Shown in pieces: positions 1 through 64,000 of a DNA stretch of 64,000 nt. The stretch lies in assembly GCF_000420325.1 (NCBI RefSeq), contig NZ_ATUS01000001.1, forward strand, positions 186,001 through 250,000, given 5' to 3'. Source of the DNA: Spongiibacter tropicus DSM 19543 (GTDB taxonomy: Bacteria > Pseudomonadota > Gammaproteobacteria > Pseudomonadales > Spongiibacteraceae). The notes beneath the pieces are model-generated. The model saw only the letters and a program-made list of their open reading frames with translations. It did not search any database and was not told the origin of the DNA. The position numbers and the translations under genes were made by a program. Every line of letters starts with the position of its first letter. Within the stretch, counting starts at the first letter, position 1.

Positions 1-261
1 GACGGGCATCAGCTCAATATTCTCTTTTTCACTGGCGACGCCGTGGCCAGTGGTTGTAAAAATACCGGCTCATCAAATCAAGCGGATTGGCAGCAATTGG
101 CCCGTGACAGTGGCGCTGAACTCATTCTGTGCAGTCGCAGCGCCGACGCACTCGGGATCCATAGTGAGCATGTGGCCCCCCATTATGGGCTGGGCGGATT
201 GGCATTATGGATCGACGCCAGCCTGACCGCTGACCGCTGCCTGCAGTTTGGGGGCGAGTAG
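1..261 (+). CDS. tusD: Sulfurtransferase TusD, 5'-truncated by window edge
   Basis: DsrE/TusD-family subunit of the TusBCD sulfur relay that passes persulfide sulfur towards 2-thiouridine synthesis at tRNA wobble positions. The visible 86 residues are open from the first base in frame 1 and include a FFTGDAV strand, and a conserved cysteine (LILC, residue 44 of the visible part) in the expected place for the TusD sulfur-accepting cysteine. About 40 N-terminal residues lie outside the window. It is followed directly by tusC (ATG one base after the stop) and tusB, the canonical order, which is the strongest support for the assignment. Confidence 0.85.
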   Translation, partial: DGHQLNILFFTGDAVASGCKNTGSSNQADWQQLARDSGAELILCSRSADALGIHSEHVAPHYGLGGLALWIDASLTADRCLQFGGE

Positions 262-540
262 ATGTTGCTGCTCGTCAGTCACGCTAGCAAGCTCCACTTG
301 GCCTCCGATATTGCACTGACCTCTGTTGTATTCGGCCTGGAGCCCACATTAGTCCTGTGGCCAGCGGTAGCCAGGCGCTTTGCTGATGATGCCCCTCTGA
401 AAAAGAAGCTGGAAGAGTTTGGCGTATCATCCCTTTTTCAACTCAGTGCGAACAGCGACTGTTCACCAGACATCCCTGTCATCGACGCACATCAAATCAC
501 CACCTTGATGACACAGCAACAAAAGGTACAGAGCTTTTGA
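262..540 (+). CDS. tusC: Sulfurtransferase complex subunit TusC
   Basis: A 92-residue DsrF/TusC-like protein, shorter than the usual 115-120 residues of TusC. It starts immediately after the tusD stop and its last codons overlap tusB. It is expected to be a structural subunit of the cytoplasmic TusBCD heterohexamer. The assignment rests on position between TusD and TusB and on the alpha/beta DsrE-like pattern (LLLVSHASK start, VVFGLEPTLVLW). The short length may mean a compact variant; no frameshift was evident. Confidence 0.75.
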   Translation: MLLLVSHASKLHLASDIALTSVVFGLEPTLVLWPAVARRFADDAPLKKKLEEFGVSSLFQLSANSDCSPDIPVIDAHQITTLMTQQQKVQSF

Positions 541-770
541 GCTGTCTTCACCTGATACAAAGCGATACCGGTTTCCAACATGCGCAGGCGGTGGTGAATG
601 ATGGCGACACCATTGTGCTGTTTCCGTTAGCCGGCCAACCCAAGCTCACAATATCTCCGACGATTTCGATCTATCAGCTCAAAGACAGCGGCCTGCCAGA
701 CATCCCTGTCATCAGCGATACCGAATTTATTGCGCTCTGTTGCCACCACCAGCAGGTGCTGAGCTGGTAA
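537..770 (+). CDS. tusB: Sulfurtransferase complex subunit TusB (TTG start)
   Basis: A 77-residue DsrH/TusB-like protein that closes the tusDCB operon. The start codon is TTG at 537-539, overlapping the tusC stop by four bases, a coupling that explains the weak start. The N-terminus (CLHLIQSD) matches the TusB pattern of a short strand followed by a helix. TusE, the next protein in the relay and often encoded directly downstream, is not present here; a TrpD2-like gene follows instead. Confidence 0.72.
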   Translation: MSCLHLIQSDTGFQHAQAVVNDGDTIVLFPLAGQPKLTISPTISIYQLKDSGLPDIPVISDTEFIALCCHHQQVLSW

Positions 771-802
771 AATCCGCTTTTAAGCAATTCTAGGGCACCA
801 GC

Positions 803-1789
803 ATGAGTGAACATCCCTTTGCCCCCTATGTTCGTATTCTGGGGAAAGGTAAAACCGGCTCCCGCTCACTGAGCATGGACGAAGCCTATGCCGCGATGAA
901 CATGATCGTGCGTGGTGAAGTGGAAGATGTGCAACTGGGTGCCTTCCTCATGCTACTCCGTGTGAAAGAGGAAAGTCCGGAAGAACTGGCGGGCTTCGTA
1001 CGCGCAGTACGCGATAATATTCCCGCACCGACACTCTCTGTCGACCTCGACTGGGCGAGCTACGCCGGCAAACGCCGCCAACAAGCCTGGTATTTACTTG
1101 CTGCGCTTGCATTGGCTGACAGCGGACTGCGGGTCGTCATGCATGGCGCTGCGGGCCATACCGAAGGCCGTGTTTACAGCGAGCAATTGCTCGCGTCGTT
1201 AGGGGAAACGGTTGTCCAAGACTGGCAGCAGTGCAGCGACGCACTCGACCAGCGCCAATTTTGCTACGTTCCGCTTTCGCTGATGTCACCGCCACTGCAA
1301 CGTATCATTGCCCTGCGCAATCACTTCGGCCTGCGCTCTCCGGTACACAGCCTAGCCCGCCTGCTGAATCCGTTTCGTGCGGAATATTCCATACAGAGCA
1401 TATTTCACCCCGCCTATGCCGAAAGCCACCAGCAAGCGGCGGCGTTGCTTGAACAGCCCCATGCCGTCGTTTTCAAAGGCGAAGCCGGTGAAGCGGAGCG
1501 CAAACCCGAGGCCATTTGCCGCACTCACAGTGTCCATTACGGCGCACTGGGCGAACAAAGCTGGCCGAAGCTGATTGAAGGGCGCCAAGCCTGGCAGGAA
1601 GAAATGAGCAGTGCTCCACTTCGCGCGGCCTGGCGCAACGATGAAATAGACGACTACGGCCGTCAAGCCATCATCGGCACCATAGCCATTGCCCTTCAGC
1701 TACGCGACAGCACCCTCGACCAGCACGCCGCTATGAATGCTGCCGCCGACGTCTGGGCCTCCCGTAACCGTCAACGAATCGATTCATGA
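803..1789 (+). CDS. TrpD2/YbiB-like glycosyltransferase-family DNA-binding protein
   Basis: A 328-residue protein related to anthranilate phosphoribosyltransferase. The N-terminal helical region (LSMDEAYAAMNMIVRGEVEDVQLGAFLMLLR) and a later GAAGHTEGR stretch resemble the TrpD fold, but the catalytic PRPP-binding GTGGD motif of true TrpD is not visible. Proteins of this kind (E. coli YbiB, TrpD2 family) bind nucleic acid rather than make tryptophan. In pseudomonads a homologue neighbours the tus genes. The stop overlaps the trmA start in ATGA, so the two are translationally coupled. Confidence 0.75.
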   Translation: MSEHPFAPYVRILGKGKTGSRSLSMDEAYAAMNMIVRGEVEDVQLGAFLMLLRVKEESPEELAGFVRAVRDNIPAPTLSVDLDWASYAGKRRQQAWYLLAALALADSGLRVVMHGAAGHTEGRVYSEQLLASLGETVVQDWQQCSDALDQRQFCYVPLSLMSPPLQRIIALRNHFGLRSPVHSLARLLNPFRAEYSIQSIFHPAYAESHQQAAALLEQPHAVVFKGEAGEAERKPEAICRTHSVHYGALGEQSWPKLIEGRQAWQEEMSSAPLRAAWRNDEIDDYGRQAIIGTIAIALQLRDSTLDQHAAMNAAADVWASRNRQRIDS

Positions 1790-2883
1790 GCCATTTAAGC
1801 ATCTCCCCAGAAAACTACAGCACATTGCTTGAGCAGAAAGTGGCGCGCTGCCGTGAGCGTTTCAACTCGCTGTCACTGCCCGACCCACAAGTCATTGCCT
1901 CTGCACCTGAGCACTACCGCATGCGCGCGGAATTTCGTATCTGGCATGAGGGCGATGATCTTTACTATGCGATGTTTGATCCCGCTGATCCGAAAACGCC
2001 GCTGCGGGTAGACGATTTCCCCGTTGCCAGTCTCGCCATCTGCGAGCTGATGCCGCGGCTACGCGACGCCCTGATAGCCGAGCACTCACTGCGCCACCGG
2101 CTTTTCCAGGTCGAATTTCTGAGCACCCTCAGTGGGGAAATGCTGGTCACGCTGGTCTACCACCGCCGACTGGACGATAGCTGGCAGGCTGCCGCCGAGC
2201 TGCTGAGTGAACAACTGAATATTCAAGTTATTGGCCGTAGCCGTAAACAAAAATGCGTCCTCGGAAGGGACTACGTCAATGAAGTACTGCCTATCAACGG
2301 GCGGGAATTCCACTATCGCCAGTACGAGGGCGGATTCACTCAGCCCAACGCCAATATCAATTGCAAGATGATCGAATGGGCACTGGAAAAACTGGGGCCA
2401 TCAGAACAGGACTTGCTCGAGCTTTACTGCGGCAACGGTAACTTTACGGCGCCACTATCCCGACAGTTCCGGCGCGTGCTGGCCACGGAAATTTCCAAAA
2501 CCTCCGTCAAAGCCGCAAGGGAAAATTTTGCCGCCAACGGCATCGATAATGTCGACATTCTGCGGATGTCCAGTGAAGAATTCGCGTCAGCGCTTAACGG
2601 CGAGCGGGAATTCCGTCGTCTGGCCGAGGTCAACTTGCCTGACTACGCACTGAATACGGTGCTGGTCGATCCGCCCCGCGCCGGGCTGGATGAGGGGACA
2701 CGGGCTCTGGTATCGCGGTTTTCAAGAATTGCCTACATCTCTTGTAACCCCGAAACACTGTCGCGAGATCTGCAGCAGTTGAGTCGTACTCACCGCGCCA
2801 GCCATTTCGCGCTCTTTGATCAATTCCCCTACACTGATCATATGGAATGCGGCGTGATTCTTGAACGCAGCAACGCCGACTGA
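1786..2883 (+). CDS. trmA: tRNA (uracil-5-)-methyltransferase TrmA
   Basis: SAM-dependent enzyme making 5-methyluridine-54 in the T-loop of tRNAs. At 365 residues it matches the E. coli enzyme in length. Visible motifs in order: [15 protein letters not shown], the SAM-binding [15 protein letters not shown], the [10 protein letters not shown] stretch, the catalytic-cysteine motif [14 protein letters not shown] and a C-terminal MECGVILER carrying the catalytic glutamate. It overlaps the upstream gene by four bases. Confidence 0.96.
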
Positions 2884-2899
2884 TACGAGGACAGGAAGC

Positions 2900-3190
2900 A
2901 TGACAGTCAAATTGACTGACAAAGAACTGAGCGATGCCCTGAAACAGCTTAAACGCTGGCAGCAGGAAGACGACTGCCTGGTTCGTGAATTTGAATTCGA
3001 CAACTTTATTGCCGCTTTCGCCTTCATGAGTCGGGTTGCCATACGCGCCGAGAAAATCGACCACCATCCGGACTGGTCGAACAGCTATAACAAGGTCAGA
3101 ATCTCACTGACCAGTCACGATACCGGTGGCCTGACGGCGCGAGATCTCGCACTGGCCGATGCGATTGATCAGGAGTTCAGCAAGTGCTGA
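2900..3190 (+). CDS. phhB: 4a-hydroxytetrahydrobiopterin dehydratase (PCD/PhhB family)
   Basis: Pterin-4a-carbinolamine dehydratase of about 96 residues, recycling oxidised pterin made by aromatic amino acid hydroxylases. The family signature [14 protein letters not shown] followed by [10 protein letters not shown] is complete. The ORF is open 39 bases further upstream, but ATG 2900 has an AGGA ribosome site just before it and gives the family's normal length. No phenylalanine hydroxylase gene is in the window, so its physiological partner is not shown here. Confidence 0.9.
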
Positions 3191-3205
3191 GCCCCCTGCC
3201 CCACG

Positions 3206-4042
3206 TTAAAGCACGGCGATCCCCAGTTCACGCAGTCGGCGACTGAGATAATCATCCAGTGCACTCAGGTCTTCCGGGTGCACATCAATCACCGCTATTT
3301 TCATTTCCCGGCAGGCTTCAGACCTCGCCATGCGAGCGGTCAGCTCATCGGGGTGCTCTGCCCCACTCCACAGCTCGATGCACAGTCGATGCTCCGCCAG
3401 GAAAAAATCACATACCCCCAGCTCGCTGCCAAACAATTGCTGCGCCGAGGCGTAGCGCAACCCAGCGAGGTACAGCCAGTTTGCCAACTGGCGATGCGCC
3501 GGGCTCTGACAGTGCATGCCGTCAATACTCGGCGGGTTCTGATCCAATAGGTCCTCACTCGCTTGACTGCGCCGATGCAGTTCAAGCAAGGGAGCATGGT
3601 CCTGCATTTCCTCGGGCCACATCACATAGCTCTGGCCGTTCTGCGGATTTTCACAGGGTTGTGCCCCGTACTGGAGGCCAGTAGGCGTCGCCTCCCAGCC
3701 CCGGCGACCAGGACTGATATAGCCCAGTGCATGCAGCAGTCTATTTAACTGACGGGCAGTAATCCCCAACGGCCGCCCTAGATCGGCCGGCGATAACAGG
3801 CGTTGACTCTCCATCGCCTGAAAAAGCCGGTGTTCCACGATCTTCGCCGGCCAGACAATATAACGACCGTAGCGCTTGCTATTAATGTAGCGACCGCCCT
3901 CAAACTGGCCCTTACCGGTCAGTGCCCAGCCATCGTCGACCTTTCTAATCCAGCCGTAATCCTTCAGCGTGGAAAACAACTGCTGCACCGGCAGCTCCAG
4001 CTGCCGGGCGAGTGCTGAAGTCGAGAGCGCCTCGTCACTCAC
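3206..4042 (-). CDS. Hypothetical protein with helix-turn-helix-like repeats and a nuclease-like C-terminus
   Basis: A 278-residue protein with a GTG start that overlaps the dUTPase stop by four bases (GTGA). Residues 1-60 and about 75-130 read as two similar winged-helix-like units (LSTSALARQLELPVQQLFSTL; LLSPADLGRPLGITARQLNRLL), each followed by a GR-rich wing. The C-terminal part (about 185-278) has CDFFLAEHRLCIELW followed by a basic helix and IAVIDVHP, similar in layout to PD-(D/E)XK/DUF559-type nuclease cores. This is inferred from pattern only; no function is established. Coupling to a dUTPase suggests a nucleic-acid maintenance role. Confidence 0.7.
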   Translation of the reverse strand: MSDEALSTSALARQLELPVQQLFSTLKDYGWIRKVDDGWALTGKGQFEGGRYINSKRYGRYIVWPAKIVEHRLFQAMESQRLLSPADLGRPLGITARQLNRLLHALGYISPGRRGWEATPTGLQYGAQPCENPQNGQSYVMWPEEMQDHAPLLELHRRSQASEDLLDQNPPSIDGMHCQSPAHRQLANWLYLAGLRYASAQQLFGSELGVCDFFLAEHRLCIELWSGAEHPDELTARMARSEACREMKIAVIDVHPEDLSALDDYLSRRLRELGIAVL

Positions 4043-4680
4043 TCGGCAGTCGCCCCCGGGTAACGGGTTTTGAGGCTGACATATACCAGATCGGCATAGT
4101 CATTCGCTTGGCTATCCAGCTCGGCGAGAATCTCCACCAGGTGGACATTGTCCTCACGACCATCCCACACCTTGATGTAACTGCCATCTTTATAACCATG
4201 GTCTTGCCGGAAGAAATTGAGGACGTTTTTACCCACGTACTGACGGTACAGGCTATCGAAATCCAGCCCCGAAGCGTGGAGCAAATCGCGGAATAGAGAA
4301 ACGGAAAAGGAGCGGGTTTGCAGGCTATGCGCCGCCAGTGCTTCGGTAGCCAGCAGCACATCAGTCTCGCCGGTGGCTGACGCCTCCAGCTCAGCCAGCA
4401 TGTTCGCGGCAATGTCTTCGTGGCTCAGACCGGGGGCGAACAAGGCACTCATGCCAAAATGCCAGATATCCACAACCTCCAACTGCACCTGCTCGGTGTC
4501 GCTGTGCTGTTTCTTCCACCACTTGTAGCCCTGGTGATCCATCAACTCACCGCATTCAATCCATACGGCGCGATACCACTCATAGCCCTGCTCAGTCCAT
4601 TGCGGATGGACGCGCTGATTCATGCGGTCCTGCATGCCAAGCATGGTAGTAAAGGCTGATAACAAGGCTTGGTTCGACAC
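4039..4680 (-). CDS. dut: Dimeric all-alpha dUTP diphosphatase
   Basis: Hydrolyses dUTP to dUMP and PPi. It belongs to the all-alpha NTP pyrophosphatase (MazG-like) superfamily, not the trimeric Dut family. The metal-binding motif pairs are visible: WIECGELMDHQGYKWW (ExxE) and EVVDIWHFG (ExxD). The ORF can be read from 4722, but GTG 4680 is preceded by GGGAGAAGACG and begins SNQALLSAFTTML, fitting homologues, so I place the start there (213 residues). Translationally coupled to the gene at 3206-4042. Confidence 0.85.
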   Translation of the reverse strand: MSNQALLSAFTTMLGMQDRMNQRVHPQWTEQGYEWYRAVWIECGELMDHQGYKWWKKQHSDTEQVQLEVVDIWHFGMSALFAPGLSHEDIAANMLAELEASATGETDVLLATEALAAHSLQTRSFSVSLFRDLLHASGLDFDSLYRQYVGKNVLNFFRQDHGYKDGSYIKVWDGREDNVHLVEILAELDSQANDYADLVYVSLKTRYPGATAE

Positions 4681-4746
4681 CGTCTTCTCCCGTGATTCGC
4701 AAAGCCTGTCATCATAAAACAAAGCTCGCGCGGGTGATACGGCAGG

Positions 4747-4986
4747 CTAGCTTGCTGAATCGCAGTGGGACATGTCCGTTTCAGCGAGCGCGATGAGCCG
4801 GGCAAGCGCGTCGGGACTAAAGTTTTCCCGCTCGTCGCTTTCCACGCGGCTTAAGATTACCGCAGGAATCTGAGCGGCAAAATTGGCGGCATAGACCAGT
4901 CGCCGGGGTTGAGACCAGACCATAATATTTGAGCTGGGGCCGTGAAGCGTGTAGCGCTGGCTGCGAATAAGGTTGGGCTTCCACAT
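4747..4986 (-). CDS. Small hypothetical protein, 79 residues
   Basis: Short ORF reading from an ATG at 4986 that lies two codons after an in-frame TGA, so it cannot be extended upstream. GAGGA sits about 13 bases before the ATG. No domain recognised. It starts 14 bases after the stop of the ORF at 5001-5342, so the two could be a small operon or the pieces of one gene split by a frameshift. Neither piece matches a family I can name. Confidence 0.4.
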   Translation of the reverse strand: MWKPNLIRSQRYTLHGPSSNIMVWSQPRRLVYAANFAAQIPAVILSRVESDERENFSPDALARLIALAETDMSHCDSAS

Positions 4987-5000
4987 GCGTCAGACAGTCC

Positions 5001-5342
5001 TCATGCGCAACGGCGAATGCGTAATGGATCGAGGCCGACGCGCAAGCTGCGACCGCAGGCGAAATCCACCAATGGCAGGCTTCGCTCAGTCAGCAAGATC
5101 GCGGCAACCGCCTCGGGAAGGTTAGGCAGGCAAAGCATTTCACGGGGCGATTCGGCCTGAGGGAAACTAACGAGCAGATCGTAACGCGCTTGCTTGCGCT
5201 CATCGCGACTCTCGCACAGCTCGTAATGAACATCATCGATATTGCGGGGAAAAGCATGGTCAACGGCGAGATGGCTCACCGTGCCATCATCGTTATAGCC
5301 GATCAAATAACTGGCGATTAACATACCCGGCCCCTGACTCAT
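5001..5342 (-). CDS. Small hypothetical protein, about 113 residues
   Basis: Unrecognised. Possible starts are TTG 5348, ATG 5342 and ATG 5324; the last has an AGGGG stretch about 8 bases upstream and would begin LIASYLIGYND. The protein looks soluble, with no signal peptide or membrane segment. It lies downstream of queF on the same strand with a 74-base gap. Confidence 0.5.
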   Translation of the reverse strand: MSQGPGMLIASYLIGYNDDGTVSHLAVDHAFPRNIDDVHYELCESRDERKQARYDLLVSFPQAESPREMLCLPNLPEAVAAILLTERSLPLVDFACGRSLRVGLDPLRIRRCA

Positions 5343-5422
5343 TTCCAATGCAGAGATTATCGCCAGCAGGCCGCCGAACCACTATCCGTTGAACTACCTA
5401 GCAACGCATCGCAAGGCCGGTA

Positions 5423-6244
5423 CTATTGCCTAAACTCTCTGCTATTCAAGGGCTTGGCGCTCGGATCACTGCTCCGCCAAGGATTGATATCCAGACCGCC
5501 GCGCCGCAGGTAGCGGGCGTAAACGGTCAGCGATTCCGGCTGACATTGTCGCCAGATATCGCAAAAAATCTGTTCCACACATTGCTCGTGGAAATCGTTC
5601 TGTTGGCGAAATGACACCAGATAGCGCAACAACGCCGCCTCATCCAATCTCGGGCCGTCACAGCAAATATGCACACTCGCCCAATCGGGTTGCCCGGTCA
5701 CCGGACAACGTGAGCGCAGCAAGTGGCTGTAATAACTCTGCGCCAACTGACGGTCGTCGTGGCAAGCCAGCAGCGCGGCGTCCGGTTGATAATCGCGCAT
5801 TTCAATGTCCTGCTCATCCAGACACTGCCCCCGCATAGCATCAATACCGAGCCCGCCGGGCCATGCCGCGGGACGATGTAAAACGACTGTCACCGGCGCA
5901 CCACAGGCCGCACTCAAGTCGTTCTGCAACGTTTTCTGTACCGCATCAGTACTCGCCCAGCGTCCCTGATTAAAGGAATTCAGATACAGCTTGAAGGACT
6001 TGGACTCAATGATATTCGGCGAATCCGCCGGGAAGTGGAACTCCCCGCAGGCCACCAGAGGCTTGCCCCGCTCATTCAACCAGGACATTTCATAGGCATT
6101 CCAGATATCCACGCCCGCAAAGGGAAGATCGCCCTGAACGTTCAGGCGTGAGCGACCGTCAAGACGGGGAATCGGGTGCAAAACGTCAGGCGAATACTGC
6201 TCGGGATACTCAACCTGACTACCCAGGGGGCCGTGAAGACTCAT
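5423..6244 (-). CDS. queF: NADPH-dependent 7-cyano-7-deazaguanine reductase QueF
   Basis: Reduces preQ0 to preQ1 in queuosine biosynthesis. At 273 residues it is the long, two-domain QueF type. The NADPH-binding motif ESKSFKLYLNS starts at residue 80, and the C-terminal half carries the catalytic motif CPVTGQPDW with Cys180 (thioimide nucleophile) and Asp187. GAGGAG precedes the ATG. The start lies 10 bases after the stop of the ABC permease gene, so it is probably co-transcribed with that exporter. Confidence 0.96.
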   Translation of the reverse strand: MSLHGPLGSQVEYPEQYSPDVLHPIPRLDGRSRLNVQGDLPFAGVDIWNAYEMSWLNERGKPLVACGEFHFPADSPNIIESKSFKLYLNSFNQGRWASTDAVQKTLQNDLSAACGAPVTVVLHRPAAWPGGLGIDAMRGQCLDEQDIEMRDYQPDAALLACHDDRQLAQSYYSHLLRSRCPVTGQPDWASVHICCDGPRLDEAALLRYLVSFRQQNDFHEQCVEQIFCDIWRQCQPESLTVYARYLRRGGLDINPWRSSDPSAKPLNSREFRQ

Positions 6245-6254
6245 TGCCGACTCC

Positions 6255-7028
6255 TCACTGACGCAGGCGCTTGCCGCTGTTGAGCAAGTGCATGCAATAG
6301 GCGTATGCCAGCAAGGTGAATACCGCGACCATCAAAAAGGCCGTGCCAACATTGACATCAGAGACCCCCAGCACGCCATAGCGGAAGGCATTGACGATAT
6401 AGAGCATCGGATTCAGGCGCGACACCCCTGCCCAAAAGTCTGGCAGTAGATCTACCGAATAAAACACGCCACCGAGATAGGTCAGCGGCGTGAGGACAAA
6501 CACCGGCACGATCGAGACGTCGTCGAAATTATTGGCATAGACCGCATTGATAAAGCCCGCCAGCGAGAACATTACCGAGGTCATCAGCACAATACCCACG
6601 GTCACCCACAAGTGATGGATGTGCATCTTGGTGAAAAACAGCGACAGCAATGTGACGATCAGCCCCACCAGCAAACCGCGCGCTACGCCGCCGAGCACAT
6701 AGCCCCAGAGCACAGTATTGTTGGACATGGGCGACACCAAAATCTCTTCGACAAAACGCTGGAACTTGGCTGCAAAAAACGACGACACCACATTGGAATA
6801 ACTGTTGGTGATCACCGACATCATAATCAGCCCCGGCACCACAAACTGCATGTAGCTGAAGCCACCCATCTCGCCGATACGGCTACCGATAAGCGTGCCG
6901 AAAATAATAAAATACAGCGACATGGTGATGGCTGGCGGCAGCAACGTCTGCATCCATATACGCAGGAAACGCCGGATTTCCTTCCGGATGATGGTAAAAA
7001 ACGCGATCCATTGTTCACGGGCGGTCAT
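6255..7028 (-). CDS. ABC-2 type exporter permease (YadH-like)
   Basis: A 257-residue inner-membrane protein with about six hydrophobic segments (for example ITMSLYFIIFGTLIG and GLLVGLIVTLLSLFF) and the ABC-2 signature region around VFVLTPLTYLGGVFYSVDLLP. It pairs with the ATPase encoded just upstream, forming an exporter of unknown substrate. E. coli YadGH and P. aeruginosa PA2811-PA2812 are the obvious relatives. Confidence 0.9.
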   Translation of the reverse strand: MTAREQWIAFFTIIRKEIRRFLRIWMQTLLPPAITMSLYFIIFGTLIGSRIGEMGGFSYMQFVVPGLIMMSVITNSYSNVVSSFFAAKFQRFVEEILVSPMSNNTVLWGYVLGGVARGLLVGLIVTLLSLFFTKMHIHHLWVTVGIVLMTSVMFSLAGFINAVYANNFDDVSIVPVFVLTPLTYLGGVFYSVDLLPDFWAGVSRLNPMLYIVNAFRYGVLGVSDVNVGTAFLMVAVFTLLAYAYCMHLLNSGKRLRQ

Positions 7029-7052
7029 ACACTTCCCCTCTTGCGCCTTGGC

Positions 7053-7970
7053 CTAGTTCTTATTGGCCAACAGCGATACAAACAATTCTTCCAGACGGTT
7101 GGCCTTATTGCGCATACTCGTCACCTCAATACCTTGCGCAGACAGCGCCGCGAACACCGCATTGAGTGAAGCCCCTTTTTCCACCGCAACTTCCAGCATG
7201 TGGTCATCCGTTTTCTGGGTATCAAAGCCCGCCAACTGGATGTCATCCGGCACACTCTGCAGGGTATCCAGCACAAAGGTTTCTCGCTGCAGCTGCTTGA
7301 GCAGACTTTTCATCTCGGTGTTTTCGGCGATCTCGCCATGATCGATAATGGCGATGTGGCGGCAAAGGCTCTCCGCCTCCTCCAGATAGTGCGTGGTGAG
7401 AATGATGGTCGTGCCCTGCCGGTTGATCTCTTGGAGGAACGTCCACATTGAGCGACGCAGTTCGATATCTACCCCGGCGGTCGGCTCATCAAGAATTAAC
7501 AGGCGTGGCTGGTGCACCAGGGCACGGGCAATCATCAATCGACGTTTCATGCCCCCTGACAGCATACGCGATGCCGTGTGACGCTTGTCCCACAGGTCGA
7601 GCTGCTTCAGGTAGGTCTCCGCGCGCTCGCAGGCGAGGTCTCGGCTAAGGCCGTAGTAGCCCGCCTGATTTACCACGATGTCCCACACAGTTTCAAAATT
7701 GGAGAAATTGAATTCCTGCGGAACTACGCCGATCTCTTTTTTGGCCAGCGCCAGCTCGCTATCAATCGAGTGCCCAAACACTTCAACACTGCCCGCGGTT
7801 TTCTTTACCAGCGAACAGATGATACCGATGGTGGTGGATTTACCGGCCCCGTTGGGGCCTAACAACGCAAAGAAGTCTCCCTCCTGAACCTCGAGATCAA
7901 TGCCTTTCAGTGCTTCGAAGCCATTGTCGTAGACTTTCCGCAATCCCTTTATTTTCAGGGCCTTGCTCAT
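7053..7970 (-). CDS. ABC exporter ATPase (YadG-like)
   Basis: A 305-residue ATPase with Walker A (GPNGAGKST), signature (LSGGMKRRLMIARAL), Walker B (LLILDEPTAGVD) and the switch histidine (TTHYLEEAE). Start placed at ATG 7970, where the family sequence SKALKIKGLRKVY begins after a GGGGTG site; the open frame continues to 8039 without homology. First gene of the yadG-yadH-queF operon. Confidence 0.92.
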   Translation of the reverse strand: MSKALKIKGLRKVYDNGFEALKGIDLEVQEGDFFALLGPNGAGKSTTIGIICSLVKKTAGSVEVFGHSIDSELALAKKEIGVVPQEFNFSNFETVWDIVVNQAGYYGLSRDLACERAETYLKQLDLWDKRHTASRMLSGGMKRRLMIARALVHQPRLLILDEPTAGVDIELRRSMWTFLQEINRQGTTIILTTHYLEEAESLCRHIAIIDHGEIAENTEMKSLLKQLQRETFVLDTLQSVPDDIQLAGFDTQKTDDHMLEVAVEKGASLNAVFAALSAQGIEVTSMRNKANRLEELFVSLLANKN

Positions 7971-8071
7971 AGTTTCACCCCATTCACAAATTCGCGTGAC
8001 AAGCCGTCTATTTTGCCACGGCAGACAGATCGAATACACTGGCGCGCTTCAGTTACCGGTAGGGAGCCAGC

Positions 8072-8473
8072 GTGAACAGCCGATCGCATTATTTTCTGAA
8101 TCTTGTTGAACAACTTGCCAGACAGTGCAAAAACGGCCTGCCCGGCCATGGCGGGCACAGTGAGGACGCCATCAGCAACACCATCGACACCGTGGAACAG
8201 TTGACGAGCCGAATGGCGCAGGGCGAGGACAGCGCAGCCCAGGGCCAGGCTCTGATCAGTCAGATCATTGCCCACTTTCCCGACATTGCCGCCATCATGC
8301 ACCGCGATCTGCTGTGGTGCTTCGGTGGCGACTGCCTGCACTTTCTCAGCGACGACGAGCTTGCCCGCTATCAGCAACTCGAGGAACGGTACTATGAGGA
8401 CTGCGGCGCCGAGGATTCGGCAGAAACGGGCCTGTATCGCGATCTGCGGGCAAAGGTGTTTGGCATGCACTGA
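8072..8473 (+). CDS. Hypothetical protein (PA2817-like)
   Basis: A 133-residue acidic helical protein with a GTG start preceded by AGGGAG at 8061. From memory it resembles the PA2817 family found near queF, the ABC exporter and tRNA genes in pseudomonads; no function is known. It is divergent from the ABC/queF operon and ends 47 bases before a strong terminator. Confidence 0.7.
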   Translation: MNSRSHYFLNLVEQLARQCKNGLPGHGGHSEDAISNTIDTVEQLTSRMAQGEDSAAQGQALISQIIAHFPDIAAIMHRDLLWCFGGDCLHFLSDDELARYQQLEERYYEDCGAEDSAETGLYRDLRAKVFGMH

Positions 8474-8520
8474 GTCCGCCACGCGGACTCCACCTCAGCC
8501 GCGCCTTATTCGGGACGAAA

Positions 8521-8548
8521 AAAAAGCGAAACAGTTGTTTCGCTTTTT
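8521..8548. terminator. Strong bidirectional terminator between PA2817-like gene and tRNA-Gly
   Basis: Perfect 12-bp stem AAAAAGCGAAAC / GTTTCGCTTTTT with a 4-base loop. It has A/T tracts on both sides, so it can stop transcription of the gene at 8072 and, in the other direction, of the tRNA genes. Confidence 0.9.
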
Positions 8549-8552
8549 TGTT

Positions 8553-8628
8553 TGGAGCGGGAAACCGGGTTCGAACCGGCGACCTCAACCTTGGCAAGGT
8601 TGCGCTCTACCAACTGAGCTATTCCCGC
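8553..8628 (-). tRNA. tRNA-Gly (GCC anticodon)
   Basis: Complete 76-nt cloverleaf on the minus strand: acceptor GCGGGAA/TTCCCGC, D-arm with AGCTCAGTTGGTAGAGC, anticodon stem CAACC/GGTTG with GCC, T-arm GCCGGTTCGAACCCGGT, discriminator T and encoded CCA (8553-8555). Confidence 0.97.
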
Positions 8629-8812
8629 GTAATGCCTTGTGCAGACTAAGAGCAACACATTCAACTCTTGTCTTTACTGCTTTGATATTTAAGCAGTTTT
8701 TATAAATCGGCGCGAATTCTAAAACCCGTCCAATTTACTGTCAAGCATTGCTTCGCCTCAATGCCTGTTTGAATATTTGCGCTGAAACTCAGCCGCCAAT
8801 ACCCAGAAATAA

Positions 8813-8888
8813 TGGCGTCCCCTAGGGGACTCGAACCCCTGTTACTGCCGTGAAAGGGCAGTGTCCTAGGCCACTAGACGAAGGGGAC
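8813..8888 (-). tRNA. tRNA-Glu (TTC anticodon), copy 1
   Basis: Complete 76-nt tRNA on the minus strand: acceptor GTCCCCT/AGGGGAC, anticodon stem CTGCC/GGCAG with TTC, T-loop GGTTCGAGTCC, CCA encoded at 8813-8815. An identical copy lies at 60643-60718; identity extends to 8811-8890 (80 bp). Stretches 8629-8812 and 8889-9086 around it hold nothing I recognise. Confidence 0.97.
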
Positions 8889-9086
8889 GCAGTCTTTTTT
8901 AGAACCCCAAAAAGGGTGCCCGTCAAAAGAGGTGGCAATTTTAGTGGCCGCTTGTGGGGCCGTCAAGGCTATTTTCCAGCTTCCTTCGCTTTTTTTCACC
9001 GAAAATGAATGCCTTGCATCTACGGCAAACCGGCAGTGACTAAAGCCTGAACAGATTGACCACAAATTGCACTAAAGAGCTGGCCA

Positions 9087-10728
<1,642 letters not shown>

Positions 10729-10786
10729 GAATAACCACCTTTTGTCTGTTATCAGTCGGTGTAAGCGTATCTATGACGTTGCACGA

Positions 10787-11587
10787 TTACGCATTTTTTT
10801 GTTGCTTACGCGCGGCGGCTTCAGCCCGCACCCGGGCGACTTCTTCGCCGGTTTGAGAAAGCGTGCCAAAACTCAGTTCCAAGGCGCTGTGCTGGCTCAG
10901 CTCGGAACTTTCTGCGGTATTCAGCAAACGCTTGGCCATTTCGACCGAGTGCCGATTGCCCGCACCAAAGGCCGATGCCATTTCAACCGCCTGCACGGTG
11001 GCCTGCCCTGCGGGCGCCAAGCGACTCAGCAGGCCCAGCGACAAGGCCTCCTGGGCGGTAACAACGCGCTCGGAAAATAAAATCTCAGCCGCGCGATAGA
11101 CGCCCAGTTGCTTACGCAAGAACCAGATAAAACCGCCGTCAGGCACCAGGCCCAAACGCAGGAATGGCGCAGAGAACTTTGCCTCATCCGAAGCAATGAT
11201 CAGATCACAGGCCAAGGCCAGACTCCAGCCCATGCCGATGGCCCCGCCTTCAACGGCCGCAATAACCGGCACTGGCAGACTGCGAAGGCGATGCATCACC
11301 TGTTGACCAAGTTCGAGCCGTGCAGCGGGTGCCAGTGCACCCTCACCTCTGGACGGCGGTGTTTTCAGATCCCCTCCGGCGCAAAAAAAGCCCCCCGCTG
11401 CCGCCAATACAACAGCACGCGGGGGACTAGCCTGGGATATTTCGCGAACGGCTGCATCCAGGTCATTCCACAGATCAAACGACACGGCATTTCTTGCCTG
11501 CGGACGATTCAGTGTCAGCACAACAACGTCGTGTTCGTTTCTTTCGACGGTGACCTGCGGCGTGTCTGCAGAGGAACTTGCAACCAT
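10787..11587 (-). CDS. Enoyl-CoA hydratase/isomerase family protein
   Basis: A 266-residue crotonase-fold protein. The oxyanion-hole motifs are visible: FFCAGGDLK and EGGAIGMGWSLALACDLI. Start ATG 11587 follows AAGGACAT; reading from 11656 adds only a basic tail without homology. At the second catalytic glutamate position the segment reads LGLVPDGGFIWFL, with Asp instead of Glu, so the reaction may be isomerase- or hydrolase-like rather than standard hydration. First gene of the minus-strand operon, divergent from the methylsuccinyl-CoA dehydrogenase gene. Confidence 0.85.
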   Translation of the reverse strand: MVASSSADTPQVTVERNEHDVVVLTLNRPQARNAVSFDLWNDLDAAVREISQASPPRAVVLAAAGGFFCAGGDLKTPPSRGEGALAPAARLELGQQVMHRLRSLPVPVIAAVEGGAIGMGWSLALACDLIIASDEAKFSAPFLRLGLVPDGGFIWFLRKQLGVYRAAEILFSERVVTAQEALSLGLLSRLAPAGQATVQAVEMASAFGAGNRHSVEMAKRLLNTAESSELSQHSALELSFGTLSQTGEEVARVRAEAAARKQQKNA

Positions 11588-11646
11588 TTTTATGTCCTTT
11601 TTCTTTCTCTTATTGAAGCGCCGAAAGAGGGTCCGACGCCGGAGCC

Positions 11647-11670
11647 AAAATTGCACTTAAGTGATATCTT
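11647..11670 (-). promoter_or_regulatory. Candidate block-wide operator, site 9
   Basis: 24-bp match to the recurring element: conserved A1A2, A14 and TGCA at positions 16-19, right half TGCAATTTT identical to the site at 34815. It lies upstream of the enoyl-CoA hydratase start on its coding strand. Weaker left half than the other sites. Confidence 0.4.
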
Positions 11671-11697
11671 GACCCAAAATTAATTCAAATGGATAAT
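11669..11697 (+). promoter_or_regulatory. Sigma70-type promoter for methylsuccinyl-CoA dehydrogenase gene
   Basis: TTGACC (11669-11674), 17-bp spacer, GATAAT (11692-11697). The spacer and -10 box lie inside the operator dyad at 11682-11708, the same layout as the promoter at 53469. Confidence 0.65.
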
Positions 11698-11708
11698 GCA
11701 CTTGAATT
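11682..11708. promoter_or_regulatory. Candidate block-wide operator, site 7 (27-bp dyad)
   Basis: AATTCAA, 13 bases including GGATAATGCA, then TTGAATT: a perfect 7-bp inverted repeat. Site 8 at 53482 has AATTCAT and ATGAATT, so the two changes compensate and keep the dyad, as expected of a real protein-binding site. A weaker related segment starts at 11725, 43 bp downstream; the equivalent second element at 53524 is 42 bp downstream of site 8. Confidence 0.7.
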
Positions 11709-11828
11709 CAAAAAAAATCAAACGAATATTGCCCTGAAGAATACTTTTAAACGTAAGGCCAGGGCAACAAAACCCGGTCATCCGGCCACGGCCGATGCCG
11801 TCCGCTCACTCGCAAAGGTTAAAACGCT

Positions 11829-13532
11829 ATGACTGCAAGCAACACCGCTGCCCCGGCAAGCCAAACCGCCATTAACAGCGACCTCGCCTCCGCAAAACAC
11901 TGCCTGGAGCAAGCCCAAAGCGCCGTAAACAAAGCGCTTGGCAGCATAAAATCGCTGTGTAGCACAAGCGGCGAATTTGATAATGCGATCATGGATGACT
12001 ACCAGCTGGCCAGCTATGACCTGGCGTTCTGCACCGCGGAGCTGAGTGCTGCAGATATCATGCTGAACTACGCCAGCGAAGCCGGCGAACAGGATTCTCT
12101 GGCCCCCGAGACCAGCCTCGCCTTCATTGCCGAAGCACTCCACTCCGTGTATTCGCGCCTGATCTCACGCGCGGCAGAACTCAAGCTGAGCCGCAAAGAT
12201 CTGCTGCAAGCTTTCGGCGAGGACTCACTCAACCAACTACTGGAACGCTATTTGAACGGTTCTGCCGTGGCCGCGCTGGGTGAAGCGATTATGCAGCGCA
12301 GCCATGCACGCCTGCCCTCGCTGCTGGACGAAGAGAAGGAAATGGTGAGAGAGGCCTTCTCCCGCTTTGGCGATGATGTGGTTGCCCCACTGGCAGAAGA
12401 GATTCATCGTAAAGACTTGGACATTCCCGACAGCATCCTCAAACCTGCCGCCGAACTCGGCTGCTTTGGCACGTCTATCCCCGAGCGTTTTGGCGGCTTG
12501 ATGCCTGACGATCGCACCGACAGTCTGGGAATGATTGTGGTCACAGAGGAACTGTCACGCGCGTCACTCGGCGCCGCAGGCAGCTTGATCACTCGCCCGG
12601 AAATCGCGGCAAAAGCCCTGCTCAGCGGCGGCACCGATGCCCAGCAACAACACTGGCTGCCACGGCTGGCCAGCGGCGAGACCCTGTGCGCGATCTCTAT
12701 CACCGAACCTAACTTCGGCTCGGATGTGGCCTCGATCTCACTCAAAGCCACCCCGACCGACGGCGGCTGGCTGCTTAACGGCAGCAAGACCTGGTGTACC
12801 TTCGCCGGCAAAGCCAACCTGCTGCTCACCCTGGCTCGCAGCAACCCGGATCCCAAGCTGGGCCACAAAGGCCTCAGCCTGTTTCTGGTAGAAAAACCCT
12901 CAGACACCGGCCACGAATTCAGCCACCAGCAAGCAAATGGCGGCAAGCTTTCCGGCAAAGCCATCAGCACCATTGGCTACCGCGGCATGCATTCTTTCGA
13001 CCTGTTTTTTGAAGACTACTTCGTCCCCGCTGACAATCTGATTGGCGGAAAAGACGGCGAAGGCAAGGCGTTCTACTACACCATGGCTGGATTTTCCGGC
13101 GGCCGAATTCAAACTGCCGCCCGTGCAACCGGCGTTATGCAAGCGGCCTTCGAGCGCGCGCTGAGCTATGCAGGTGAGCGCAAAGTCTTCGGCAAAGCTA
13201 TCGGCGAGTACCAGCTAACACGCGTCAAACTGGGCAGAATGCTGGCCACGCTTACGGCATCTCGGCAGTTCAGCTATCAGGTGGCACGCATGATGGACGA
13301 TGGCAAAGGACAGATGGAAGCCAGCCTGGTGAAACTCTTCAGTTGCCGCGCTGCAGAATGGGTGGCACGGGAAGCCATGCAGATTCACGGCGGCATGGGC
13401 TACGCCGAAGAGTCAGCGGTCAGCCGCTATTTTATCGATGCACGTGTGCTGTCAATTTTTGAAGGCGCCGAGGAAACCCTGGCATTGAAAGTGATTGCGA
13501 AGGATTTGGTAAAACGCGCTCAGCCATGCTGA
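11829..13532 (+). CDS. mcd: (2S)-methylsuccinyl-CoA dehydrogenase-like acyl-CoA dehydrogenase
   Basis: A 567-residue acyl-CoA dehydrogenase, about 180 residues longer than the standard family. The extra N-terminal helical domain (about 1-160, with DDYQLASYDLAFCTAEL) and the C-terminal DARVLSIFEGAEETLALKVI match what I know of methylsuccinyl-CoA dehydrogenase from the ethylmalonyl-CoA pathway. Core motifs: ITEPNFGSDVAS for FAD/substrate, KTWCTFAGKA, RKVFGKAIGEYQ; catalytic base Glu545 in the IFEG motif. Expected reaction: methylsuccinyl-CoA to mesaconyl-C1-CoA. The rest of the ethylmalonyl-CoA pathway (Ccr, Ecm) is absent, whereas the enzymes consuming mesaconyl-CoA are at 38343-41302. Stands alone, flanked by an operator-promoter and a terminator. 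Confidence 0.8.
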   Translation: MTASNTAAPASQTAINSDLASAKHCLEQAQSAVNKALGSIKSLCSTSGEFDNAIMDDYQLASYDLAFCTAELSAADIMLNYASEAGEQDSLAPETSLAFIAEALHSVYSRLISRAAELKLSRKDLLQAFGEDSLNQLLERYLNGSAVAALGEAIMQRSHARLPSLLDEEKEMVREAFSRFGDDVVAPLAEEIHRKDLDIPDSILKPAAELGCFGTSIPERFGGLMPDDRTDSLGMIVVTEELSRASLGAAGSLITRPEIAAKALLSGGTDAQQQHWLPRLASGETLCAISITEPNFGSDVASISLKATPTDGGWLLNGSKTWCTFAGKANLLLTLARSNPDPKLGHKGLSLFLVEKPSDTGHEFSHQQANGGKLSGKAISTIGYRGMHSFDLFFEDYFVPADNLIGGKDGEGKAFYYTMAGFSGGRIQTAARATGVMQAAFERALSYAGERKVFGKAIGEYQLTRVKLGRMLATLTASRQFSYQVARMMDDGKGQMEASLVKLFSCRAAEWVAREAMQIHGGMGYAEESAVSRYFIDARVLSIFEGAEETLALKVIAKDLVKRAQPC

Positions 13533-13547
13533 GCTGACAGTTGGGAC

Positions 13548-13589
13548 ACTGCACTGGGTAAGGCATCACCGACCCAGTGCAGTCTTTTT
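13548..13589 (+). terminator. Terminator after mcd-like gene
   Basis: Perfect 12-bp stem ACTGCACTGGGT / ACCCAGTGCAGT with a 12-base loop followed by CTTTTT on the plus strand. It ends just before the convergent thiolase stop at 13591. Confidence 0.85.
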
Positions 13590-13590
13590 A

Positions 13591-14760
13591 TTACAGACGC
13601 TCGATGATCGTGGCATTCGCCATGCCGCCTGCCTCACACATAGTTTGCAAACCATAGCGCAAGCCGCGATCTTTCAACGCATATATCAGCGTCGTCATTA
13701 AACGGGCACCACTGGCTCCCAGTGGATGCCCTACCGCAATCGCCCCACCGTTCACGTTCAACTTTTCGGGATCAGCGTCCATACCCTGCAGCCAGGCCAG
13801 AGGAACCGGCGCAAACGCTTCGTTCACCTCATACAGATCGATATCACTGATCGAGAGACCGGCCTTTTTCAGGGCCATTTGCGATGCGGGAATCGGCGCT
13901 TCCAGCATAATGACCGGGTCGTGCCCCAATACCGACATCTGATGAACTCGCGCCAGCGGCTGAACACCCAAACGCTTCAGGCCGTTTTCATTCACGACCA
14001 ACAGCGCAGACGCACCATCGCAAATCTGACTGGCATTGGCCGCACTGATACGACCACCCTCTTGCAGCAGTTTGACACCGCCAATGCTTTCCAGCGTGGA
14101 ATTGGCACGAATGCCCTCGTCGCTGACATGCTGAACCACACTGCCATCTTCCAGCGTAACTTCCAGAGGGAGAATCTGCTCCGTGAACGCCCCGGCCTCG
14201 GTGGCCGCCGCAGCCAACTGGTGACTGCGCAGCGCGAAGCGATCCAGCGTCTCACGGTCAAAGCCGTATTTTTCCGCCAGCATTTCCGCGCCGACAAACT
14301 GACTGAAGGGCTTGGGATACCGGGCGTTTAAGCCTGGACTGCGGTAAGTGCCGAAGCCGTGCTTTTCCGCCAGTGTCCAGGGCAGCCCCATGGGCACACG
14401 AGTCATGCTTTCCACACCCGCAGCCACCACGACATCCTGAATACCACTCATTACCGACGCCGCCGCAAAATGCAATGACTGCTGCGAAGAACCACATTGA
14501 CGATCCACCGTGGTGCCGGGAACACTCTCCGGCAGCCCAGCCGCCAGCGCCGCCATACGGCCAATGTTAGCGCCCTGTTCGCCACCCGGGCAGGCACAGC
14601 CCATAATGACATCCTCAACCAGCGATGGATCGGCATCCACTTTATCCAACATGCCTTTCACCACCGCGCCGGCGAGATCTACCGGGTGCCAGCCCGCGAG
14701 TCGTCCTCCACGGCGACCGCCGGCGCTGCGCGCGGCAGCAACAATATACGCTTGCGACAT
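13591..14760 (-). CDS. Acetyl-CoA acetyltransferase / 3-ketoacyl-CoA thiolase
   Basis: A 389-residue thiolase with all catalytic elements: nucleophile Cys89 in DRQCGSSQQS, the GGAIAVGHPLGASGAR histidine loop and the C-terminal CEAGGMANA cysteine. Expected to release acetyl- or propionyl-CoA from a 3-oxoacyl-CoA. The sequence class resembles degradative thiolases of the FadA5/FadA6 type (inference). Transcribed alone from the divergent region 14761-15044. Confidence 0.92.
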   Translation of the reverse strand: MSQAYIVAAARSAGGRRGGRLAGWHPVDLAGAVVKGMLDKVDADPSLVEDVIMGCACPGGEQGANIGRMAALAAGLPESVPGTTVDRQCGSSQQSLHFAAASVMSGIQDVVVAAGVESMTRVPMGLPWTLAEKHGFGTYRSPGLNARYPKPFSQFVGAEMLAEKYGFDRETLDRFALRSHQLAAAATEAGAFTEQILPLEVTLEDGSVVQHVSDEGIRANSTLESIGGVKLLQEGGRISAANASQICDGASALLVVNENGLKRLGVQPLARVHQMSVLGHDPVIMLEAPIPASQMALKKAGLSISDIDLYEVNEAFAPVPLAWLQGMDADPEKLNVNGGAIAVGHPLGASGARLMTTLIYALKDRGLRYGLQTMCEAGGMANATIIERL

Positions 14761-14825
14761 CTGCTTTTCCTTTTCCTGTTACAGCTTGGGATTGACGCAC
14801 TCAAGAGAAGAGTGCCAGTATTACG

Positions 14826-14849
14826 AATATTAACCTGTAGTGCAGAATC
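14826..14849. promoter_or_regulatory. Candidate block-wide operator, site 2
   Basis: AATATTAACCT at the left, GTGCAGAATC at the right; matches the element at 60297 and 34815 column by column without gaps. It overlaps the -10 box of the minus-strand thiolase promoter and lies just upstream of the plus-strand promoter. Confidence 0.6.
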
Positions 14850-14872
14850 CCATTGCCAAAGATTCTTGTCAA
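14844..14872 (-). promoter_or_regulatory. Promoter for thiolase gene
   Basis: Minus strand TTGACA (14872-14867), 17-bp spacer, GATTCT (14849-14844). The -35 is perfect and the -10 is weak. It overlaps operator site 2. Confidence 0.5.
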
Positions 14873-14881
14873 GCGTATTAT
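14853..14881 (+). promoter_or_regulatory. Promoter for LLM-ACAD-CoA-transferase operon
   Basis: TTGCCA (14853-14858), 17-bp spacer, TATTAT (14876-14881). It is face to face with the thiolase promoter, leaving a 5' leader of about 155 bases. Confidence 0.6.
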
Positions 14882-15044
14882 CCTTTTGGATGAAAGTGGC
14901 TAAGGGGCCGAAATACGCCACGTTCAGCGCGATCAGGCAAGACAGAGAACCGGCGTCGCATACACGCAGGCCCAAAGATTTGGATGAACACGTAACACCA
15001 CCACCTAACGAATAATTTTTAACGATTAAACAGTAGGAATAACG

Positions 15045-15947
15045 ATGATCTCCGACGTAAAACTGGGCATCAGCCTGTACAAATTCCCCAACTTCGGGCC
15101 GGAAATTGAACCCCTTGTTGAGTACGTGAAGCTGGCCGAGGATATGGGCTTTGAACACGTTCGTCTTCTCGATCATGTCGTCGGCATTGTGGCCGAGCGC
15201 CACGGCGGCATCGCACAAACCCCTTACACGGATAAAAGCATCATCCGCGAATGTTTTACGCTGATGGCTTACCTGTCAGCCGTTACCGACAAAATCCGCT
15301 TTATGACAGCGGTACTCGGCCTGCCCCAGCGCCAGACAGTTCTGGTCGCCAAACAGGCTGCCGAAGTCGACATTCTGTCTAAAGGTCGCCTGACCATGGG
15401 CGTCGCCGTGGGCTACAACCCGCTGGAGTTCGCCGCCATGGGCGAAGATTTTAAAACCCGCGGCAAGCGCTTCGAAGAACAGATCGACGTGATGCGCCGC
15501 CTGTGGATCGACCGCGATGTGAGCTACAAAGGTGAATGGCACGAGTTCCAGGACGTGAGCCTGTCGCCCCGCCCCATTCAACGCCCGATTCCCCTGTACT
15601 TCGGTATGGGCCGCAAAATTGCGCCGATTCCGCCCGATGTCGTTCTGCGTCGCGTTGGCCGCCTGGCGGATGGCTGGCTGCCCATCTTCGGTCCTGACGC
15701 CGAAGGTCAGAAAGCCGTGGACACCGTCTTTGCGGCAGCACGTGAAGCGGGTCGAGATCCCTCTGAGCTGACCATGTGCATGAGCATCGATGTGCCCGAT
15801 CCGAAAGATCCCTCGTTCATCGACGATATCAAACGCCGCCGCGACTTTGGCGCCTCTCAGATCACTCTCAACCTGCTCGGCACCTCAGCCAGCGAACAGA
15901 TTGAAAACCTCAGACAGGTTAATGAAACCCTGAACAAACACGGATGA
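15045..15947 (+). CDS. LLM-class flavin/F420-dependent oxidoreductase
   Basis: A 300-residue luciferase-like TIM-barrel protein. The visible pattern (VKLAEDMGFEHVRLLDHVVG, the LSKGRLTMGVAVGYNP segment, RGKRFEEQIDVMRRLW, RRVGRLADGWLP) is that of the actinobacterial F420-dependent LLM group. It could use F420H2 or FMNH2; the sequence cannot decide. An F420:NADP reductase-like gene lies in the same block at 54277 and a flavin reductase at 10102. AGGAA precedes the ATG. First gene of a three-gene operon with 7-base gaps. Confidence 0.85.
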   Translation: MISDVKLGISLYKFPNFGPEIEPLVEYVKLAEDMGFEHVRLLDHVVGIVAERHGGIAQTPYTDKSIIRECFTLMAYLSAVTDKIRFMTAVLGLPQRQTVLVAKQAAEVDILSKGRLTMGVAVGYNPLEFAAMGEDFKTRGKRFEEQIDVMRRLWIDRDVSYKGEWHEFQDVSLSPRPIQRPIPLYFGMGRKIAPIPPDVVLRRVGRLADGWLPIFGPDAEGQKAVDTVFAAAREAGRDPSELTMCMSIDVPDPKDPSFIDDIKRRRDFGASQITLNLLGTSASEQIENLRQVNETLNKHG

Positions 15948-15954
15948 ATGCGCT

Positions 15955-17112
15955 GTGGCAAATGAACTGAATTACCCTGAAATCCGCGAGGCGGTCGCCA
16001 AACTCTGCGAGCAATTTCCCGGTGAATACTGGCGTGAACTGGACGAGCGTCACGCCTACCCCACCGAGTTTGTCGACACGCTGACTCAATCTGGCTACCT
16101 GTCGGTGATGATTCCCGAAGAGTACGGCGGCTCCGGCCTGCCTCTCGGTGCCGCCTGCGCCATTCTGGAAGAAATCCAGCGTGCCGGCTGCAACGGTGGC
16201 GCCTGCCACGCCCAGATGTACACCATGGGTACGCTGCTGCGCCACGGCAGTGAGGAACAGAAACAACGTTATCTGCCCAAAATTGCCACTGGCGAAATCC
16301 GCCTTCAGGCTTTTGGGGTGACCGAGCCGACCAGCGGCACCGATACAACCCGCATTCGCACCCAGGCGGTTCGCGATGGCGACGACTATGTGGTGAACGG
16401 GCAAAAAGTGTTTATCTCGCGCAGCGAGCACTCCGACCTGATGGTTCTGTTGGTCCGCACGACGCCTCGCGACCAGTGCGCCAAACGCACCGATGGCATG
16501 TCGGTCCTGCTGGTGGACATGAATGAAGCTCTGAACAATGGCATGACGATTCGCCCCATCAAAACCATGATGAATCACGCCACGACTGAGCTGTTCTTCG
16601 ACAATCTCCGCGTACCGGTCAGCAACCGCATCGGGGAGGAAGGCAAAGGCTTTGCCTACATCATTGACGGTATGAACGCCGAGCGTATTCTGATCGCCTC
16701 CGAGTGTATCGGCGATGCCCGCTATTTTATCGAGAAAGCCAAACACTATGCCTGCGAGCGCGAGGTGTTCGGCCGCCCCATCGGGCAGAACCAGGGCATT
16801 CAGTTTCCCATCGCCCGCGCCCATATCCAGACGGAAGCCGCTGCGGCTGTGCTGGATCAGGCAATCAGCCGCTTTGAGAACGCCCAGCCCTGTGGCTCGG
16901 AAGCTAACATGGCCAAGCTGTTGGCCTCGGAAGCGTCCTGGCAGGCTGGCGATACCTGCATCCAGACCCATGGCGGCTACGGCTTTACACAGGAATACGA
17001 TATTGAGCGCAAGTTCCGGGAGACCCGCCTGTATCAGGTTGCGCCCATATCGACAAACCTGATTCTGTCGCATATCGGCACCCACGAACTCGGCATGCCG
17101 AGGTCGTTCTGA
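15955..17112 (+). CDS. Acyl-CoA dehydrogenase (non-canonical catalytic position)
   Basis: A 385-residue acyl-CoA dehydrogenase with a GTG start 7 bases after the LLM stop. FAD/substrate motifs GVTEPTSGTDTTRI and QKVFISRSEHSD are present. At the usual catalytic glutamate of MCAD (the YEGT motif) it reads YQVAPISTN, so that Glu is absent. The alternative glutamate on helix G, used by isovaleryl-CoA dehydrogenase, could be supplied by MNAERILIASE. This fits a substrate branched near the alpha or beta carbon (inference). Confidence 0.88.
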   Translation: MANELNYPEIREAVAKLCEQFPGEYWRELDERHAYPTEFVDTLTQSGYLSVMIPEEYGGSGLPLGAACAILEEIQRAGCNGGACHAQMYTMGTLLRHGSEEQKQRYLPKIATGEIRLQAFGVTEPTSGTDTTRIRTQAVRDGDDYVVNGQKVFISRSEHSDLMVLLVRTTPRDQCAKRTDGMSVLLVDMNEALNNGMTIRPIKTMMNHATTELFFDNLRVPVSNRIGEEGKGFAYIIDGMNAERILIASECIGDARYFIEKAKHYACEREVFGRPIGQNQGIQFPIARAHIQTEAAAAVLDQAISRFENAQPCGSEANMAKLLASEASWQAGDTCIQTHGGYGFTQEYDIERKFRETRLYQVAPISTNLILSHIGTHELGMPRSF

Positions 17113-17119
17113 GCCGCGC

Positions 17120-18274
17120 ATGACAGACGCGCCTCTCAAAGGCCTATTGGTCGTTTCCCTCGAGCAGGCCGTCGCGGCACCCTACTGCTCCTCGCGCCTG
17201 GCAGACGCCGGCGCGAGAGTTATCAAAATTGAACGTGACGATGGCGATTTCGCCCGTCGCTACGATGCCGTTGCCCACGGTGAAAGCGCCTACTTTGTGT
17301 GGGTGAATCGCGGCAAAGAATCCCTCTGCCTGGACATTAAACAGCCCGCAGATCAGGCACTGCTGCAACGCATGCTTGATCGCGCCGATGTGTTTATCCA
17401 GAATCTCGCGCCCGGCGCCTGCGAACGTGCGGGCTTTGCTCAGGCGCAACTCCGCGCACGCAATCCCCGCTTGATTACGGTAGATATCAGCGGTTATGGC
17501 AGCAACGGACCGGCTGCCGAAATGAAAGCATACGACTTGCTGGTACAGTGTGAATCCGGGCTGGCCGCTATCACGGGGGCGCCCCAGGAACCCGGACGGG
17601 TGGGCGTTTCGGTCTGCGATATCGCCTGCGGCATGTACGCTCACACCGCGGTACTGCAGGCACTGATACAACGCGGCATCACTGGCGAGGGCCAGCATAT
17701 TCAGGTCTCGCTGTTCGACGCCATTGCAGACTGGATGACCGTTCCCCTGCTGCATCAGGACTATGCCAATGCGCCGCCGCAGCGGCTTGGCCTGAACCAT
17801 CCCAGCATTGCCCCCTATGGCGCGTACCGCTGCCTCGGCGGCGAGCAAGTGGTGTTCTCCATCCAAAACGAGCGCGAATGGCTGAGCTTTTGCGAGAATG
17901 TACTGCAGCAGTCGGATATCGCCACCCGGCCGGAGTTTCGCTGCAACGAGCAACGTACCGCACACCGGGCCGCACTCGATGCTGTCATCACTCAGGTTTT
18001 TGACGCCCTGCCCCGGCACGCGGTTATCGAGCGTCTGAAAGAAGCGCGCATTGCCTATGCCTCGCTGAACAGCGTGGCAGACTTCAGTCAACACAGCCAG
18101 TTGCGGCGTATAGCCGTAGAGACCCCATCGGGGCCGGTAGAGATTGTCGCGCCGCCCGCCCAGCAATCCGCCTTCACGCCCACACCCGGGCCAGTGCCCG
18201 CCTTGAATGAACACGGGGATGCACTGCGCCGAGAGTTCAGCGAAGCCGCGACATCCGAACGCCGCCAAGGGTAA
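17120..18274 (+). CDS. CaiB/BaiF (type III) CoA-transferase
   Basis: A 384-residue type III CoA-transferase that moves CoA between carboxylic acids through an aspartyl-CoA intermediate. N-terminal motif GLLVVSLEQAVAAPYCSSRLADAGARVIKIE and the nucleophile Asp within CDIACGMYAHTAVLQAL are present. Last gene of the 15045-18274 operon. Substrate unknown. Confidence 0.9.
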   Translation: MTDAPLKGLLVVSLEQAVAAPYCSSRLADAGARVIKIERDDGDFARRYDAVAHGESAYFVWVNRGKESLCLDIKQPADQALLQRMLDRADVFIQNLAPGACERAGFAQAQLRARNPRLITVDISGYGSNGPAAEMKAYDLLVQCESGLAAITGAPQEPGRVGVSVCDIACGMYAHTAVLQALIQRGITGEGQHIQVSLFDAIADWMTVPLLHQDYANAPPQRLGLNHPSIAPYGAYRCLGGEQVVFSIQNEREWLSFCENVLQQSDIATRPEFRCNEQRTAHRAALDAVITQVFDALPRHAVIERLKEARIAYASLNSVADFSQHSQLRRIAVETPSGPVEIVAPPAQQSAFTPTPGPVPALNEHGDALRREFSEAATSERRQG

Positions 18275-18292
18275 ATGTCAAAATCAAAAAAT

Positions 18293-18334
18293 GCGTGAGG
18301 GCCGCCCTCCCGAGAGAGCGGCAATCCCTTACGC
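18293..18334. terminator. Possible terminator between convergent genes
   Basis: Imperfect hairpin GCGTGAGGG / CCCTTACGC with an inner CCGC/GCGG stem, overlapping the molybdenum hydroxylase stop. There is no good T tract, so the call is weak. Confidence 0.3.
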
Positions 18335-20518
18335 TTTCACGAAAGGCAGTCGCTCAGTCGGTTTGCCGGTGATCGCCAACAGCGCATTCGCAACCGCCGG
18401 GCCCACCACCGGAGTCCCCGGCTCGCCACAACCTGTGGGATTGTTAGCCGAAGGCACAATATAGGTCTCGACGTGGGGCGCTTCGTTCATCCGCAGCACC
18501 CGGTAGTTGTGAAAGTTCTGATTCTGGACCAGGCCTTTGTCCATGTTGACCTCGCCGAACAGACTGTAGGATAGGCCATAGTTAACGCCTCCCTCCATCT
18601 GTGCGCGAATCTGGTCAGGCACCACAGCAATGCCACAATCCACCGCCACAACGACGCGTCGCACTACCGGCTCGCCATCGCGCAACTGAACCTCAACTAC
18701 GTTGGCAACGACGGATCCGAAACACTCGTGCACCGCCAAGCCTCGCGTCCACCCCTCATCCAGCGGTTTTCCCCAGCCAGACTTCTCTTCGACCAGTGCC
18801 AGCACACCCAGGTGTCGATCCTGTTTGCCCCGCTGATACAGCTCCCGGCGATAGGCCAGCGGATCGATACCGGCACGCTGCGCCAACTGGTCAATACTGT
18901 GCTCCATGGCCATCGCCGTATGAGTGGAACCCACCGAACGTAACCAGAGAATGGGCACTTTGGTATCCGGGGATAACAAGCGGGCATCCACATCGGCAAT
19001 CGCCGAGAAATAGGGTGAGTGCTGCACCCCTTCCACCGACGTGTGGTCAACGCGGCCTTTTACCGCAGCGGCCAAGGGCGAATTCGCCAGAATCGATGGC
19101 GTCACAATGCGATGCTGCCAGGCAGTCGGGTAACCCGCGTCATCGACAGCAACGCGCACCCGATGATGCGCAGGCGCGCGATAAAAGCCCGAGGCCATAT
19201 CATCTTCCCGGCTCCACACCAGCTTCACCGGCGTGAAATCGCCCAGCTTTTTGGCGATGTGCACCGCCATCAACTGGTAATCGGAATCGGCCACCGACCG
19301 GCGTCCAAAGCTGCCGCCACAGGGCAGCGTGACAATTTCCACATCCTCGGCCTTGCCGCCAATGACCTTGGCCACATTTTCCTGATCCATGGTTTGATTC
19401 TGGGCGCCGAACGTCAGCCGAGCACGCTTGCCCTGCACCTGTGCCACGCAGTTCATCGGCTCCATGGACGCGTGGGCAAGATAGGGCGAAACGAAGTGAA
19501 ATTCGGCACTGGCGTCTGACGTGCTCAGCGCCGCCGCCCGCTCGCCTTTTGATTCAAAGGCGCGCCAGGGGCCGGCGTCCGGGTTCTCCAGCAACGTCCG
19601 GTAGTCGTCCAGAATCTCATCACTGGAACGCATTTCGGCGTCACTGTCATCCCATTCGACCGTCAGGGCCTTTCGCCCCTTGAAGGCCGCGTGGGTGTTT
19701 TTCGCCACCACGGCAACCCCGCCGGGAATGGTAAATACCTGCAACACGCCACGCACTTTGCGGGCGGCGCTGTCATCGACACGTTTAACTGAGCCCCCAA
19801 AGCGGGGTGGCTGTGCTACCGCGGCGTAAACCATGCCCGGCAAGCGCACATCCTGAGTGAATGTCTCCTGCCCCGTGGACTTGTCACTGGCATCAAGCCG
19901 GTTCAGTTTATCGCTGCCCAGCAGGCGGAACTGATCCGGCGATTTCAGCGTCGGTTCCGCGGGGGGAGTCTGTGCAGCCGCCCCGGCAAGCAGTTCGCCA
20001 AAGCGCGCGGAGCGGCCGGATGCCGCATGGCGAACCCGCCCATTCTCAACATCGATACTGTCAGCGCTGACCGACCACTGCTTCGCGGCCGCCTGCACAA
20101 ACATGGCGCGCGCCGAGGCGCCCACCTTGCGCAACTGCAGCCAGGAATTGCTGATCGTGGTCGAACCGCCGGTAATTTGTTTTTTAATGCGCGTATGGCC
20201 GTATACCGTCGGATCTGACGGCGCCATTTCTACCCGGACTTGCGCCCAGTCGGCATCCAACTCTTCCGCCACCAATGCTGCCAAGCCGGTGTGCGCGCCC
20301 TGCCCCATTTCTGAATGCTTGGCGATGACGGTCACAAGACTGTCGGCATCAATGCGCAAAAAGGGGCCAAACGCCCCAAACCGTTCGGCATCAGCCTGAG
20401 GCGACGCCAAGCCTTGCAGCGGCAGGCTGCCAACCATCAAGGCACCGCCAGTGAGCGAGGCCGCGACCAGGAAACGTCGACGCGAGATCAGCAGCGCATT
20501 CTGCTCATTGATAGCCAT
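18329..20518 (-). CDS. Molybdopterin-binding subunit of an IorB-like aldehyde/aza-arene oxidoreductase (Tat-exported)
   Basis: A 729-residue xanthine-oxidase-family large subunit of the isoquinoline 1-oxidoreductase (IorB) type. A twin-arginine signal (SRRRFLVAASLTGGALMVGS) directs it to the periplasm. Mo-cofactor segments seen: GAQNQTMDQ, LPCGGSFGRR and the C-terminal GCGEPGTPVVGPAVANALL. It pairs with the 2Fe-2S subunit 15 bases upstream. No FAD subunit and no cytochrome subunit is encoded nearby. Likely oxidises an aldehyde or heteroaromatic C-H; in this block an aldehyde derived from the PQQ enzyme is a reasonable substrate (inference). GGGGAG precedes the ATG. Confidence 0.9.
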   Translation of the reverse strand: MAINEQNALLISRRRFLVAASLTGGALMVGSLPLQGLASPQADAERFGAFGPFLRIDADSLVTVIAKHSEMGQGAHTGLAALVAEELDADWAQVRVEMAPSDPTVYGHTRIKKQITGGSTTISNSWLQLRKVGASARAMFVQAAAKQWSVSADSIDVENGRVRHAASGRSARFGELLAGAAAQTPPAEPTLKSPDQFRLLGSDKLNRLDASDKSTGQETFTQDVRLPGMVYAAVAQPPRFGGSVKRVDDSAARKVRGVLQVFTIPGGVAVVAKNTHAAFKGRKALTVEWDDSDAEMRSSDEILDDYRTLLENPDAGPWRAFESKGERAAALSTSDASAEFHFVSPYLAHASMEPMNCVAQVQGKRARLTFGAQNQTMDQENVAKVIGGKAEDVEIVTLPCGGSFGRRSVADSDYQLMAVHIAKKLGDFTPVKLVWSREDDMASGFYRAPAHHRVRVAVDDAGYPTAWQHRIVTPSILANSPLAAAVKGRVDHTSVEGVQHSPYFSAIADVDARLLSPDTKVPILWLRSVGSTHTAMAMEHSIDQLAQRAGIDPLAYRRELYQRGKQDRHLGVLALVEEKSGWGKPLDEGWTRGLAVHECFGSVVANVVEVQLRDGEPVVRRVVVAVDCGIAVVPDQIRAQMEGGVNYGLSYSLFGEVNMDKGLVQNQNFHNYRVLRMNEAPHVETYIVPSANNPTGCGEPGTPVVGPAVANALLAITGKPTERLPFVKA

Positions 20519-20533
20519 AGCGTATTCTCCCCG

Positions 20534-20995
20534 TTATTTCTCGGCAGCAACCAGATCGGCAGCGTCGTGAATCGCTTCGCGAATGCGCTGATAGGTGCCA
20601 CAACGACAGACGTTACCGGACATCGCCGCGTCAATCTGCTCATCGCTTGGCTGTGGGGTTTTGTCCAGCAGGGCCTTGGCCGCCATGATCTGACCAGACT
20701 GACAATAGCCGCACTGCGGCACATTGCGGGCCACCCACGCCTTCTGCAGCGGATGCTCCCCACCCAAACCTTCTATCGTCGTGATTTCTGCACCGACCAT
20801 GGCCTGCGCAGGCATGACGCAGGCGCGGACCGGGTTGCCATTCATCAGCACCGTACAGGCCCCGCACTGGGCAATGCCGCAACCGAACTTGGTGCCCGTC
20901 AGCGCCAACTCGTCGCGCAACACCCACAAAAGCGGCGTATCGTCATCAATGTCGGCAGACAGGGTTTCACCATTGATCTTCAGCTCAATCTGCAT
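20534..20995 (-). CDS. 2Fe-2S subunit of the molybdenum hydroxylase (IorA-like)
   Basis: A 153-residue protein with two [2Fe-2S] clusters: the plant-ferredoxin-type set [14 protein letters not shown], and the C-terminal set CGYCQSGQ plus CRCGTYQRI. It carries no Tat signal of its own, so it would be exported folded with the large subunit. Starts 51 bases after the SnoaL-like gene stop. Confidence 0.95.
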
Positions 20996-21046
20996 AACGG
21001 CCTCGCCTTATCGTTGCGTGATCGGTACAGGGCATAACTCACGCAT

Positions 21047-21709
21047 TTACTTGTTCAATGTTGTCAGCATCTCATACAGTGGATCATTGGGCTTGCGCGC
21101 ACTCAACTGGTCTGCGGGTGCGTCGGCCAGCCCCTGATCCGCCCGGGGGACCACGCGCTCAAAGTCGTGCAGGCCTCGTCGGAAGGCAATCTTCCACTCA
21201 CCGTTGCGACGCTCGAAACGATCCAGATAGCGGCCCTTCAGGAAGTAATCTTCCTCGTCGCTACCCGCTTTGTTCATTCGACGGTGATGGGCAAAAAACA
21301 GGCACTCTGCAATCGCTTTATCACCGTCGATCTCGATCAAGGGGTTGGTAATCAAATGTGTGGTGCTTTTCACCTTGGCGCGGATCGCCTTCATCCCCGC
21401 CGTAATAAAGTCATGAGACTTGCCCTTGAAACCGCCGTGCTGGTGATCGGAATCCGCAAAGAAGCAGCCGCGCAGCGCTTCTTCATCCAGGCGGTCCCAG
21501 CCACGTGCATACAGATAGAGCACATCGGTAATCTGCTGGCGCGCTTCTGTTTCGCGCTGGTGCGCCAGCAGGCTGTTCAGCACACTGTGCTCGGGGGCGC
21601 TCTCCGCTTTTGGCGGCTGTGATCCCGCTCGACTGGACAGCGCGAACAGCCCCAGTGGCAGGGCTAATAAGGCTTTTGTCATCAGCTGACGACGTTTGTT
21701 CTCAATCAT
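21047..21709 (-). CDS. Exported SnoaL/NTF2-like protein
   Basis: A 220-residue protein. Residues 1-34 form a signal peptide with a twin arginine (KRRQLMTKALLALPLGLFAL), then an NTF2-like alpha+beta barrel (YLYARGWDRLDEEALRGCFFADSDHQHGGF; FLKGRYLDRFERRNGEWKI). The NTF2 fold is used by SnoaL-type cyclases and dehydratases and by dioxygenase beta subunits. Start ATG 21709 follows GGGAGAAG; reading from 21727 is possible but lacks a good site. Being exported next to a periplasmic Mo hydroxylase, it may act on the same substrate (inference). Confidence 0.78.
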   Translation of the reverse strand: MIENKRRQLMTKALLALPLGLFALSSRAGSQPPKAESAPEHSVLNSLLAHQRETEARQQITDVLYLYARGWDRLDEEALRGCFFADSDHQHGGFKGKSHDFITAGMKAIRAKVKSTTHLITNPLIEIDGDKAIAECLFFAHHRRMNKAGSDEEDYFLKGRYLDRFERRNGEWKIAFRRGLHDFERVVPRADQGLADAPADQLSARKPNDPLYEMLTTLNK

Positions 21710-21764
21710 TATTCTTCTCCCGCCCATCTAAGGGCTAACAAGGGGACTAATGCCAGCGCAAGGT

Positions 21765-22892
21765 TTACAGAGAACCAGCAGATTTCAAAGCATCGATGTC
21801 TTCAGCAGAAACGCCCCAGTCACTCAATGCGCTCTCATTGTGCTCACCGCGCCGCGGCGGTGGCCCCTGAATGGCGCCGGGCGTTGCGGAAAAACGCGGT
21901 GCCGGTGCCGGTTGAACCACCCCGTCGATGTCCACGAAGGTTTCGCGGGCCACGTTGTGCGGATGCTTCGGCGCCTCCTCCAGACTTGCCACGGGTGCAA
22001 AACAGGCATCGGTCGCATCCAGAATCTCGCACCACTCGGCGCAGCTCTTCTGCGCGATCACCGCCGCCAGCTTTTCCTTCAACTCTGGCCAATCCTCGCG
22101 GGACATCTGCTTCTGGAATTGCGGATCGTCGATGCCGGTTTTCTCCAGCATGAGCGCATAGAACTGCGGCTCAATGGGGCCGAGAGAAATCCATTTGCCA
22201 TCCGCGCACTGGTACACATCATAGAACGGCGCCGCGCCATCCAGTACATTGGCTTCCCGCTCATCCTTCCAGCGACCAGAGCTTTTGAAACCGTAGAACA
22301 TCGACATCAACGACGCCGCACCATCACTCACTGCGCAATCAATCACCTGACCTTCACCGGTTTCGCGGGCGTGCAGCACACCGGCCAGAATACCCAGCGC
22401 CAGATACAGCGAACCACCACCAAAGTCACCGACCACATTCAGAGGGGGAACCGGCTTGTCGCGCCCGCCCATAGCATGCAGCGCACCACTGATGGCGATG
22501 TAGTTAATATCGTGTCCAGCGGCCATCGCATAGGGGCCTGTTTGCCCCCAACCGGTCATGCGGCCGTATACCAGGCGGGGATTACGCGCCAATGCAACGT
22601 CGGGCCCAAGGCCAATACGCTCCATCACACCGGGACGAAAACCCTCGAAAACCACATCGGCGGTAGCCATCAACGACAGGCACAATTCCACCGACTTGGG
22701 ATTTTTCAGATCGAGCGCCACTGAGCGACGTCCTCGAAACGTCACGTCGTCAGAGCCGCCAGGAGCGCCACCCTTGCGGTCGATGCGAATGACATCAGCG
22801 CCGAGATCGGACAATAGCATGCCGCAAAACGGGCCGGGGCCAATCCCCGCAAACTCGATGATTTTCAATCCCTTAAGCGGACCTTGTGACAT
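21765..22892 (-). CDS. Alpha-methylacyl-CoA racemase (AMACR/MCR-like)
   Basis: A 375-residue CaiB-superfamily protein of the racemase branch: [43 protein letters not shown], and the catalytic pair His127 (AGHDINYIA) and Asp156 (GDFGGG), which correspond to His126/Asp156 of mycobacterial MCR. It interconverts 2R- and 2S-methylacyl-CoA so that stereospecific acyl-CoA dehydrogenases can act. This is direct evidence that the pathway handles alpha-methyl-branched acyl-CoA. Confidence 0.9.
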
Positions 22893-22924
22893 AACACTTA
22901 AACCTTAAATTGCGTCGCTGATAA

Positions 22925-22958
22925 GCAGCCCTGCCCGCCTGAGAACAGGCAGGGCTGC
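22925..22958. other. Intergenic hairpin between enoyl-CoA hydratase and AMACR genes
   Basis: Perfect 11-bp GC-rich stem GCAGCCCTGCC / GGCAGGGCTGC with a 12-base loop and no T tract on the minus strand. Likely an mRNA-processing or stability element, or a partial attenuator, inside the operon. Confidence 0.5.
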
Positions 22959-22967
22959 AGTCATGTT

Positions 22968-23864
22968 TTATTTCTTTTCTTTGGGACGGTTGGCGTCTGC
23001 CATCGCTTTGGCATCCAGGCCGTTTACCAGATTGCCGCTGAGCAGCTGATTGTGGGCGTGGGCCAGGTGATGCATGTGGAAAACACCATCCATCGACGTG
23101 CGCTTGCCACGCAGGTCTTCCACAAAATTAATCGCCTGCTTGGTCAATGCCAGACCAAAGCGCGAACGTTCAGCCAACTCATCAGCCATTTCCACGACAT
23201 TGGCTTTCAGCTCATCGCGAGGAACTACCGCGTTAACCATGCCATACATATAGGCACGATCCGCAGGCATGCGGCGACCCAGCATCAGGAACTCGCGGGC
23301 AATGCGCGGCGGCAGCTCAAAGGCGTGGGCAAAATACTCCACGCCCGGCACACCCATACGCACCACCGGGTCCTGAAAGAACGCGTCTTCCGACGCCACG
23401 ATCAGGTCACAGGCCCAGGCCAGCATCAGACCACCCGCGACACAGGCGCCCTGCACCATGGCGATGGTGGGCTTGGGAATTTCCTGCCAGCGACGACAGA
23501 AACCGAGGTAGGCATCCTGCTCCAGTACGTACTGCAGCTCGGCACCGGGCTTGTCGACGTGGTCGTACCACAGTGTCTTGCGCTCACGCGGCATCATGCG
23601 GTCGCGGTCTGGCGTACCAATATCGTGACCCGCAGAGAAGTGCTTGCCTTCGCCGCCCAGCACAATCACCTTCACTTCCTCGTCTTCCACTGCCCGCTTG
23701 AAGCAGTCATCCAACTGATTCAGCAAGCGGTAGTTCTGGGCATTGCTGTATTCGGGCCGGTTCAACATGATCCAGGCCGTCGTCCCCTTCACTTCGTAGC
23801 TGACGAATTCCGGCGTGGTGTCCGCGCCTGCCGTGTTTTCCGTATTCTGATCTGTGGTCGCCAT
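22968..23864 (-). CDS. Enoyl-CoA hydratase/isomerase family protein
   Basis: A 298-residue crotonase-fold protein. Oxyanion-hole motifs: HFSAGHDIG and GACVAGGLMLAWACDLI. A roughly 30-residue insert follows the first motif (DRDRMMPRERKTLWYDHVDKP), seen in a degradative subgroup of actinobacterial-type hydratases. Second gene of the 24684-to-18329 operon, after the SDR. Substrate unknown, probably a branched enoyl-CoA. Confidence 0.88.
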   Translation of the reverse strand: MATTDQNTENTAGADTTPEFVSYEVKGTTAWIMLNRPEYSNAQNYRLLNQLDDCFKRAVEDEEVKVIVLGGEGKHFSAGHDIGTPDRDRMMPRERKTLWYDHVDKPGAELQYVLEQDAYLGFCRRWQEIPKPTIAMVQGACVAGGLMLAWACDLIVASEDAFFQDPVVRMGVPGVEYFAHAFELPPRIAREFLMLGRRMPADRAYMYGMVNAVVPRDELKANVVEMADELAERSRFGLALTKQAINFVEDLRGKRTSMDGVFHMHHLAHAHNQLLSGNLVNGLDAKAMADANRPKEKK

Positions 23865-23901
23865 ATCGATAACCTATCTGTAATGAGTAAAACCGCCGCG
23901 A

Positions 23902-24684
23902 TCAGCGCGGCGCCATGCGAATTGCGCCGTCCAAACGTACGTCTTCGCCATTGAAGTAGCTGTTGGTCACCATGCAGACAGCGAGCTGCGCGAATTCCTG
24001 CGGCGCGCCAAAGCGCTTGGGAAACGGCACGCCCTGCGCCAGGCTTTCTTTGACATTGTCTGGCGCACGACTCATCAGCGGCGTATCGAAAATGCCGGGC
24101 AGTATGGTGTTAACGCGAATACCGTCGTTCATCAGGTCGCGAGCGACCGGCAGCGTCAAACTGACCACGCCACCTTTAGACGCGGCATACGCCGCCTGAC
24201 CGATCTGGCCGTCTTCAGCCGCCGCACTGGAGGTATTGATGATCACGCCGCGCTCGCCATCTTCCATCGGCTCCAGATCGAGCATGCCCTGTGCAGCATT
24301 GGCGATACAGCGGAAGGTGCCCACCAGGTTGATCTGGATAATGCTGTTGAACAGATCCATCGGGAATCGCTTGGTTTCACCGGTGTTGCGATCGCGGCTC
24401 GCGGTTTTCACGGATTTACCGGTACCCGCACAGTTAACCAGAATGCGCTCCTGACCGTGGGCCGCGCGCGCTTTCTCAAACCCTGCAACGACATCGTCAT
24501 CAGAGGTGACATTCACCTGACAGAACACTCCGCCAATTTCGGCAGCGACCTGTTCGCCGCGCTCGGCATTCATATCGAACAGCGCGACCTTCACGCCCTC
24601 CGCACTCAATGCGCGGGCCACTGCCTCACCCAACCCTGAGGCACCACCTGTGACCACTGCAGCCACTGAACTATCAAGCTTCAT
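23902..24684 (-). CDS. SDR dehydrogenase, 3-hydroxy-2-methylacyl-CoA dehydrogenase (HSD10)-like
   Basis: A 260-residue classical SDR: cofactor motif TGGASGLG (12-19), NAG-like VNCAGTGK, catalytic Ser152, Tyr166 and Lys170 (AAYAASKGG). The pattern INLVGTFRCI...TLPVARDLMNDGIRVNTILPGIFDTPL is that of the HSD17B10 / 3-hydroxy-2-methylbutyryl-CoA dehydrogenase group. Start ATG 24684 follows GGGGAGAG; upstream codons to 24783 have no homology. First gene of the operon. Confidence 0.88.
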   Translation of the reverse strand: MKLDSSVAAVVTGGASGLGEAVARALSAEGVKVALFDMNAERGEQVAAEIGGVFCQVNVTSDDDVVAGFEKARAAHGQERILVNCAGTGKSVKTASRDRNTGETKRFPMDLFNSIIQINLVGTFRCIANAAQGMLDLEPMEDGERGVIINTSSAAAEDGQIGQAAYAASKGGVVSLTLPVARDLMNDGIRVNTILPGIFDTPLMSRAPDNVKESLAQGVPFPKRFGAPQEFAQLAVCMVTNSYFNGEDVRLDGAIRMAPR

Positions 24685-24826
24685 ATCTCTCCCCTCGCAA
24701 CGCGATGTTTCTCTTACCACCGGCAACGCTGCGCAATGTAATAAACAGATCTTTTTCAGACGCCCACCAGAGCCCCTGAACAACAGGAGCTATTTTTATC
24801 TCAAAAGCCCTCGCTATTGCAATACG

Positions 24827-24850
24827 AATTTTACATATAAGTGCAAATTT
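24827..24850. promoter_or_regulatory. Candidate block-wide operator, site 5
   Basis: AATTTTACAT at the left and AAGTGCAAATTT at the right, preceded by ACG as in sites 1, 2 and 4. It is midway between two divergent operons, upstream of a TTGACG/TAATTT promoter. Confidence 0.6.
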
Positions 24851-24854
24851 GTTC

Positions 24855-24884
24855 TTGACGTCAGATTGCTGCTTTTGCTAATTT
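24855..24884 (+). promoter_or_regulatory. Promoter for the 24956-32876 operon
   Basis: TTGACG (24855-24860), then TAATTT (24879-24884) with an extended-10 TG two bases upstream; spacer 18 bp. An alternative -10 is shifted by one base. Confidence 0.45.
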
Positions 24885-24955
24885 CATCCAAGCGCTTTAA
24901 TCCGGGCAGCGCCCTGCATGTCGCAAAGCGCGCCCCACTACTAAAGATAAAGAGT

Positions 24956-26110
24956 ATGGATAACGAGACCTTTGAATTGCTGCGCACCACCGTGCGCCGG
25001 TTTGTGGATAACACCCTGATTCCCGCTGAAAACCGACTGGAAGAAGAAAACGATATTCCCGAGGAAATCATTCAGGCCATGCGTGAGCTGGGGCTGTTTG
25101 GCCTCTCTATTCCGGAAGAATACGGCGGCATCGGCCTGACCATGTCTGAAGAAGCGCAGATTATTCGCGAACTCACTCGCGCATCGATCGTTTTCCGCTC
25201 ATTGATTGGCACCACCGTCGGCATTGGCTCGCAAGGCATCATGATGGATGGCAGTGAAGAGCAGAAACGCGAGTGGCTGCCCAGACTGGCAACCGGCGAA
25301 GCCATCTCCAGCTTTGCGCTTACCGAGCCTGAAGCCGGCTCTGACGCCGCGTCACTGAAAACGGTCGCCGTTAAAGATGGCGACGTCTACCGTATCAGCG
25401 GCACCAAGCGCTTTATCACTAATGCTCAGCGCGCAGCGGTCTTCACCGTGATGGCCCGCACTGAAAAAGATGTGCCCGGCGCGGGTGGCATTTCCGCCTT
25501 TGTTGTCCCCGCGAATACGCCCGGCATCAGCTTTGGCAAGGTCGACAAGAAGATGGGGCAACACGGCTCCAAAACCTGTGACGTGATCTTCGATAACTGC
25601 GAAGTGCCCGCCTCGGCCATTATCGGCGGTGTCCCCGGACAGGGTTTCAAAACCGCGATGAAAGTGTTGGACCGCGGCCGTATTCATATCGCCGCCGTCG
25701 CCCTGGGCATGTGCGATCGCCTGATCCACGAAAGTCTGAGCTACGCCACCGAGCGCAAGCAGTTCGGCCAGCCCATCGCGCAATTCCAGCTGATTCAGGC
25801 CATGCTGGCCGACAGTCAGACCGAGCGTCTTGCTATCGAATCCATGTTGACCTCCGTGGCGGCCCGATTCGATGCCCGCGAGAAAGTCAGCATGGACGCC
25901 TCCTGCCTCAAATACTTTGCCACCGAGGCGGTCGGCCGCGTTGCTGATCGCGCGGTACAGATTCTCGGCGGGTCCGGTTATATGGCGGAATACAAGGTGG
26001 AGCGCTTCTACCGGGATGTGCGCCTGCTGCGCATTTACGAAGGCACCTCGCAGATTCAACAGATGATCATTGCCAAAACCATGATCCGCAATGCCGCTGA
26101 TCAGGCCTAA
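24956..26110 (+). CDS. Acyl-CoA dehydrogenase, short/branched-chain type
   Basis: A 384-residue canonical acyl-CoA dehydrogenase: LTEPEAGSDAASL, TKRFITNAQRA, RKQFGQPIAQFQ and the catalytic glutamate in IYEGTSQIQQ. The frame is open from 24650, but the homologous sequence begins at ATG 24956 (DNETFELLRTTVRRF), downstream of the promoter. First gene of the seven-gene operon with the retro-aldolase, two CoA-transferases, ferredoxin and P450. Confidence 0.93.
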   Translation: MDNETFELLRTTVRRFVDNTLIPAENRLEEENDIPEEIIQAMRELGLFGLSIPEEYGGIGLTMSEEAQIIRELTRASIVFRSLIGTTVGIGSQGIMMDGSEEQKREWLPRLATGEAISSFALTEPEAGSDAASLKTVAVKDGDVYRISGTKRFITNAQRAAVFTVMARTEKDVPGAGGISAFVVPANTPGISFGKVDKKMGQHGSKTCDVIFDNCEVPASAIIGGVPGQGFKTAMKVLDRGRIHIAAVALGMCDRLIHESLSYATERKQFGQPIAQFQLIQAMLADSQTERLAIESMLTSVAARFDAREKVSMDASCLKYFATEAVGRVADRAVQILGGSGYMAEYKVERFYRDVRLLRIYEGTSQIQQMIIAKTMIRNAADQA

Positions 26111-26137
26111 CTGGCACGGATTTCAGGAGTAACGAGT

Positions 26138-27283
26138 ATGAAAGGCTCACAGGTCGCTATTGTCGGCGTAGGCGAAACGCCCTACGTTCGCGCCAGCGAG
26201 GCCACCCCCATAGAAATGCTGGCGGCAGCCTCCCGTCAGGCCATTGCCGATGCCGGACTCAAGATATCGGATATCGACGGTGTGATTGGCAATCGCATGA
26301 ACCACTCCACCGACGACCTTTGCTTTAATCTGGGCGTTACGCAGCACGTGTTCACCGCCACTACCGATGTCGCTGGTGGCACGGCCACCACCGGCTCCGC
26401 GGTCATGCTGGCACAGCTTGCGGTTGAGGCCGGACTGGCCAACTACGTACTCGTCCCTTACGGGATTTCCTGCTCCGCGCCCGGCGGCCCCTATATGTTC
26501 CACGGTCGCGAACCCTTGAAAGCCGACCTGGAAATGCCATTGGGCTACTACGGTCAGCCCTCCTACTTCGCCGCGATGGCCAATCGCTATCGCCACGAGT
26601 TTGGCCTGACCGAAGAAGAGCTTGCCTCGGTGGCGCTGACCTTCCGTCGCTGGGCCACCATGAACCCCAACGCACAGAAACAGTCACCGATGGATTTTGA
26701 GGGCTATCAGAAAAGCCCGATGATTTCCTCGCCCCTGCGCGCCGCTGACTGCTGCCTGATGACTGACGGTGCCGGCGCCTACATCGTTACCAGCACCGAG
26801 CGTGCCCGCGACCTGAAGCAGCCTCCCATTAATGTTGCTGCGGTCGCCATGCACAGTAATCCCTGGCCACAGTCCATGGTGCTGACCCAGAACCCCGACC
26901 TGCTGGAACTGCCCGGTCGCGGCTCGGCGGCCAAAGCCTATGCCATGGCCGGAATGAGCGCCAAGGATCTCGATCTGGCGCAGGTTTATGACTGCTTCGC
27001 CATTTCCGCCATTCTGCAAACCGAGATGCTGGGCATCTGCGAGCGTGGCGAAGGCGCCAAATTCTTCCATGCGGGACATGCCATGCCCGGCGGTAAGTTG
27101 CCGATCAACACCAGCGGCGGGCATATGTCCGGCGGCTATGTGCCCGGCATCAACCTGCTGATTGAAGCGGTTCGTCAACTCCGCCATGAACGCGGTGAGG
27201 CCCAGGTGCCGGACGCCAAGGTATGCGCCGTCGCCGGTCTGGGCGGCAACTCCCACTCCACCACTATTCTGACGAGGGCTTAA
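26138..27283 (+). CDS. Thiolase-fold retro-aldolase, Ltp2/SCP-x-like
   Basis: A 381-residue thiolase-superfamily protein. The thiolase nucleophile loop reads GGTATTGSA (80-88) with no cysteine, so it cannot act as a normal thiolase. Tyr284 (QVYDCF) and Tyr334 (SGGYVPG), exactly 50 residues apart, match the catalytic tyrosines of the steroid side-chain aldolase Ltp2 (Tyr294/Tyr344 as I recall). The next gene encodes a DUF35 protein, the known obligate partner of Ltp2. Likely cleaves a tertiary beta-hydroxyacyl-CoA to a ketone plus acetyl- or propionyl-CoA. GGAG precedes the ATG. Confidence 0.82.
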   Translation: MKGSQVAIVGVGETPYVRASEATPIEMLAAASRQAIADAGLKISDIDGVIGNRMNHSTDDLCFNLGVTQHVFTATTDVAGGTATTGSAVMLAQLAVEAGLANYVLVPYGISCSAPGGPYMFHGREPLKADLEMPLGYYGQPSYFAAMANRYRHEFGLTEEELASVALTFRRWATMNPNAQKQSPMDFEGYQKSPMISSPLRAADCCLMTDGAGAYIVTSTERARDLKQPPINVAAVAMHSNPWPQSMVLTQNPDLLELPGRGSAAKAYAMAGMSAKDLDLAQVYDCFAISAILQTEMLGICERGEGAKFFHAGHAMPGGKLPINTSGGHMSGGYVPGINLLIEAVRQLRHERGEAQVPDAKVCAVAGLGGNSHSTTILTRA

Positions 27284-27284
27284 C

Positions 27285-27704
27285 ATGGGCATTCCCGTTT
27301 TTCCCCCGCGTTTCGACAGCGATCTTCTCAAGCCCTTCTACGACGGCCTGGCCCAGGGAGAACTGCGCCTGAGTGCCTGTTCGGAATGTGGCAAGTTTCA
27401 CTGGTACCCCCCGGAAGTTCTGCCCTGCCATCCAGAGGCGGAGCTGGTGTGGAAGCCGGTTTCAACCGAGGGCGTGGTGTATACCTTCACCACCATCGAG
27501 CGCAGCCTTTTGCCGGGCGATCACCGCGACGAAGTGCCGTTTACGGTAGTTCTGGTCGCATCAAAGGATACCCCCCACTTACGGGTCCCCGGTCTTTTTA
27601 TCAGCGACGACGGCAGCGAGCCGCAGTGCGACATGTCTGTTCGCCTGCGCCCCGTGCAGATTGGTGACTACTGGCTACCGGCCTTTGAACCCATTGCAGC
27701 CTGA
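27285..27704 (+). CDS. DUF35 OB-fold/zinc-ribbon partner of the aldolase
   Basis: A 139-residue protein with an N-terminal helix (DSDLLKPFYDGLAQGELRL), a rubredoxin-like ribbon CSECGKFHWYPP...PCH with three cysteines plus a histidine rather than four cysteines, and an OB-fold (GVVYTFTTIERSL). DUF35 proteins bind thiolase-fold enzymes and gate CoA substrates. It begins one base after the aldolase stop, so the pair is tightly coupled. Confidence 0.88.
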   Translation: MGIPVFPPRFDSDLLKPFYDGLAQGELRLSACSECGKFHWYPPEVLPCHPEAELVWKPVSTEGVVYTFTTIERSLLPGDHRDEVPFTVVLVASKDTPHLRVPGLFISDDGSEPQCDMSVRLRPVQIGDYWLPAFEPIAA

Positions 27705-27770
27705 GACATTCCATCGCGCCGTTTGGCTCTGCCGCGGCGCGACGACATACCGATAACAGGAGATAACACC

Positions 27771-30140
27771 ATGCAAGGCCCACTGGAAGGACTCACCGTC
27801 CTGGAAATTTCCAATGTCATGCCCGGCAGCATCGCCGGTGTCTTGCTGGCCGACCACGGCGCCAACGTCATCAAGATTGAGCCCCATGGCGGCAACCACT
27901 TTGCTCACGAACTGGTGCGCAAAGGCTGGGACCGTAACAAGAAAAGCATTGAGCTGGATCTGCACAAGCCCGAGGAACTGGAGAAAATTAAGGCGCTGGC
28001 CGCCTCGGCAGATGTGCTGATCCACTCGCTGGAAGCCCCCGAAGCCGCCGCGCTTGGTCTGAACGCTGAAAGCCTGTCAGCCGGCAACCCGGAACTGATT
28101 GTTTGCGGACTCACCGCCTACGGCCAGGACACCCCTTTCAAAGACCGCCCCTACGGCGAATCGCTGGTCGCTGCCCGCCTCGGCGGCATGCTGGAAAAAG
28201 GCAGTCCCTACCGCGACGGTCCGCTGTATATGGGCCACCCAGCCCTGCATTACGGCCAGGCCTTTCTCGCGGTTATCGACATTCTCGCCGCACTGCGTGC
28301 CCGTCATGAATCCGGCATCGGCCAGGACGTGGAAGCTTCATTGTTTGATTCCTTCCTCGCCCAGTCGCCGATGAACTGGTGGTGGCACCCGGAAGGCATT
28401 TCCTATATCAAGCGTCCCGCCAAAGCCAGTAAAACCGGCACGCCCTTCGGCCACACCCGTCTGGTCACCACCAAGTTCCAGTGTGCCGACGGCGAATACC
28501 TGCAAATGCACACCGGCGGTGTAGGCTCGTTCAAGCGCGCCATGGATATTCTCGGCTTCGGTGATCGCGTTCAAGCCATTGACGGTCCGGAAATGGCCGT
28601 GCCGCTCAGTGACGATGAGTATCAGATTGCCCGCGTGGAAATCTACGACGCCTTTAAGAAAAAGCCCCGCGCCGAATGGCTGAAGCTGTTCCACGAGGCC
28701 GATATTGCTTCGCTGCCCGTGCTGCGCCCGGCCGAAGTCCTGCTTGATGAGCAGGTGGAATTCCTCGAACAGCGCGTCGAAATTCCCGATGAAGACTTCG
28801 GCACGATCCATCAGGCGGGTCCGGCTATTCGCTTCCGCCGCGCCGGTGGTGCCAGCATCAAACCGGCCCCCAAAGTCGGTCAGCACAACGCCGAGCTTGA
28901 CGCGCTGCTGCAACAGCCAGGCAAACCCTCCAGTAACAGCAAGGGCAAGCCGCTCAGCCACGCCCTGGAAGGCATTCGCATTCTCGACCTCAGCTCCTTC
29001 TTCGCCTGTGGCTATGCTGGCAAGCTGATGTCAGACATGGGCGCCGATGTAATCAAGATCGAAACGCCATCCGGCGACCAGATGCGTCCGCTGCCCGACC
29101 CGTTTGAAGGCTGTCAGCGTGGCAAGCGCGATATCGTCGTCAACCTGAAAACCGCAGAAGGTCTGGAAATCGTCAGAAAACTGGTCGCCACCGCCGACGT
29201 GGTGATGCACAACATGCGTCCCGGCAAAGCCGACAAACTCGGCATTGGCTACGAGGCCCTGACCGAAATCAAACCCGATTTGATCTACGCCTACCTGCCC
29301 GGCTACGGCTCCACCGGCCCCAAGTCCAAACTGAAAAGCTTCGCCCCGCTGATCAGCGGCTTCTGCGGCCTGCTGTACGAAGGCGCTGGCGAGGGGAACG
29401 ATCCGATCCCCAGCGTTTACGGCAACGAGGACTACAACAACGGTTTCCTTGGCGCGGTCGGCGTCCTGATGGCCCTGCAAAACCGTGCGAAGACCGGCAA
29501 AGGCGATTATCTGGAATGCCCACAGGTACATTCCAGCCTGTTCACCACCTCTGAGCACTTCCTGAATGCCAACCGCGAGACCGTCTACGGCCTGCGCATG
29601 GACAAGGACCAGATGGGCTTCAACGCGCTCGATCGCCTCTACCAGACCGCTGACGACCGCTGGATCTGTATTGCCAGCACCTCTGACGCGCACTTTGCCG
29701 GGCTGTGCAAAGGTATTGGTCAGGCCGAACTGGCCCACGATCCGCGCTTTGCCACCGCCAAGGCCCGTTCACAGAACGACGCCCAACTGCTGGACATTCT
29801 GCAACCCTACTTCGCCGCCCATAGCGCAGAGGACGCCTTCCAGGCGCTGGACGCCGCCGGAGCCGCGATTGAAATCGCAGCGGACGACCACTGGCTGCCC
29901 GACTTCCTCGAAAAAGCCGAGTGGGCAGAAACCCATGGTCACGTGTTTGATCAGCCCACGTCGATGTATGGCCATATTCGCGAAGTCGGCATTGTGAACC
30001 GCCTGTCGAAAACCCCGGCAGTCCGCAAAGGTCCTGCCCCGCAATTCGGCGGCCACACTCGCGAGATACTGGCTGAGCTGGGCTACAGCAGCGAGCAGAT
30101 CGACAGCCTGATTTCCGGCAAGCAAGTGCTGTCGGTGTAA
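27771..30140 (+). CDS. Fused double CaiB/BaiF CoA-transferase with one apparently inactive half
   Basis: A 789-residue protein made of two complete type III CoA-transferase domains: about 1-385 (GPLEGLTVLEISNVMPGSIAG) and about 400-789 (LEGIRILDLSSFFACGYAGK). Active members are interlocked homodimers of about 400 residues. In the second half the nucleophile aspartate is present (Asp554 in NEDYNNGFLG). In the first half the aligned stretch is GHPALHYG (155-162) and has no aspartate. It therefore looks like a covalent heterodimer with one catalytic site. ATG 27771 after AGGAG is preferred over 27723. Confidence 0.88.
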   Translation: MQGPLEGLTVLEISNVMPGSIAGVLLADHGANVIKIEPHGGNHFAHELVRKGWDRNKKSIELDLHKPEELEKIKALAASADVLIHSLEAPEAAALGLNAESLSAGNPELIVCGLTAYGQDTPFKDRPYGESLVAARLGGMLEKGSPYRDGPLYMGHPALHYGQAFLAVIDILAALRARHESGIGQDVEASLFDSFLAQSPMNWWWHPEGISYIKRPAKASKTGTPFGHTRLVTTKFQCADGEYLQMHTGGVGSFKRAMDILGFGDRVQAIDGPEMAVPLSDDEYQIARVEIYDAFKKKPRAEWLKLFHEADIASLPVLRPAEVLLDEQVEFLEQRVEIPDEDFGTIHQAGPAIRFRRAGGASIKPAPKVGQHNAELDALLQQPGKPSSNSKGKPLSHALEGIRILDLSSFFACGYAGKLMSDMGADVIKIETPSGDQMRPLPDPFEGCQRGKRDIVVNLKTAEGLEIVRKLVATADVVMHNMRPGKADKLGIGYEALTEIKPDLIYAYLPGYGSTGPKSKLKSFAPLISGFCGLLYEGAGEGNDPIPSVYGNEDYNNGFLGAVGVLMALQNRAKTGKGDYLECPQVHSSLFTTSEHFLNANRETVYGLRMDKDQMGFNALDRLYQTADDRWICIASTSDAHFAGLCKGIGQAELAHDPRFATAKARSQNDAQLLDILQPYFAAHSAEDAFQALDAAGAAIEIAADDHWLPDFLEKAEWAETHGHVFDQPTSMYGHIREVGIVNRLSKTPAVRKGPAPQFGGHTREILAELGYSSEQIDSLISGKQVLSV

Positions 30141-30164
30141 CGAGTTATTGGAGAAAGACGAAAC

Positions 30165-31385
30165 ATGCGGGCTCTTGACGATATTTTTGTACTGGACCTC
30201 AGCCGTGTACTGGCGGGTCCCTGGGCAACCCAGATTCTCGCCGATCTGGGCGCCACCGTGGTGAAGGTAGAGAAGCCCGGCGAGGGTGACGACACCCGCC
30301 GCTGGGGGCCTCCTTTCCTGAATGATCCGGAAACCGGTGAACCCGCCGATGCCGCGTATTACCTGTCCGCCAACCGCGGCAAACGCTCCATCACGGTTGA
30401 CCTTGCCTCGGAAGAAGGCCAGGAAATCATCCGCAAACTGGCAGCCAAGGCCGACGTACTGGTAGAAAACTACAAGCTGGGTGGCCTGAAGAAGTACGGT
30501 CTGGACTACGACAGCCTGAAGGAAATCAACCCGCGGCTGGTGTACTGCTCCATTACGGGCTTTGGTCAGGACGGCCCCTACGCCCCGCGTGCAGGCTATG
30601 ACTTCCTGATTCAGGCCATGGGCGGCATGATGAGCGTAACTGGTGAGCGCGATGACCTGCCTGGCGGTGGCCCTCAGAAAGCCGGGGTAGCTTTTGCCGA
30701 TATTAGTTCGGGCCTGTATGCAGCCATTGCCATCTTGGGCGCACTGAACCAACGCCATCGCAGCAACAAAGGCCAGTATATTGATATTGCCCTGCTCGAT
30801 GTGCAGGTGTTCAACATGGCGAATCAGGCGCTCGCCTATATGGTCAGTGGCGAATCACCCAAGCGCATGGGCAATGGCCACGCGGTCGTGGTGCCCTACC
30901 AGAGTTTCCCGACCTCCAACGGTCACGTCATCATCGCCACTGGCAACGACAACCAGTATCGCAAACTGATGGATGTGCTCGGCCGTTCCGACTTATCCGA
31001 CGACCCGCGCTTTGCCAAGATGTCGGGCCGGGTGAAAAACCGCCACGAACTGATTCCGCTGATCGAAGCCGAGACCCGCAAGCTGAGCAGCGCCGAGCTG
31101 TACGAAAAGCTTGAAGCTGTCTCGGTGCCCTGCGGCCCGATCAACACATTGGAAGAAGTGTTTAAAGATCCCCAGGTCATTCACCGCCAGATTCGCAAAG
31201 ACCTGCCCCATTCCCAGCAAGGCACCGTACCCGGTATGGCGACACCACTGCGCCTGTCCGATTCGCCGACACCCTACGATCGTGGGCCACCGGTACTCGG
31301 CGAAAACACCGACGAAGTGCTTCAGGAGATGCTGGGACTGGACAGCGATGCGCTATCTGAACTGCGGGAACGACAAGTGATTTAA
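30165..31385 (+). CDS. CaiB/BaiF (type III) CoA-transferase
   Basis: A 406-residue type III CoA-transferase with N-terminal VLDLSRVLAGPWATQILADLGATVVKVE and the nucleophile aspartate in AFADISSGLYAAIAIL. The N-terminal DTRRWGPPF resembles succinyl-CoA-dependent dicarboxylate transferases (inference). GGAGAAAG precedes the ATG. Co-transcribed with the fused transferase. Confidence 0.92.
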   Translation: MRALDDIFVLDLSRVLAGPWATQILADLGATVVKVEKPGEGDDTRRWGPPFLNDPETGEPADAAYYLSANRGKRSITVDLASEEGQEIIRKLAAKADVLVENYKLGGLKKYGLDYDSLKEINPRLVYCSITGFGQDGPYAPRAGYDFLIQAMGGMMSVTGERDDLPGGGPQKAGVAFADISSGLYAAIAILGALNQRHRSNKGQYIDIALLDVQVFNMANQALAYMVSGESPKRMGNGHAVVVPYQSFPTSNGHVIIATGNDNQYRKLMDVLGRSDLSDDPRFAKMSGRVKNRHELIPLIEAETRKLSSAELYEKLEAVSVPCGPINTLEEVFKDPQVIHRQIRKDLPHSQQGTVPGMATPLRLSDSPTPYDRGPPVLGENTDEVLQEMLGLDSDALSELRERQVI

Positions 31386-31446
31386 CCGAGGAGGCTCAAC
31401 ACCATCCGAGCTGAGGCTCCATAGCTGTTAATAATAAGGAGAAGCT

Positions 31447-31656
31447 ATGCCATCACTGAAAATCCAAGCCGACACAGAAAAGTGCCAGGGGCATGCGCGT
31501 TGCTACGCCATCGCCCCGGAACTGTTTGCACTTGATGAAGAAGGCTATATCGGCTTTGACGAAAAGATCATTGCCAGCGACCAGGAGCAAACCGTACGAC
31601 AGGGAATTCGCGCGTGCCCCGAACATGCACTGCGTATGAGAAAAGGAGAAGAATAA
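31447..31656 (+). CDS. [3Fe-4S] ferredoxin for the P450
   Basis: A 69-residue single-cluster ferredoxin: CQGHARC (Cys13, His16, Cys19) and Cys57 followed by Pro. The histidine in place of a cysteine is typical of [3Fe-4S] ferredoxins that feed bacterial P450s. Strong AAGGAG site. Its stop TAA overlaps the P450 ATG by one base. No ferredoxin reductase is encoded in the block. Confidence 0.93.
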   Translation: MPSLKIQADTEKCQGHARCYAIAPELFALDEEGYIGFDEKIIASDQEQTVRQGIRACPEHALRMRKGEE

Positions 31657-32876
31657 TGCTCACCAACGCTGAAATCCCCTCACACGTTCCACAGGATCTC
31701 GTCAGCAGTTTCAATTTCTGGACAGCCAAAGACATGGCCCCCACCCCTGGTGGCGACCCCCATCTGTCGCTGTCGGCGCTGCGTAAGGGGCCACGCATTT
31801 TCTATTCACCCAATAACACCCGCGACGGCCAGGGCACATGGGTACTGACCAGTATCGACGATATGCGCACTGTGCTGCGCGATACCGAGACGTTTTCCAG
31901 CCACCGCAGTATTTTCGCCAGCGCATTGGGTGAGAACTGGCCGCTGATTCCACTGGAAATCGATCCACCGGACCACTCCACCTTCCGCAAGCTGCTCAAC
32001 CCGCTGTTTTCACCCCAGCGAATGGAAAAGCTGGAAGCTCAGGTACGTCAGCGGGCCATAGACCTCATTGAATCGTTCAAAGACAAAGGGTCTTGCGAGG
32101 TGATGAGCGAATTTGCCTTCCCCTACGCGGTCAGTATTTTCCTGGAGTTTCTCGGCCTGCCCAAAGAGCGCATGAAAGAGTTTCTCGGCTGGGCGACCAA
32201 CCTGCTGCATCCCGCAACGCCCCAGCATCGCACCGATGCCGCCATGGAGGTGATCGCCTACCTCGACGATCTGGCCAAGCTACGCCGCAGCACGCCTGCC
32301 GATGACTTTATGAGCTTTGTGGTCGACGCCGAGGTCGATGGACGTCGCCTCAGCGATAAAGAAGTGCGCGGCATTGCCGTGCTGGTGTTTATCGCGGGCC
32401 TGGACACCGTTGCAGCGGGCATTGGTTTCGACCTCAGCCATCTTGCGCGACACCAGGACGACCAGCAGACCCTTCGGGAAAAGCCGGAGATGATTCCCAA
32501 TGCCGTAGAAGAGCTATTGCGCGCCTATTCCACTGTGCAGATGGTGCGCGTGGCAAAGCAAGACACCGAGCTGGCCGGGGTACAGATCAAAGCGGGAGAT
32601 CTCATCACTTGCGCGTCGCAAATCGCCAACCGCGACCCCAATGAATTTCCCGACCCGGACAAGATCGACTTTGAACGCAACGCCAACCGACATATGGCCT
32701 TCGCCTACGGGGTTCACCGCTGCCTGGGGTCTCACCTCGCCCGCCGGGAGCTGGTTGCCTCACTCGAGGAGTGGATGAAGCGTATCCCGCCATTCCGTGT
32801 AAAAAACGGCACTGAACCCGTTGCCCACGGCGGCTTTGTATTCGGCGTGCAATCTCTGGAAATTTCCTGGGACTAA
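31656..32876 (+). CDS. Cytochrome P450, CYP101-like
   Basis: A 406-residue bacterial class I P450. Heme-binding FAYGVHRCLG with Cys356; I-helix AGLDTVAAG (Asp250, Thr251); ExxR at 286-289. The N-terminus (VPQDLVSSFNFW) and the C-terminal end (WMKRIPPFRV...GFVFGVQSLEISWD) resemble P450cam. CYP101-type enzymes hydroxylate camphor, ionones and related terpenoids, so a terpenoid-like substrate is a fair guess. Start taken as ATG 31656 after AAAGGAGAAG; the frame is open 42 bases further upstream. Confidence 0.93.
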   Translation: MLTNAEIPSHVPQDLVSSFNFWTAKDMAPTPGGDPHLSLSALRKGPRIFYSPNNTRDGQGTWVLTSIDDMRTVLRDTETFSSHRSIFASALGENWPLIPLEIDPPDHSTFRKLLNPLFSPQRMEKLEAQVRQRAIDLIESFKDKGSCEVMSEFAFPYAVSIFLEFLGLPKERMKEFLGWATNLLHPATPQHRTDAAMEVIAYLDDLAKLRRSTPADDFMSFVVDAEVDGRRLSDKEVRGIAVLVFIAGLDTVAAGIGFDLSHLARHQDDQQTLREKPEMIPNAVEELLRAYSTVQMVRVAKQDTELAGVQIKAGDLITCASQIANRDPNEFPDPDKIDFERNANRHMAFAYGVHRCLGSHLARRELVASLEEWMKRIPPFRVKNGTEPVAHGGFVFGVQSLEISWD

Positions 32877-32941
32877 TGTTTCCTGTGACTCATATTTCCT
32901 GAGACTAACATTTCCCAAGACTACAATTACCAGGACTAAGT
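32861..32941 (+). repeat. Degenerate 16-bp tandem repeat across the P450 stop codon
   Basis: About 4.5 imperfect units: AATTTCCTGG, GACTAATGTTTCCTGT, GACTCATATTTCCTGA, GACTAACATTTCCCAA, GACTACAATTACCAG, GACTAAG. The first full unit contains the stop codon (GAC TAA). Confidence 0.75.
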
Positions 32942-32949
32942 ACAACCGC

Positions 32950-32978
32950 GTCACGTACCGACCTTGTCGGTGCGTGAC
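32950..32978. other. Hairpin downstream of the P450 operon
   Basis: 13-bp stem GTCACGTACCGAC / GTCGGTGCGTGAC (one G-U pair) with a 3-base loop. There is no T tract, so it is possibly a processing or Rho-associated end rather than an intrinsic terminator. Confidence 0.4.
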
Positions 32979-33093
32979 TCGCGCCTCTCCGTCCAGTTAT
33001 ATTCTGTTCTGCCTGCTCCCTTCCCTGCGCTCCCTTTCTCTGCAGCCTAGAGCCCCTGCCGCTTTTCTGACCGGCAGGAACGCCATTGTCTAT

Positions 33094-34341
33094 TCACTGA
33101 TTCGCAGCCGGTTTTTTGACCGCCGGCAGAGAGAAGAAACACCAGGCTGCAGGTATTAACAGCGCCGCGAACAGGATAAATGCCAGAGAATAGCCGCGAG
33201 TGACATCCCGTATGCCCCCGGCGACGACGGCGCCAACGCCCGCAGTACTGCCCACAGCAAAGACCACCCCCATAACACGGCCGAAGCGCTCCGCACCCCA
33301 GTGGTCGACAATATACGAGGACACCAGCGGCAGACTGGCACCGGTTCCCACGGCCAGCAAGGCGACCCCCAGCATGAGCGGAATGAAGCCGGAGAACAGT
33401 CCCAGCGCCAGTAAACCGGCAAGCTGACTGATCAACAGCAAGAGATAGGGCCACCAATGCCCGGCCCAATCACACAGCATGCCGGAACCCAGCTTACTCA
33501 ATACCATGACGAACGACGCCACACTGACCACCAGCGCAGCCTGCGGCGCGATGACCGCTTGGTCGGCCGCCAAGGTGCCGAGATTGTGCAATGTGGCCAC
33601 GAACAACAAATTCGGAACAAAGAAGGCAATACCCAGCTTAAGCACCGCCGCAGACAACAGGTGTTTGCCATCATTCGACGTCGCAGCGCTTTTTTCCTGG
33701 CCGCTATCGTCGGCCTCATCACCGCCCACCAGCAGGATGCCGGGGATGACGACGGCCAACATAACCAGCGCCGCCAATATCTGGAAAGCGGCCCGCCAGT
33801 CGTAGCGACTCAACAGGAAGGCGACCAACAGCGGAATCACAAAGCCGCCAATGGAGGAACCCAGCGCCGAAATACCGAGGGCCGCCCCCCGGTGTGAGGA
33901 AAAACGCCGCGCAACAAGCGATGACGCCATCAACGTACCGGAAAACAACATCCCGAACGGCAATACGAAAGTGAAAAGCGCGATAATCCAGTAAACATGG
34001 GAAGCGATCGACACGGCGCACAGTCCGAGCGCAAAAGAAGCGCCGCCGAATAACAGCAGGGCCCGGCTGGAAAGCTTATCCAACAACCAACCACACAACG
34101 GCGACACCACCGCTATCGCTATCGAGAGACCGGTGGCCGCGATCATCAGCGTGCTTCGCGAGGTAGCGAAGGCCTCCACCCACGGCGTAACAAAGAAGGT
34201 AAAAGAATAGAACGCGATACCCACCACAACGGCCTGCATCACCACAACGTACACCAGCAGCTCCCATGGATTGCGATGTTGCTGCCCCGTGTTCACAGCC
34301 CCCGTATCCACAATCCCTTTGCTCGCACCTCTCGTATTCAC
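33094..34341 (-). CDS. MFS transporter (monocarboxylate/OFA-like)
   Basis: A 415-residue 12-helix major facilitator. GTG 34341 follows GGAGGGATATGCC, a much better start than the TTG at 34398. Helical segments such as LLVYVVVMQAVVVGIAFYSF and the loop GWLLDKLSSRALLL are typical. Likely moves a carboxylate substrate or intermediate across the inner membrane (inference). Transcribed divergently from the acyl-CoA dehydrogenase operon at 34888. Confidence 0.88.
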   Translation of the reverse strand: MNTRGASKGIVDTGAVNTGQQHRNPWELLVYVVVMQAVVVGIAFYSFTFFVTPWVEAFATSRSTLMIAATGLSIAIAVVSPLCGWLLDKLSSRALLLFGGASFALGLCAVSIASHVYWIIALFTFVLPFGMLFSGTLMASSLVARRFSSHRGAALGISALGSSIGGFVIPLLVAFLLSRYDWRAAFQILAALVMLAVVIPGILLVGGDEADDSGQEKSAATSNDGKHLLSAAVLKLGIAFFVPNLLFVATLHNLGTLAADQAVIAPQAALVVSVASFVMVLSKLGSGMLCDWAGHWWPYLLLLISQLAGLLALGLFSGFIPLMLGVALLAVGTGASLPLVSSYIVDHWGAERFGRVMGVVFAVGSTAGVGAVVAGGIRDVTRGYSLAFILFAALLIPAAWCFFSLPAVKKPAANQ

Positions 34342-34784
34342 GGCATATCCCTCCAAAGGCTCATCGACTTGTCCAATAGCACTGCATTCGAACAACAAGC
34401 TGTCTCTTTGGATGATCCCGCATAGCGAGAACTAACGCTGAACGTCGGGCTGAGGCTCGCTATCGGCGCAACAGCGGTGTGAAGGAGATACTTTTTATTA
34501 TTCGACTGAGTACATCTGTAAGGCGTTAACCATGCACGGCATCCGCCTGCGGCGCAACAATTTTAACCACAAGAGCAATATTGGGATTGACACACCCTCT
34601 TTAGCTGCCCACCCGATTTCCCCACCCAGATCACAGTTTGAGCGTTAGATAGCTCACTTGCCGACCAGCCCTTTCCACACAGGCCACATACCTCGCGGCA
34701 CCGAACACGGAAAAACTCGCGAAAAACGTTTCATTCTGATGCCTATCGCCGCCACAAAGACGCAACGAAAACTGCACGCGCGTG

Positions 34785-34813
34785 TTGCATTGACTTAATT
34801 GCTGCGGTATAAC
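34785..34813 (+). promoter_or_regulatory. Promoter of the 34888-41302 operon
   Basis: TTGCAT (34785-34790), 17-bp spacer, TATAAC (34808-34813). The operator at 34815-34838 begins one base after the -10, covering the expected start of transcription. Confidence 0.65.
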
Positions 34814-34814
34814 T

Positions 34815-34838
34815 AATTCTAACCTTTAATGCAATTTT
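34815..34838. promoter_or_regulatory. Candidate block-wide operator, site 3
   Basis: AATTCTAACCT at the left, TAATGCAATTTT at the right, with AATT...AATT ends 22 bp apart. It is placed at the transcription start, as expected for a repressor. Confidence 0.65.
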
Positions 34839-34887
34839 AAAAAGTTGGTAACGCCACCAACAAGACATAACAGAGTATGACTTCACC

Positions 34888-36078
34888 ATGACCGATTTTG
34901 CCGCAATTGAGGGCGATGCCTTTCGCAGAGAAGTCCGCCAGTGGCTGGCTGACAACTTCCCGCCCTCACTGAAGAATGCCTCGTCACTGACATACCAGAC
35001 CAACCCCGATGAAGCGCGGGCCAATGCGGATTTCTGCCGATGGAAGACATTGATGGGCGAGTCCGGTATGGGCGTTCCCACCTGGCCAAAACAATATGGC
35101 GGCGCGGGCCTGAGCACCGAACAAGCCGAGGTATTTCAGGAGGAAATGAGCCAACTGAATGCCTTCAACCCTATTTTCGGTAACGGGCCAATGATGCTGG
35201 GGCCGACCCTGCTGGAGTTCGGCACTGAAGAGCAAAAACTCGAGCACCTGCCGGTCATCGCCCGCGGCGAAAGCAGTTGGTGTCAGGGCTTTTCGGAGCC
35301 GGGCGCAGGCTCAGACCTGGCCTCGTTGAAAACCAAATGTGAAGACAAAGGTGACCACTGGCTGGTCAACGGCCAGAAAGTATGGACCTCCTTTGCCAAC
35401 CATTCCGACTGGTGTTTCTGCCTCGTACGAACCGATACCAGCGTTAAACACACCGGCATCAGCTTTCTGCTGATTGATATGACCTCGCCCGGCATCGATG
35501 TCCGTCCCATCGAACTGATCAGCGGCATCACGCACTTTTGCGAAGTGTTCTTCAACGACGTCAAAGTTCCCAAAGCCAATCTGCTCGGGCAGCTGAATGA
35601 AGGCTGGTCGATTGCCAAACGACTGCTCCAGCATGAGCGCAACGGCCTCTCCAATGTCCGCCGCGCAGGCCCCGATGTCGTCGATCTTGCCAAAGAATAC
35701 GTGGGCGTGGACGAGAACGGCCAGCTCGTCGACCCCGATCTGCGCTGCCGACTCACCACACACCAAATCCGCAGTCAGGCTTACAAGCTGACACTGAAGC
35801 GCATCAGCGATGCCGAGAATGCGGGCGTGCGAAGCGACATTGCCGTTTCCGTGGTTAAAAACCTCGGTGCCTGTGTCGAGCAGTCAAAGTCCGAGCTCAG
35901 TGTCGAAATTCTCGGCTACCGGGGACTCGGCTGGGAAGCTGAGGGCTACAGCGATGAGGAGCTCGCCGTGACGCGAGCGTGGCTGTACAGCAAGGCCTTC
36001 TCGATCTACGGCGGCAGCCACGAGATCCAGAACAATATCACTGCGAAGCGGGTACTCAACCTGCCCAGCGCCAAATAA
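34888..36078 (+). CDS. Acyl-CoA dehydrogenase, subunit of a probable heteromer (1)
   Basis: A 396-residue acyl-CoA dehydrogenase: FSEPGAGSDLASL and QKVWTSFANHSDW for FAD/substrate. At the MCAD catalytic position it has IYGGSHEIQ (Gly for Glu); a helix-G glutamate is available in QHERNGLSNV. The following gene encodes a second, diverged dehydrogenase 23 bases downstream, the arrangement of alpha2beta2 enzymes such as steroid ChsE-type dehydrogenases. Confidence 0.92.
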   Translation: MTDFAAIEGDAFRREVRQWLADNFPPSLKNASSLTYQTNPDEARANADFCRWKTLMGESGMGVPTWPKQYGGAGLSTEQAEVFQEEMSQLNAFNPIFGNGPMMLGPTLLEFGTEEQKLEHLPVIARGESSWCQGFSEPGAGSDLASLKTKCEDKGDHWLVNGQKVWTSFANHSDWCFCLVRTDTSVKHTGISFLLIDMTSPGIDVRPIELISGITHFCEVFFNDVKVPKANLLGQLNEGWSIAKRLLQHERNGLSNVRRAGPDVVDLAKEYVGVDENGQLVDPDLRCRLTTHQIRSQAYKLTLKRISDAENAGVRSDIAVSVVKNLGACVEQSKSELSVEILGYRGLGWEAEGYSDEELAVTRAWLYSKAFSIYGGSHEIQNNITAKRVLNLPSAK

Positions 36079-36101
36079 CCTGAAGAACACAAGGCAACTA
36101 C

Positions 36102-37235
36102 ATGGCTGTTCTCAACGACGAACAAATGATGCTCAAGGACGCAGCGGCTGCCTGGGTGCGTGAGCGCGCGCCTGTGACAGAACTGCGCAAACTCAAAGAA
36201 AGCCGCGATGTTTATGGCTTTCAGCCCGCGCTGTACCAGGAAATGGCTGAGATGGGCTGGGCAGGCATTCTGATTCCAGAAGCCTACGGCGGCGTCGAAT
36301 TCGGTTTCACCGGCCTCGGACTGGTTCTGGAAGAACTGGGCAAAACACTGACGGCCTCTCCGCTGCTGAGCTGTTCACTGGCGGCCAGCGCGCTGGTATT
36401 GGCGGGCAGCGAAGAGCAAAAGCAGGAGTTCCTGCCCGGCATCGCCACCGGCGAGATGATTGCAGCACTGGCGATCGACGAAGACCACCAACACGCGCCG
36501 TTTAACACCGCGTTACGGGCTGAGCGCAATGGTGACGGCTGGCAATTGAACGGCAGCAAAACCGCGATTGCCGAGGGCATGAGCGCAACACTGGCAATTG
36601 TCCTGGCCCGTACGTCGGGTAATCCGGGTGACCGGGATGGCCTGAGCCTGTTTATCGTGAATACCGCAGCCGATGGTCTTCGCCGCAGCCCCCGCCACCA
36701 GATTGATGCCCGTGATGTCGCCCATTACGAATTCGAGCAGCTACAACTCTCCGCCGATGCGCTGCTTGGCGAGGAAGGTAAGGCTGCCGATATCGTCGAG
36801 CCCGTACTTGATCGCGCCTGCATTGCCCTGGCTGCCGAGATGCTGGGCAATGCCAGCGAAGCCCTCGACGTCACCCTGGAATACCTGAAAATCCGTGAGC
36901 AATTCGGTGCCATTATCGGCTCCTTTCAGGCCCTGCAGCACCGCGCTGCGCATATGCTGGGCGAACTGGAACTGACTCGCAGCGCCATTGAAGCGGCCCT
37001 GCAGGCAGTCGACGATGAGCAGGACAACCTCTCGCAACTGGCCTCGCTGGCGAAGGTACTGGCCTGCGATACGCTGAAGCTGATCTCCAATGAGATGATT
37101 CAAATGCACGGCGGTATCGGCATGACCGACGAACACGACGCCGGGCTGTACATCAAGCGTGCGCGTGCAGCGGCGGCCAGCTATGGCAATGCCTCCTATC
37201 ATCGCCTTCGCTACGCCCGCCTGTCCGGCTTTTAA
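36102..37235 (+). CDS. Acyl-CoA dehydrogenase, subunit of a probable heteromer (2)
   Basis: A 377-residue diverged acyl-CoA dehydrogenase. The FAD-binding segment is altered (AALAIDEDHQHAPFN instead of a TEPxxGSD motif) and no catalytic glutamate is visible at the C-terminus (AAASYGNASYHRLR). HGGIGMTDEHDAGLY is preserved. It is therefore most likely the non-catalytic half of a heterotetramer with the preceding product. Confidence 0.9.
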   Translation: MAVLNDEQMMLKDAAAAWVRERAPVTELRKLKESRDVYGFQPALYQEMAEMGWAGILIPEAYGGVEFGFTGLGLVLEELGKTLTASPLLSCSLAASALVLAGSEEQKQEFLPGIATGEMIAALAIDEDHQHAPFNTALRAERNGDGWQLNGSKTAIAEGMSATLAIVLARTSGNPGDRDGLSLFIVNTAADGLRRSPRHQIDARDVAHYEFEQLQLSADALLGEEGKAADIVEPVLDRACIALAAEMLGNASEALDVTLEYLKIREQFGAIIGSFQALQHRAAHMLGELELTRSAIEAALQAVDDEQDNLSQLASLAKVLACDTLKLISNEMIQMHGGIGMTDEHDAGLYIKRARAAAASYGNASYHRLRYARLSGF

Positions 37236-37270
37236 GCATCCCTTCGTCGCCGAGTGTTGAGAGGCCCGTT

Positions 37271-38287
37271 ATGACCGAGTCAAAGCAGATACACCTGATC
37301 AATCGGCCCACGGGCCTACCCTCAAAGGCGGACTTTGCGCTTGTGACCGCCCCGCTGCCGCCCCTTGCTGACGGCGAGATCAGAGTGCGCAATGACTGGA
37401 TGAGCGTCGACCCCGCCATGCGGGGGCGAATGCACGATGTCGAAAGCTACAAACCGCCGTTTAAGCTGAATGAGGCCCTGTACGGCCTGGCCATTGGTCA
37501 TGTTGAAGAATCGCGCCACCCCGATTTTCAGGTCGGCGATATTGTGCGCAGCGAGCTGGGCTGGCGCGATGTTGTCAATGCCCCGGCCGACGCACTAGAG
37601 AAAATCGATGTCGGCGAGATCCCGCCGCAGGCCTTTCTTGGCATTGCGGGCATGCCCGGCATGACCGCCTACGTCGGCCTGCTGCGCATTGCCGAGCTCA
37701 AACCCGGCGATGTGGTATTCGTTTCCGCCGCCTCAGGCGCTGTCGGCTCACTGGTATGCCAAATTGCGAAGCTCAAGGGCCACAAAGTTATCGCCTCGGC
37801 GGGCGGGCCGGAGAAAGTAGCCTATCTGAAGGACGAACTGGGCGTGGACGAAGTGATCGACTACAAAGCCGAACCCAGCCTGACCAAAGCCCTGGCCCGT
37901 GCCGCACCGGAGGGGATCGACGTGTACTTCGATAACGTCGGTGGCGACCACCTGCAAGCGGCAATTGCCGTCGCCAACCGTTTCGCCCGGTTTGCCATCT
38001 GCGGCATGATTTCGCAATACAACCTTACCGGCGCACCAACGGTGCCGCGCAATCTGGTCCTCATTATGGGTAAGGCCCTGAAACTGCAGGGCTATATTGT
38101 GTCTTTCCACGAGGATATGAAGCCCGACTTCCAACGCGATATTCACCAATGGCTGGCCGACGGCAAGCTGAAGTGGAAAGAGAGCGTTGTGGAGGGACTG
38201 GAGAATGCGCCGGACGCCTTGATCGGACTGTTTACCGGTAACAATTTCGGCAAAATGCTGGTCGACCTGCGTCCGGCACAAGACTGA
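37271..38287 (+). CDS. NADP-dependent zinc-free MDR oxidoreductase (PTGR/CurA-like)
   Basis: A 338-residue medium-chain reductase of the leukotriene B4 dehydrogenase / prostaglandin reductase group: WMSVDPAMRGRM and cofactor loop SAASGAVGSLVCQIAKLKG. No zinc-binding cysteines. These enzymes reduce alpha,beta-unsaturated ketones. In the block it could saturate a ring enone before or after ring opening (inference). GAGAGG precedes the ATG. Confidence 0.9.
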   Translation: MTESKQIHLINRPTGLPSKADFALVTAPLPPLADGEIRVRNDWMSVDPAMRGRMHDVESYKPPFKLNEALYGLAIGHVEESRHPDFQVGDIVRSELGWRDVVNAPADALEKIDVGEIPPQAFLGIAGMPGMTAYVGLLRIAELKPGDVVFVSAASGAVGSLVCQIAKLKGHKVIASAGGPEKVAYLKDELGVDEVIDYKAEPSLTKALARAAPEGIDVYFDNVGGDHLQAAIAVANRFARFAICGMISQYNLTGAPTVPRNLVLIMGKALKLQGYIVSFHEDMKPDFQRDIHQWLADGKLKWKESVVEGLENAPDALIGLFTGNNFGKMLVDLRPAQD

Positions 38288-38342
38288 CCCACACTGTAAT
38301 CGCCGCCGGGGCGCCCTGCTCCGGCGTTCACGGAGTTTCTGT

Positions 38343-39575
38343 ATGTACAAGCTGCTGCAAGGCCTGCGCGTCGTCGAAGGCGCCGCATTTATCGCAGGCC
38401 CCTCCTGCACCATGCACATGGCGCAAATGGGCGCCGAGGTCATCCGCTTCGACAATATTGGCGGCGGCCCCGATTTCACCCGCTGGCCCGTCGCCAGCAA
38501 CGGCAAAAGTTTTTACTGGGAAGGCATGAATAAGGGTAAAAAATCTGTTGCCCTGAACCTGTCCTCCGACGAAGGCCGCGAACTGGCCGTCGCCATTGCC
38601 ACTGCGCCCGGCGACAATGCGGGGCTGTTCGTCACCAACTATCCGGTCAACGGCTTTTTGTCCTATGACCGCCTGAAAGAAAAGCGTGACGATATCATCT
38701 GCCTGCGCGTCATGGGCTGGGCCGACGGGGCTCCGGCGATGGACCCCACGGTGAATGCCGCTTGCGGCGTGCCGCTGATGACCGGCCCGGACAACTACAA
38801 TGGTCCGGTCAACCACAGCCTGCCGGCTTGGGACCTGATTACCGGTGCCTATGCGGCATTTGCGATGATGTCTGCCATACATGACCGTCAACGCAGTGGC
38901 CGTGGCCACGACGTGCGTCTGCCGCTGTCAGATGTGGCGATGGCCTGCCTCAGCCACACCGGCCAAGTCGCCGAAGTGCTGGAAAGCGGCGGTGATCGTG
39001 AGCGCTGCGGCAATGACCTGTTTGGCGCACTGGGACGGGATTTTCTCTGCAAAGACGGCCGCCGCATCATGTTGGTGGCCCTGACCGGCAACCAGTGGCG
39101 AGGCCTGGTCAAAGCCCTGAATGTGGGCGAGCAAGTGGCCGCGCTGGAAAGCCAGACCGGTATTTCCTTCTCTGGCTCCGACGCCGGTATTCGCTACGAA
39201 CACCGCGAAGCCCTCTGCGGCGTTCTCGCCAGCGCGATTGCCGAGTGGAACAGCGAAGAACTGGGCCAGGTACTGGATACCCACAAAGTGACTTGGGGTC
39301 GCTACCAGACGGTTCATGAAGCAGTCACTCAGGATGGCCGCATGGTGAATGGCAACCCCATCTTCGCCAGCATCGACAACCCCAGCGGGATGAACTACCC
39401 CGCTGCTGGTCCCGCTGCCAGCTTTGGCGAGCTGCCTCGCGGCGCCCTGCAGGCCGCGCCGGTACTGGGCGCCCACACTGACGAAGTGCTCGCCGAGGTG
39501 TTGCGCCTGCCCGAGCATGAAATTGGCCGCCTGCATGACGCAGGGATTGTCGCTAACGGAGGCGCCTCAGCATGA
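38343..39575 (+). CDS. mct: Mesaconyl-CoA C1-C4 CoA transferase (2-methylfumaryl-CoA isomerase)-like
   Basis: A 410-residue CaiB/BaiF protein with features I associate with Mct of the 3-hydroxypropionate bicycle: LLQGLRVVEGAAFIAGPSC, IRFDNIGGGPDFTRWPV, AGLFVTNYPVNGFLSYDRL, FGALGRDFLCKDGRRIMLV and VTWGRYQTVHEAV. The aspartate nucleophile is in PAWDLITGAYAAFA. Mct moves CoA within mesaconate from C1 to C4. The next two genes encode the enzymes that follow it. Overlaps the downstream gene by four bases (ATGA). Confidence 0.8.
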   Translation: MYKLLQGLRVVEGAAFIAGPSCTMHMAQMGAEVIRFDNIGGGPDFTRWPVASNGKSFYWEGMNKGKKSVALNLSSDEGRELAVAIATAPGDNAGLFVTNYPVNGFLSYDRLKEKRDDIICLRVMGWADGAPAMDPTVNAACGVPLMTGPDNYNGPVNHSLPAWDLITGAYAAFAMMSAIHDRQRSGRGHDVRLPLSDVAMACLSHTGQVAEVLESGGDRERCGNDLFGALGRDFLCKDGRRIMLVALTGNQWRGLVKALNVGEQVAALESQTGISFSGSDAGIRYEHREALCGVLASAIAEWNSEELGQVLDTHKVTWGRYQTVHEAVTQDGRMVNGNPIFASIDNPSGMNYPAAGPAASFGELPRGALQAAPVLGAHTDEVLAEVLRLPEHEIGRLHDAGIVANGGASA

Positions 39576-40426
39576 GTATTGATCCAAAGGAATTTGAACA
39601 CTGGCAGAGCTGGGTCGGCAAGACCGAGCGCCACGAGGAGAGCCTGAGCATCGCGACCCTGCGCCGCTTCGCTGCCGCCACCGACGCCAACCTCGATGTG
39701 GAGCAACAGCTCCCCGCGCTGGCGCACTGGGCATTTTTCCTGCCGTTGGCAGGCAGCCGCAATATCGGCCCCGACGGCCACCCCAAGCGCGGCGGCTTTG
39801 TCCCGCCCGTCAGCCTGCCTCGCCGTATGTTCGCCGCGGCCAATATGCAGTTTGAAGCACCACTGCTACTGGAGCGCCCCGCTGCGCTGACCGCCACCAT
39901 CACCAATCTGAAGCACCGCAGCGGCAAGAGCGGCGAGCTGGTGCTGATGGATGTGGAGCGTGAAGTCACGCAGGACGGCAAACGCTGTGTACTGGAGCAA
40001 CAGACCATTGTCTTCCGCGACGATGGCGCGCCCCAACCGGCGATTGTGCCAAGCGCAACCGATGCGCAGCCCAACGAAGTCCTCTGGACGCCCAACCGCG
40101 TGGACCTGTTTCGCTTTTCGGCCGTGACCTTCAACAGCCACCGCATTCACTACGACAAGCCCTATGCGGTCAACGAAGAAGGCTATCCCGACCTGGTGGT
40201 TCACGGGCCCTTCACGGCCGTGAAGCTGTTCGCCTACGCTCAACAGCAACTCGGAGCGCCCCTGACGCAGTTTAACTTCCGCGCCACGGCTCCGCTCTTT
40301 GTCGAGCAGACTGTGCGCCTGTGTCATGGCGGTCCGCGCCCCGACGTCGCCGAAGGCTGCCACGAATTCAAGGCCCTGCGCTGCGACGGCAGTACCGCCA
40401 TGAGCGCCATTGTGCGTATAGACTGA
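39572..40426 (+). CDS. meh: Mesaconyl-C4-CoA (3-methylfumaryl-CoA) hydratase-like
   Basis: A 284-residue protein of the MaoC/HTD2-type double-hotdog group that includes mesaconyl-C4-CoA hydratase: HWAFFLPLAGSRNIGPDGHPKRGGF, LPRRMFAAANMQFEAPLL, and the C-terminal SAVTFNSHRIHYDKPYA, with the hydratase His. Expected reaction: mesaconyl-C4-CoA + water to citramalyl-CoA. Translationally coupled to the Mct-like gene, with the lyase gene 21 bases downstream. Confidence 0.82.
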   Translation: MSIDPKEFEHWQSWVGKTERHEESLSIATLRRFAAATDANLDVEQQLPALAHWAFFLPLAGSRNIGPDGHPKRGGFVPPVSLPRRMFAAANMQFEAPLLLERPAALTATITNLKHRSGKSGELVLMDVEREVTQDGKRCVLEQQTIVFRDDGAPQPAIVPSATDAQPNEVLWTPNRVDLFRFSAVTFNSHRIHYDKPYAVNEEGYPDLVVHGPFTAVKLFAYAQQQLGAPLTQFNFRATAPLFVEQTVRLCHGGPRPDVAEGCHEFKALRCDGSTAMSAIVRID

Positions 40427-40447
40427 CAAGAAAAGCCGGAGAATCTT

Positions 40448-41302
40448 ATGCAAAACCACTGGCGCTCACTGCTGTTTGTTCCCGCCGACAACCCCAGCCG
40501 TCAACAGAAGGCCGCCAGCGTGGGTGCCGACGCCGTCATCCTCGATCTGGAAGACGGCGTGGCTGCCGATGCAAAAGCCTCGGCCCGCGAAGGCATCGCG
40601 GCGGCAGCGACACAGCTCCACGATGCCGGTGTCACCGTCACCGTGCGCATCAACACGGGCTGGCAAGCGGTCATGGCCGATCTGAACGCGGCGGTCTGCC
40701 CCGCGGTTTCCGCGATTATGTTGCCCAAGGTCGAAAGCGCCGCCCACGCCGAGGTCATCGGCGAGATGCTGGGTGAATTTGAAGTAGAGCGCGGACTGCC
40801 CCTTGGCAGCATCGGCCTGATCGCGCTGATCGAGTCCCCCGCCGGCCTCACTGCACTCGACGACATCGCCAAGGTAGAGCGCGTCATCGGCCTGGCCCTC
40901 GGCCCGGAAGATTTCAGTCTGGAACTCGGTGTCCGCCCCACCCCCAATTTGCTCGACTACCCAGCTCGCCAGATCGCACTGGCCGCATCAAGCCGACACC
41001 TGATGGCATTGGGCGTACCCATTTCCATTGCCGAATTTCGAGATATGGATGCCTATACCGCTGCCGCCGTGCACGGGGCCGAGATTGGCATCAATGGCGC
41101 ATTGTGCATCCACCCCAACCAGGTAACGGCCGCTAACCAATGCTTTAAACCCAGTGACGAAGCCATTGAACAGGCCAAGGCGATCCTCGACGCCTGGGAA
41201 CAGGCCAAACAGCAGGGACAAGCCGTGACCGCCCTCAATGGCCAGATGATTGATTTACCCGTTGCGGAAAGAGCTGAGCGCTTGCTGGCCGCGGTATCCT
41301 GA
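40448..41302 (+). CDS. CitE-like citramalyl-CoA lyase
   Basis: A 284-residue HpcH/HpaI-aldolase/CitE-family protein: RSLLFVPADNPSRQQKAASVGADAVILDLEDGV at the N-terminus, RINT for the substrate Arg, IMLPKVESA for the metal site, ALIESPAGL, and GINGALCIHPNQV near the end. With the hydratase and isomerase just upstream, the likely reaction is citramalyl-CoA to acetyl-CoA plus pyruvate; malyl-CoA lyase activity cannot be excluded. Last gene of the 34888-41302 operon. Confidence 0.85.
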   Translation: MQNHWRSLLFVPADNPSRQQKAASVGADAVILDLEDGVAADAKASAREGIAAAATQLHDAGVTVTVRINTGWQAVMADLNAAVCPAVSAIMLPKVESAAHAEVIGEMLGEFEVERGLPLGSIGLIALIESPAGLTALDDIAKVERVIGLALGPEDFSLELGVRPTPNLLDYPARQIALAASSRHLMALGVPISIAEFRDMDAYTAAAVHGAEIGINGALCIHPNQVTAANQCFKPSDEAIEQAKAILDAWEQAKQQGQAVTALNGQMIDLPVAERAERLLAAVS

Positions 41303-41452
41303 TTACCGCGCGGGCTCCTCTGCCCCCGCCGACCTGCCGATGCGGAACACGGACGTTTCGCTACTCCCCTATCCTATTCACTGATTATTTACTTCCCTTT
41401 CTTGTTGAACCCCGTCCACTTGCTTCATCCCATCGATAACAATCACCCATAA

Positions 41453-41478
41453 AAAAGGCCCTCCGAAGAGGGCCTTTT
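41453..41478. terminator. Bidirectional terminator between convergent operons
   Basis: Perfect 11-bp stem AAAAGGCCCTC / GAGGGCCTTTT with a CGAA loop, between the lyase stop (41302) and the thiolase stop (41505). Confidence 0.9.
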
Positions 41479-41504
41479 CAATAACATGCTACGGTTTCGA
41501 GCGC

Positions 41505-42698
41505 TTATGCACGCTCGAAGATAGCGGCAATCCCCTGCCCACCACCGATACACATGGTTTCCAGACCGTAACGGGCATCGCGGCGCTGCAGCTCACGCAG
41601 CAGATTGGCGAGAATACGACCGCCGGTCGCACCGATGGGATGGCCCAGCGAAATGCCGGAACCATTGACGTTCAGGCGATCGCGGTCATCCCAGCCCCAG
41701 CCTTTCAACACGGCCAGAACCTGCGGTGCAAAGGCTTCGTTCAGTTCAACCAGGTCGATATCGTCCCAGCCCATTTTGCTGCGGGCAAACAGGCGCTCAA
41801 CGGCCGGTACCGGACCAATCCCCATCCGCGAGGGGTCACAACCCGCCGCCGCCCAGCTGACCATATAGCCCATGGGATCCAGATTGAGTTCAGCCAGTTT
41901 ATCCTCGGCAACAATCAGGCAAGCCGCCGCCGCGTCATTTTGCTGGCTGGCGTTGCCGGCAGTGACGACACCGCCTTCAATGGGCTTGAGGGCTGACAGG
42001 GATTCCATGGTCGCATCGGGACGGTAGCCTTCGTCGTGACTGAAAATAACCGGATCGCCGCGACGTTGGGGAACAGGAACGGGCACCAGCTCGTCATCAA
42101 ACTTGCCTTCTTTCCAGGCTGCGGTGGCACGCTGGTGGCTCATTACCGCGTATTCGTCGCAGTCTTCACGGCTGATGTTGTAATCCTTGGCGAGGTTCTC
42201 GGCCGTCTCGATCATGCCGGTGATCACACCGCAGCGCGAAATCGGCTGCGACATGACACGGCCGCGGGTCAGGCGGTCGTGCATGGTAGACGAACCGGAA
42301 CGTGCGCCGCCGCGCATATCGGTGCTGTAGTACTCGACGTTGCTCATGCTCTCAACACCGCCGGCAATGACCACGTCAGCCACGCCGGTCTGCACCAACA
42401 TGGAGGCATCGATGACCGCCTGCAGGCCACTGCCGCAGCGACGATCGAGCTGATAACCGGGAACGCTCAGAGGCAGGCCCGCTGCCAGCGCTGCCCAGCG
42501 TGCGATACAGGGGGCTTCACCGTTGCCGTACCCCTGGGCAAATACCACGTCGTCGATACGCTCTGGATCGATACCACTGCGATCGACCAGCGCTTTAATC
42601 ACGTGGGCGGCCAGATCACCGGCAGCGATACCTTTGAGTGATCCCATAAACTTCCCAACCGGGGTACGCAGTGGGGTAACAATCGCGGCTCTACGCAT
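41505..42698 (-). CDS. Acetyl-CoA C-acetyltransferase (thiolase)
   Basis: A 397-residue thiolase with Cys88 (DRRCGSGLQAV), His in GHPIGATGGR and the C-terminal CIGGGQGIA. Start ATG 42698 (RRAAIVTPLRTPVG) after AGAGGT; upstream codons to 42731 are non-homologous. Last gene of the minus-strand group PQQ dehydrogenase - fusion enzyme - thiolase. Confidence 0.93.
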   Translation of the reverse strand: MRRAAIVTPLRTPVGKFMGSLKGIAAGDLAAHVIKALVDRSGIDPERIDDVVFAQGYGNGEAPCIARWAALAAGLPLSVPGYQLDRRCGSGLQAVIDASMLVQTGVADVVIAGGVESMSNVEYYSTDMRGGARSGSSTMHDRLTRGRVMSQPISRCGVITGMIETAENLAKDYNISREDCDEYAVMSHQRATAAWKEGKFDDELVPVPVPQRRGDPVIFSHDEGYRPDATMESLSALKPIEGGVVTAGNASQQNDAAAACLIVAEDKLAELNLDPMGYMVSWAAAGCDPSRMGIGPVPAVERLFARSKMGWDDIDLVELNEAFAPQVLAVLKGWGWDDRDRLNVNGSGISLGHPIGATGGRILANLLRELQRRDARYGLETMCIGGGQGIAAIFERA

Positions 42699-42802
42699 AA
42701 CAGACCTCTTTACCTTGTTCTTGAATGCCATAAAAAAGTGGCCGCGCAGTAAACACGGTCTGCGCGGCCAGCAAGGGGTATCCGACGGTTGCCGGATGGG
42801 AG

Positions 42803-44878
42803 TTACAGATCTTTGAAACCTTTGCCTTCGCTAACCAGACGCTCCAGCAGCGGCGAGGGTTTGAAATCGTCGCCATGCTCGGCTTCCAGCTTGCGCAAGC
42901 TGTCCAGAATCGTATCCAGTCCCACCAGGTCGCCCCAGAACATCGGGCCACCGCGGTAAGCGGGCCAGCCGTAGCCGGTAATCCAGACGATATCGATATC
43001 GGAGGCGCGGGCCGCTTTGCCTTCCAGCAGAATATTGGCGCCCTCATTCACCATCGAGTACACGCAGCGCTCGAGGATTTCCTGATCGCTGACGGGACGG
43101 CGGCTGATGCCCTTTTTCTCGCAGAAATCGAGAATGACCTGCTCAACTACCTTAGACGGTGTCGCTTTGCGCTTCTCGTCGTAATCATAGAAGCCCGCGT
43201 TGGTCTTCTGTCCACGACGGCCCATCTCATTCAGGATTTCCCGTACGGTCGACGAGGAGCTTTTCTCCGGATCCCAGCCCACGTCCATGCCCGCCAGATC
43301 GCGCATGGCAAACGGTCCCATGGGGAAACCAAAATCGTAGAGCACGCGGTCGACATCCCAGGGCCAGGCGCCTTCCAGTATCAACTTCTCGGCTTCACGC
43401 TGGCGCTGAGCCAACATCCGGTTGCCGACGAAGCCAAAGCAAACGCCAACCACCACGCCAACTTTGCCGATCTGCTTGGCCAGCTTGAGTGAGGTCGCCA
43501 CCACCGACTTGCTGGTTTTATCCGCGCGGACGATTTCCAGCAGACGCATGACGTTCGCTGGCGAGAAGAAGTGCAAACCCACTACCTGCTCGGGGCGAGA
43601 CGTCATCGCGGCGATGTCGTTCACATCGAGGTAAGAGGTGTTGGTGGCAAGAATGGCATCCGGCTTGGCGAATTCATCCAATCGGGAAAAGACGGCTTGC
43701 TTGATGTCCATCTGCTCAAACACCGCTTCGATAATCAGATCGCAGTCTGACAGCTCAGCCATGTCGAGGCTGCCGGTCAACAGGCCCATGCGGGTTTCCA
43801 CATCGTCCTGACTGATACGCCCCTTCTTGGCGGTGTTCTCGTAATTCTTGCGAATCACGCCCAGACCGCGCTCCAGCGCTTCGGCCTTGGTTTCCACAAT
43901 GGTGACCGGCAGGCCAACGTTGAGGAAGTTCATGGCGATGCCACCACCCATGGTGCCGGCGCCGATGACACCGACCTTGCGGATATCCTGGGTAGGCGTG
44001 TCTTTGGGGATGTCATCGATCTTGGCCGCCTGACGCTCAGCGAAGAACACGTGACGCTGCGCCGCCGACTGGGAATCCGCCATCAGCTCTTCAAACAGTT
44101 GGCGCTCGTACTTGAAGGCCTCGTCAAAGGGCATATTCACCGCGGCTTCGATACAGCGAATGATGTGCTCCGGGGCTTTAAAACCGCGGAACTTGCGCGC
44201 CTTGGCTTTGCGGAAATTGTCGAACAGTGCGGGATCGACCTTGGCCGGGTCGACCTTGTCGTTCATTTCCCGCACTTTGACCAGCGGGCGATTCTCGGCA
44301 ACCACCTGTTCGGCGAAGGCGATGGCGCCCTCGCGCAGCTTGCCTTCCTCTACCACTTTGTCCAGCAAGCCCATTTCCAGTGCATCCTGAGCAGACAACT
44401 GGTCACCACTGGTAATGATCTCCAGTGCGCGCTCCGGGCCAACAATACGTGGCAGACGCTGGGTACCACCGGCGCCGGGCAGCAGGCCCAGTTTCACTTC
44501 CGGCAGACCGCAGCGCGCCGACGGTACGGCGACACGGTAGTGGGTCACCAGTGCGACTTCCAGGCCACCGCCCAGTGCGGTGCCGTGAATCGCTGCGATC
44601 ACCGGCTTGCTGGCGTTCTCGATCGTTTCCTGCACCTCGCGCAGCGTGGGCAGCAACTTGCCTTTGCCAAACTCGGTAATGTCGGCGCCGGCAAAGAAGG
44701 TGCGGCCCTCGCAGATCAACACCATTGCCTTCACCGAAGGGTCGGCTACGGCCTTTTCAACCGCCTCGTTGATGCCGATACGAACGCGCTGAGACAGCGC
44801 GTTAACCGGGGGTGAATTCAAGGTGGCTACTGCGATCTCACCAACCACTTCATAGTGAGTAACGTCGTTAATCTGCAT
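42803..44878 (-). CDS. Bifunctional enoyl-CoA hydratase / 3-hydroxyacyl-CoA dehydrogenase (FadB/FadJ-like)
   Basis: A 691-residue fusion. Residues 1-about 190: crotonase domain with FFAGADI and [32 protein letters not shown] with both catalytic glutamates. From about 300: NAD-binding [19 protein letters not shown], then the C-terminal dehydrogenase domains ([36 protein letters not shown]). Smaller than E. coli FadB and more like the peroxisomal bifunctional type. It sits with a thiolase and would run ordinary beta-oxidation turns on diacid or side-chain intermediates. Confidence 0.95.
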
Positions 44879-44898
44879 AGTGCTCTCTCAATGGTCTC

Positions 44899-46992
44899 TT
44901 ACGGTTGCTTCTGTTCTTGAGCCTGTTCTTGCTTTGCGAGTTCGCGACGGGCGACCTTGCGGATGAAGTGAACCAGTCCTTCCACTTCTTCCATGGTCAT
45001 GTCTTCGAACTGAGGCATACCCGCAGGTACCATTGCCCCCTCAATCAGCACACTGGCGAGAATGTTCTTGTCAGTGGTGATACCTGAGCGAAGAAGATCG
45101 GGCGCGGCACCACCGGCCAGTACTTCTACCCCGTGGCAGACGTAGCAGGTGCTGTAGTAAGTAGCGCGACCCAGTGCGGCTTTTTCTTCGTCGATTTTGA
45201 AGTCAGGCAGATCGATGATCGGGCCTGGCTTGCTGGTGTTCGGCGGCAGCTTGGCCTTGCCATCCAATGCGAATGTCAGCACACGACGCTTCTGAGTACG
45301 GTAGTCCCAGGCCTTGCCGGAACCGCGGTCTGATGACGCGCGCCAGCCGACGATTTGGGTGACGTACTGCTTGCCGTCAACCAGATAGGTGATCGGGTGC
45401 GTCATGATTCCGTTCTGGGCGTCGAAGGACCAGATTTTCTCGCCGCTATCTGCCTTGTAAACACTCAGCTCGCCCGAGTTACGACCTTGCATCACCCAGT
45501 TACCTGCCGTCGTCATGGTGCCCGCGTTGTGGGTGTGCTCCAGATCGACACGCCATACTTCTTTTTGGGTCCGTGGGTCCCAGGCAGCGAGCCAGCCTTT
45601 ACCTTTGGGAACCGTCATACCCGCCGGCGGCTTGCCAAGACCGGAGTTGATTTTCATCCCTTTGCGGTAGGTCCAATCTTCAGTGGACTCGGCATCGGTG
45701 TAGATGTTGGCCATATCCCGTGCAGGCAGGTAAACCAGCCCGGTATCGGGGTTGTATGACATGGCGGCAACGCCGTGGGCGCCCCACGCTGACGGGAACA
45801 TCAGGAAGGCTTTGCCATCGGGGTAGCGTGCTTCGGGCACCTCAATCGGCCGACCGGTTTTCGGGTCGATGCCGGTGGCCCAGGTCACGCGGGAGAACTT
45901 CTCGGCGGAGATAAAGCTGCCGTCGAGGCGGTTAATCACGTAGAAGAAGCCGTTCTTCGGTGCCTGATACAGCACGGGAACGGTCTTGCCATCCACTTCC
46001 ATCTCATCAAGCACCATGTCCATGGTGGCGTTGAAATCCCAGCTTTCACCCGGGTTGGTCTGGTAGTGCCAGATGTACTCACCGGTGTCGGCATCCAGGG
46101 CCACAATGGAGCTGAGGAAAAGGTTGTCACCGCCACCGGGGCTGCGGATTTTCTGGTTCCACGGCGCCCCGTTCCCCACACCGATATAGATGCGGTTAAA
46201 TTCTTTGTCATAGGTCATTGAACCCCAGACGGTGCCGCCGGTGCCGCCAAAACGCCACCATTCGCCAGACCAGGTTTTTGCCGCCATTTCCATGGCTTTG
46301 TTTTCAAAGCCATCGGCGGGGTTTCCGGGAACAGTATAGAAACGCCATGCCTGCTTGCCGGTCTCTTCATCATAGGCCGTGACATAACCGCGCACGGGGT
46401 TATAGTCAGCGCCGCCGTGACCGATAATCACTTTGCCGTTCATGACCCAGGGAGCCCCGGTGATGTAGCGGCCGTCTTCCGGATCAACGGTCATCGCCGA
46501 CCACAGCTGCTTCCCGGTTTTAGCGTCAATCGCAATCAGGCGACCGTCCAATGTGCCGGTGAAGACTTTGCCCTTGTTGTAGGCGATACCGCGAACGCCC
46601 CAGCCAGCGCGCAGCTTGTGCCCGGCGTGTTCTGCGGTTTTGGGATCAAACTGCCACAACAGCTTGCCCGTTTTGGCGTCCATGGCGTGAATCACGCTGT
46701 GGCCTACTGAAAAATACAGTACGCCATCGACAGCCAGTGGCGCACTGACACCGCTGCTGGGCGCTGCAGGCAGATCGTAAGACCAGACCAGCCCCATGCG
46801 ATCAATATTGTTTTCATTGATCTGCTTCAGCGGGCTGTAGTGAGTTTCTTTGTAAGTACGGCCATAGCTGGGCCAGTTAGTACCGTCGTCTTCGGCGGCC
46901 AATTGAGCTTTGCCACCAGACATGGCGAGAGCCGTGCTGACAGACAGCACAGACAATACACCGACCAGTGATTTCTGAAGTGTGGCACGCAT
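44899..46992 (-). CDS. Periplasmic PQQ-dependent quinohemoprotein alcohol dehydrogenase
   Basis: A 697-residue exported protein: signal peptide (about 1-29), eight-bladed propeller with W-motifs, and a C-terminal cytochrome c domain with CYVCHG (type II quinohemoprotein). The catalytic Asp is in GGGDNLFLSS. Two features depart from the classic family. The vicinal Cys-Cys ring over PQQ is missing (KLRAGWGVRG in that place; the only cysteines seen are the heme pair). The calcium-ligand motif GGAEYGVRG is read as GGADYNPVRG. It may oxidise an unusual alcohol. No PQQ synthesis genes are in the window. Confidence 0.92.
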   Translation of the reverse strand: MRATLQKSLVGVLSVLSVSTALAMSGGKAQLAAEDDGTNWPSYGRTYKETHYSPLKQINENNIDRMGLVWSYDLPAAPSSGVSAPLAVDGVLYFSVGHSVIHAMDAKTGKLLWQFDPKTAEHAGHKLRAGWGVRGIAYNKGKVFTGTLDGRLIAIDAKTGKQLWSAMTVDPEDGRYITGAPWVMNGKVIIGHGGADYNPVRGYVTAYDEETGKQAWRFYTVPGNPADGFENKAMEMAAKTWSGEWWRFGGTGGTVWGSMTYDKEFNRIYIGVGNGAPWNQKIRSPGGGDNLFLSSIVALDADTGEYIWHYQTNPGESWDFNATMDMVLDEMEVDGKTVPVLYQAPKNGFFYVINRLDGSFISAEKFSRVTWATGIDPKTGRPIEVPEARYPDGKAFLMFPSAWGAHGVAAMSYNPDTGLVYLPARDMANIYTDAESTEDWTYRKGMKINSGLGKPPAGMTVPKGKGWLAAWDPRTQKEVWRVDLEHTHNAGTMTTAGNWVMQGRNSGELSVYKADSGEKIWSFDAQNGIMTHPITYLVDGKQYVTQIVGWRASSDRGSGKAWDYRTQKRRVLTFALDGKAKLPPNTSKPGPIIDLPDFKIDEEKAALGRATYYSTCYVCHGVEVLAGGAAPDLLRSGITTDKNILASVLIEGAMVPAGMPQFEDMTMEEVEGLVHFIRKVARRELAKQEQAQEQKQP

Positions 46993-47187
46993 GCTTAATT
47001 ATCCTCTTGGTGCAAATTTCCCGGCATTGCCGCCGTGTATCCAGTGAAGTGGCCGACTGGACATAACACGGTGCTTACCGCCTTATGGTTATTCTGTAAC
47101 CGTCGAGCCGTTTGCGGGCGACTCGCGCTACCATGCTGTAGCACCGAAGTGCTATCGGCAATCAATAATGCACTCTAATGCATTTTT

Positions 47188-47211
47188 AATTTTACATGAT
47201 ATTGCAGTTTT
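47188..47211. promoter_or_regulatory. Candidate block-wide operator, site 6
   Basis: AATTTTACAT at the left (identical to site 5) and ATATTGCAGTTTT at the right. It overlaps the promoter of the PQQ dehydrogenase gene. A further TAATGCA-rich stretch lies at 47167-47185. Confidence 0.6.
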
Positions 47212-47223
47212 GGACATTGTCAA
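47196..47223 (-). promoter_or_regulatory. Promoter of the PQQ dehydrogenase operon
   Basis: Minus strand TTGACA (47223-47218), 16-bp spacer, TATCAT (47201-47196). The leader to the ATG at 46992 is about 195 bases; it holds no other feature I recognise. Confidence 0.6.
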
Positions 47224-47273
47224 CCAGCAAATAGTCGATATATCGGGCGAGACTGCCTCGCCCGCAAGCAGCA

Positions 47274-48815
47274 TCAGCCGCCGATCGTCCGCTCGCCCTG
47301 CCAATACTTCTTGCGCAGCGCACGTTTATTGACTTTACCCATGATGTTACGACCGATATCGTCGACGAATTCATAGCTTCGTGGGCACTTAAAGCCCGCG
47401 AGATGGGCACGGCAATGCGCGTTGAGCGCCTCAGCCGATGGCGGCTTGGCGAGATCGGCGGGAATGACCAGAGCCTTGGCCTCTTCGCCCATATCCGCAT
47501 TGGGAACGCCGATAATCGCCACGTCGACCACCTCGTCGTGGGTCAACAGCACATGCTCGGCCTCGGCAGGATAAATATTGACCCCACCACTGACGATCAT
47601 GTCGGATACGCGGTCGGTGATGAACAGAAAGCCGTCTTCATCGACGTAGCCCATTTCACCCAGTGTGAACACGCCGGGCTCGATATGGGCTGCTGCGGTT
47701 TTCTCGGGATCGTTGTAGTAGATAATGCCGCGGCCCGTGGTATCGCGAATATAGATTTGACCGACCTCATTGGCCTCCAGCGGCTTACCGTCTTCGCTGA
47801 CAATAACCACTTCAAAGGGTGGCAGCGCCTGACCGACCGACCCCGGTTTGCGAAGCCAGTCGTCCGAACTGATGCCGACAACCGACCCGGACTCCGTGCC
47901 TCCGTAGCCTTCGGTCAACACCGGACCAAACCAGTCGATCATCGCCTGTTTGACTTCTCTCGGGCAGGCGGCACCGGTGTGGGCCAGACGTTTCATACTG
48001 GAGACGTCATAGCGCTGGCGAACCGCCTCAGGCAAGGCCAGCAATCGCTGGAAATGCGTCGGCACCATCACACAGTTGGCAATCTTGTAGTCTTCAATGG
48101 CCTTCAGCACGGCTTCGCCATCGAAGGACGACAGCACGACAATGCCCAAGCCTCCCAGAAAGCCGCGCACCGTTGTCATTGGCCCGGTATGGTAGAGCGG
48201 ACCGACAACCAGACCCGGTCCCTGGGGCATCAGCGCGATGCGCTCACGCATCTTCTGGATCATGTCCTCAATATTCCCGGCGGCCGGGAACATGGATGGC
48301 GGCGTTTCCGTACCTTTGGGCTTACCGGTGGTCCCCGAGGTGTAATGCAACTGTGGCAATGACGCCATATCCGTCGGGGGTTCAGCGTCGGAGGCCGCAT
48401 TCAGCCACGCCTGCCAGTCCGTCACCGGCTGCGCATCACAGCGCCAGCCAATCACCGTTTCCACCCCCGCCTGCTTGGCGGCGGCCAAACCCACTTCGGC
48501 AGTTTCGGGGCCGACAAATACGGCACAGGCACCGGAATTTTCCAGAATATATGCCAGCTCTGAGGCCGTAAGATGGTAGCTGACCGGAATGCTCGACACG
48601 CCCGCGTGAAAACAGGCGATATAGGCCATTACCGCTTCTGCGCTGTTATTGGCAAAAACCGCGACGCGCGGTGTGGGCAGCGACATATCCAGCAGTGCAT
48701 TGATGGCGCGATTGAGTACGGGATTAATCTCATCCCAGCTATAACTGACCCGCTCATCCGTCAGCGCCAATTGACTGCGCTGCGCGGGAGGGAGGCTGGT
48801 GACAGCTAAACACAT
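47274..48815 (-). CDS. Acyl-CoA synthetase (AMP-forming)
   Basis: A 513-residue ANL-superfamily ligase: P-loop YTSGTTGKPKG, EGYGGTESG, DRVSDMIVSGGVNIYPAE and the C-terminal catalytic lysine in GRNIMGKVNKRALR. Activates a carboxylic acid to its CoA ester. Last gene of the 53415-to-47274 operon, which resembles the levulinate (lva) operon in content. AAGGAAG precedes the ATG. Confidence 0.93.
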   Translation of the reverse strand: MCLAVTSLPPAQRSQLALTDERVSYSWDEINPVLNRAINALLDMSLPTPRVAVFANNSAEAVMAYIACFHAGVSSIPVSYHLTASELAYILENSGACAVFVGPETAEVGLAAAKQAGVETVIGWRCDAQPVTDWQAWLNAASDAEPPTDMASLPQLHYTSGTTGKPKGTETPPSMFPAAGNIEDMIQKMRERIALMPQGPGLVVGPLYHTGPMTTVRGFLGGLGIVVLSSFDGEAVLKAIEDYKIANCVMVPTHFQRLLALPEAVRQRYDVSSMKRLAHTGAACPREVKQAMIDWFGPVLTEGYGGTESGSVVGISSDDWLRKPGSVGQALPPFEVVIVSEDGKPLEANEVGQIYIRDTTGRGIIYYNDPEKTAAAHIEPGVFTLGEMGYVDEDGFLFITDRVSDMIVSGGVNIYPAEAEHVLLTHDEVVDVAIIGVPNADMGEEAKALVIPADLAKPPSAEALNAHCRAHLAGFKCPRSYEFVDDIGRNIMGKVNKRALRKKYWQGERTIGG

Positions 48816-48847
48816 GGTAACTTCCTTCTTTCTACAAAGCGTTTTTA

Positions 48848-50251
48848 TTACTGAGCGGCGGCTTGCGGATCGGCATTGGCCTTGGCTTCGGCAGCTAATG
48901 AGCGGGCCTCAGCCCGTTCAATGGCCGGGCGCAAATAGCGCAGCGCAAGCATCATTGAGACGACAGCCAAGGTGTAAAAACCGACGACCACAATCCCGAT
49001 AGAGGCACCAATCTTGGTCTCGTCCTGAAAAATGAAGTCCGTCAGACCACCCACCAGGGTCGGCCCGAGGCCCATCCCGAGGTTGGTCGACGCAAACAGG
49101 AACATGGCGATCAGCTGGCCGCGAATGATATTGGGCGCCAACATCGCCACCACGGCCGAGATATAGATAATGAACGGCACCGTGATGATCTGAATCAGCC
49201 CGTACAGGCCGAGGAACACATAGGGATTCTCAACCAGGAACATCGACAGAGCCGCCGGATAAATGGCAAGCATCAGCCAGATGTAAAAGCGCAGATGAAC
49301 ATCCTTCATACCGCGGGCATAAAGGGTGTCGACAATCTTGCCATTCGCGACCAGCGTCAGCGCCGCAAACAGGTTCATCATGCTCAAGGCCGGTCCGTAT
49401 ACCACCGGCTCCCAATTAAAGTGGCGGGAGAAATACTCCGGCACCCACGACGTGAGCGTATAACCACAGACTGCCACCGACGAAAAGCCGACGACCATCA
49501 GGCTCATCAACTTCCAGTTCTCGCGGAAAAAGACCTTGCGCGGCCCTTCCACTTCGCCCTTGTCATTGGTGGACTCCGGCACGTAGGCGTCGCGGCGCGG
49601 CGGTTCGCTGAATGTGAAGACCAACAGCGCCAGAATCACACCCGGCGCACCGACCATAATCATTACGATCTGCCAGGCAGCCAACTGGCCCACCAGCGGC
49701 CATTGAATGTGGTGAATCTGGTCCGCAAAGGCAATGGCTACACCGCCGAGGCCAAAGGCCACTGCCGAGCCCACTTTGCCCCCCATCTGAAAGACAGAAG
49801 TCGCCAGCATCATTTTGCTGCGCGGAAACTCATCGGCCATCAGCGAATAGGCCGACGGCATCAGTGATGCCTCCCCTGCCCCAACGCCGACACGCCCCAA
49901 CAGCAAGGTAATAAAGTTCTTGGCGAAACCGCATGACATTGTCGCAATGCCCCACACCGTCACACCGAAGTAAATCACCCAGCGACGCGGATAACGGTCG
50001 GCCGCCCAGCCAAGCGGCAAACCGAAAATGGAGTAGAAAATGGCAAAGGCCGGCCCGAGTACCAGACTCATCTGGAAATCGGTCATCGCCAGATCTTCCT
50101 TGATCGGTCCAATGAGCATGCTGAGAATCAGCCGGTCGACCCAGGAGAATACGTAAAGCGAAAACAACACCGCGACCATCCACCAACTTTTGAAGGGAAT
50201 GGCATCTTTCTTTTTGGCGTTCGCTTTTTCTTCGCTGGATAGCGCGTTCAT
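48848..50251 (-). CDS. MFS transporter
   Basis: A 467-residue 12-helix major facilitator with the motif-A loop GWAADRYPRRWVIYFG after the second helix and a second copy in the middle. Resembles the spinster/anion-cation symporter type (inference). It lies inside the ligase-dehydrogenase operon, so it probably imports the acid that the ligase activates. AAGGGG precedes the ATG. Confidence 0.9.
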   Translation of the reverse strand: MNALSSEEKANAKKKDAIPFKSWWMVAVLFSLYVFSWVDRLILSMLIGPIKEDLAMTDFQMSLVLGPAFAIFYSIFGLPLGWAADRYPRRWVIYFGVTVWGIATMSCGFAKNFITLLLGRVGVGAGEASLMPSAYSLMADEFPRSKMMLATSVFQMGGKVGSAVAFGLGGVAIAFADQIHHIQWPLVGQLAAWQIVMIMVGAPGVILALLVFTFSEPPRRDAYVPESTNDKGEVEGPRKVFFRENWKLMSLMVVGFSSVAVCGYTLTSWVPEYFSRHFNWEPVVYGPALSMMNLFAALTLVANGKIVDTLYARGMKDVHLRFYIWLMLAIYPAALSMFLVENPYVFLGLYGLIQIITVPFIIYISAVVAMLAPNIIRGQLIAMFLFASTNLGMGLGPTLVGGLTDFIFQDETKIGASIGIVVVGFYTLAVVSMMLALRYLRPAIERAEARSLAAEAKANADPQAAAQ

Positions 50252-50365
50252 GGGGAACCCCTTATTACTATTATCTGGCTCGATGCCCCTGCCATTACGG
50301 CTGGGCTGAATCGGCGCACTGCTCGGGCGAACCCTCCCGAACAGTGCCTGGCCGCATTACGTGGA

Positions 50366-51580
50366 CTACTGGTTGTACTCGTCGATTTTCATCTTGCCGA
50401 GCTGCGCCATGTGCACTTCGTCCGGACCATCGGCCAAACGCAGGAAACGGTTGGTGGTAAACACCTGAGCTATCGGCGTGTCATCGCTGATCCCCATCGC
50501 CCCGTGGGCCTGAATCGCGCGATCGGCAACCGTCTGTGCCATTTGCGGCGCGACGACTTTGATAGCGGCGATCAGGTCTTTAGCAACCTTGTTACCGTAG
50601 CGATCCATGGCGTCGGCGGCTTTCAGCGTCAGCAGACGCGCCTGCTCGATTTCACAGAACGATTTGGCAACATCCTGACGAATACTGCTTTGCTGGGACA
50701 GCTTGCGGCCGAAAGGCGAACGTGACTCTACCCGCTTGGCCATAATTTCCAGCGTACGCTGAGCCTGACCGATAGAACGCATGCAGTGGTGAATACGACC
50801 GGGGCCGAGACGGCCCTGCGCAATTTCAAAGCCACGGCCCTCACCCAAGATCATATTTGACTTGGGCACACGCACATTATTGAAACGCATTTCGACGTGG
50901 CCGCCCGGCGAGTGGAAGGTGCCAAACACTTTCAATGGCCGTATGATTTCGACTCCGGGAGTGTCACGGGGCACAATGATGATGGAGTGCTGCTTGTGGC
51001 GCGGGTTATCCAATAGGGTTTTGCCCATCACCAGCAGCAGATTGCAATCGGGGTGCATCGCGCCGGAGATCCACCACTTGCGACCGTTGATCACGTAATC
51101 GTCACCATCTGGCAAAATCGTGGTTTCAATATTGGTGGCATCGGAAGAGGCAACCTGCGGCTCGGTCATCACATAAGCGGAGCGGATTTTTCCATCCAGC
51201 AGTGGGCGCAGCCACTGCTCCTGCTGCTCGGGGCTGCCGTACTTGGCCAGCACTTCCATGTTGCCGCTGTCGGGTGCGTTGCAGTTGAAAATTTCCGAAC
51301 TGAAGGACACGCGGCCCATAATCTCAGCCAGCGGAGCGTATTCAAGGTTGGTCAGCCCGGGGCTGAACTCACCGTATTCCTCAGGCAGAAACAGATTCCA
51401 CAGGCCCGCTTCGCGTGCCTTGGCTTTCAGATTTTCCATTCCCGGCCAGGGCTTCCACAGATTGGCTTCGCTGTGCATCCAGTCACCGCGCTCTTTCTCG
51501 GTGGGATACACATACTCATCCATAAAGGCGTTCAGCCTGGCGATCAGCTCTTGGACTTTTTCACTGTATTCAAAATTCAT
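50366..51580 (-). CDS. Acyl-CoA dehydrogenase of the ACAD10/ACAD11 type
   Basis: A 404-residue dehydrogenase with hallmarks of ACAD10/11: LEYAPLAEIMGRVSFSSEIFNCNAPDSGNMEVL, MTEPQVASSDATNI, RKWWISGAMHPDC, RIHHCMRSIGQAQRTLE, and ADGPDEVHMAQLG at the end. This group acts on 4-phosphoryl-acyl-CoA made by an aminoglycoside-phosphotransferase-like kinase; that kinase is encoded two genes upstream at 52375. GGAGAG precedes the ATG. Confidence 0.92.
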   Translation of the reverse strand: MNFEYSEKVQELIARLNAFMDEYVYPTEKERGDWMHSEANLWKPWPGMENLKAKAREAGLWNLFLPEEYGEFSPGLTNLEYAPLAEIMGRVSFSSEIFNCNAPDSGNMEVLAKYGSPEQQEQWLRPLLDGKIRSAYVMTEPQVASSDATNIETTILPDGDDYVINGRKWWISGAMHPDCNLLLVMGKTLLDNPRHKQHSIIIVPRDTPGVEIIRPLKVFGTFHSPGGHVEMRFNNVRVPKSNMILGEGRGFEIAQGRLGPGRIHHCMRSIGQAQRTLEIMAKRVESRSPFGRKLSQQSSIRQDVAKSFCEIEQARLLTLKAADAMDRYGNKVAKDLIAAIKVVAPQMAQTVADRAIQAHGAMGISDDTPIAQVFTTNRFLRLADGPDEVHMAQLGKMKIDEYNQ

Positions 51581-51601
51581 TGCACTCTCCTGTAGTGCCC
51601 C

Positions 51602-52345
51602 TTAAAGGGACAGCCCACCATCAACAAGAATTGTCTGACCGCAGACATACGCTGCCAGCGGAGACGCCAGGAACAGGGCGACGCCTGCCATGTCGTCGGG
51701 CGTACCGAAACGCCCCGTCGGAATTTTTGCCAGCGCGGCTTCGCGGCGCTTGGGGTGATCGGTGGTCACCGCTGTCAGCTTGGTTTCGACGAGACCCGGC
51801 GCGAGACCGTTAACGCGAATACCTTTGCTGGCCCATGCCTGACCCAATGTACGGGTCAGATTGATAGCCCCTGCCTTTGACGCCGCATAGGCAGGATTTC
51901 CCTTATTGGCGCGATAACCCGACAGTGAACTGACGATCGTAATGGAACCCGCAGACGCTTCCAGCGCCGCGCGAAAACGGCGTGAGCAATGCATCAGGCT
52001 GTCGAGGTTAACGGCCATCACGCGATCCCAGCCTTCCTGTTCAAACTCGCGGCGCTGATACTCCACGGTGCCCTGACAGAGAATCAACACATCCATACGA
52101 CCTTCAGCAAAAGGCTCAGGCGCGCTGGCAATTGCTTCGGGATCGCCCACATTTACACAGCTGTAGCCAACGCCGCTGAGGTCGGAGCCACTGACTCCAT
52201 CATAATCTGCGGCAGTTTTGCGGGTGCCCCACACGTGAACATCTGCGCCACGCTGGCGAAACGCCTGGGCAATACCGTTGCCGATGCCGCTTGAACCGCC
52301 GACAACCAGCACAGCTTTGCCAGTAAAATCTGTATCATCATGCAT
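51602..52345 (-). CDS. SDR-family oxidoreductase
   Basis: A 247-residue classical SDR: VGGSSGIGNGIA cofactor motif, catalytic Tyr and Lys in PAYAASKAGAINL, ILVDGGLSL C-terminus. Located between the kinase and the ACAD11-like dehydrogenase, matching the position of LvaD-type SDRs. Start ATG 52345 rather than 52387, where the homologous sequence begins. Confidence 0.9.
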   Translation of the reverse strand: MHDDTDFTGKAVLVVGGSSGIGNGIAQAFRQRGADVHVWGTRKTAADYDGVSGSDLSGVGYSCVNVGDPEAIASAPEPFAEGRMDVLILCQGTVEYQRREFEQEGWDRVMAVNLDSLMHCSRRFRAALEASAGSITIVSSLSGYRANKGNPAYAASKAGAINLTRTLGQAWASKGIRVNGLAPGLVETKLTAVTTDHPKRREAALAKIPTGRFGTPDDMAGVALFLASPLAAYVCGQTILVDGGLSL

Positions 52346-52374
52346 TGATCTGCTGCCTTCTTTTATTACTTGTC

Positions 52375-53415
52375 TTAACGAATCCAACGCAGCGCACGCT
52401 CAAACAGGCGTACCGCCTTTCCGTGCAATGCGTCGCCAGTTTCTTTGGGAGCACGTCCTGCGCAGGCTCGCGCGTGAGTCCCCTCCAGCAAAATACCGAG
52501 CTTGTAGCAGGCCAGTACGCCATACCACTCAATGTGCGACAGATCCCGCTCGGAGCGAGCACGGTAGTGCTCCACCAGCTCTTGCGCAGAGGGGAAGCCC
52601 TTCCAGGGGGTAACGGTCGTTGCTTGCTGACCGCCCTCGTCGTCGGGCCAGGTTGCCAACAGCCAGCCGAGATCCAGCAGCGGGTCACCAATCGTGGCCA
52701 ACTCCCAGTCAACAATCGCGGCCAACTCCGCACTGTCTTTGCGATACATCACATTGGCTAAATGGTAGTCGCCATGGAGAATACCGGGCGTGAATTCCGT
52801 CGGCCGATTCGCGTCCAGCCATTCGGCGACACGCGCCACACCCGGCAGGCTCTCGGCGCCGGGCCAACCCGCGCAATCGCTGTAACTTTCCAGTTGTCGC
52901 TGCCAGCGAGATACCTGACGCTCCAGATAATTATCAGGACGCCCAAAGCCCTCAAGCCCTACCGCGCGATAGTCCACTGCGCCCAGCGCGGCGATACCTT
53001 CGACCAGCGCCAAGCCCATACGGTGGCGAATTGCCTCCGACCCGGCGTGCAGCGGCGGCAAGCCGGTCACCGGATTAAAGCCATCGACGGGCTCCATCAG
53101 ATAAAAGGCCGCTCCCAATACATCTTCGTCAGGGCAGCCGGCAATCAGGCGGGCATGAGGCACATTCGTGGTCGCCAGTGCCCCCAGTACTCGCGCTTCG
53201 CGGCGCATGGTTTCGTTCGACCCTGCACGCAAATGTGCGGGCGGGCGACGCAAGACAAAGCTGCGACCGTCACGCTCAAAGCGCAGAAGAATATTTTGAG
53301 TGCCTCCAGCCAGATCCTGCACATTTTCAAGGGGCCCCTGCCCCAATTGCTGCTCATCCATCCACGCCTGCAGACGCTTAAGATCCACCAGTTCAGCTGT
53401 TGTTACGGAGTTCAA
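52375..53415 (-). CDS. APH-like kinase, 4-hydroxyacyl-CoA kinase (LvaA/ACAD10-11 kinase) type
   Basis: A 346-residue aminoglycoside-phosphotransferase-fold protein: GGTQNILLRFERDGRSFVLRRPP near the N-terminus, catalytic loop HGDYHLANVMYR and metal loop IVDWELATIGDPLLDLGW. In the levulinate pathway and in ACAD10/11 this kinase phosphorylates the 4-hydroxyl of an acyl-CoA. The start is TTG at 53415 after a strong AAGGAG; no ATG fits. First gene of the operon, divergent from the TetR gene. Confidence 0.88.
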   Translation of the reverse strand: MNSVTTAELVDLKRLQAWMDEQQLGQGPLENVQDLAGGTQNILLRFERDGRSFVLRRPPAHLRAGSNETMRREARVLGALATTNVPHARLIAGCPDEDVLGAAFYLMEPVDGFNPVTGLPPLHAGSEAIRHRMGLALVEGIAALGAVDYRAVGLEGFGRPDNYLERQVSRWQRQLESYSDCAGWPGAESLPGVARVAEWLDANRPTEFTPGILHGDYHLANVMYRKDSAELAAIVDWELATIGDPLLDLGWLLATWPDDEGGQQATTVTPWKGFPSAQELVEHYRARSERDLSHIEWYGVLACYKLGILLEGTHARACAGRAPKETGDALHGKAVRLFERALRWIR

Positions 53416-53468
53416 AGCAAATGGCTCCTTCGCTGCGTCTTCGCTTTTTTAATTATTGGAAGACTGAC

Positions 53469-53497
53469 TTGCATTAAAATTAATTCATTTGGATAAT
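53469..53497 (+). promoter_or_regulatory. Promoter of the TetR gene at 53537
   Basis: TTGCAT (53469-53474), 17-bp spacer, GATAAT (53492-53497). Expected transcription start near 53504, which excludes the upstream TTG (53489) as the TetR start codon. Confidence 0.65.
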
Positions 53498-53508
53498 GCA
53501 CATGAATT
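53482..53508. promoter_or_regulatory. Candidate block-wide operator, site 8 (27-bp dyad)
   Basis: AATTCAT, 13 bases including GGATAATGCA, then ATGAATT: a perfect 7-bp inverted repeat. It is nearly identical to site 7 (11682), with paired compensating substitutions. It overlaps the -10 box of the TetR promoter and faces the kinase operon. Confidence 0.7.
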
Positions 53509-53523
53509 TACAAAAAATCAACG

Positions 53524-53547
53524 AATTTTAACCCCTATGGCAAGATT
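53524..53547. promoter_or_regulatory. Candidate block-wide operator, site 4
   Basis: AATTTTAACCCC at the left and GGCAAGATT at the right, preceded by CAACG as in site 1. It overlaps the TetR start codon, so part of the resemblance could be chance. Confidence 0.4.
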
Positions 53548-54256
53548 AGTTAGCAAGTCAGAAAGCGGCCCGATAGCCCAACTAAAGCAGACAGCGTGCA
53601 GATTGTTTGCAGAAAGAGGCGTGGACGGCGTCACTGTCCGCGAGATAGCAATGGCAGCCGGGCAAAAAAACCACAGCGCGGTGGGCTACCACTTCGGCTC
53701 AAAGGAAGGCCTGGTTAAAGCGCTTATCCTCGATGGCGCTGTTGCCATCGACAAACGCCGCAACGCCATGATTGATGACATCGAAGCGCGAGGCGGCCCG
53801 GAAAATATCCGGGAGGTTGTGCAGGCACTAATTTATCCATCCGTCAGCCTCGACAAAGACAGTCTCGCGACAGATCACTATGTCCGCTTCGTCACCATGC
53901 TCAGCATGACGCATCGCGAACTGTTTATGGACACACTGGAAAATCGCTGGAATTCCGGCTACCTGCGCTGCCTGGAACACCTGCGCAAACTCATGCCGGA
54001 GATGTCCCCCGCGTCAAAAAATCAGCGTTTTGTTTTCATGGGAGGCCTGCTTGGCAGCGTGCTGGCGATGCGCGAGCGGGCGCTGGCCGATACCGAACGC
54101 CCCCACCCGACCTGGCGGTCTGAGCACACCCTGCAACACCTGGCGTTGACCATGGCCGCCATGCTCGAAGCACCCGCAGATCCAAGCGATGCCGCTGACG
54201 GCATCGAAGACGATAAAAAACCTTTCAGCGCCCCAATGCTCGGCTTTGTCGAGTAG
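53537..54256 (+). CDS. TetR-family regulator, candidate repressor of the block
   Basis: A 239-residue TetR protein. The N-terminal helix-turn-helix runs from about residue 15 to 62 (LKQTACRLFAERGVDGVTVREIA ... SAVGYHFGSKEGLVKALI); the rest is a ligand-binding helical domain. ATG 53537 is chosen because the promoter's start point lies downstream of the alternative TTG. Two operator-like sites are at its own promoter, the usual autoregulated arrangement, and it is divergent from the kinase operon. The ligand is probably an acyl-CoA pathway intermediate (inference). Confidence 0.88.
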   Translation: MARLVSKSESGPIAQLKQTACRLFAERGVDGVTVREIAMAAGQKNHSAVGYHFGSKEGLVKALILDGAVAIDKRRNAMIDDIEARGGPENIREVVQALIYPSVSLDKDSLATDHYVRFVTMLSMTHRELFMDTLENRWNSGYLRCLEHLRKLMPEMSPASKNQRFVFMGGLLGSVLAMRERALADTERPHPTWRSEHTLQHLALTMAAMLEAPADPSDAADGIEDDKKPFSAPMLGFVE

Positions 54257-54276
54257 GGCTTAATCAGGATAACAAG

Positions 54277-54945
54277 ATGAACAATCAGAAAACTCTCGCC
54301 GTTCTCGGCGGCACTGGCAATGAAGGCAAAGGACTGGCACTGCGCTGGGCTAACGCAGGCTACAAGGTCATTCTCGGCAGCCGATCCGCCGAAAAAGCAG
54401 CCGAAGTTGCCGAAGAAATGAACGCCATTCTTGGCAGCTCGAACGTCAGTGGCTGCGGTAATGTGCAGGCTGCGGAACAGGCAGACATTGCCGTGCTCAC
54501 CGTCCCCTATTCCGCCCAACGCGCCGTCGTTGAAGAAGTACAACATGCTCTCAGCGGCAAGATCCTGGTGGATGTTACGGTTCCCCTAAAACCGCCGCGC
54601 GTCTTTCAGGTGCAACTGCCGGATAACGGCTCCGCGGTTCAGGCGGTGCAGACCTTCCTCGGCGATGGCGTGAAAGTGGTTTCGGCCTTTCAGAACATTT
54701 CTGCCCACCATTTAACCGATCTCGACTACCAGTTCGACTGTGAGGTACTGGTGTGCGGAGACGATGCAGAAGCCTGCGAAACGGTCATCCAAATGTCCGA
54801 AGCCATTGGCTTGCACGCATGGCATGCAGGGGTTCTGGCAAACTCGGTTGTGGCAGAGGCATTGACCTCGGTACTGATAGCAATCAACAAACGCTACAAG
54901 ACCCCCAGCGCAGGTATTCGCATCACTGGCGTTAACGCCGCCTGA
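54277..54945 (+). CDS. F420H2:NADP oxidoreductase-like (NpdG/FNO family) protein
   Basis: A 222-residue Rossmann protein of the NADPH-dependent F420 reductase family: LAVLGGTGNEGKGLALRWANAGYKVILGSRS at the N-terminus, then ADIAVLTVPYSA. True FNO enzymes move hydride between NADPH and coenzyme F420. F420 is uncommon in Gammaproteobacteria, so either the cell makes F420 or this is a relative with another cofactor. Follows the TetR gene by 20 bases in the same direction. Confidence 0.82.
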   Translation: MNNQKTLAVLGGTGNEGKGLALRWANAGYKVILGSRSAEKAAEVAEEMNAILGSSNVSGCGNVQAAEQADIAVLTVPYSAQRAVVEEVQHALSGKILVDVTVPLKPPRVFQVQLPDNGSAVQAVQTFLGDGVKVVSAFQNISAHHLTDLDYQFDCEVLVCGDDAEACETVIQMSEAIGLHAWHAGVLANSVVAEALTSVLIAINKRYKTPSAGIRITGVNAA

Positions 54946-54972
54946 CACCAAAAGCTGTCGCTCTTCTCTCTT

Positions 54973-55001
54973 ACCGCTTGCTGAGTTCATCAGCAGGCGG
55001 T
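54973..55001 (+). terminator. Probable terminator after the TetR-FNO operon
   Basis: 12-bp stem ACCGCTTGCTGA / TCAGCAGGCGGT with one wobble pair and a 5-base loop, followed by a weak T-rich tract. The remaining intergenic stretch to 55231 holds a perfect TATAAT at 55042-55047 without a convincing -35. Confidence 0.55.
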
Positions 55002-55231
55002 GCTTGCTATTTCTTTGTCAAAGCTCAAAACTCCATGGTAGTATAATTTTCATATTTGGGAGTTATAGCGACTTCCCGCTTAGGAAAAAACCATAAGGCT
55101 ATGAGCACAAAACTATCTGAGCAGGCCGTAAAAAGGCGGCAAAATATCGCGCCCGCCGCAGATAAGCTGCGCTGTCAGATAACAATAGCCAAGCAAAAAA
55201 AAGATAATCACGCTGCAGGGAACAGCCTCTA

Positions 55232-55921
55232 ATGCCAAAAAAAGCTCCACAACGCCCCGCCAATTACCAAAGCCCGGCCATTCGTGAGCGCCGACGCCGA
55301 ATACTCAACGAAGCCCGCTTGATGATATCTGAGAAAGGTATCAATGATTTCAGCATGGATGAGCTTGGAGTGCGTGCAGGCGTCGCCAAGCGTACGCTCT
55401 ACAATGCGTTCAACAGCAAAGAACTTATTATCTCTACTGCCATTCAGCAGTATTTCGATACCTTCATCGAGAAGATCCCCTACTCCACCCCGCCGGGAAG
55501 CTTACCGCGCATCGTTGAGCGCCTGGCCTGGATCGTGCGTCGAAACAAAGAGATCCCCAACTACATTAAGGCGCTGATGGCGATCTACTTCAGCCCCGAT
55601 ATCGAGGATGATATTTGGGAGTCCATCCACATGCTGGGTGTGCGCTTTAATATGGAGTGGATCAAAAAGCTGACCAGCAAGCGTCAGCTGCAACCCTGGA
55701 TTGATCCGGAGCAGATGGCTCACGATATCATTCGCATCGAATACGGCGTTATCAGCGACTGGTGTCAGGGGCGAATTGACGACGACGACTTCCTTCCCCA
55801 TATTCTTCTCTGCTACCTAAACTATGTGGTTGGCGCCACCAAAGGCAGAGCCCGCAAAGAAGTCGAAGATATGCTCAAGCTGCTGCAAACTGGCGAGCTG
55901 CTGGAAGCGTACAACAGCTAA
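55232..55921 (+). CDS. TetR/AcrR-family regulator
   Basis: A 229-residue TetR protein with helix-turn-helix at about 20-65 (RRILNEARLMISEKGINDFSMDELGVRAGVAKRTLYNAFNSKE). Alone in its unit, ending at a strong terminator. It may control the neighbouring exported protein and TonB receptor genes, or an effector-specific branch. AGGGA lies 11 bases before the ATG. Confidence 0.9.
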   Translation: MPKKAPQRPANYQSPAIRERRRRILNEARLMISEKGINDFSMDELGVRAGVAKRTLYNAFNSKELIISTAIQQYFDTFIEKIPYSTPPGSLPRIVERLAWIVRRNKEIPNYIKALMAIYFSPDIEDDIWESIHMLGVRFNMEWIKKLTSKRQLQPWIDPEQMAHDIIRIEYGVISDWCQGRIDDDDFLPHILLCYLNYVVGATKGRARKEVEDMLKLLQTGELLEAYNS

Positions 55922-55954
55922 GAACTACGAAGTTGTAAATAAGAAGTCGTAAAA

Positions 55955-55975
55955 AAGGGGCTTTCGCAGCCCCTT
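55955..55975. terminator. Terminator between TetR and the exported propeller protein
   Basis: 8-bp stem AAGGGGCT / AGCCCCTT with loop TTCGC and an A-rich left flank. It serves both convergent genes. Confidence 0.8.
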
Positions 55976-55983
55976 CCCCTGCA

Positions 55984-57054
55984 CTATTTCACTTGCGCAG
56001 GCTGATAGGGAAAGCGCGCGATTCTGTGACCGAGAATTGAACTCACCCAGATTTCCTCGCCCACCTGAAGCGCCGTTGTGGCCAGTCCCAAATCATTTCC
56101 GGCATCGACACGCCACTTCTGAACAATCTTCATCGATGCGGGGTCAACCTCCACAACCGTCAACACCGAAGGACACTCACCCTTCCCCTTGACGCATTCC
56201 AGCAGGCCATTGGGCGTTGTGTGCTGACCGGTTGCCAGTACGGTGCCCGCGGATGTCCAGCGCAGGTTATCCGGCATAAAGCTCAGTGCCAGCGACTTAT
56301 CCGGCCGCTTCTCTCCGGTGCTCGCGCAGGGCAGCGATTGTCTCACCAATTCACTGCCGGACCACGCCGCAACCACAGCGAAGCATCCGTCATCCGATAC
56401 CACCAGCCCATTCGGTCCCGACATGGGTTTAACCGGCGCCGCCTGCCAGCCATCACGTGGAGACCAATGGAAAAGCCGACCGGTGTCTTCACCATCCACC
56501 CGGCGCTGCCAGGAATCTTTATCGGCCGGATCATAGGTCTGGGTGATATAGATATCGCCAGTGGGCAACAGACTCAAGCTGTTTGCCGATACCTCAGAGG
56601 GAATGGGGATACAGTCCTCCCAGGTCAGGCGAGGCTTGCCCGAACCCCCATCAACACGAAAACGCTCGATCGCCGCCCGCCCGCCGCGGTTGATCACCAG
56701 GAGTATATTGCGATCCCCATCGCGACCGACGGTGATACCCAGCGGCGAAAACGCCTTCTCCTCCAGCGCGGAACAATGACGACGGTCCGCAGCGGCAGCA
56801 ATATCAAAGGAGAGTTTCTCCAGGTGCAGTGGCAATCTGCGCATGGCATAAATGCCGGGCTGCGCGGCCTTACCAATGGAAATACCACTGACAAGAACCC
56901 AGTCGCTACCGGGAATCGTGACCATATCCTCAGCCACGGGCGGTGCCGCCACATTATCCGGTTTTACCAGCGTTTCGGCATGCACACTTAACGCAGTACA
57001 AAGCAACGCTACAGCGGTCGCAATACGGTAAAAAAACAGGGACTTTGCAGGCAT
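55984..57054 (-). CDS. Exported beta-propeller protein, SMP-30/paraoxonase-like, possible lactonase
   Basis: A 356-residue protein with a cleavable signal peptide (ends ...VHA at about 26). Repeated propeller strands and two calcium-site-like motifs, SGPNGLVVSDDG and MPDNLRWTSAG, resemble SMP-30/PON lactonases and arylesterases. Not firmly assigned. It is encoded just downstream of the TonB receptor, so it could open a lactone or ester in the periplasm after uptake (inference). GGAGGT precedes the ATG. Confidence 0.75.
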   Translation of the reverse strand: MPAKSLFFYRIATAVALLCTALSVHAETLVKPDNVAAPPVAEDMVTIPGSDWVLVSGISIGKAAQPGIYAMRRLPLHLEKLSFDIAAAADRRHCSALEEKAFSPLGITVGRDGDRNILLVINRGGRAAIERFRVDGGSGKPRLTWEDCIPIPSEVSANSLSLLPTGDIYITQTYDPADKDSWQRRVDGEDTGRLFHWSPRDGWQAAPVKPMSGPNGLVVSDDGCFAVVAAWSGSELVRQSLPCASTGEKRPDKSLALSFMPDNLRWTSAGTVLATGQHTTPNGLLECVKGKGECPSVLTVVEVDPASMKIVQKWRVDAGNDLGLATTALQVGEEIWVSSILGHRIARFPYQPAQVK

Positions 57055-57098
57055 AAGCTTACCTCCAATCTTTGAATGTTGACTCCAGAACGTGAGTC

Positions 57099-57131
57099 AA
57101 AAAAAAGGCGCCGTAGCAAGCTAACGGCGCC
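57099..57131 (-). terminator. Terminator of the TonB-dependent receptor gene
   Basis: Stem GGCGCCGT / ACGGCGCC with a 9-base loop followed on the minus strand by eight T. Located 28 bases after the receptor stop. Confidence 0.92.
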
Positions 57132-57158
57132 AAGCACAAACCCAACGAGCGGGAAAAC

Positions 57159-60062
57159 TTAGAAGGTGTAACGCATACCTACGGTGAAGGCACGGCCTAT
57201 GTAGTCATATACACCAATCATGGTGGGGTAAGTCGCACCAGGAGTAGTACCGGGAACGATTGGCGGCTCGTTATCAAACAGGTTGTTAACCGTGCCAAAC
57301 AGCTCCATTTCGCCACCCTGATTGCCAACCATCATGCGGTAACGGCCAGTGATATCGGTGTACCACTCAGGATCGACATCACCATCGATAAAGTTACTTG
57401 GCGAGCCAGGAATACCCACTTCCATTTTACCTACGTACTGCTCGGTAAGTGTCAGACCAAAGTTACCCAAATCGTAGCTAACATTGAGCGTGCCACTCCA
57501 CTCTGGGCGCCCTTGGGTGTTACCCCCTGCAATAGTAGCTATACCGGCATACTCAAGTGTTGGGGCACCTGCGTATTGTTGCTCCTGATACTTCTCCAGA
57601 TAGTTTGCATACAAACGCACGCTGAGATTACCCGGCCCAACCGGCGTTGCGTAACTCACGTCGATATCGATACCGCTGGTCTCCAGCGAGGCGATATTCG
57701 CTGATGCAACGCGAATTTCGGTTGGGAAGTCACCGGGAGAAGGACGTGTAATCAAGTCACACTCAGGCCCGCCGGTCTGGAAGCAGTTATTAATAATCTG
57801 CTGAGCACTCAGGGAACCGATCGCGTCCTGAATTTCGATACTGTAGTAATCGATAGACAGACTCAGACCGGGAACCGCTTGCGGCGTGTAGACGACACCA
57901 AAGGTATAGGTATCCGCTTCTTCCGGCTCGAGGTCACGGTTACCACCGTTCACCTGAGGAATATTCGCCTGGAGGCCGGTTAAGGGATCGAAGATCGTAC
58001 TGATGGCTGACTGATCGCCTGCATAGAGGCTGAACAGCGACGGCGCACGAATATCGCGAGATACAGTGGCACGCAGCAGTACTTCGTCAATGGTGCGCCA
58101 GGTCATACCCAGCTTCCAGGTATCCACAGGACCACTGGTGCTGTAATCGGTGTGACGAACCGCCGCATTCAAGTCGAGCTGTTCAAAACCGGGACGACCA
58201 GCAATAACAGGCACGTTCACTTCCGCAAACGCTTCCCAAACATCGACGCTACCATCAGCGACGCCAATATTGGTCAACCAGTAGTGCAGCGCAGAAGAAG
58301 GAACGCCTCTCAGCCCCGCGAAATGCTCATCGCGCTCCGCCGCCTCATCCAACAGCGCCGGATCGGCGTTGCTGCGAAGCTCCAAGTCTTCGGTACGCCA
58401 TTCCGCACCAAATGCCATATCCACAGGACCCGCAGGCAATGTAAACGCGCTACCAACCACTTCGAAGGCAATCGTATCCTGAGTCGTTTCGGCCACATAG
58501 CTGGAAGTGCCTGTCGCATAGGCATAGCCTTCTGGCGTAGCGATGCTCGGATCACCATTCATGATATTCATCGGCTTACAGTCGGCAAAACGCGCTGCAA
58601 CGGCAGGGTCACTGCTAAGCGATGCACGACAGACGATATTGCCCGTACCATCATCAACCGCATCCAGCGCCGCGTAAGTGCGCTGCCAGTTATACAGGCC
58701 GGACTGATCCATGGTGTGCTCGGACTGACCGTGGCTGATATCCAGCCCCCAGCTCCAGCTCTCATTGATATCACCATCCAAACCGGCGGCGAACATCATG
58801 AACTCCGTCTCTTCCTCAGTAAACGGCTTTGGCCCCGTACCGAGGTAGTGCGCTAGCTTGAAGCTATCAGTCGGCGCCAACTCGGCCTGCAGCGCGGCGG
58901 GCAGATAAGCGTTATCACCATAAATCGTTGCAGACGTTGCCCCTACCAGCGAGTTCGCCAATGAGGTGTATTCAACTTCGCTGCTTGAGTACAGGCCCTG
59001 AACATAACCTCTCACACCATTAGAGAAGTCGTAAATTACCTTACCAAACAACTGCTCGGTAGTGAGCGGCGCAACGCCAGTTACATCAAAGGGAACGGTA
59101 TAGCCATCACCGCCGGAAGCAAAAATAGGCGAGCCGGTTGGCGTACCGGGATCAAAAGGCACGATATTCCCACTCTGGTCAAAACGCTGACCATTGTAGG
59201 AGAAGCCGGCAGGACCACCACTAATCAAACCATAATCAGAGGCGACGGTCAGACGACCGTTTTTGAAGCGCTTATACGGATTCAGCGCGCCGCCAGGCAC
59301 ACAATCGGAGGCGTTGGCACTGACACAGTTAGGATTGCTGCCTGCAAAAATCCAACCCTCACGACTGGCATCACGATCACTGCGCATCATGCCATCGTTG
59401 TCATAGCGCTCAGCACTCAGCAGAACGTGTCCATTGCCTTCAGAGAATTCAAAGCCCGTCGCCACACCAATGCGGTTATGTTCGTTATCGCCCTGCTCGG
59501 AAAAGCCGCCTTGAACGTTGAGTTTGGTACCCACGAAACTGTCGTCAACGATAAAGTTAACAACACCCGATACCGCGTCAGAGCCGTAGGCCGCAGACGC
59601 ACCACCCGTCACAACCTCAACTCGCTGCATCAGCAAATTGGGCATCACGTTCACGTCGACATCACCCAGGAAGGTGGTCTTCGGCATTCTCATGCCATCC
59701 ATCAGGATCAGCGTTCGTTTTGAACCGATACCACGAAGGTTAAGCAAGTTGCCGTGAGACGCAGTATTGGAGAAGTTGTGTTGGCTCTGAGCGGGGCCAC
59801 TCGACAACTGGAACTGCGGCAACTTGTTCAAGGCATCGGGAATATTCGTTGGCTGCATATTCATCAGGTCATCGGTAGATGCCACGGTGACCGGGGTAGG
59901 TGCAGTAAAGCCATCACGCTTGATGCGGCTGGCCGACACAACTACCTCTTCTACAGCCGAATCCTGTTCCACCACCGGATTCTCTTCTGTTTGAGCATTG
60001 ACGGATGAAACACCCATCAGCGCATTGGCAATAGCCAATGACAACAGCGTGCGTTTTTTCAT
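57159..60062 (-). CDS. TonB-dependent outer-membrane receptor
   Basis: A 967-residue receptor: signal peptide (about 1-23), TonB-box-like EEVVVSASRIK, plug domain with IPDALNKLPQF, LNLRGIGSKRTLILMDGMR and VEVVTGGASAAYGSDAVSGVVNFI, then a 22-strand barrel ending in an aromatic residue (GMRYTF). The CarO/RHS-like sequence type is used for uptake of large hydrophobic or plant-derived compounds as well as siderophores. Being in the block, uptake of the growth substrate is likely (inference). AGAGGA precedes the ATG; own terminator; operator-like site far upstream. Confidence 0.95.
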   Translation of the reverse strand: MKKRTLLSLAIANALMGVSSVNAQTEENPVVEQDSAVEEVVVSASRIKRDGFTAPTPVTVASTDDLMNMQPTNIPDALNKLPQFQLSSGPAQSQHNFSNTASHGNLLNLRGIGSKRTLILMDGMRMPKTTFLGDVDVNVMPNLLMQRVEVVTGGASAAYGSDAVSGVVNFIVDDSFVGTKLNVQGGFSEQGDNEHNRIGVATGFEFSEGNGHVLLSAERYDNDGMMRSDRDASREGWIFAGSNPNCVSANASDCVPGGALNPYKRFKNGRLTVASDYGLISGGPAGFSYNGQRFDQSGNIVPFDPGTPTGSPIFASGGDGYTVPFDVTGVAPLTTEQLFGKVIYDFSNGVRGYVQGLYSSSEVEYTSLANSLVGATSATIYGDNAYLPAALQAELAPTDSFKLAHYLGTGPKPFTEEETEFMMFAAGLDGDINESWSWGLDISHGQSEHTMDQSGLYNWQRTYAALDAVDDGTGNIVCRASLSSDPAVAARFADCKPMNIMNGDPSIATPEGYAYATGTSSYVAETTQDTIAFEVVGSAFTLPAGPVDMAFGAEWRTEDLELRSNADPALLDEAAERDEHFAGLRGVPSSALHYWLTNIGVADGSVDVWEAFAEVNVPVIAGRPGFEQLDLNAAVRHTDYSTSGPVDTWKLGMTWRTIDEVLLRATVSRDIRAPSLFSLYAGDQSAISTIFDPLTGLQANIPQVNGGNRDLEPEEADTYTFGVVYTPQAVPGLSLSIDYYSIEIQDAIGSLSAQQIINNCFQTGGPECDLITRPSPGDFPTEIRVASANIASLETSGIDIDVSYATPVGPGNLSVRLYANYLEKYQEQQYAGAPTLEYAGIATIAGGNTQGRPEWSGTLNVSYDLGNFGLTLTEQYVGKMEVGIPGSPSNFIDGDVDPEWYTDITGRYRMMVGNQGGEMELFGTVNNLFDNEPPIVPGTTPGATYPTMIGVYDYIGRAFTVGMRYTF

Positions 60063-60109
60063 AGGGATCCTCTTACGCTTAATATTATCTGCTTTATTTC
60101 AGGACCGAG

Positions 60110-60138
60110 ACAATGGACGCGCACACCGCGTCCATTGT
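60110..60138. promoter_or_regulatory. Perfect hairpin/palindrome in the TonB receptor leader
   Basis: 12-bp arms ACAATGGACGCG / CGCGTCCATTGT around CACAC, 48 bases upstream of the receptor ATG and without a T tract. It could be an operator or an mRNA leader structure. Confidence 0.55.
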
Positions 60139-60269
60139 AGCTAACCATCTCTTTCACTCCTGCGCCTCGAAATCACCCTGCCGCCAATTCCCAAGAGAAC
60201 AACACTGTGTCACCCAAGGGCAGCGACCTTTTTCGGAGGCGCGCGGGCACAGACCCACGAAACGAATAG

Positions 60270-60283
60270 TGCAACGCGTTGCA
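60270..60283. promoter_or_regulatory. 14-bp perfect palindrome, LacI-type operator shape
   Basis: TGCAACGCGTTGCA, with the central CG of LacI/GalR-type operators, 13 bases from operator-like site 1. No LacI-type gene is in the window. Confidence 0.45.
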
Positions 60284-60296
60284 AAAAAAAGCAACG

Positions 60297-60320
60297 AATT
60301 TTAACCTGCAAAGCAATATT
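60297..60320. promoter_or_regulatory. Candidate block-wide operator, site 1
   Basis: AATTTTAACCTG at the left and AGCAATATT at the right, preceded by CAACG. It is 235 bases upstream of the receptor ATG, the outermost copy of the element, just inside the right tRNA-Glu. Confidence 0.55.
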
Positions 60321-60642
60321 AGAACCCAACTAAAAACGCCGCGAATGAATACTGCCCCCTCTCCAAATCGCGAACACACTATAAATACAAGGCCTTAAGG
60401 CACTCGCAGCCAGCAAGGGCGCAAGCCACCTGAAGGGCAACGTTTACGAAAAATTGTCGGTTTTCGAGCAGAATCTGAGGAAGAAACGTCAGAAAAGAGG
60501 GATAAATCAGCCCGCGTGAAGACAAGCCCGATAAACGGAGTGTCGCGCAATAGCCGTTAGGGAGGTGATTTTCGGATACACGTCGTTAATGAACACGAGC
60601 CGACAAGGAGAAAAAGGATAGGTATTACGAGGGGGAAGTAAA

Positions 60643-60718
60643 TGGCGTCCCCTAGGGGACTCGAACCCCTGTTACTGCCGTGAAAGGGCAGTGTCCTAGG
60701 CCACTAGACGAAGGGGAC
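60643..60718 (-). tRNA. tRNA-Glu (TTC anticodon), copy 2
   Basis: Identical over all 76 nt to the tRNA at 8813-8888, plus two shared bases on each side (60641-60720). Encoded CCA at 60643-60645. Flanking sequence is unrelated to that of copy 1. Confidence 0.97.
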
Positions 60719-60878
60719 GCCGCAAACCTTCCAGACCACGAGTCAATAACGTCTGAAAGTGGCGCGCATTTTATGGAGGCCTCCCGGCCACGTCAAGCAG
60801 CAATCGGCAAGAAAACTGAAATAATTGAATATTCCCGGCTCGCCTGCCGATTTTTCAGGCAATCTGCTCACATTTCCT

Positions 60879-61277
60879 TCAAGTTGTTGATTTATCGAGC
60901 TTCAAGGACAGGGAGTTAATACAGTACCGCAGCCCTGTGGGTGCAGGCCCATCCGGAAAAACGTGCCCGAGATGGGCGTCACAGCGAGCACAGGTGACTT
61001 CCTCTCGAATCATGCCGTGACTGGTATCCCGGTGAACATCCAGCACCTCGCCGGCTTTGGGCTGATAAAAACTGGGCCAGCCGGAGCCGGAGTCGTACTT
61101 GGTCTGCGAATCAAACAGCGGCTCACCACAGCATCGACAACGGTATACGCCATCGCTCTTTTCGTTGTAATACTCGCCAGTAAACGCGCGCTCTGTGCCT
61201 TTTTCACGACAGACGTGGTATTCCTCAGGACTTAAAAGTTCCTGCCACTCTGCCTCGGTTTTCACGACTTTTTCCAT
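60879..61277 (-). CDS. msrB: Peptide-methionine (R)-S-oxide reductase MsrB
   Basis: A 132-residue MsrB: zinc cysteines in [11 protein letters not shown] and [21 protein letters not shown] substrate loop, and the catalytic Cys119 in [12 protein letters not shown] 61277 follows GGAGTG; the frame is open to 61334 without homology. Divergent from the aminotransferase gene. Confidence 0.96.
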
Positions 61278-61395
61278 CAATATCACTCCACCTGTCGATT
61301 GGCTAAGGCGTATACTACGCTTAATAGCTAACACGGTCGCTGACTGCCTGACGCGCAGCGCTTCCGCGCCATTACTCCGATTTTAGAAGACTGAC

Positions 61396-62628
61396 ATGAG
61401 CAATTACTACAAATCCAGCAAGCTGCACGACGTGTGTTATGACATTCGCGGACCCGTGCTGCACCGCGCCAATGAGCTGGAAGAGGAAGGTTATCGCATC
61501 CTCAAGCTCAATATCGGCAATCCGGCCACGTTTGGCTTTAATGCGCCGGAGGAAATTATTCAGGATGTGATTCGCATGCTGCCTGAAAGTGAAGGCTACA
61601 GCGATTCCAAGGGCCTGTACTCAGCGCGCAAAGCGGTAATGCAGGAGTGCCAGAAGATCGGCATACCCGGCGTCGAGGTCAATGACATCTATCTGGGCAA
61701 TGGCTGCAGTGAACTGATCACCATGGCCACGCAGGCACTGCTCAATATCGGTGACGAGGTACTAATCCCCTCCCCCGACTACCCGCTGTGGACGGCAGTC
61801 GTCTCGCTGAGCGGCGCCAAGCCTGTCCACTACCGCTGCGACGAAGAAAATGACTGGCAACCGTCCATCGAAGATATCCGCAGCAAGATTACCAGCCGCA
61901 CCCGGGCGATTGTCATTATCAACCCCAATAACCCGACCGGCGCGGTCTACAGCCGCAGTATGCTCGAAGAACTCGTCAGCATTGCCGAAGAATTCGAACT
62001 GGTGGTGTTTGCCGACGAGATTTACAGCAAAATTCTGTACGACGATGCCGTGCACATTCCACTGGGCAGCATTAATCCCGACGTGCTGTGCCTGACGTTC
62101 AATGGCCTGTCCAAATCCTATCGTCTCGCGGGTTTCCGCAGCGGCTGGATGATTGTGTCTGGCCCCAAGGAACGTGCCAGGGACTACATAGAAGGCCTGG
62201 ATATGCTGTCATCGATGCGACTCTGCGCCAACGTACCGGCCCAGCACGCCATTCAGACGGCACTGGGCGGCTACCAAAGCATTAACGAATTGATTCTGCC
62301 CGGCGGCCGCCTGTTGGAACAGCGGGATATTGCCTGGGAAATGCTCAATGATATTCCCGGTGTGAGCTGTACCAAACCGAGGGGCGCACTTTACATGTTC
62401 CCCCGCCTCGACCCCGAGGTCTATCCTGTGGCTAGCGACGAGCAACTGGTGCTGGACCTGCTCAACCAGGAAAAAATCCTGCTGGTGCAGGGCACGGGCT
62501 TCAACTGGCATGCACCGGACCACCTGCGTATTGTATTCCTGCCCAACAAGCTGGATCTGGCAGCCGCTATTGAGCGCTTTGGCCGCTTTCTGCGAGGCTA
62601 CCGCAAAAAGCTCCACGCCGTCGGCTAG
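61396..62628 (+). CDS. alaA: Glutamate-pyruvate (alanine) aminotransferase, AlaA-like
   Basis: A 410-residue class I PLP aminotransferase: KLNIGNPATFGF, INPNNPTGAVYS, FADEIYSKILYD, the PLP lysine in FNGLSKSYRLAGFRSGW. Its length and N-terminal YKSSKLHDVCYDIRGPVL fit AlaA, which makes alanine from pyruvate and glutamate. Its stop overlaps that of the convergent methyltransferase gene in a shared CTAG. Confidence 0.93.
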   Translation: MSNYYKSSKLHDVCYDIRGPVLHRANELEEEGYRILKLNIGNPATFGFNAPEEIIQDVIRMLPESEGYSDSKGLYSARKAVMQECQKIGIPGVEVNDIYLGNGCSELITMATQALLNIGDEVLIPSPDYPLWTAVVSLSGAKPVHYRCDEENDWQPSIEDIRSKITSRTRAIVIINPNNPTGAVYSRSMLEELVSIAEEFELVVFADEIYSKILYDDAVHIPLGSINPDVLCLTFNGLSKSYRLAGFRSGWMIVSGPKERARDYIEGLDMLSSMRLCANVPAQHAIQTALGGYQSINELILPGGRLLEQRDIAWEMLNDIPGVSCTKPRGALYMFPRLDPEVYPVASDEQLVLDLLNQEKILLVQGTGFNWHAPDHLRIVFLPNKLDLAAAIERFGRFLRGYRKKLHAVG

Positions 62629-63563
62629 GCTGGCGCACGATATCGCAATACCTTGAGGGCGCCATCGGCGCCCTTTTCAGGAAAGTCCTCCCGGCCCGGC
62701 AAGCGCGCTTCAAACTGCGCCTCGGGCCAGAACGCCGCTACCTGTTCCCTAAGGAATGCTTCTCCCAGCCACGGCGCATTCAAACAAAACAGCACTGACG
62801 CCGCCGGTGCGCAGAGCTCCGGCATTCGGCGAATCAGCTTTTGGTAATCGCGCTCGGCGTCAAAACTGCCCTTCTGCCGCGACGGCGGATCGCAAATGAT
62901 AATGTCATAGGGGCCGAGCTTTCGCAGCTTTCCCCAGGATTTAAGAATATCGTGACCGAGAAAACGTACCGACTCCAGCGGCTGCCCGTTAAGACGGTGA
63001 TTCTCCCGCCCCCGTGCCAACGACGCTTTACTCATATCAATATTCACCACAGACTCGGCACCCGCAGCCAGCGCCGAGACTGAAAATGCACAGGTGTAGG
63101 AAAACAGATTCAACACCCGTCGCTCTCTGGCAACCCCCTGTAACCAGCGCCGAGTGGGCGCCATATCCATAAAGTAACCGATATTCTGTTGGCGCCCGGG
63201 GGCCAGCAAAAAAGACAAGCCCTGCTCCCGGGCGACAATTGGCGCCTCTGGCAAGCGGTCCCATAAACATTCCACCGGGGTGTCGGTCTGGTAGCGATGC
63301 TGCACCGTGGCGCACGCCAGCTCTCCACCGAAACAGCTTTTCAGGTGGTCGCAAAACGCTGACCAGAATGCCTCGGGCGGCTCCCTATACAGCACCAGCC
63401 ACAGCAGCGGCGAAAACCAGTCGACAGTGAGCCATTCATAGCCGGGGTAGCACTGACCGCGACCATGAAACAGGCGAAGGGCATCCCCGCCGTCAACCAT
63501 CTGCCCGGCCCAATGCTCAAATGCACTGAGCTGAAGAAATTCGTCGAGATTCAAGCTCGTCAT
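62625..63563 (-). CDS. Class I SAM-dependent methyltransferase, RlmI/RlmK-like
   Basis: A roughly 312-residue methyltransferase: GYFMDMAPTRRWLQG, SAM motif VLNLFSYTCAFSVSALAAGA, acidic loop NIDMSKASLARGRENHRLNG and IIICDPPSRQKGSF. Similar to 23S rRNA methyltransferases of the RlmI group but shorter and without the PUA domain. ATG 63563 is preceded by an in-frame GTG at 63566; either could start it. Follows the kinase-family gene by 3 bases, so the two are coupled. Confidence 0.87.
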   Translation of the reverse strand: MTSLNLDEFLQLSAFEHWAGQMVDGGDALRLFHGRGQCYPGYEWLTVDWFSPLLWLVLYREPPEAFWSAFCDHLKSCFGGELACATVQHRYQTDTPVECLWDRLPEAPIVAREQGLSFLLAPGRQQNIGYFMDMAPTRRWLQGVARERRVLNLFSYTCAFSVSALAAGAESVVNIDMSKASLARGRENHRLNGQPLESVRFLGHDILKSWGKLRKLGPYDIIICDPPSRQKGSFDAERDYQKLIRRMPELCAPAASVLFCLNAPWLGEAFLREQVAAFWPEAQFEARLPGREDFPEKGADGALKVLRYRAPA

Positions 63564-63569
63564 CACCGC

Positions 63570-64000
63570 TCAACCCGCCGCGCTGACGCGGTACATAACC
63601 TGATCACGATAGCCGGTGAGCACGGGAATATAGCCCTCCCAGGCGCGATCCAGCTCTGGGTCGTTGCTGTCGACCAACAGCGGGCGTCCCTCCAGACTTT
63701 TCAGCTTGGTTTTGCTGGCCAGCACCAGAAAATGCTCACGGCCAATACGCCGTATCAGCGCTGGGGTCAGCTGCTGGTTCCCCCGCCCCAGAATATGCCC
63801 CTGCCCGCCGATAGCGGAAATCAGCACTTGCACCGGCCCGTTGTGGGTATCCAGCGCGGCAGCAATCTGTGCGGCATTCGCATCCGCCTGCAACAGCTCA
63901 CCGGCCCTCACCAGATCAAAGCCAAGCAAGGTGAACGGCAGGCCCAAGGCATTCATGAATCCCGTCGTGGTACTGCCGGGACCGACGATATACAGGGTGT
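63570..64000 (-). CDS. ATP-NAD kinase (AcoX-like) family protein, truncated by window edge
   Basis: C-terminal 142 residues of a longer protein. The open frame continues to the window end, adding LYIVGPGSTTTGF before the first Met at 63956, so that Met is internal. Motifs: LPFTLLGFDLVRAG, SAIGGQGHILGRGNQQL, LVLASKTKLKSLEGRPLLVDSNDPELD and GYRDQVMYRVS, which belong to the AcoX-like branch of the ATP-NAD kinase family. Substrate not proven for this branch. Confidence 0.85.
   Translation of the reverse strand, partial: TLYIVGPGSTTTGFMNALGLPFTLLGFDLVRAGELLQADANAAQIAAALDTHNGPVQVLISAIGGQGHILGRGNQQLTPALIRRIGREHFLVLASKTKLKSLEGRPLLVDSNDPELDRAWEGYIPVLTGYRDQVMYRVSAAG

Follow-up and report, generated by a model that had tools for sequence, protein, structure and literature searches.

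Gene content of the catabolic block

The window, by which we mean the whole 64,000-nucleotide stretch of DNA analysed here, contains a catabolic block at approximately 9 to 60 kb. Pfam scans of 50 window proteins identified six acyl-CoA dehydrogenases, five type III CoA-transferase genes and three thiolases in this block, which further contains a P450, a PQQ alcohol dehydrogenase, LLM, npdG, a TonB receptor and two TetR genes (Thio1, ACD1, ECH1, SDR1, PQQ and similar names are short gene labels assigned in this analysis). The block appears to encode a degradation pathway, so far uncharacterised and apparently governed by two repressors. The main genes discussed below are:

53537..54256, plus strand: TetR1, candidate repressor at operator A; TetR_N and TetR_C_30 domains; 36 ortholog loci
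55232..55921, plus strand: TetR2, candidate repressor at operator B; TetR_N domain; orthologs with flanking B sites
54277..54945, plus strand: npdG, NADPH:F420 reductase, downstream of TetR1; TIGR01915, 211 bits (cut-off 149.8)
50366..53415, minus strand: ACD6-SDR2-APH module, predicted to be of the 4-hydroxyacyl-CoA type; faces TetR1, and its neighbourhood with TetR1 is conserved
15045..15947, plus strand: LLM, F420-type luciferase-like oxidoreductase; TIGR03619, 221 bits (cut-off 166.9)

TetR1 matches the Pfam families TetR_N (3.4e-11) and TetR_C_30 (1.8e-7), and TetR2 matches TetR_N (4.1e-10), with no Pfam family matched at its C-terminus. No other recognised transcription factor was found in the block by the Pfam scans of these 50 window proteins.

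Two operators in the gaps of the block

A first-pass annotation of this DNA had described a single repeated operator at nine places (11647, 11682, 14826, 24827, 34815, 47188, 53482, 53524 and 60297). We found all nine with the letters as given, 11647 being read on the minus strand, and by eye the reported column counts also hold (A1A2, A14 and GCA17-19 in all nine sites, T3 in eight, A7 and T16 in seven). The two perfect dyads that were reported exist as well, at 11682 and 53482 and not at the seventh and eighth sites of the list. What does not survive is the single operator: matrices built from relatives split the set in two, and a one-motif alignment of the nine sites was rejected on these grounds. 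The nine are a mix of two operators, A and B, both of which are conserved in relatives. Since A and B both carry AATT...GCA at equal spacing, a single alignment merged the two motifs.

Motif A is a 27-bp element with the core TCAnnTGGATAATnCnnTTGAC, derived from sites of other species without use of the window. For scoring, we took 31 distinct sites in TetR1 promoters of relatives, leaving out the window and three variant sites; the resulting 33-bp matrix gave three sites in the window:

11682..11708, plus strand: operator A, perfect dyad, before ACD1 (11829, plus strand) and ECH1 (minus strand); 41.2 bits with the relatives-only matrix
53482..53508, plus strand: operator A, perfect dyad, between APH (minus strand) and TetR1 (plus strand); 36.4 bits; same place in orthologs
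14866..14892, minus strand: operator A, between Thio1 (minus strand) and LLM (plus strand); 32.5 bits; orthologous site in five relatives

The last of these had been missed by the first-pass annotation. Among the sites that it did list, 34815 scores 2.4 bits with the A matrix and the six others besides the two dyads score below 0. Next in rank after the three A sites are 11682 and 53482 on their reverse strands (16.5 and 5.2 bits), followed by a place within SDR1 with 4.9 bits; the maximum in 20 shuffles was 8.8 bits and the best place in 420 kb of background from the same genome reached 18.4 bits. Furthermore, a matrix made from 18 TetR2-lacking loci returned the same three window sites, with 37.6, 34.9 and 28.7 bits.

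In the whole 3.95-Mb genome, a dyad pattern built from the 11682 and 53482 sites finds those two places only at up to three mismatches (control 0). A looser A core matches with one mismatch at 11684, 14868 (minus strand) and 24329-24330, with two mismatches at 53484 and C2:11132, and with three mismatches at 12 further places (control 2). The place at 24329-24330 lies in the coding sequence of SDR1 and, with 4.9 bits by the matrix, was not counted as a regulon member. Across 17 other genomes of the genus, one place matches the A core with one mismatch.

Motif B is a 24-bp palindrome, AATATTGCACTATAGTGCAATATT, which was resolved from the gaps of the homologous cluster in relatives. A first B matrix, with a cut-off of 12, drifted to A/T-rich sequence and was rebuilt with a cut-off of 18 and held-out neighbourhoods; the resulting matrix comprises 51 sites from TetR2-bearing relatives, none of them (0 of 51) inside a matched gene, and the window and all TetR1 and TetR2 neighbourhoods were held out. 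It gave 11 window places above 15 bits, one of which (11692) overlaps A and is regarded as an artefact. The other ten, followed by a doubtful site from the earlier list, are:

11725..11748, plus strand: operator B, starting 43 bp after the start of A at 11682; 20.0 bits
14826..14849, minus strand: operator B, composite Thio1 promoter; 26.3 bits; same element at Thio1 promoters of relatives
24827..24850, unstranded: operator B, between SDR1 (minus strand) and ACD3 (plus strand); 28.6 bits
34559..34582, unstranded: operator B, between MFS1 (minus strand) and ACD4 (plus strand); exact pattern; 21.7 bits
34815..34838, unstranded: operator B, before ACD4 (plus strand); 27.1 bits
47164..47187, unstranded: operator B, before the PQQ dehydrogenase (minus strand), in tandem with 47188; 29.0 bits, the best in the window
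47188..47211, unstranded: operator B, before the PQQ dehydrogenase (minus strand); 25.6 bits
53524..53547, unstranded: operator B, composite TetR1 promoter, overlapping the TetR1 start codon; exact pattern; 17.4 bits
55027..55050, unstranded: operator B, weaker candidate, before TetR2; 18.3 bits
60297..60320, unstranded: operator B, before the TonB-dependent receptor (minus strand); exact pattern; 24.1 bits
11647..11670, read on the minus strand: weak B-like site, doubtful, before ECH1 (minus strand); 17.8 bits with a looser matrix

Six of the nine original sites (14826, 24827, 34815, 47188, 53524 and 60297) are thus recovered by B, and the B sites at 34559, 47164, 11725 and 55027 are additions to the list; 11647 has a weak standing, because it passes with the looser matrix and does not exceed 15 bits with the held-out one. 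Apart from 53524, which overlaps the TetR1 start, the ten B places lie wholly in gaps (nine of the ten), and gaps make up 7.5% of positions 9087-60400 according to the gene list of this analysis. In 400 kb of background from the same genome, two places exceed 15 bits (18.3 and 17.9, the former from a stretch chosen with that place already known) and none exceeds 20; likewise, 411 kb of TetR1 loci from TetR2-lacking relatives contain four places above 15 bits and none above 20. The 296 kb of TetR2-bearing loci, training sites included, contain 34 places above 20 bits.

The window-derived pattern AATnTTAACC-N6-GCAAnATT has exact matches at 34559, 53524 and 60297, all three within the window, and nowhere else in the genome. 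Two mismatches add one window place and one outside, and three mismatches give 13 places, of which the window has one (total for the control, 7). Elsewhere in the genus (17 genomes), no match is exact and a single place has one mismatch. The view of a regulon centred on this block is borne out, and strong matches are nearly confined to its gaps.

Operator A is conserved with TetR1

A close TetR1 ortholog was not found in the 17 genomes of the same genus, where the best matches are weak. From a wider collection scan we kept 80 relatives and took 36 loci (L041-L076, in 35 genomes) as orthologs, with 51-67% identity over most of the protein, the next relative having 35%. Judged by title, most of their hosts belong to the Alphaproteobacteria; one is a Luteimonas, and three have no class stated. 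Comparison of orthologous promoters, which had been proposed as a check of the operator, supports it: the 27-bp A element precedes TetR1 in 35 of the 36 loci (in a variant form in three of them, and not found upstream of TetR1 in L064), and B occurs in the gaps of the relatives' clusters. The element precedes the beginning of the protein match by 55 to 133 bp, 17 loci having it at -55/-56, and its core is conserved across loci of 50-69% GC. TetR1 has a palindromic operator at its own promoter that is conserved along with the protein. APH lies within 250 bp of TetR1 and faces it in 26 of the 36 loci.

Searching the 35 genomes with at most one mismatch, we found the A core at 38 places spread over 31 genomes. 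Thirty of these are within 160 bp before TetR1, five are in the gap between LLM and Thio1 (two Emcibacter, two Niveispirillum and the Luteimonas) and are orthologous to the window site at 14866, and one is between APH and fbiC in Croceicoccus, with TetR1 elsewhere on that contig; the last two fall outside these groups. A site with two mismatches also lies ahead of APH in one Emcibacter genome. The presence of A at LLM-Thio1 and APH gaps away from TetR1 indicates that the operator tracks targets and not the regulator gene alone.

We also compared the recognition helix in aligned TetR1 orthologs of 16 relatives and the window. Four of them (L058, L062, L064 and L076) have the helix QKNP, and in three of these four loci the operator centre is TGTATTAATCA, the fourth being L064. 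A TetR1 ortholog on a Sulfitobacter pontiacus plasmid, examined later, has both QKNP and TGTATTAATCA, so that an altered operator centre accompanies four of five QKNP orthologs, with none found in the fifth. Two remoter homologs (41% and 37%) have neither operator core upstream. This covariation, although small, speaks for A being bound by TetR1.

TetR2 is the best candidate binder of operator B

TetR2 matches at 1e-20 were found in 16 of the 35 genomes and, because two of these match at 37-39% only, 14 (43-68% identity) were counted as TetR2-bearing. At the TetR1 promoter, B exceeds 8 bits in 10 of the 14 TetR2-bearing loci and in none of the 21 that lack TetR2 (Fisher 5.5e-6, Mann-Whitney 3.2e-5), statistics that ignore relatedness and, as five of the ten B-positives are identical Novosphingobium sequences, are not phylogenetically independent. 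The TetR1 promoter is without B in the other four TetR2-bearing loci. B is also present within 250 bp after TetR2 in 12 of 14 orthologs, where it may serve the next gene, and none of six remoter TetR2 homologs, taken as paralogs, has an adjoining B above 12 bits. Upstream of TetR2, the window has a B of 18.3 bits and five of the 14 orthologs have one above 15 bits; in seven of the 14 nothing there exceeds 9 bits, so that general autoregulation is not supported. This co-occurrence makes TetR2 the best candidate for, rather than the proven, binder of B.

B could also be owned by a different regulator, for example one encoded outside the block, given that half of the TetR2 orthologs have no B upstream and that B follows the whole pathway as well as it follows TetR2. 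However, TetR1 and TetR2 are the sole transcription factors recognised in the block, and TetR2 orthologs are flanked by B sites; we therefore consider such a regulator unlikely. Far less credible is that every site is a variant of one operator bound by the 53537 protein. The AATT...GCA spacing common to both motifs and the location in gaps of the same block are in line with it, but the A matrix separates seven of the nine listed sites from the two dyads, TetR2-lacking genomes keep TetR1 and A, and their 411 kb of TetR1 loci are free of B above 20 bits. With two operators, the TetR protein at 53537, which the first-pass annotation had put forward as the candidate repressor, is a likely one for the dyads and three sites in total (11682, 53482 and 14866), whereas the rest point to the protein at 55232.

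Putative composite promoters carry both operators at a constant spacing

In the window, each of the three A sites is followed by a B that starts 42-43 bp later. All five Thio1 promoters compared in relatives have the same 42-43 bp spacing (L156 being weak, with 12.1 bits), and the spacing is 43-44 bp at the ten scoring TetR1 promoters. At the APH sites of L160 and L162, A is present and B was not found. Reading -35 and -10 boxes from the sequence gives TTGACA-N17-GATTCT at 14866, TTGAAT-N17-AATATT at 11682 and ATGAAT-N16-AATTTT at 53482. In these predicted promoters the right half of A would provide the -35 box and B would span the -10 box and the start. The constant A-B spacing may come from the promoter itself and not from protein-protein contact.

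That the motifs are merely promoter elements or A/T-rich upstream sequence, with no regulator, is hardly credible: both overlap sigma70-like boxes as read from the sequence and B is largely A/T, but in some 400-420 kb of the genome's own background the best A has 18.4 bits and no B exceeds 20, and the A core is kept in loci of 50-69% GC.

In the window, the GGATAAT within A might also serve as a -10 box, TTGACC or TTGCAT being found at 17-bp spacing. This assignment was not preferred; no matching -35 box was seen by eye in L043, the sole relative whose spacing was counted.

F420 biosynthesis genes follow TetR1 in many relatives

In 11 of 14 TetR2-bearing loci versus 0 of 22 others, a match to fbiC starts no more than 900 bp behind TetR1, and after fbiC there usually come npdG, cofE, cofD and cofC where the locus extends far enough. 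In many relatives, a TetR gene with its operator immediately precedes F420 biosynthesis genes. Furthermore, all 12 TetR2-bearing genomes tested, that of the window among them, have cofD (above the cut-off in 11); in the three tested genomes without TetR2 it was not found.

In the genome of the window, npdG, cofE, cofD, cofC and cofGH are located at C1 ~620-626 kb, outside the window, and a second npdG remains behind TetR1. A strong B-like place (C1:625224, 27.3 bits) lies inside the npdG of this F420 operon and was not counted as a regulon member. In the excerpted text of a review of F420 (PMC8498797), the word "repressor" is absent.

Relation to known systems

A keyword search of open papers found no description of these operators. 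KstR and KstR2 are two TetR repressors for parts of one pathway, cholesterol catabolism, and the present block resembles them in having two candidate TetR repressors within one catabolic pathway. We know of no composite dual-operator promoter for KstR and KstR2. TetR2 shows a weak N-terminal likeness to the NCBIfam KstR model (37.8 bits, below the cut-off of 280).

LvaR is a sigma54-type activator. The grouping of an APH-type kinase, an acyl-CoA dehydrogenase and an SDR in one operon (ACD6, SDR2 and APH) resembles the lva operon of Pseudomonas putida and ACAD10/ACAD11, which combine these types (PMC12440821, PMC11342911). The ACAD11 kinase domain is reported to phosphorylate 4-hydroxyacyl-CoAs (PMC11342911), and ACAD11 is among the solved relatives of the window APH. 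By analogy, ACD6-SDR2-APH is predicted to be a module of the 4-hydroxyacyl-CoA type. The lva promoter is paired with LvaR (PMC8714952) and not with a TetR protein; the window module faces TetR1.

In Caenibius tardaugens, oestradiol degradation is repressed by the TetR protein EdcR (PMC8700777), with a catabolic cluster of divergent operons and a putative palindromic operator over the -10 box that is partly conserved at the EdcR gene's own promoter. The block shares with it a candidate TetR repressor, a catabolic cluster, divergent operons and a palindromic operator. However, the EdcR palindrome given there, TnnCnnTACnAnTnGTAnnGnnA, is unlike the A and B consensus when compared by eye; EdcR is presented as a single regulator whereas the block has two TetR proteins; and its C-terminal domain is TetR_C_11 whereas that of TetR1 is TetR_C_30.

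A probable nested regulon with two repressors

From motif conservation, site positions, co-occurrence and gene order we infer, with reasonable confidence, a nested regulon in which TetR1 would act on A and TetR2 on B, with some promoters doubly repressed. TetR1 (53537) would occupy the 27-bp dyad and TetR2 (55232) the 24-bp palindrome. At the three promoters towards ACD1, Thio1 and TetR1, A would cover the -35 box and B, about 43 bp on, the -10 box and start; with this arrangement one repressor of the two should be enough to keep RNA polymerase out, and transcription would require both to leave. The gaps at SDR1-ACD3, MFS1-ACD4, PQQ, the TonB receptor and, weakly, TetR2 carry B alone. TetR1 is seemingly the older regulator, in that many relatives have it only facing APH-SDR-ACD, without B; in TetR2 genomes it is mostly linked to the genes of F420 biosynthesis, with B superimposed on its promoter.

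The inducers would be intermediates of one substrate. Because the solved relatives of APH include ACAD11, a kinase of 4-hydroxyacyl-CoAs, a 4-hydroxyacyl-CoA or its acid is the likely ligand of TetR1 by analogy, and TetR2 would probably respond to another intermediate. Whether the composite dual-TetR promoter, found in the genome of the window, Luteimonas and Alphaproteobacteria, jointly gates catabolic genes and, in relatives, F420 synthesis, with TetR1/A as a 4-hydroxyacyl-CoA repressor and TetR2/B as a pathway repressor, is in our view an even call; if it does, the cofactor F420 would be made solely in the presence of intermediates of one substrate. The two operator-regulator pairs are testable, concern an uncharacterised catabolic pathway of several proteobacterial groups, and could be used to delimit the pathway and seek its inducers. 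The TetR1/TetR2 pair would constitute a natural two-input repression switch.

Most enzymes of the block are generic as substrate clues, the exception being the P450, whose nearest solved relatives are P450cam/CYP101 enzymes.

TetR1, its relatives and the F420 genes

In relatives including the TetR1 ortholog loci L043, L044, L051 and L055, an F420 biosynthesis operon lies directly downstream of TetR1, the candidate repressor at operator A (the 27-bp dyad), and of its operator. S. tropicus itself carries a complete F420 biosynthesis set outside the window:

L265 (G000:C1:612001-632000), 7953-13613, (-): npdG, cofE, cofD, cofC and cofGH

The npdG gene of this set contains a palindrome, scoring 27.3 bits, that resembles operator B, the 24-bp site for which TetR2 is the candidate repressor. 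Replacement of QKNH by QKNP in the recognition helix of TetR1 accompanies a variant operator centre, TGTATTAATCA (L058, L062, L076 and L267).

Two further TetR homologues were located:

G000:C3:182470-182994: TetR1 paralog in the S. tropicus genome, 39% identical
G072:C34:240570-241208 (L173): TetR2 ortholog in the Sphingobium faniae genome, with one in-frame TGA reported

Scanning 20 kb around the paralog with the operator B matrix returned no site above 15 bits.

Other proteins of the window

55984-57054, (-): 356-aa ORF between TetR2 and the TonB receptor
27723-30140, (+): 805-aa protein

The 356-aa ORF was without a match in the Pfam scan at 0.001, and no counterpart of at least 35% identity was found among the matches listed for the relatives' loci. 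In the 805-aa protein, the Pfam scan placed two CoA-transferase III stretches within a single chain.
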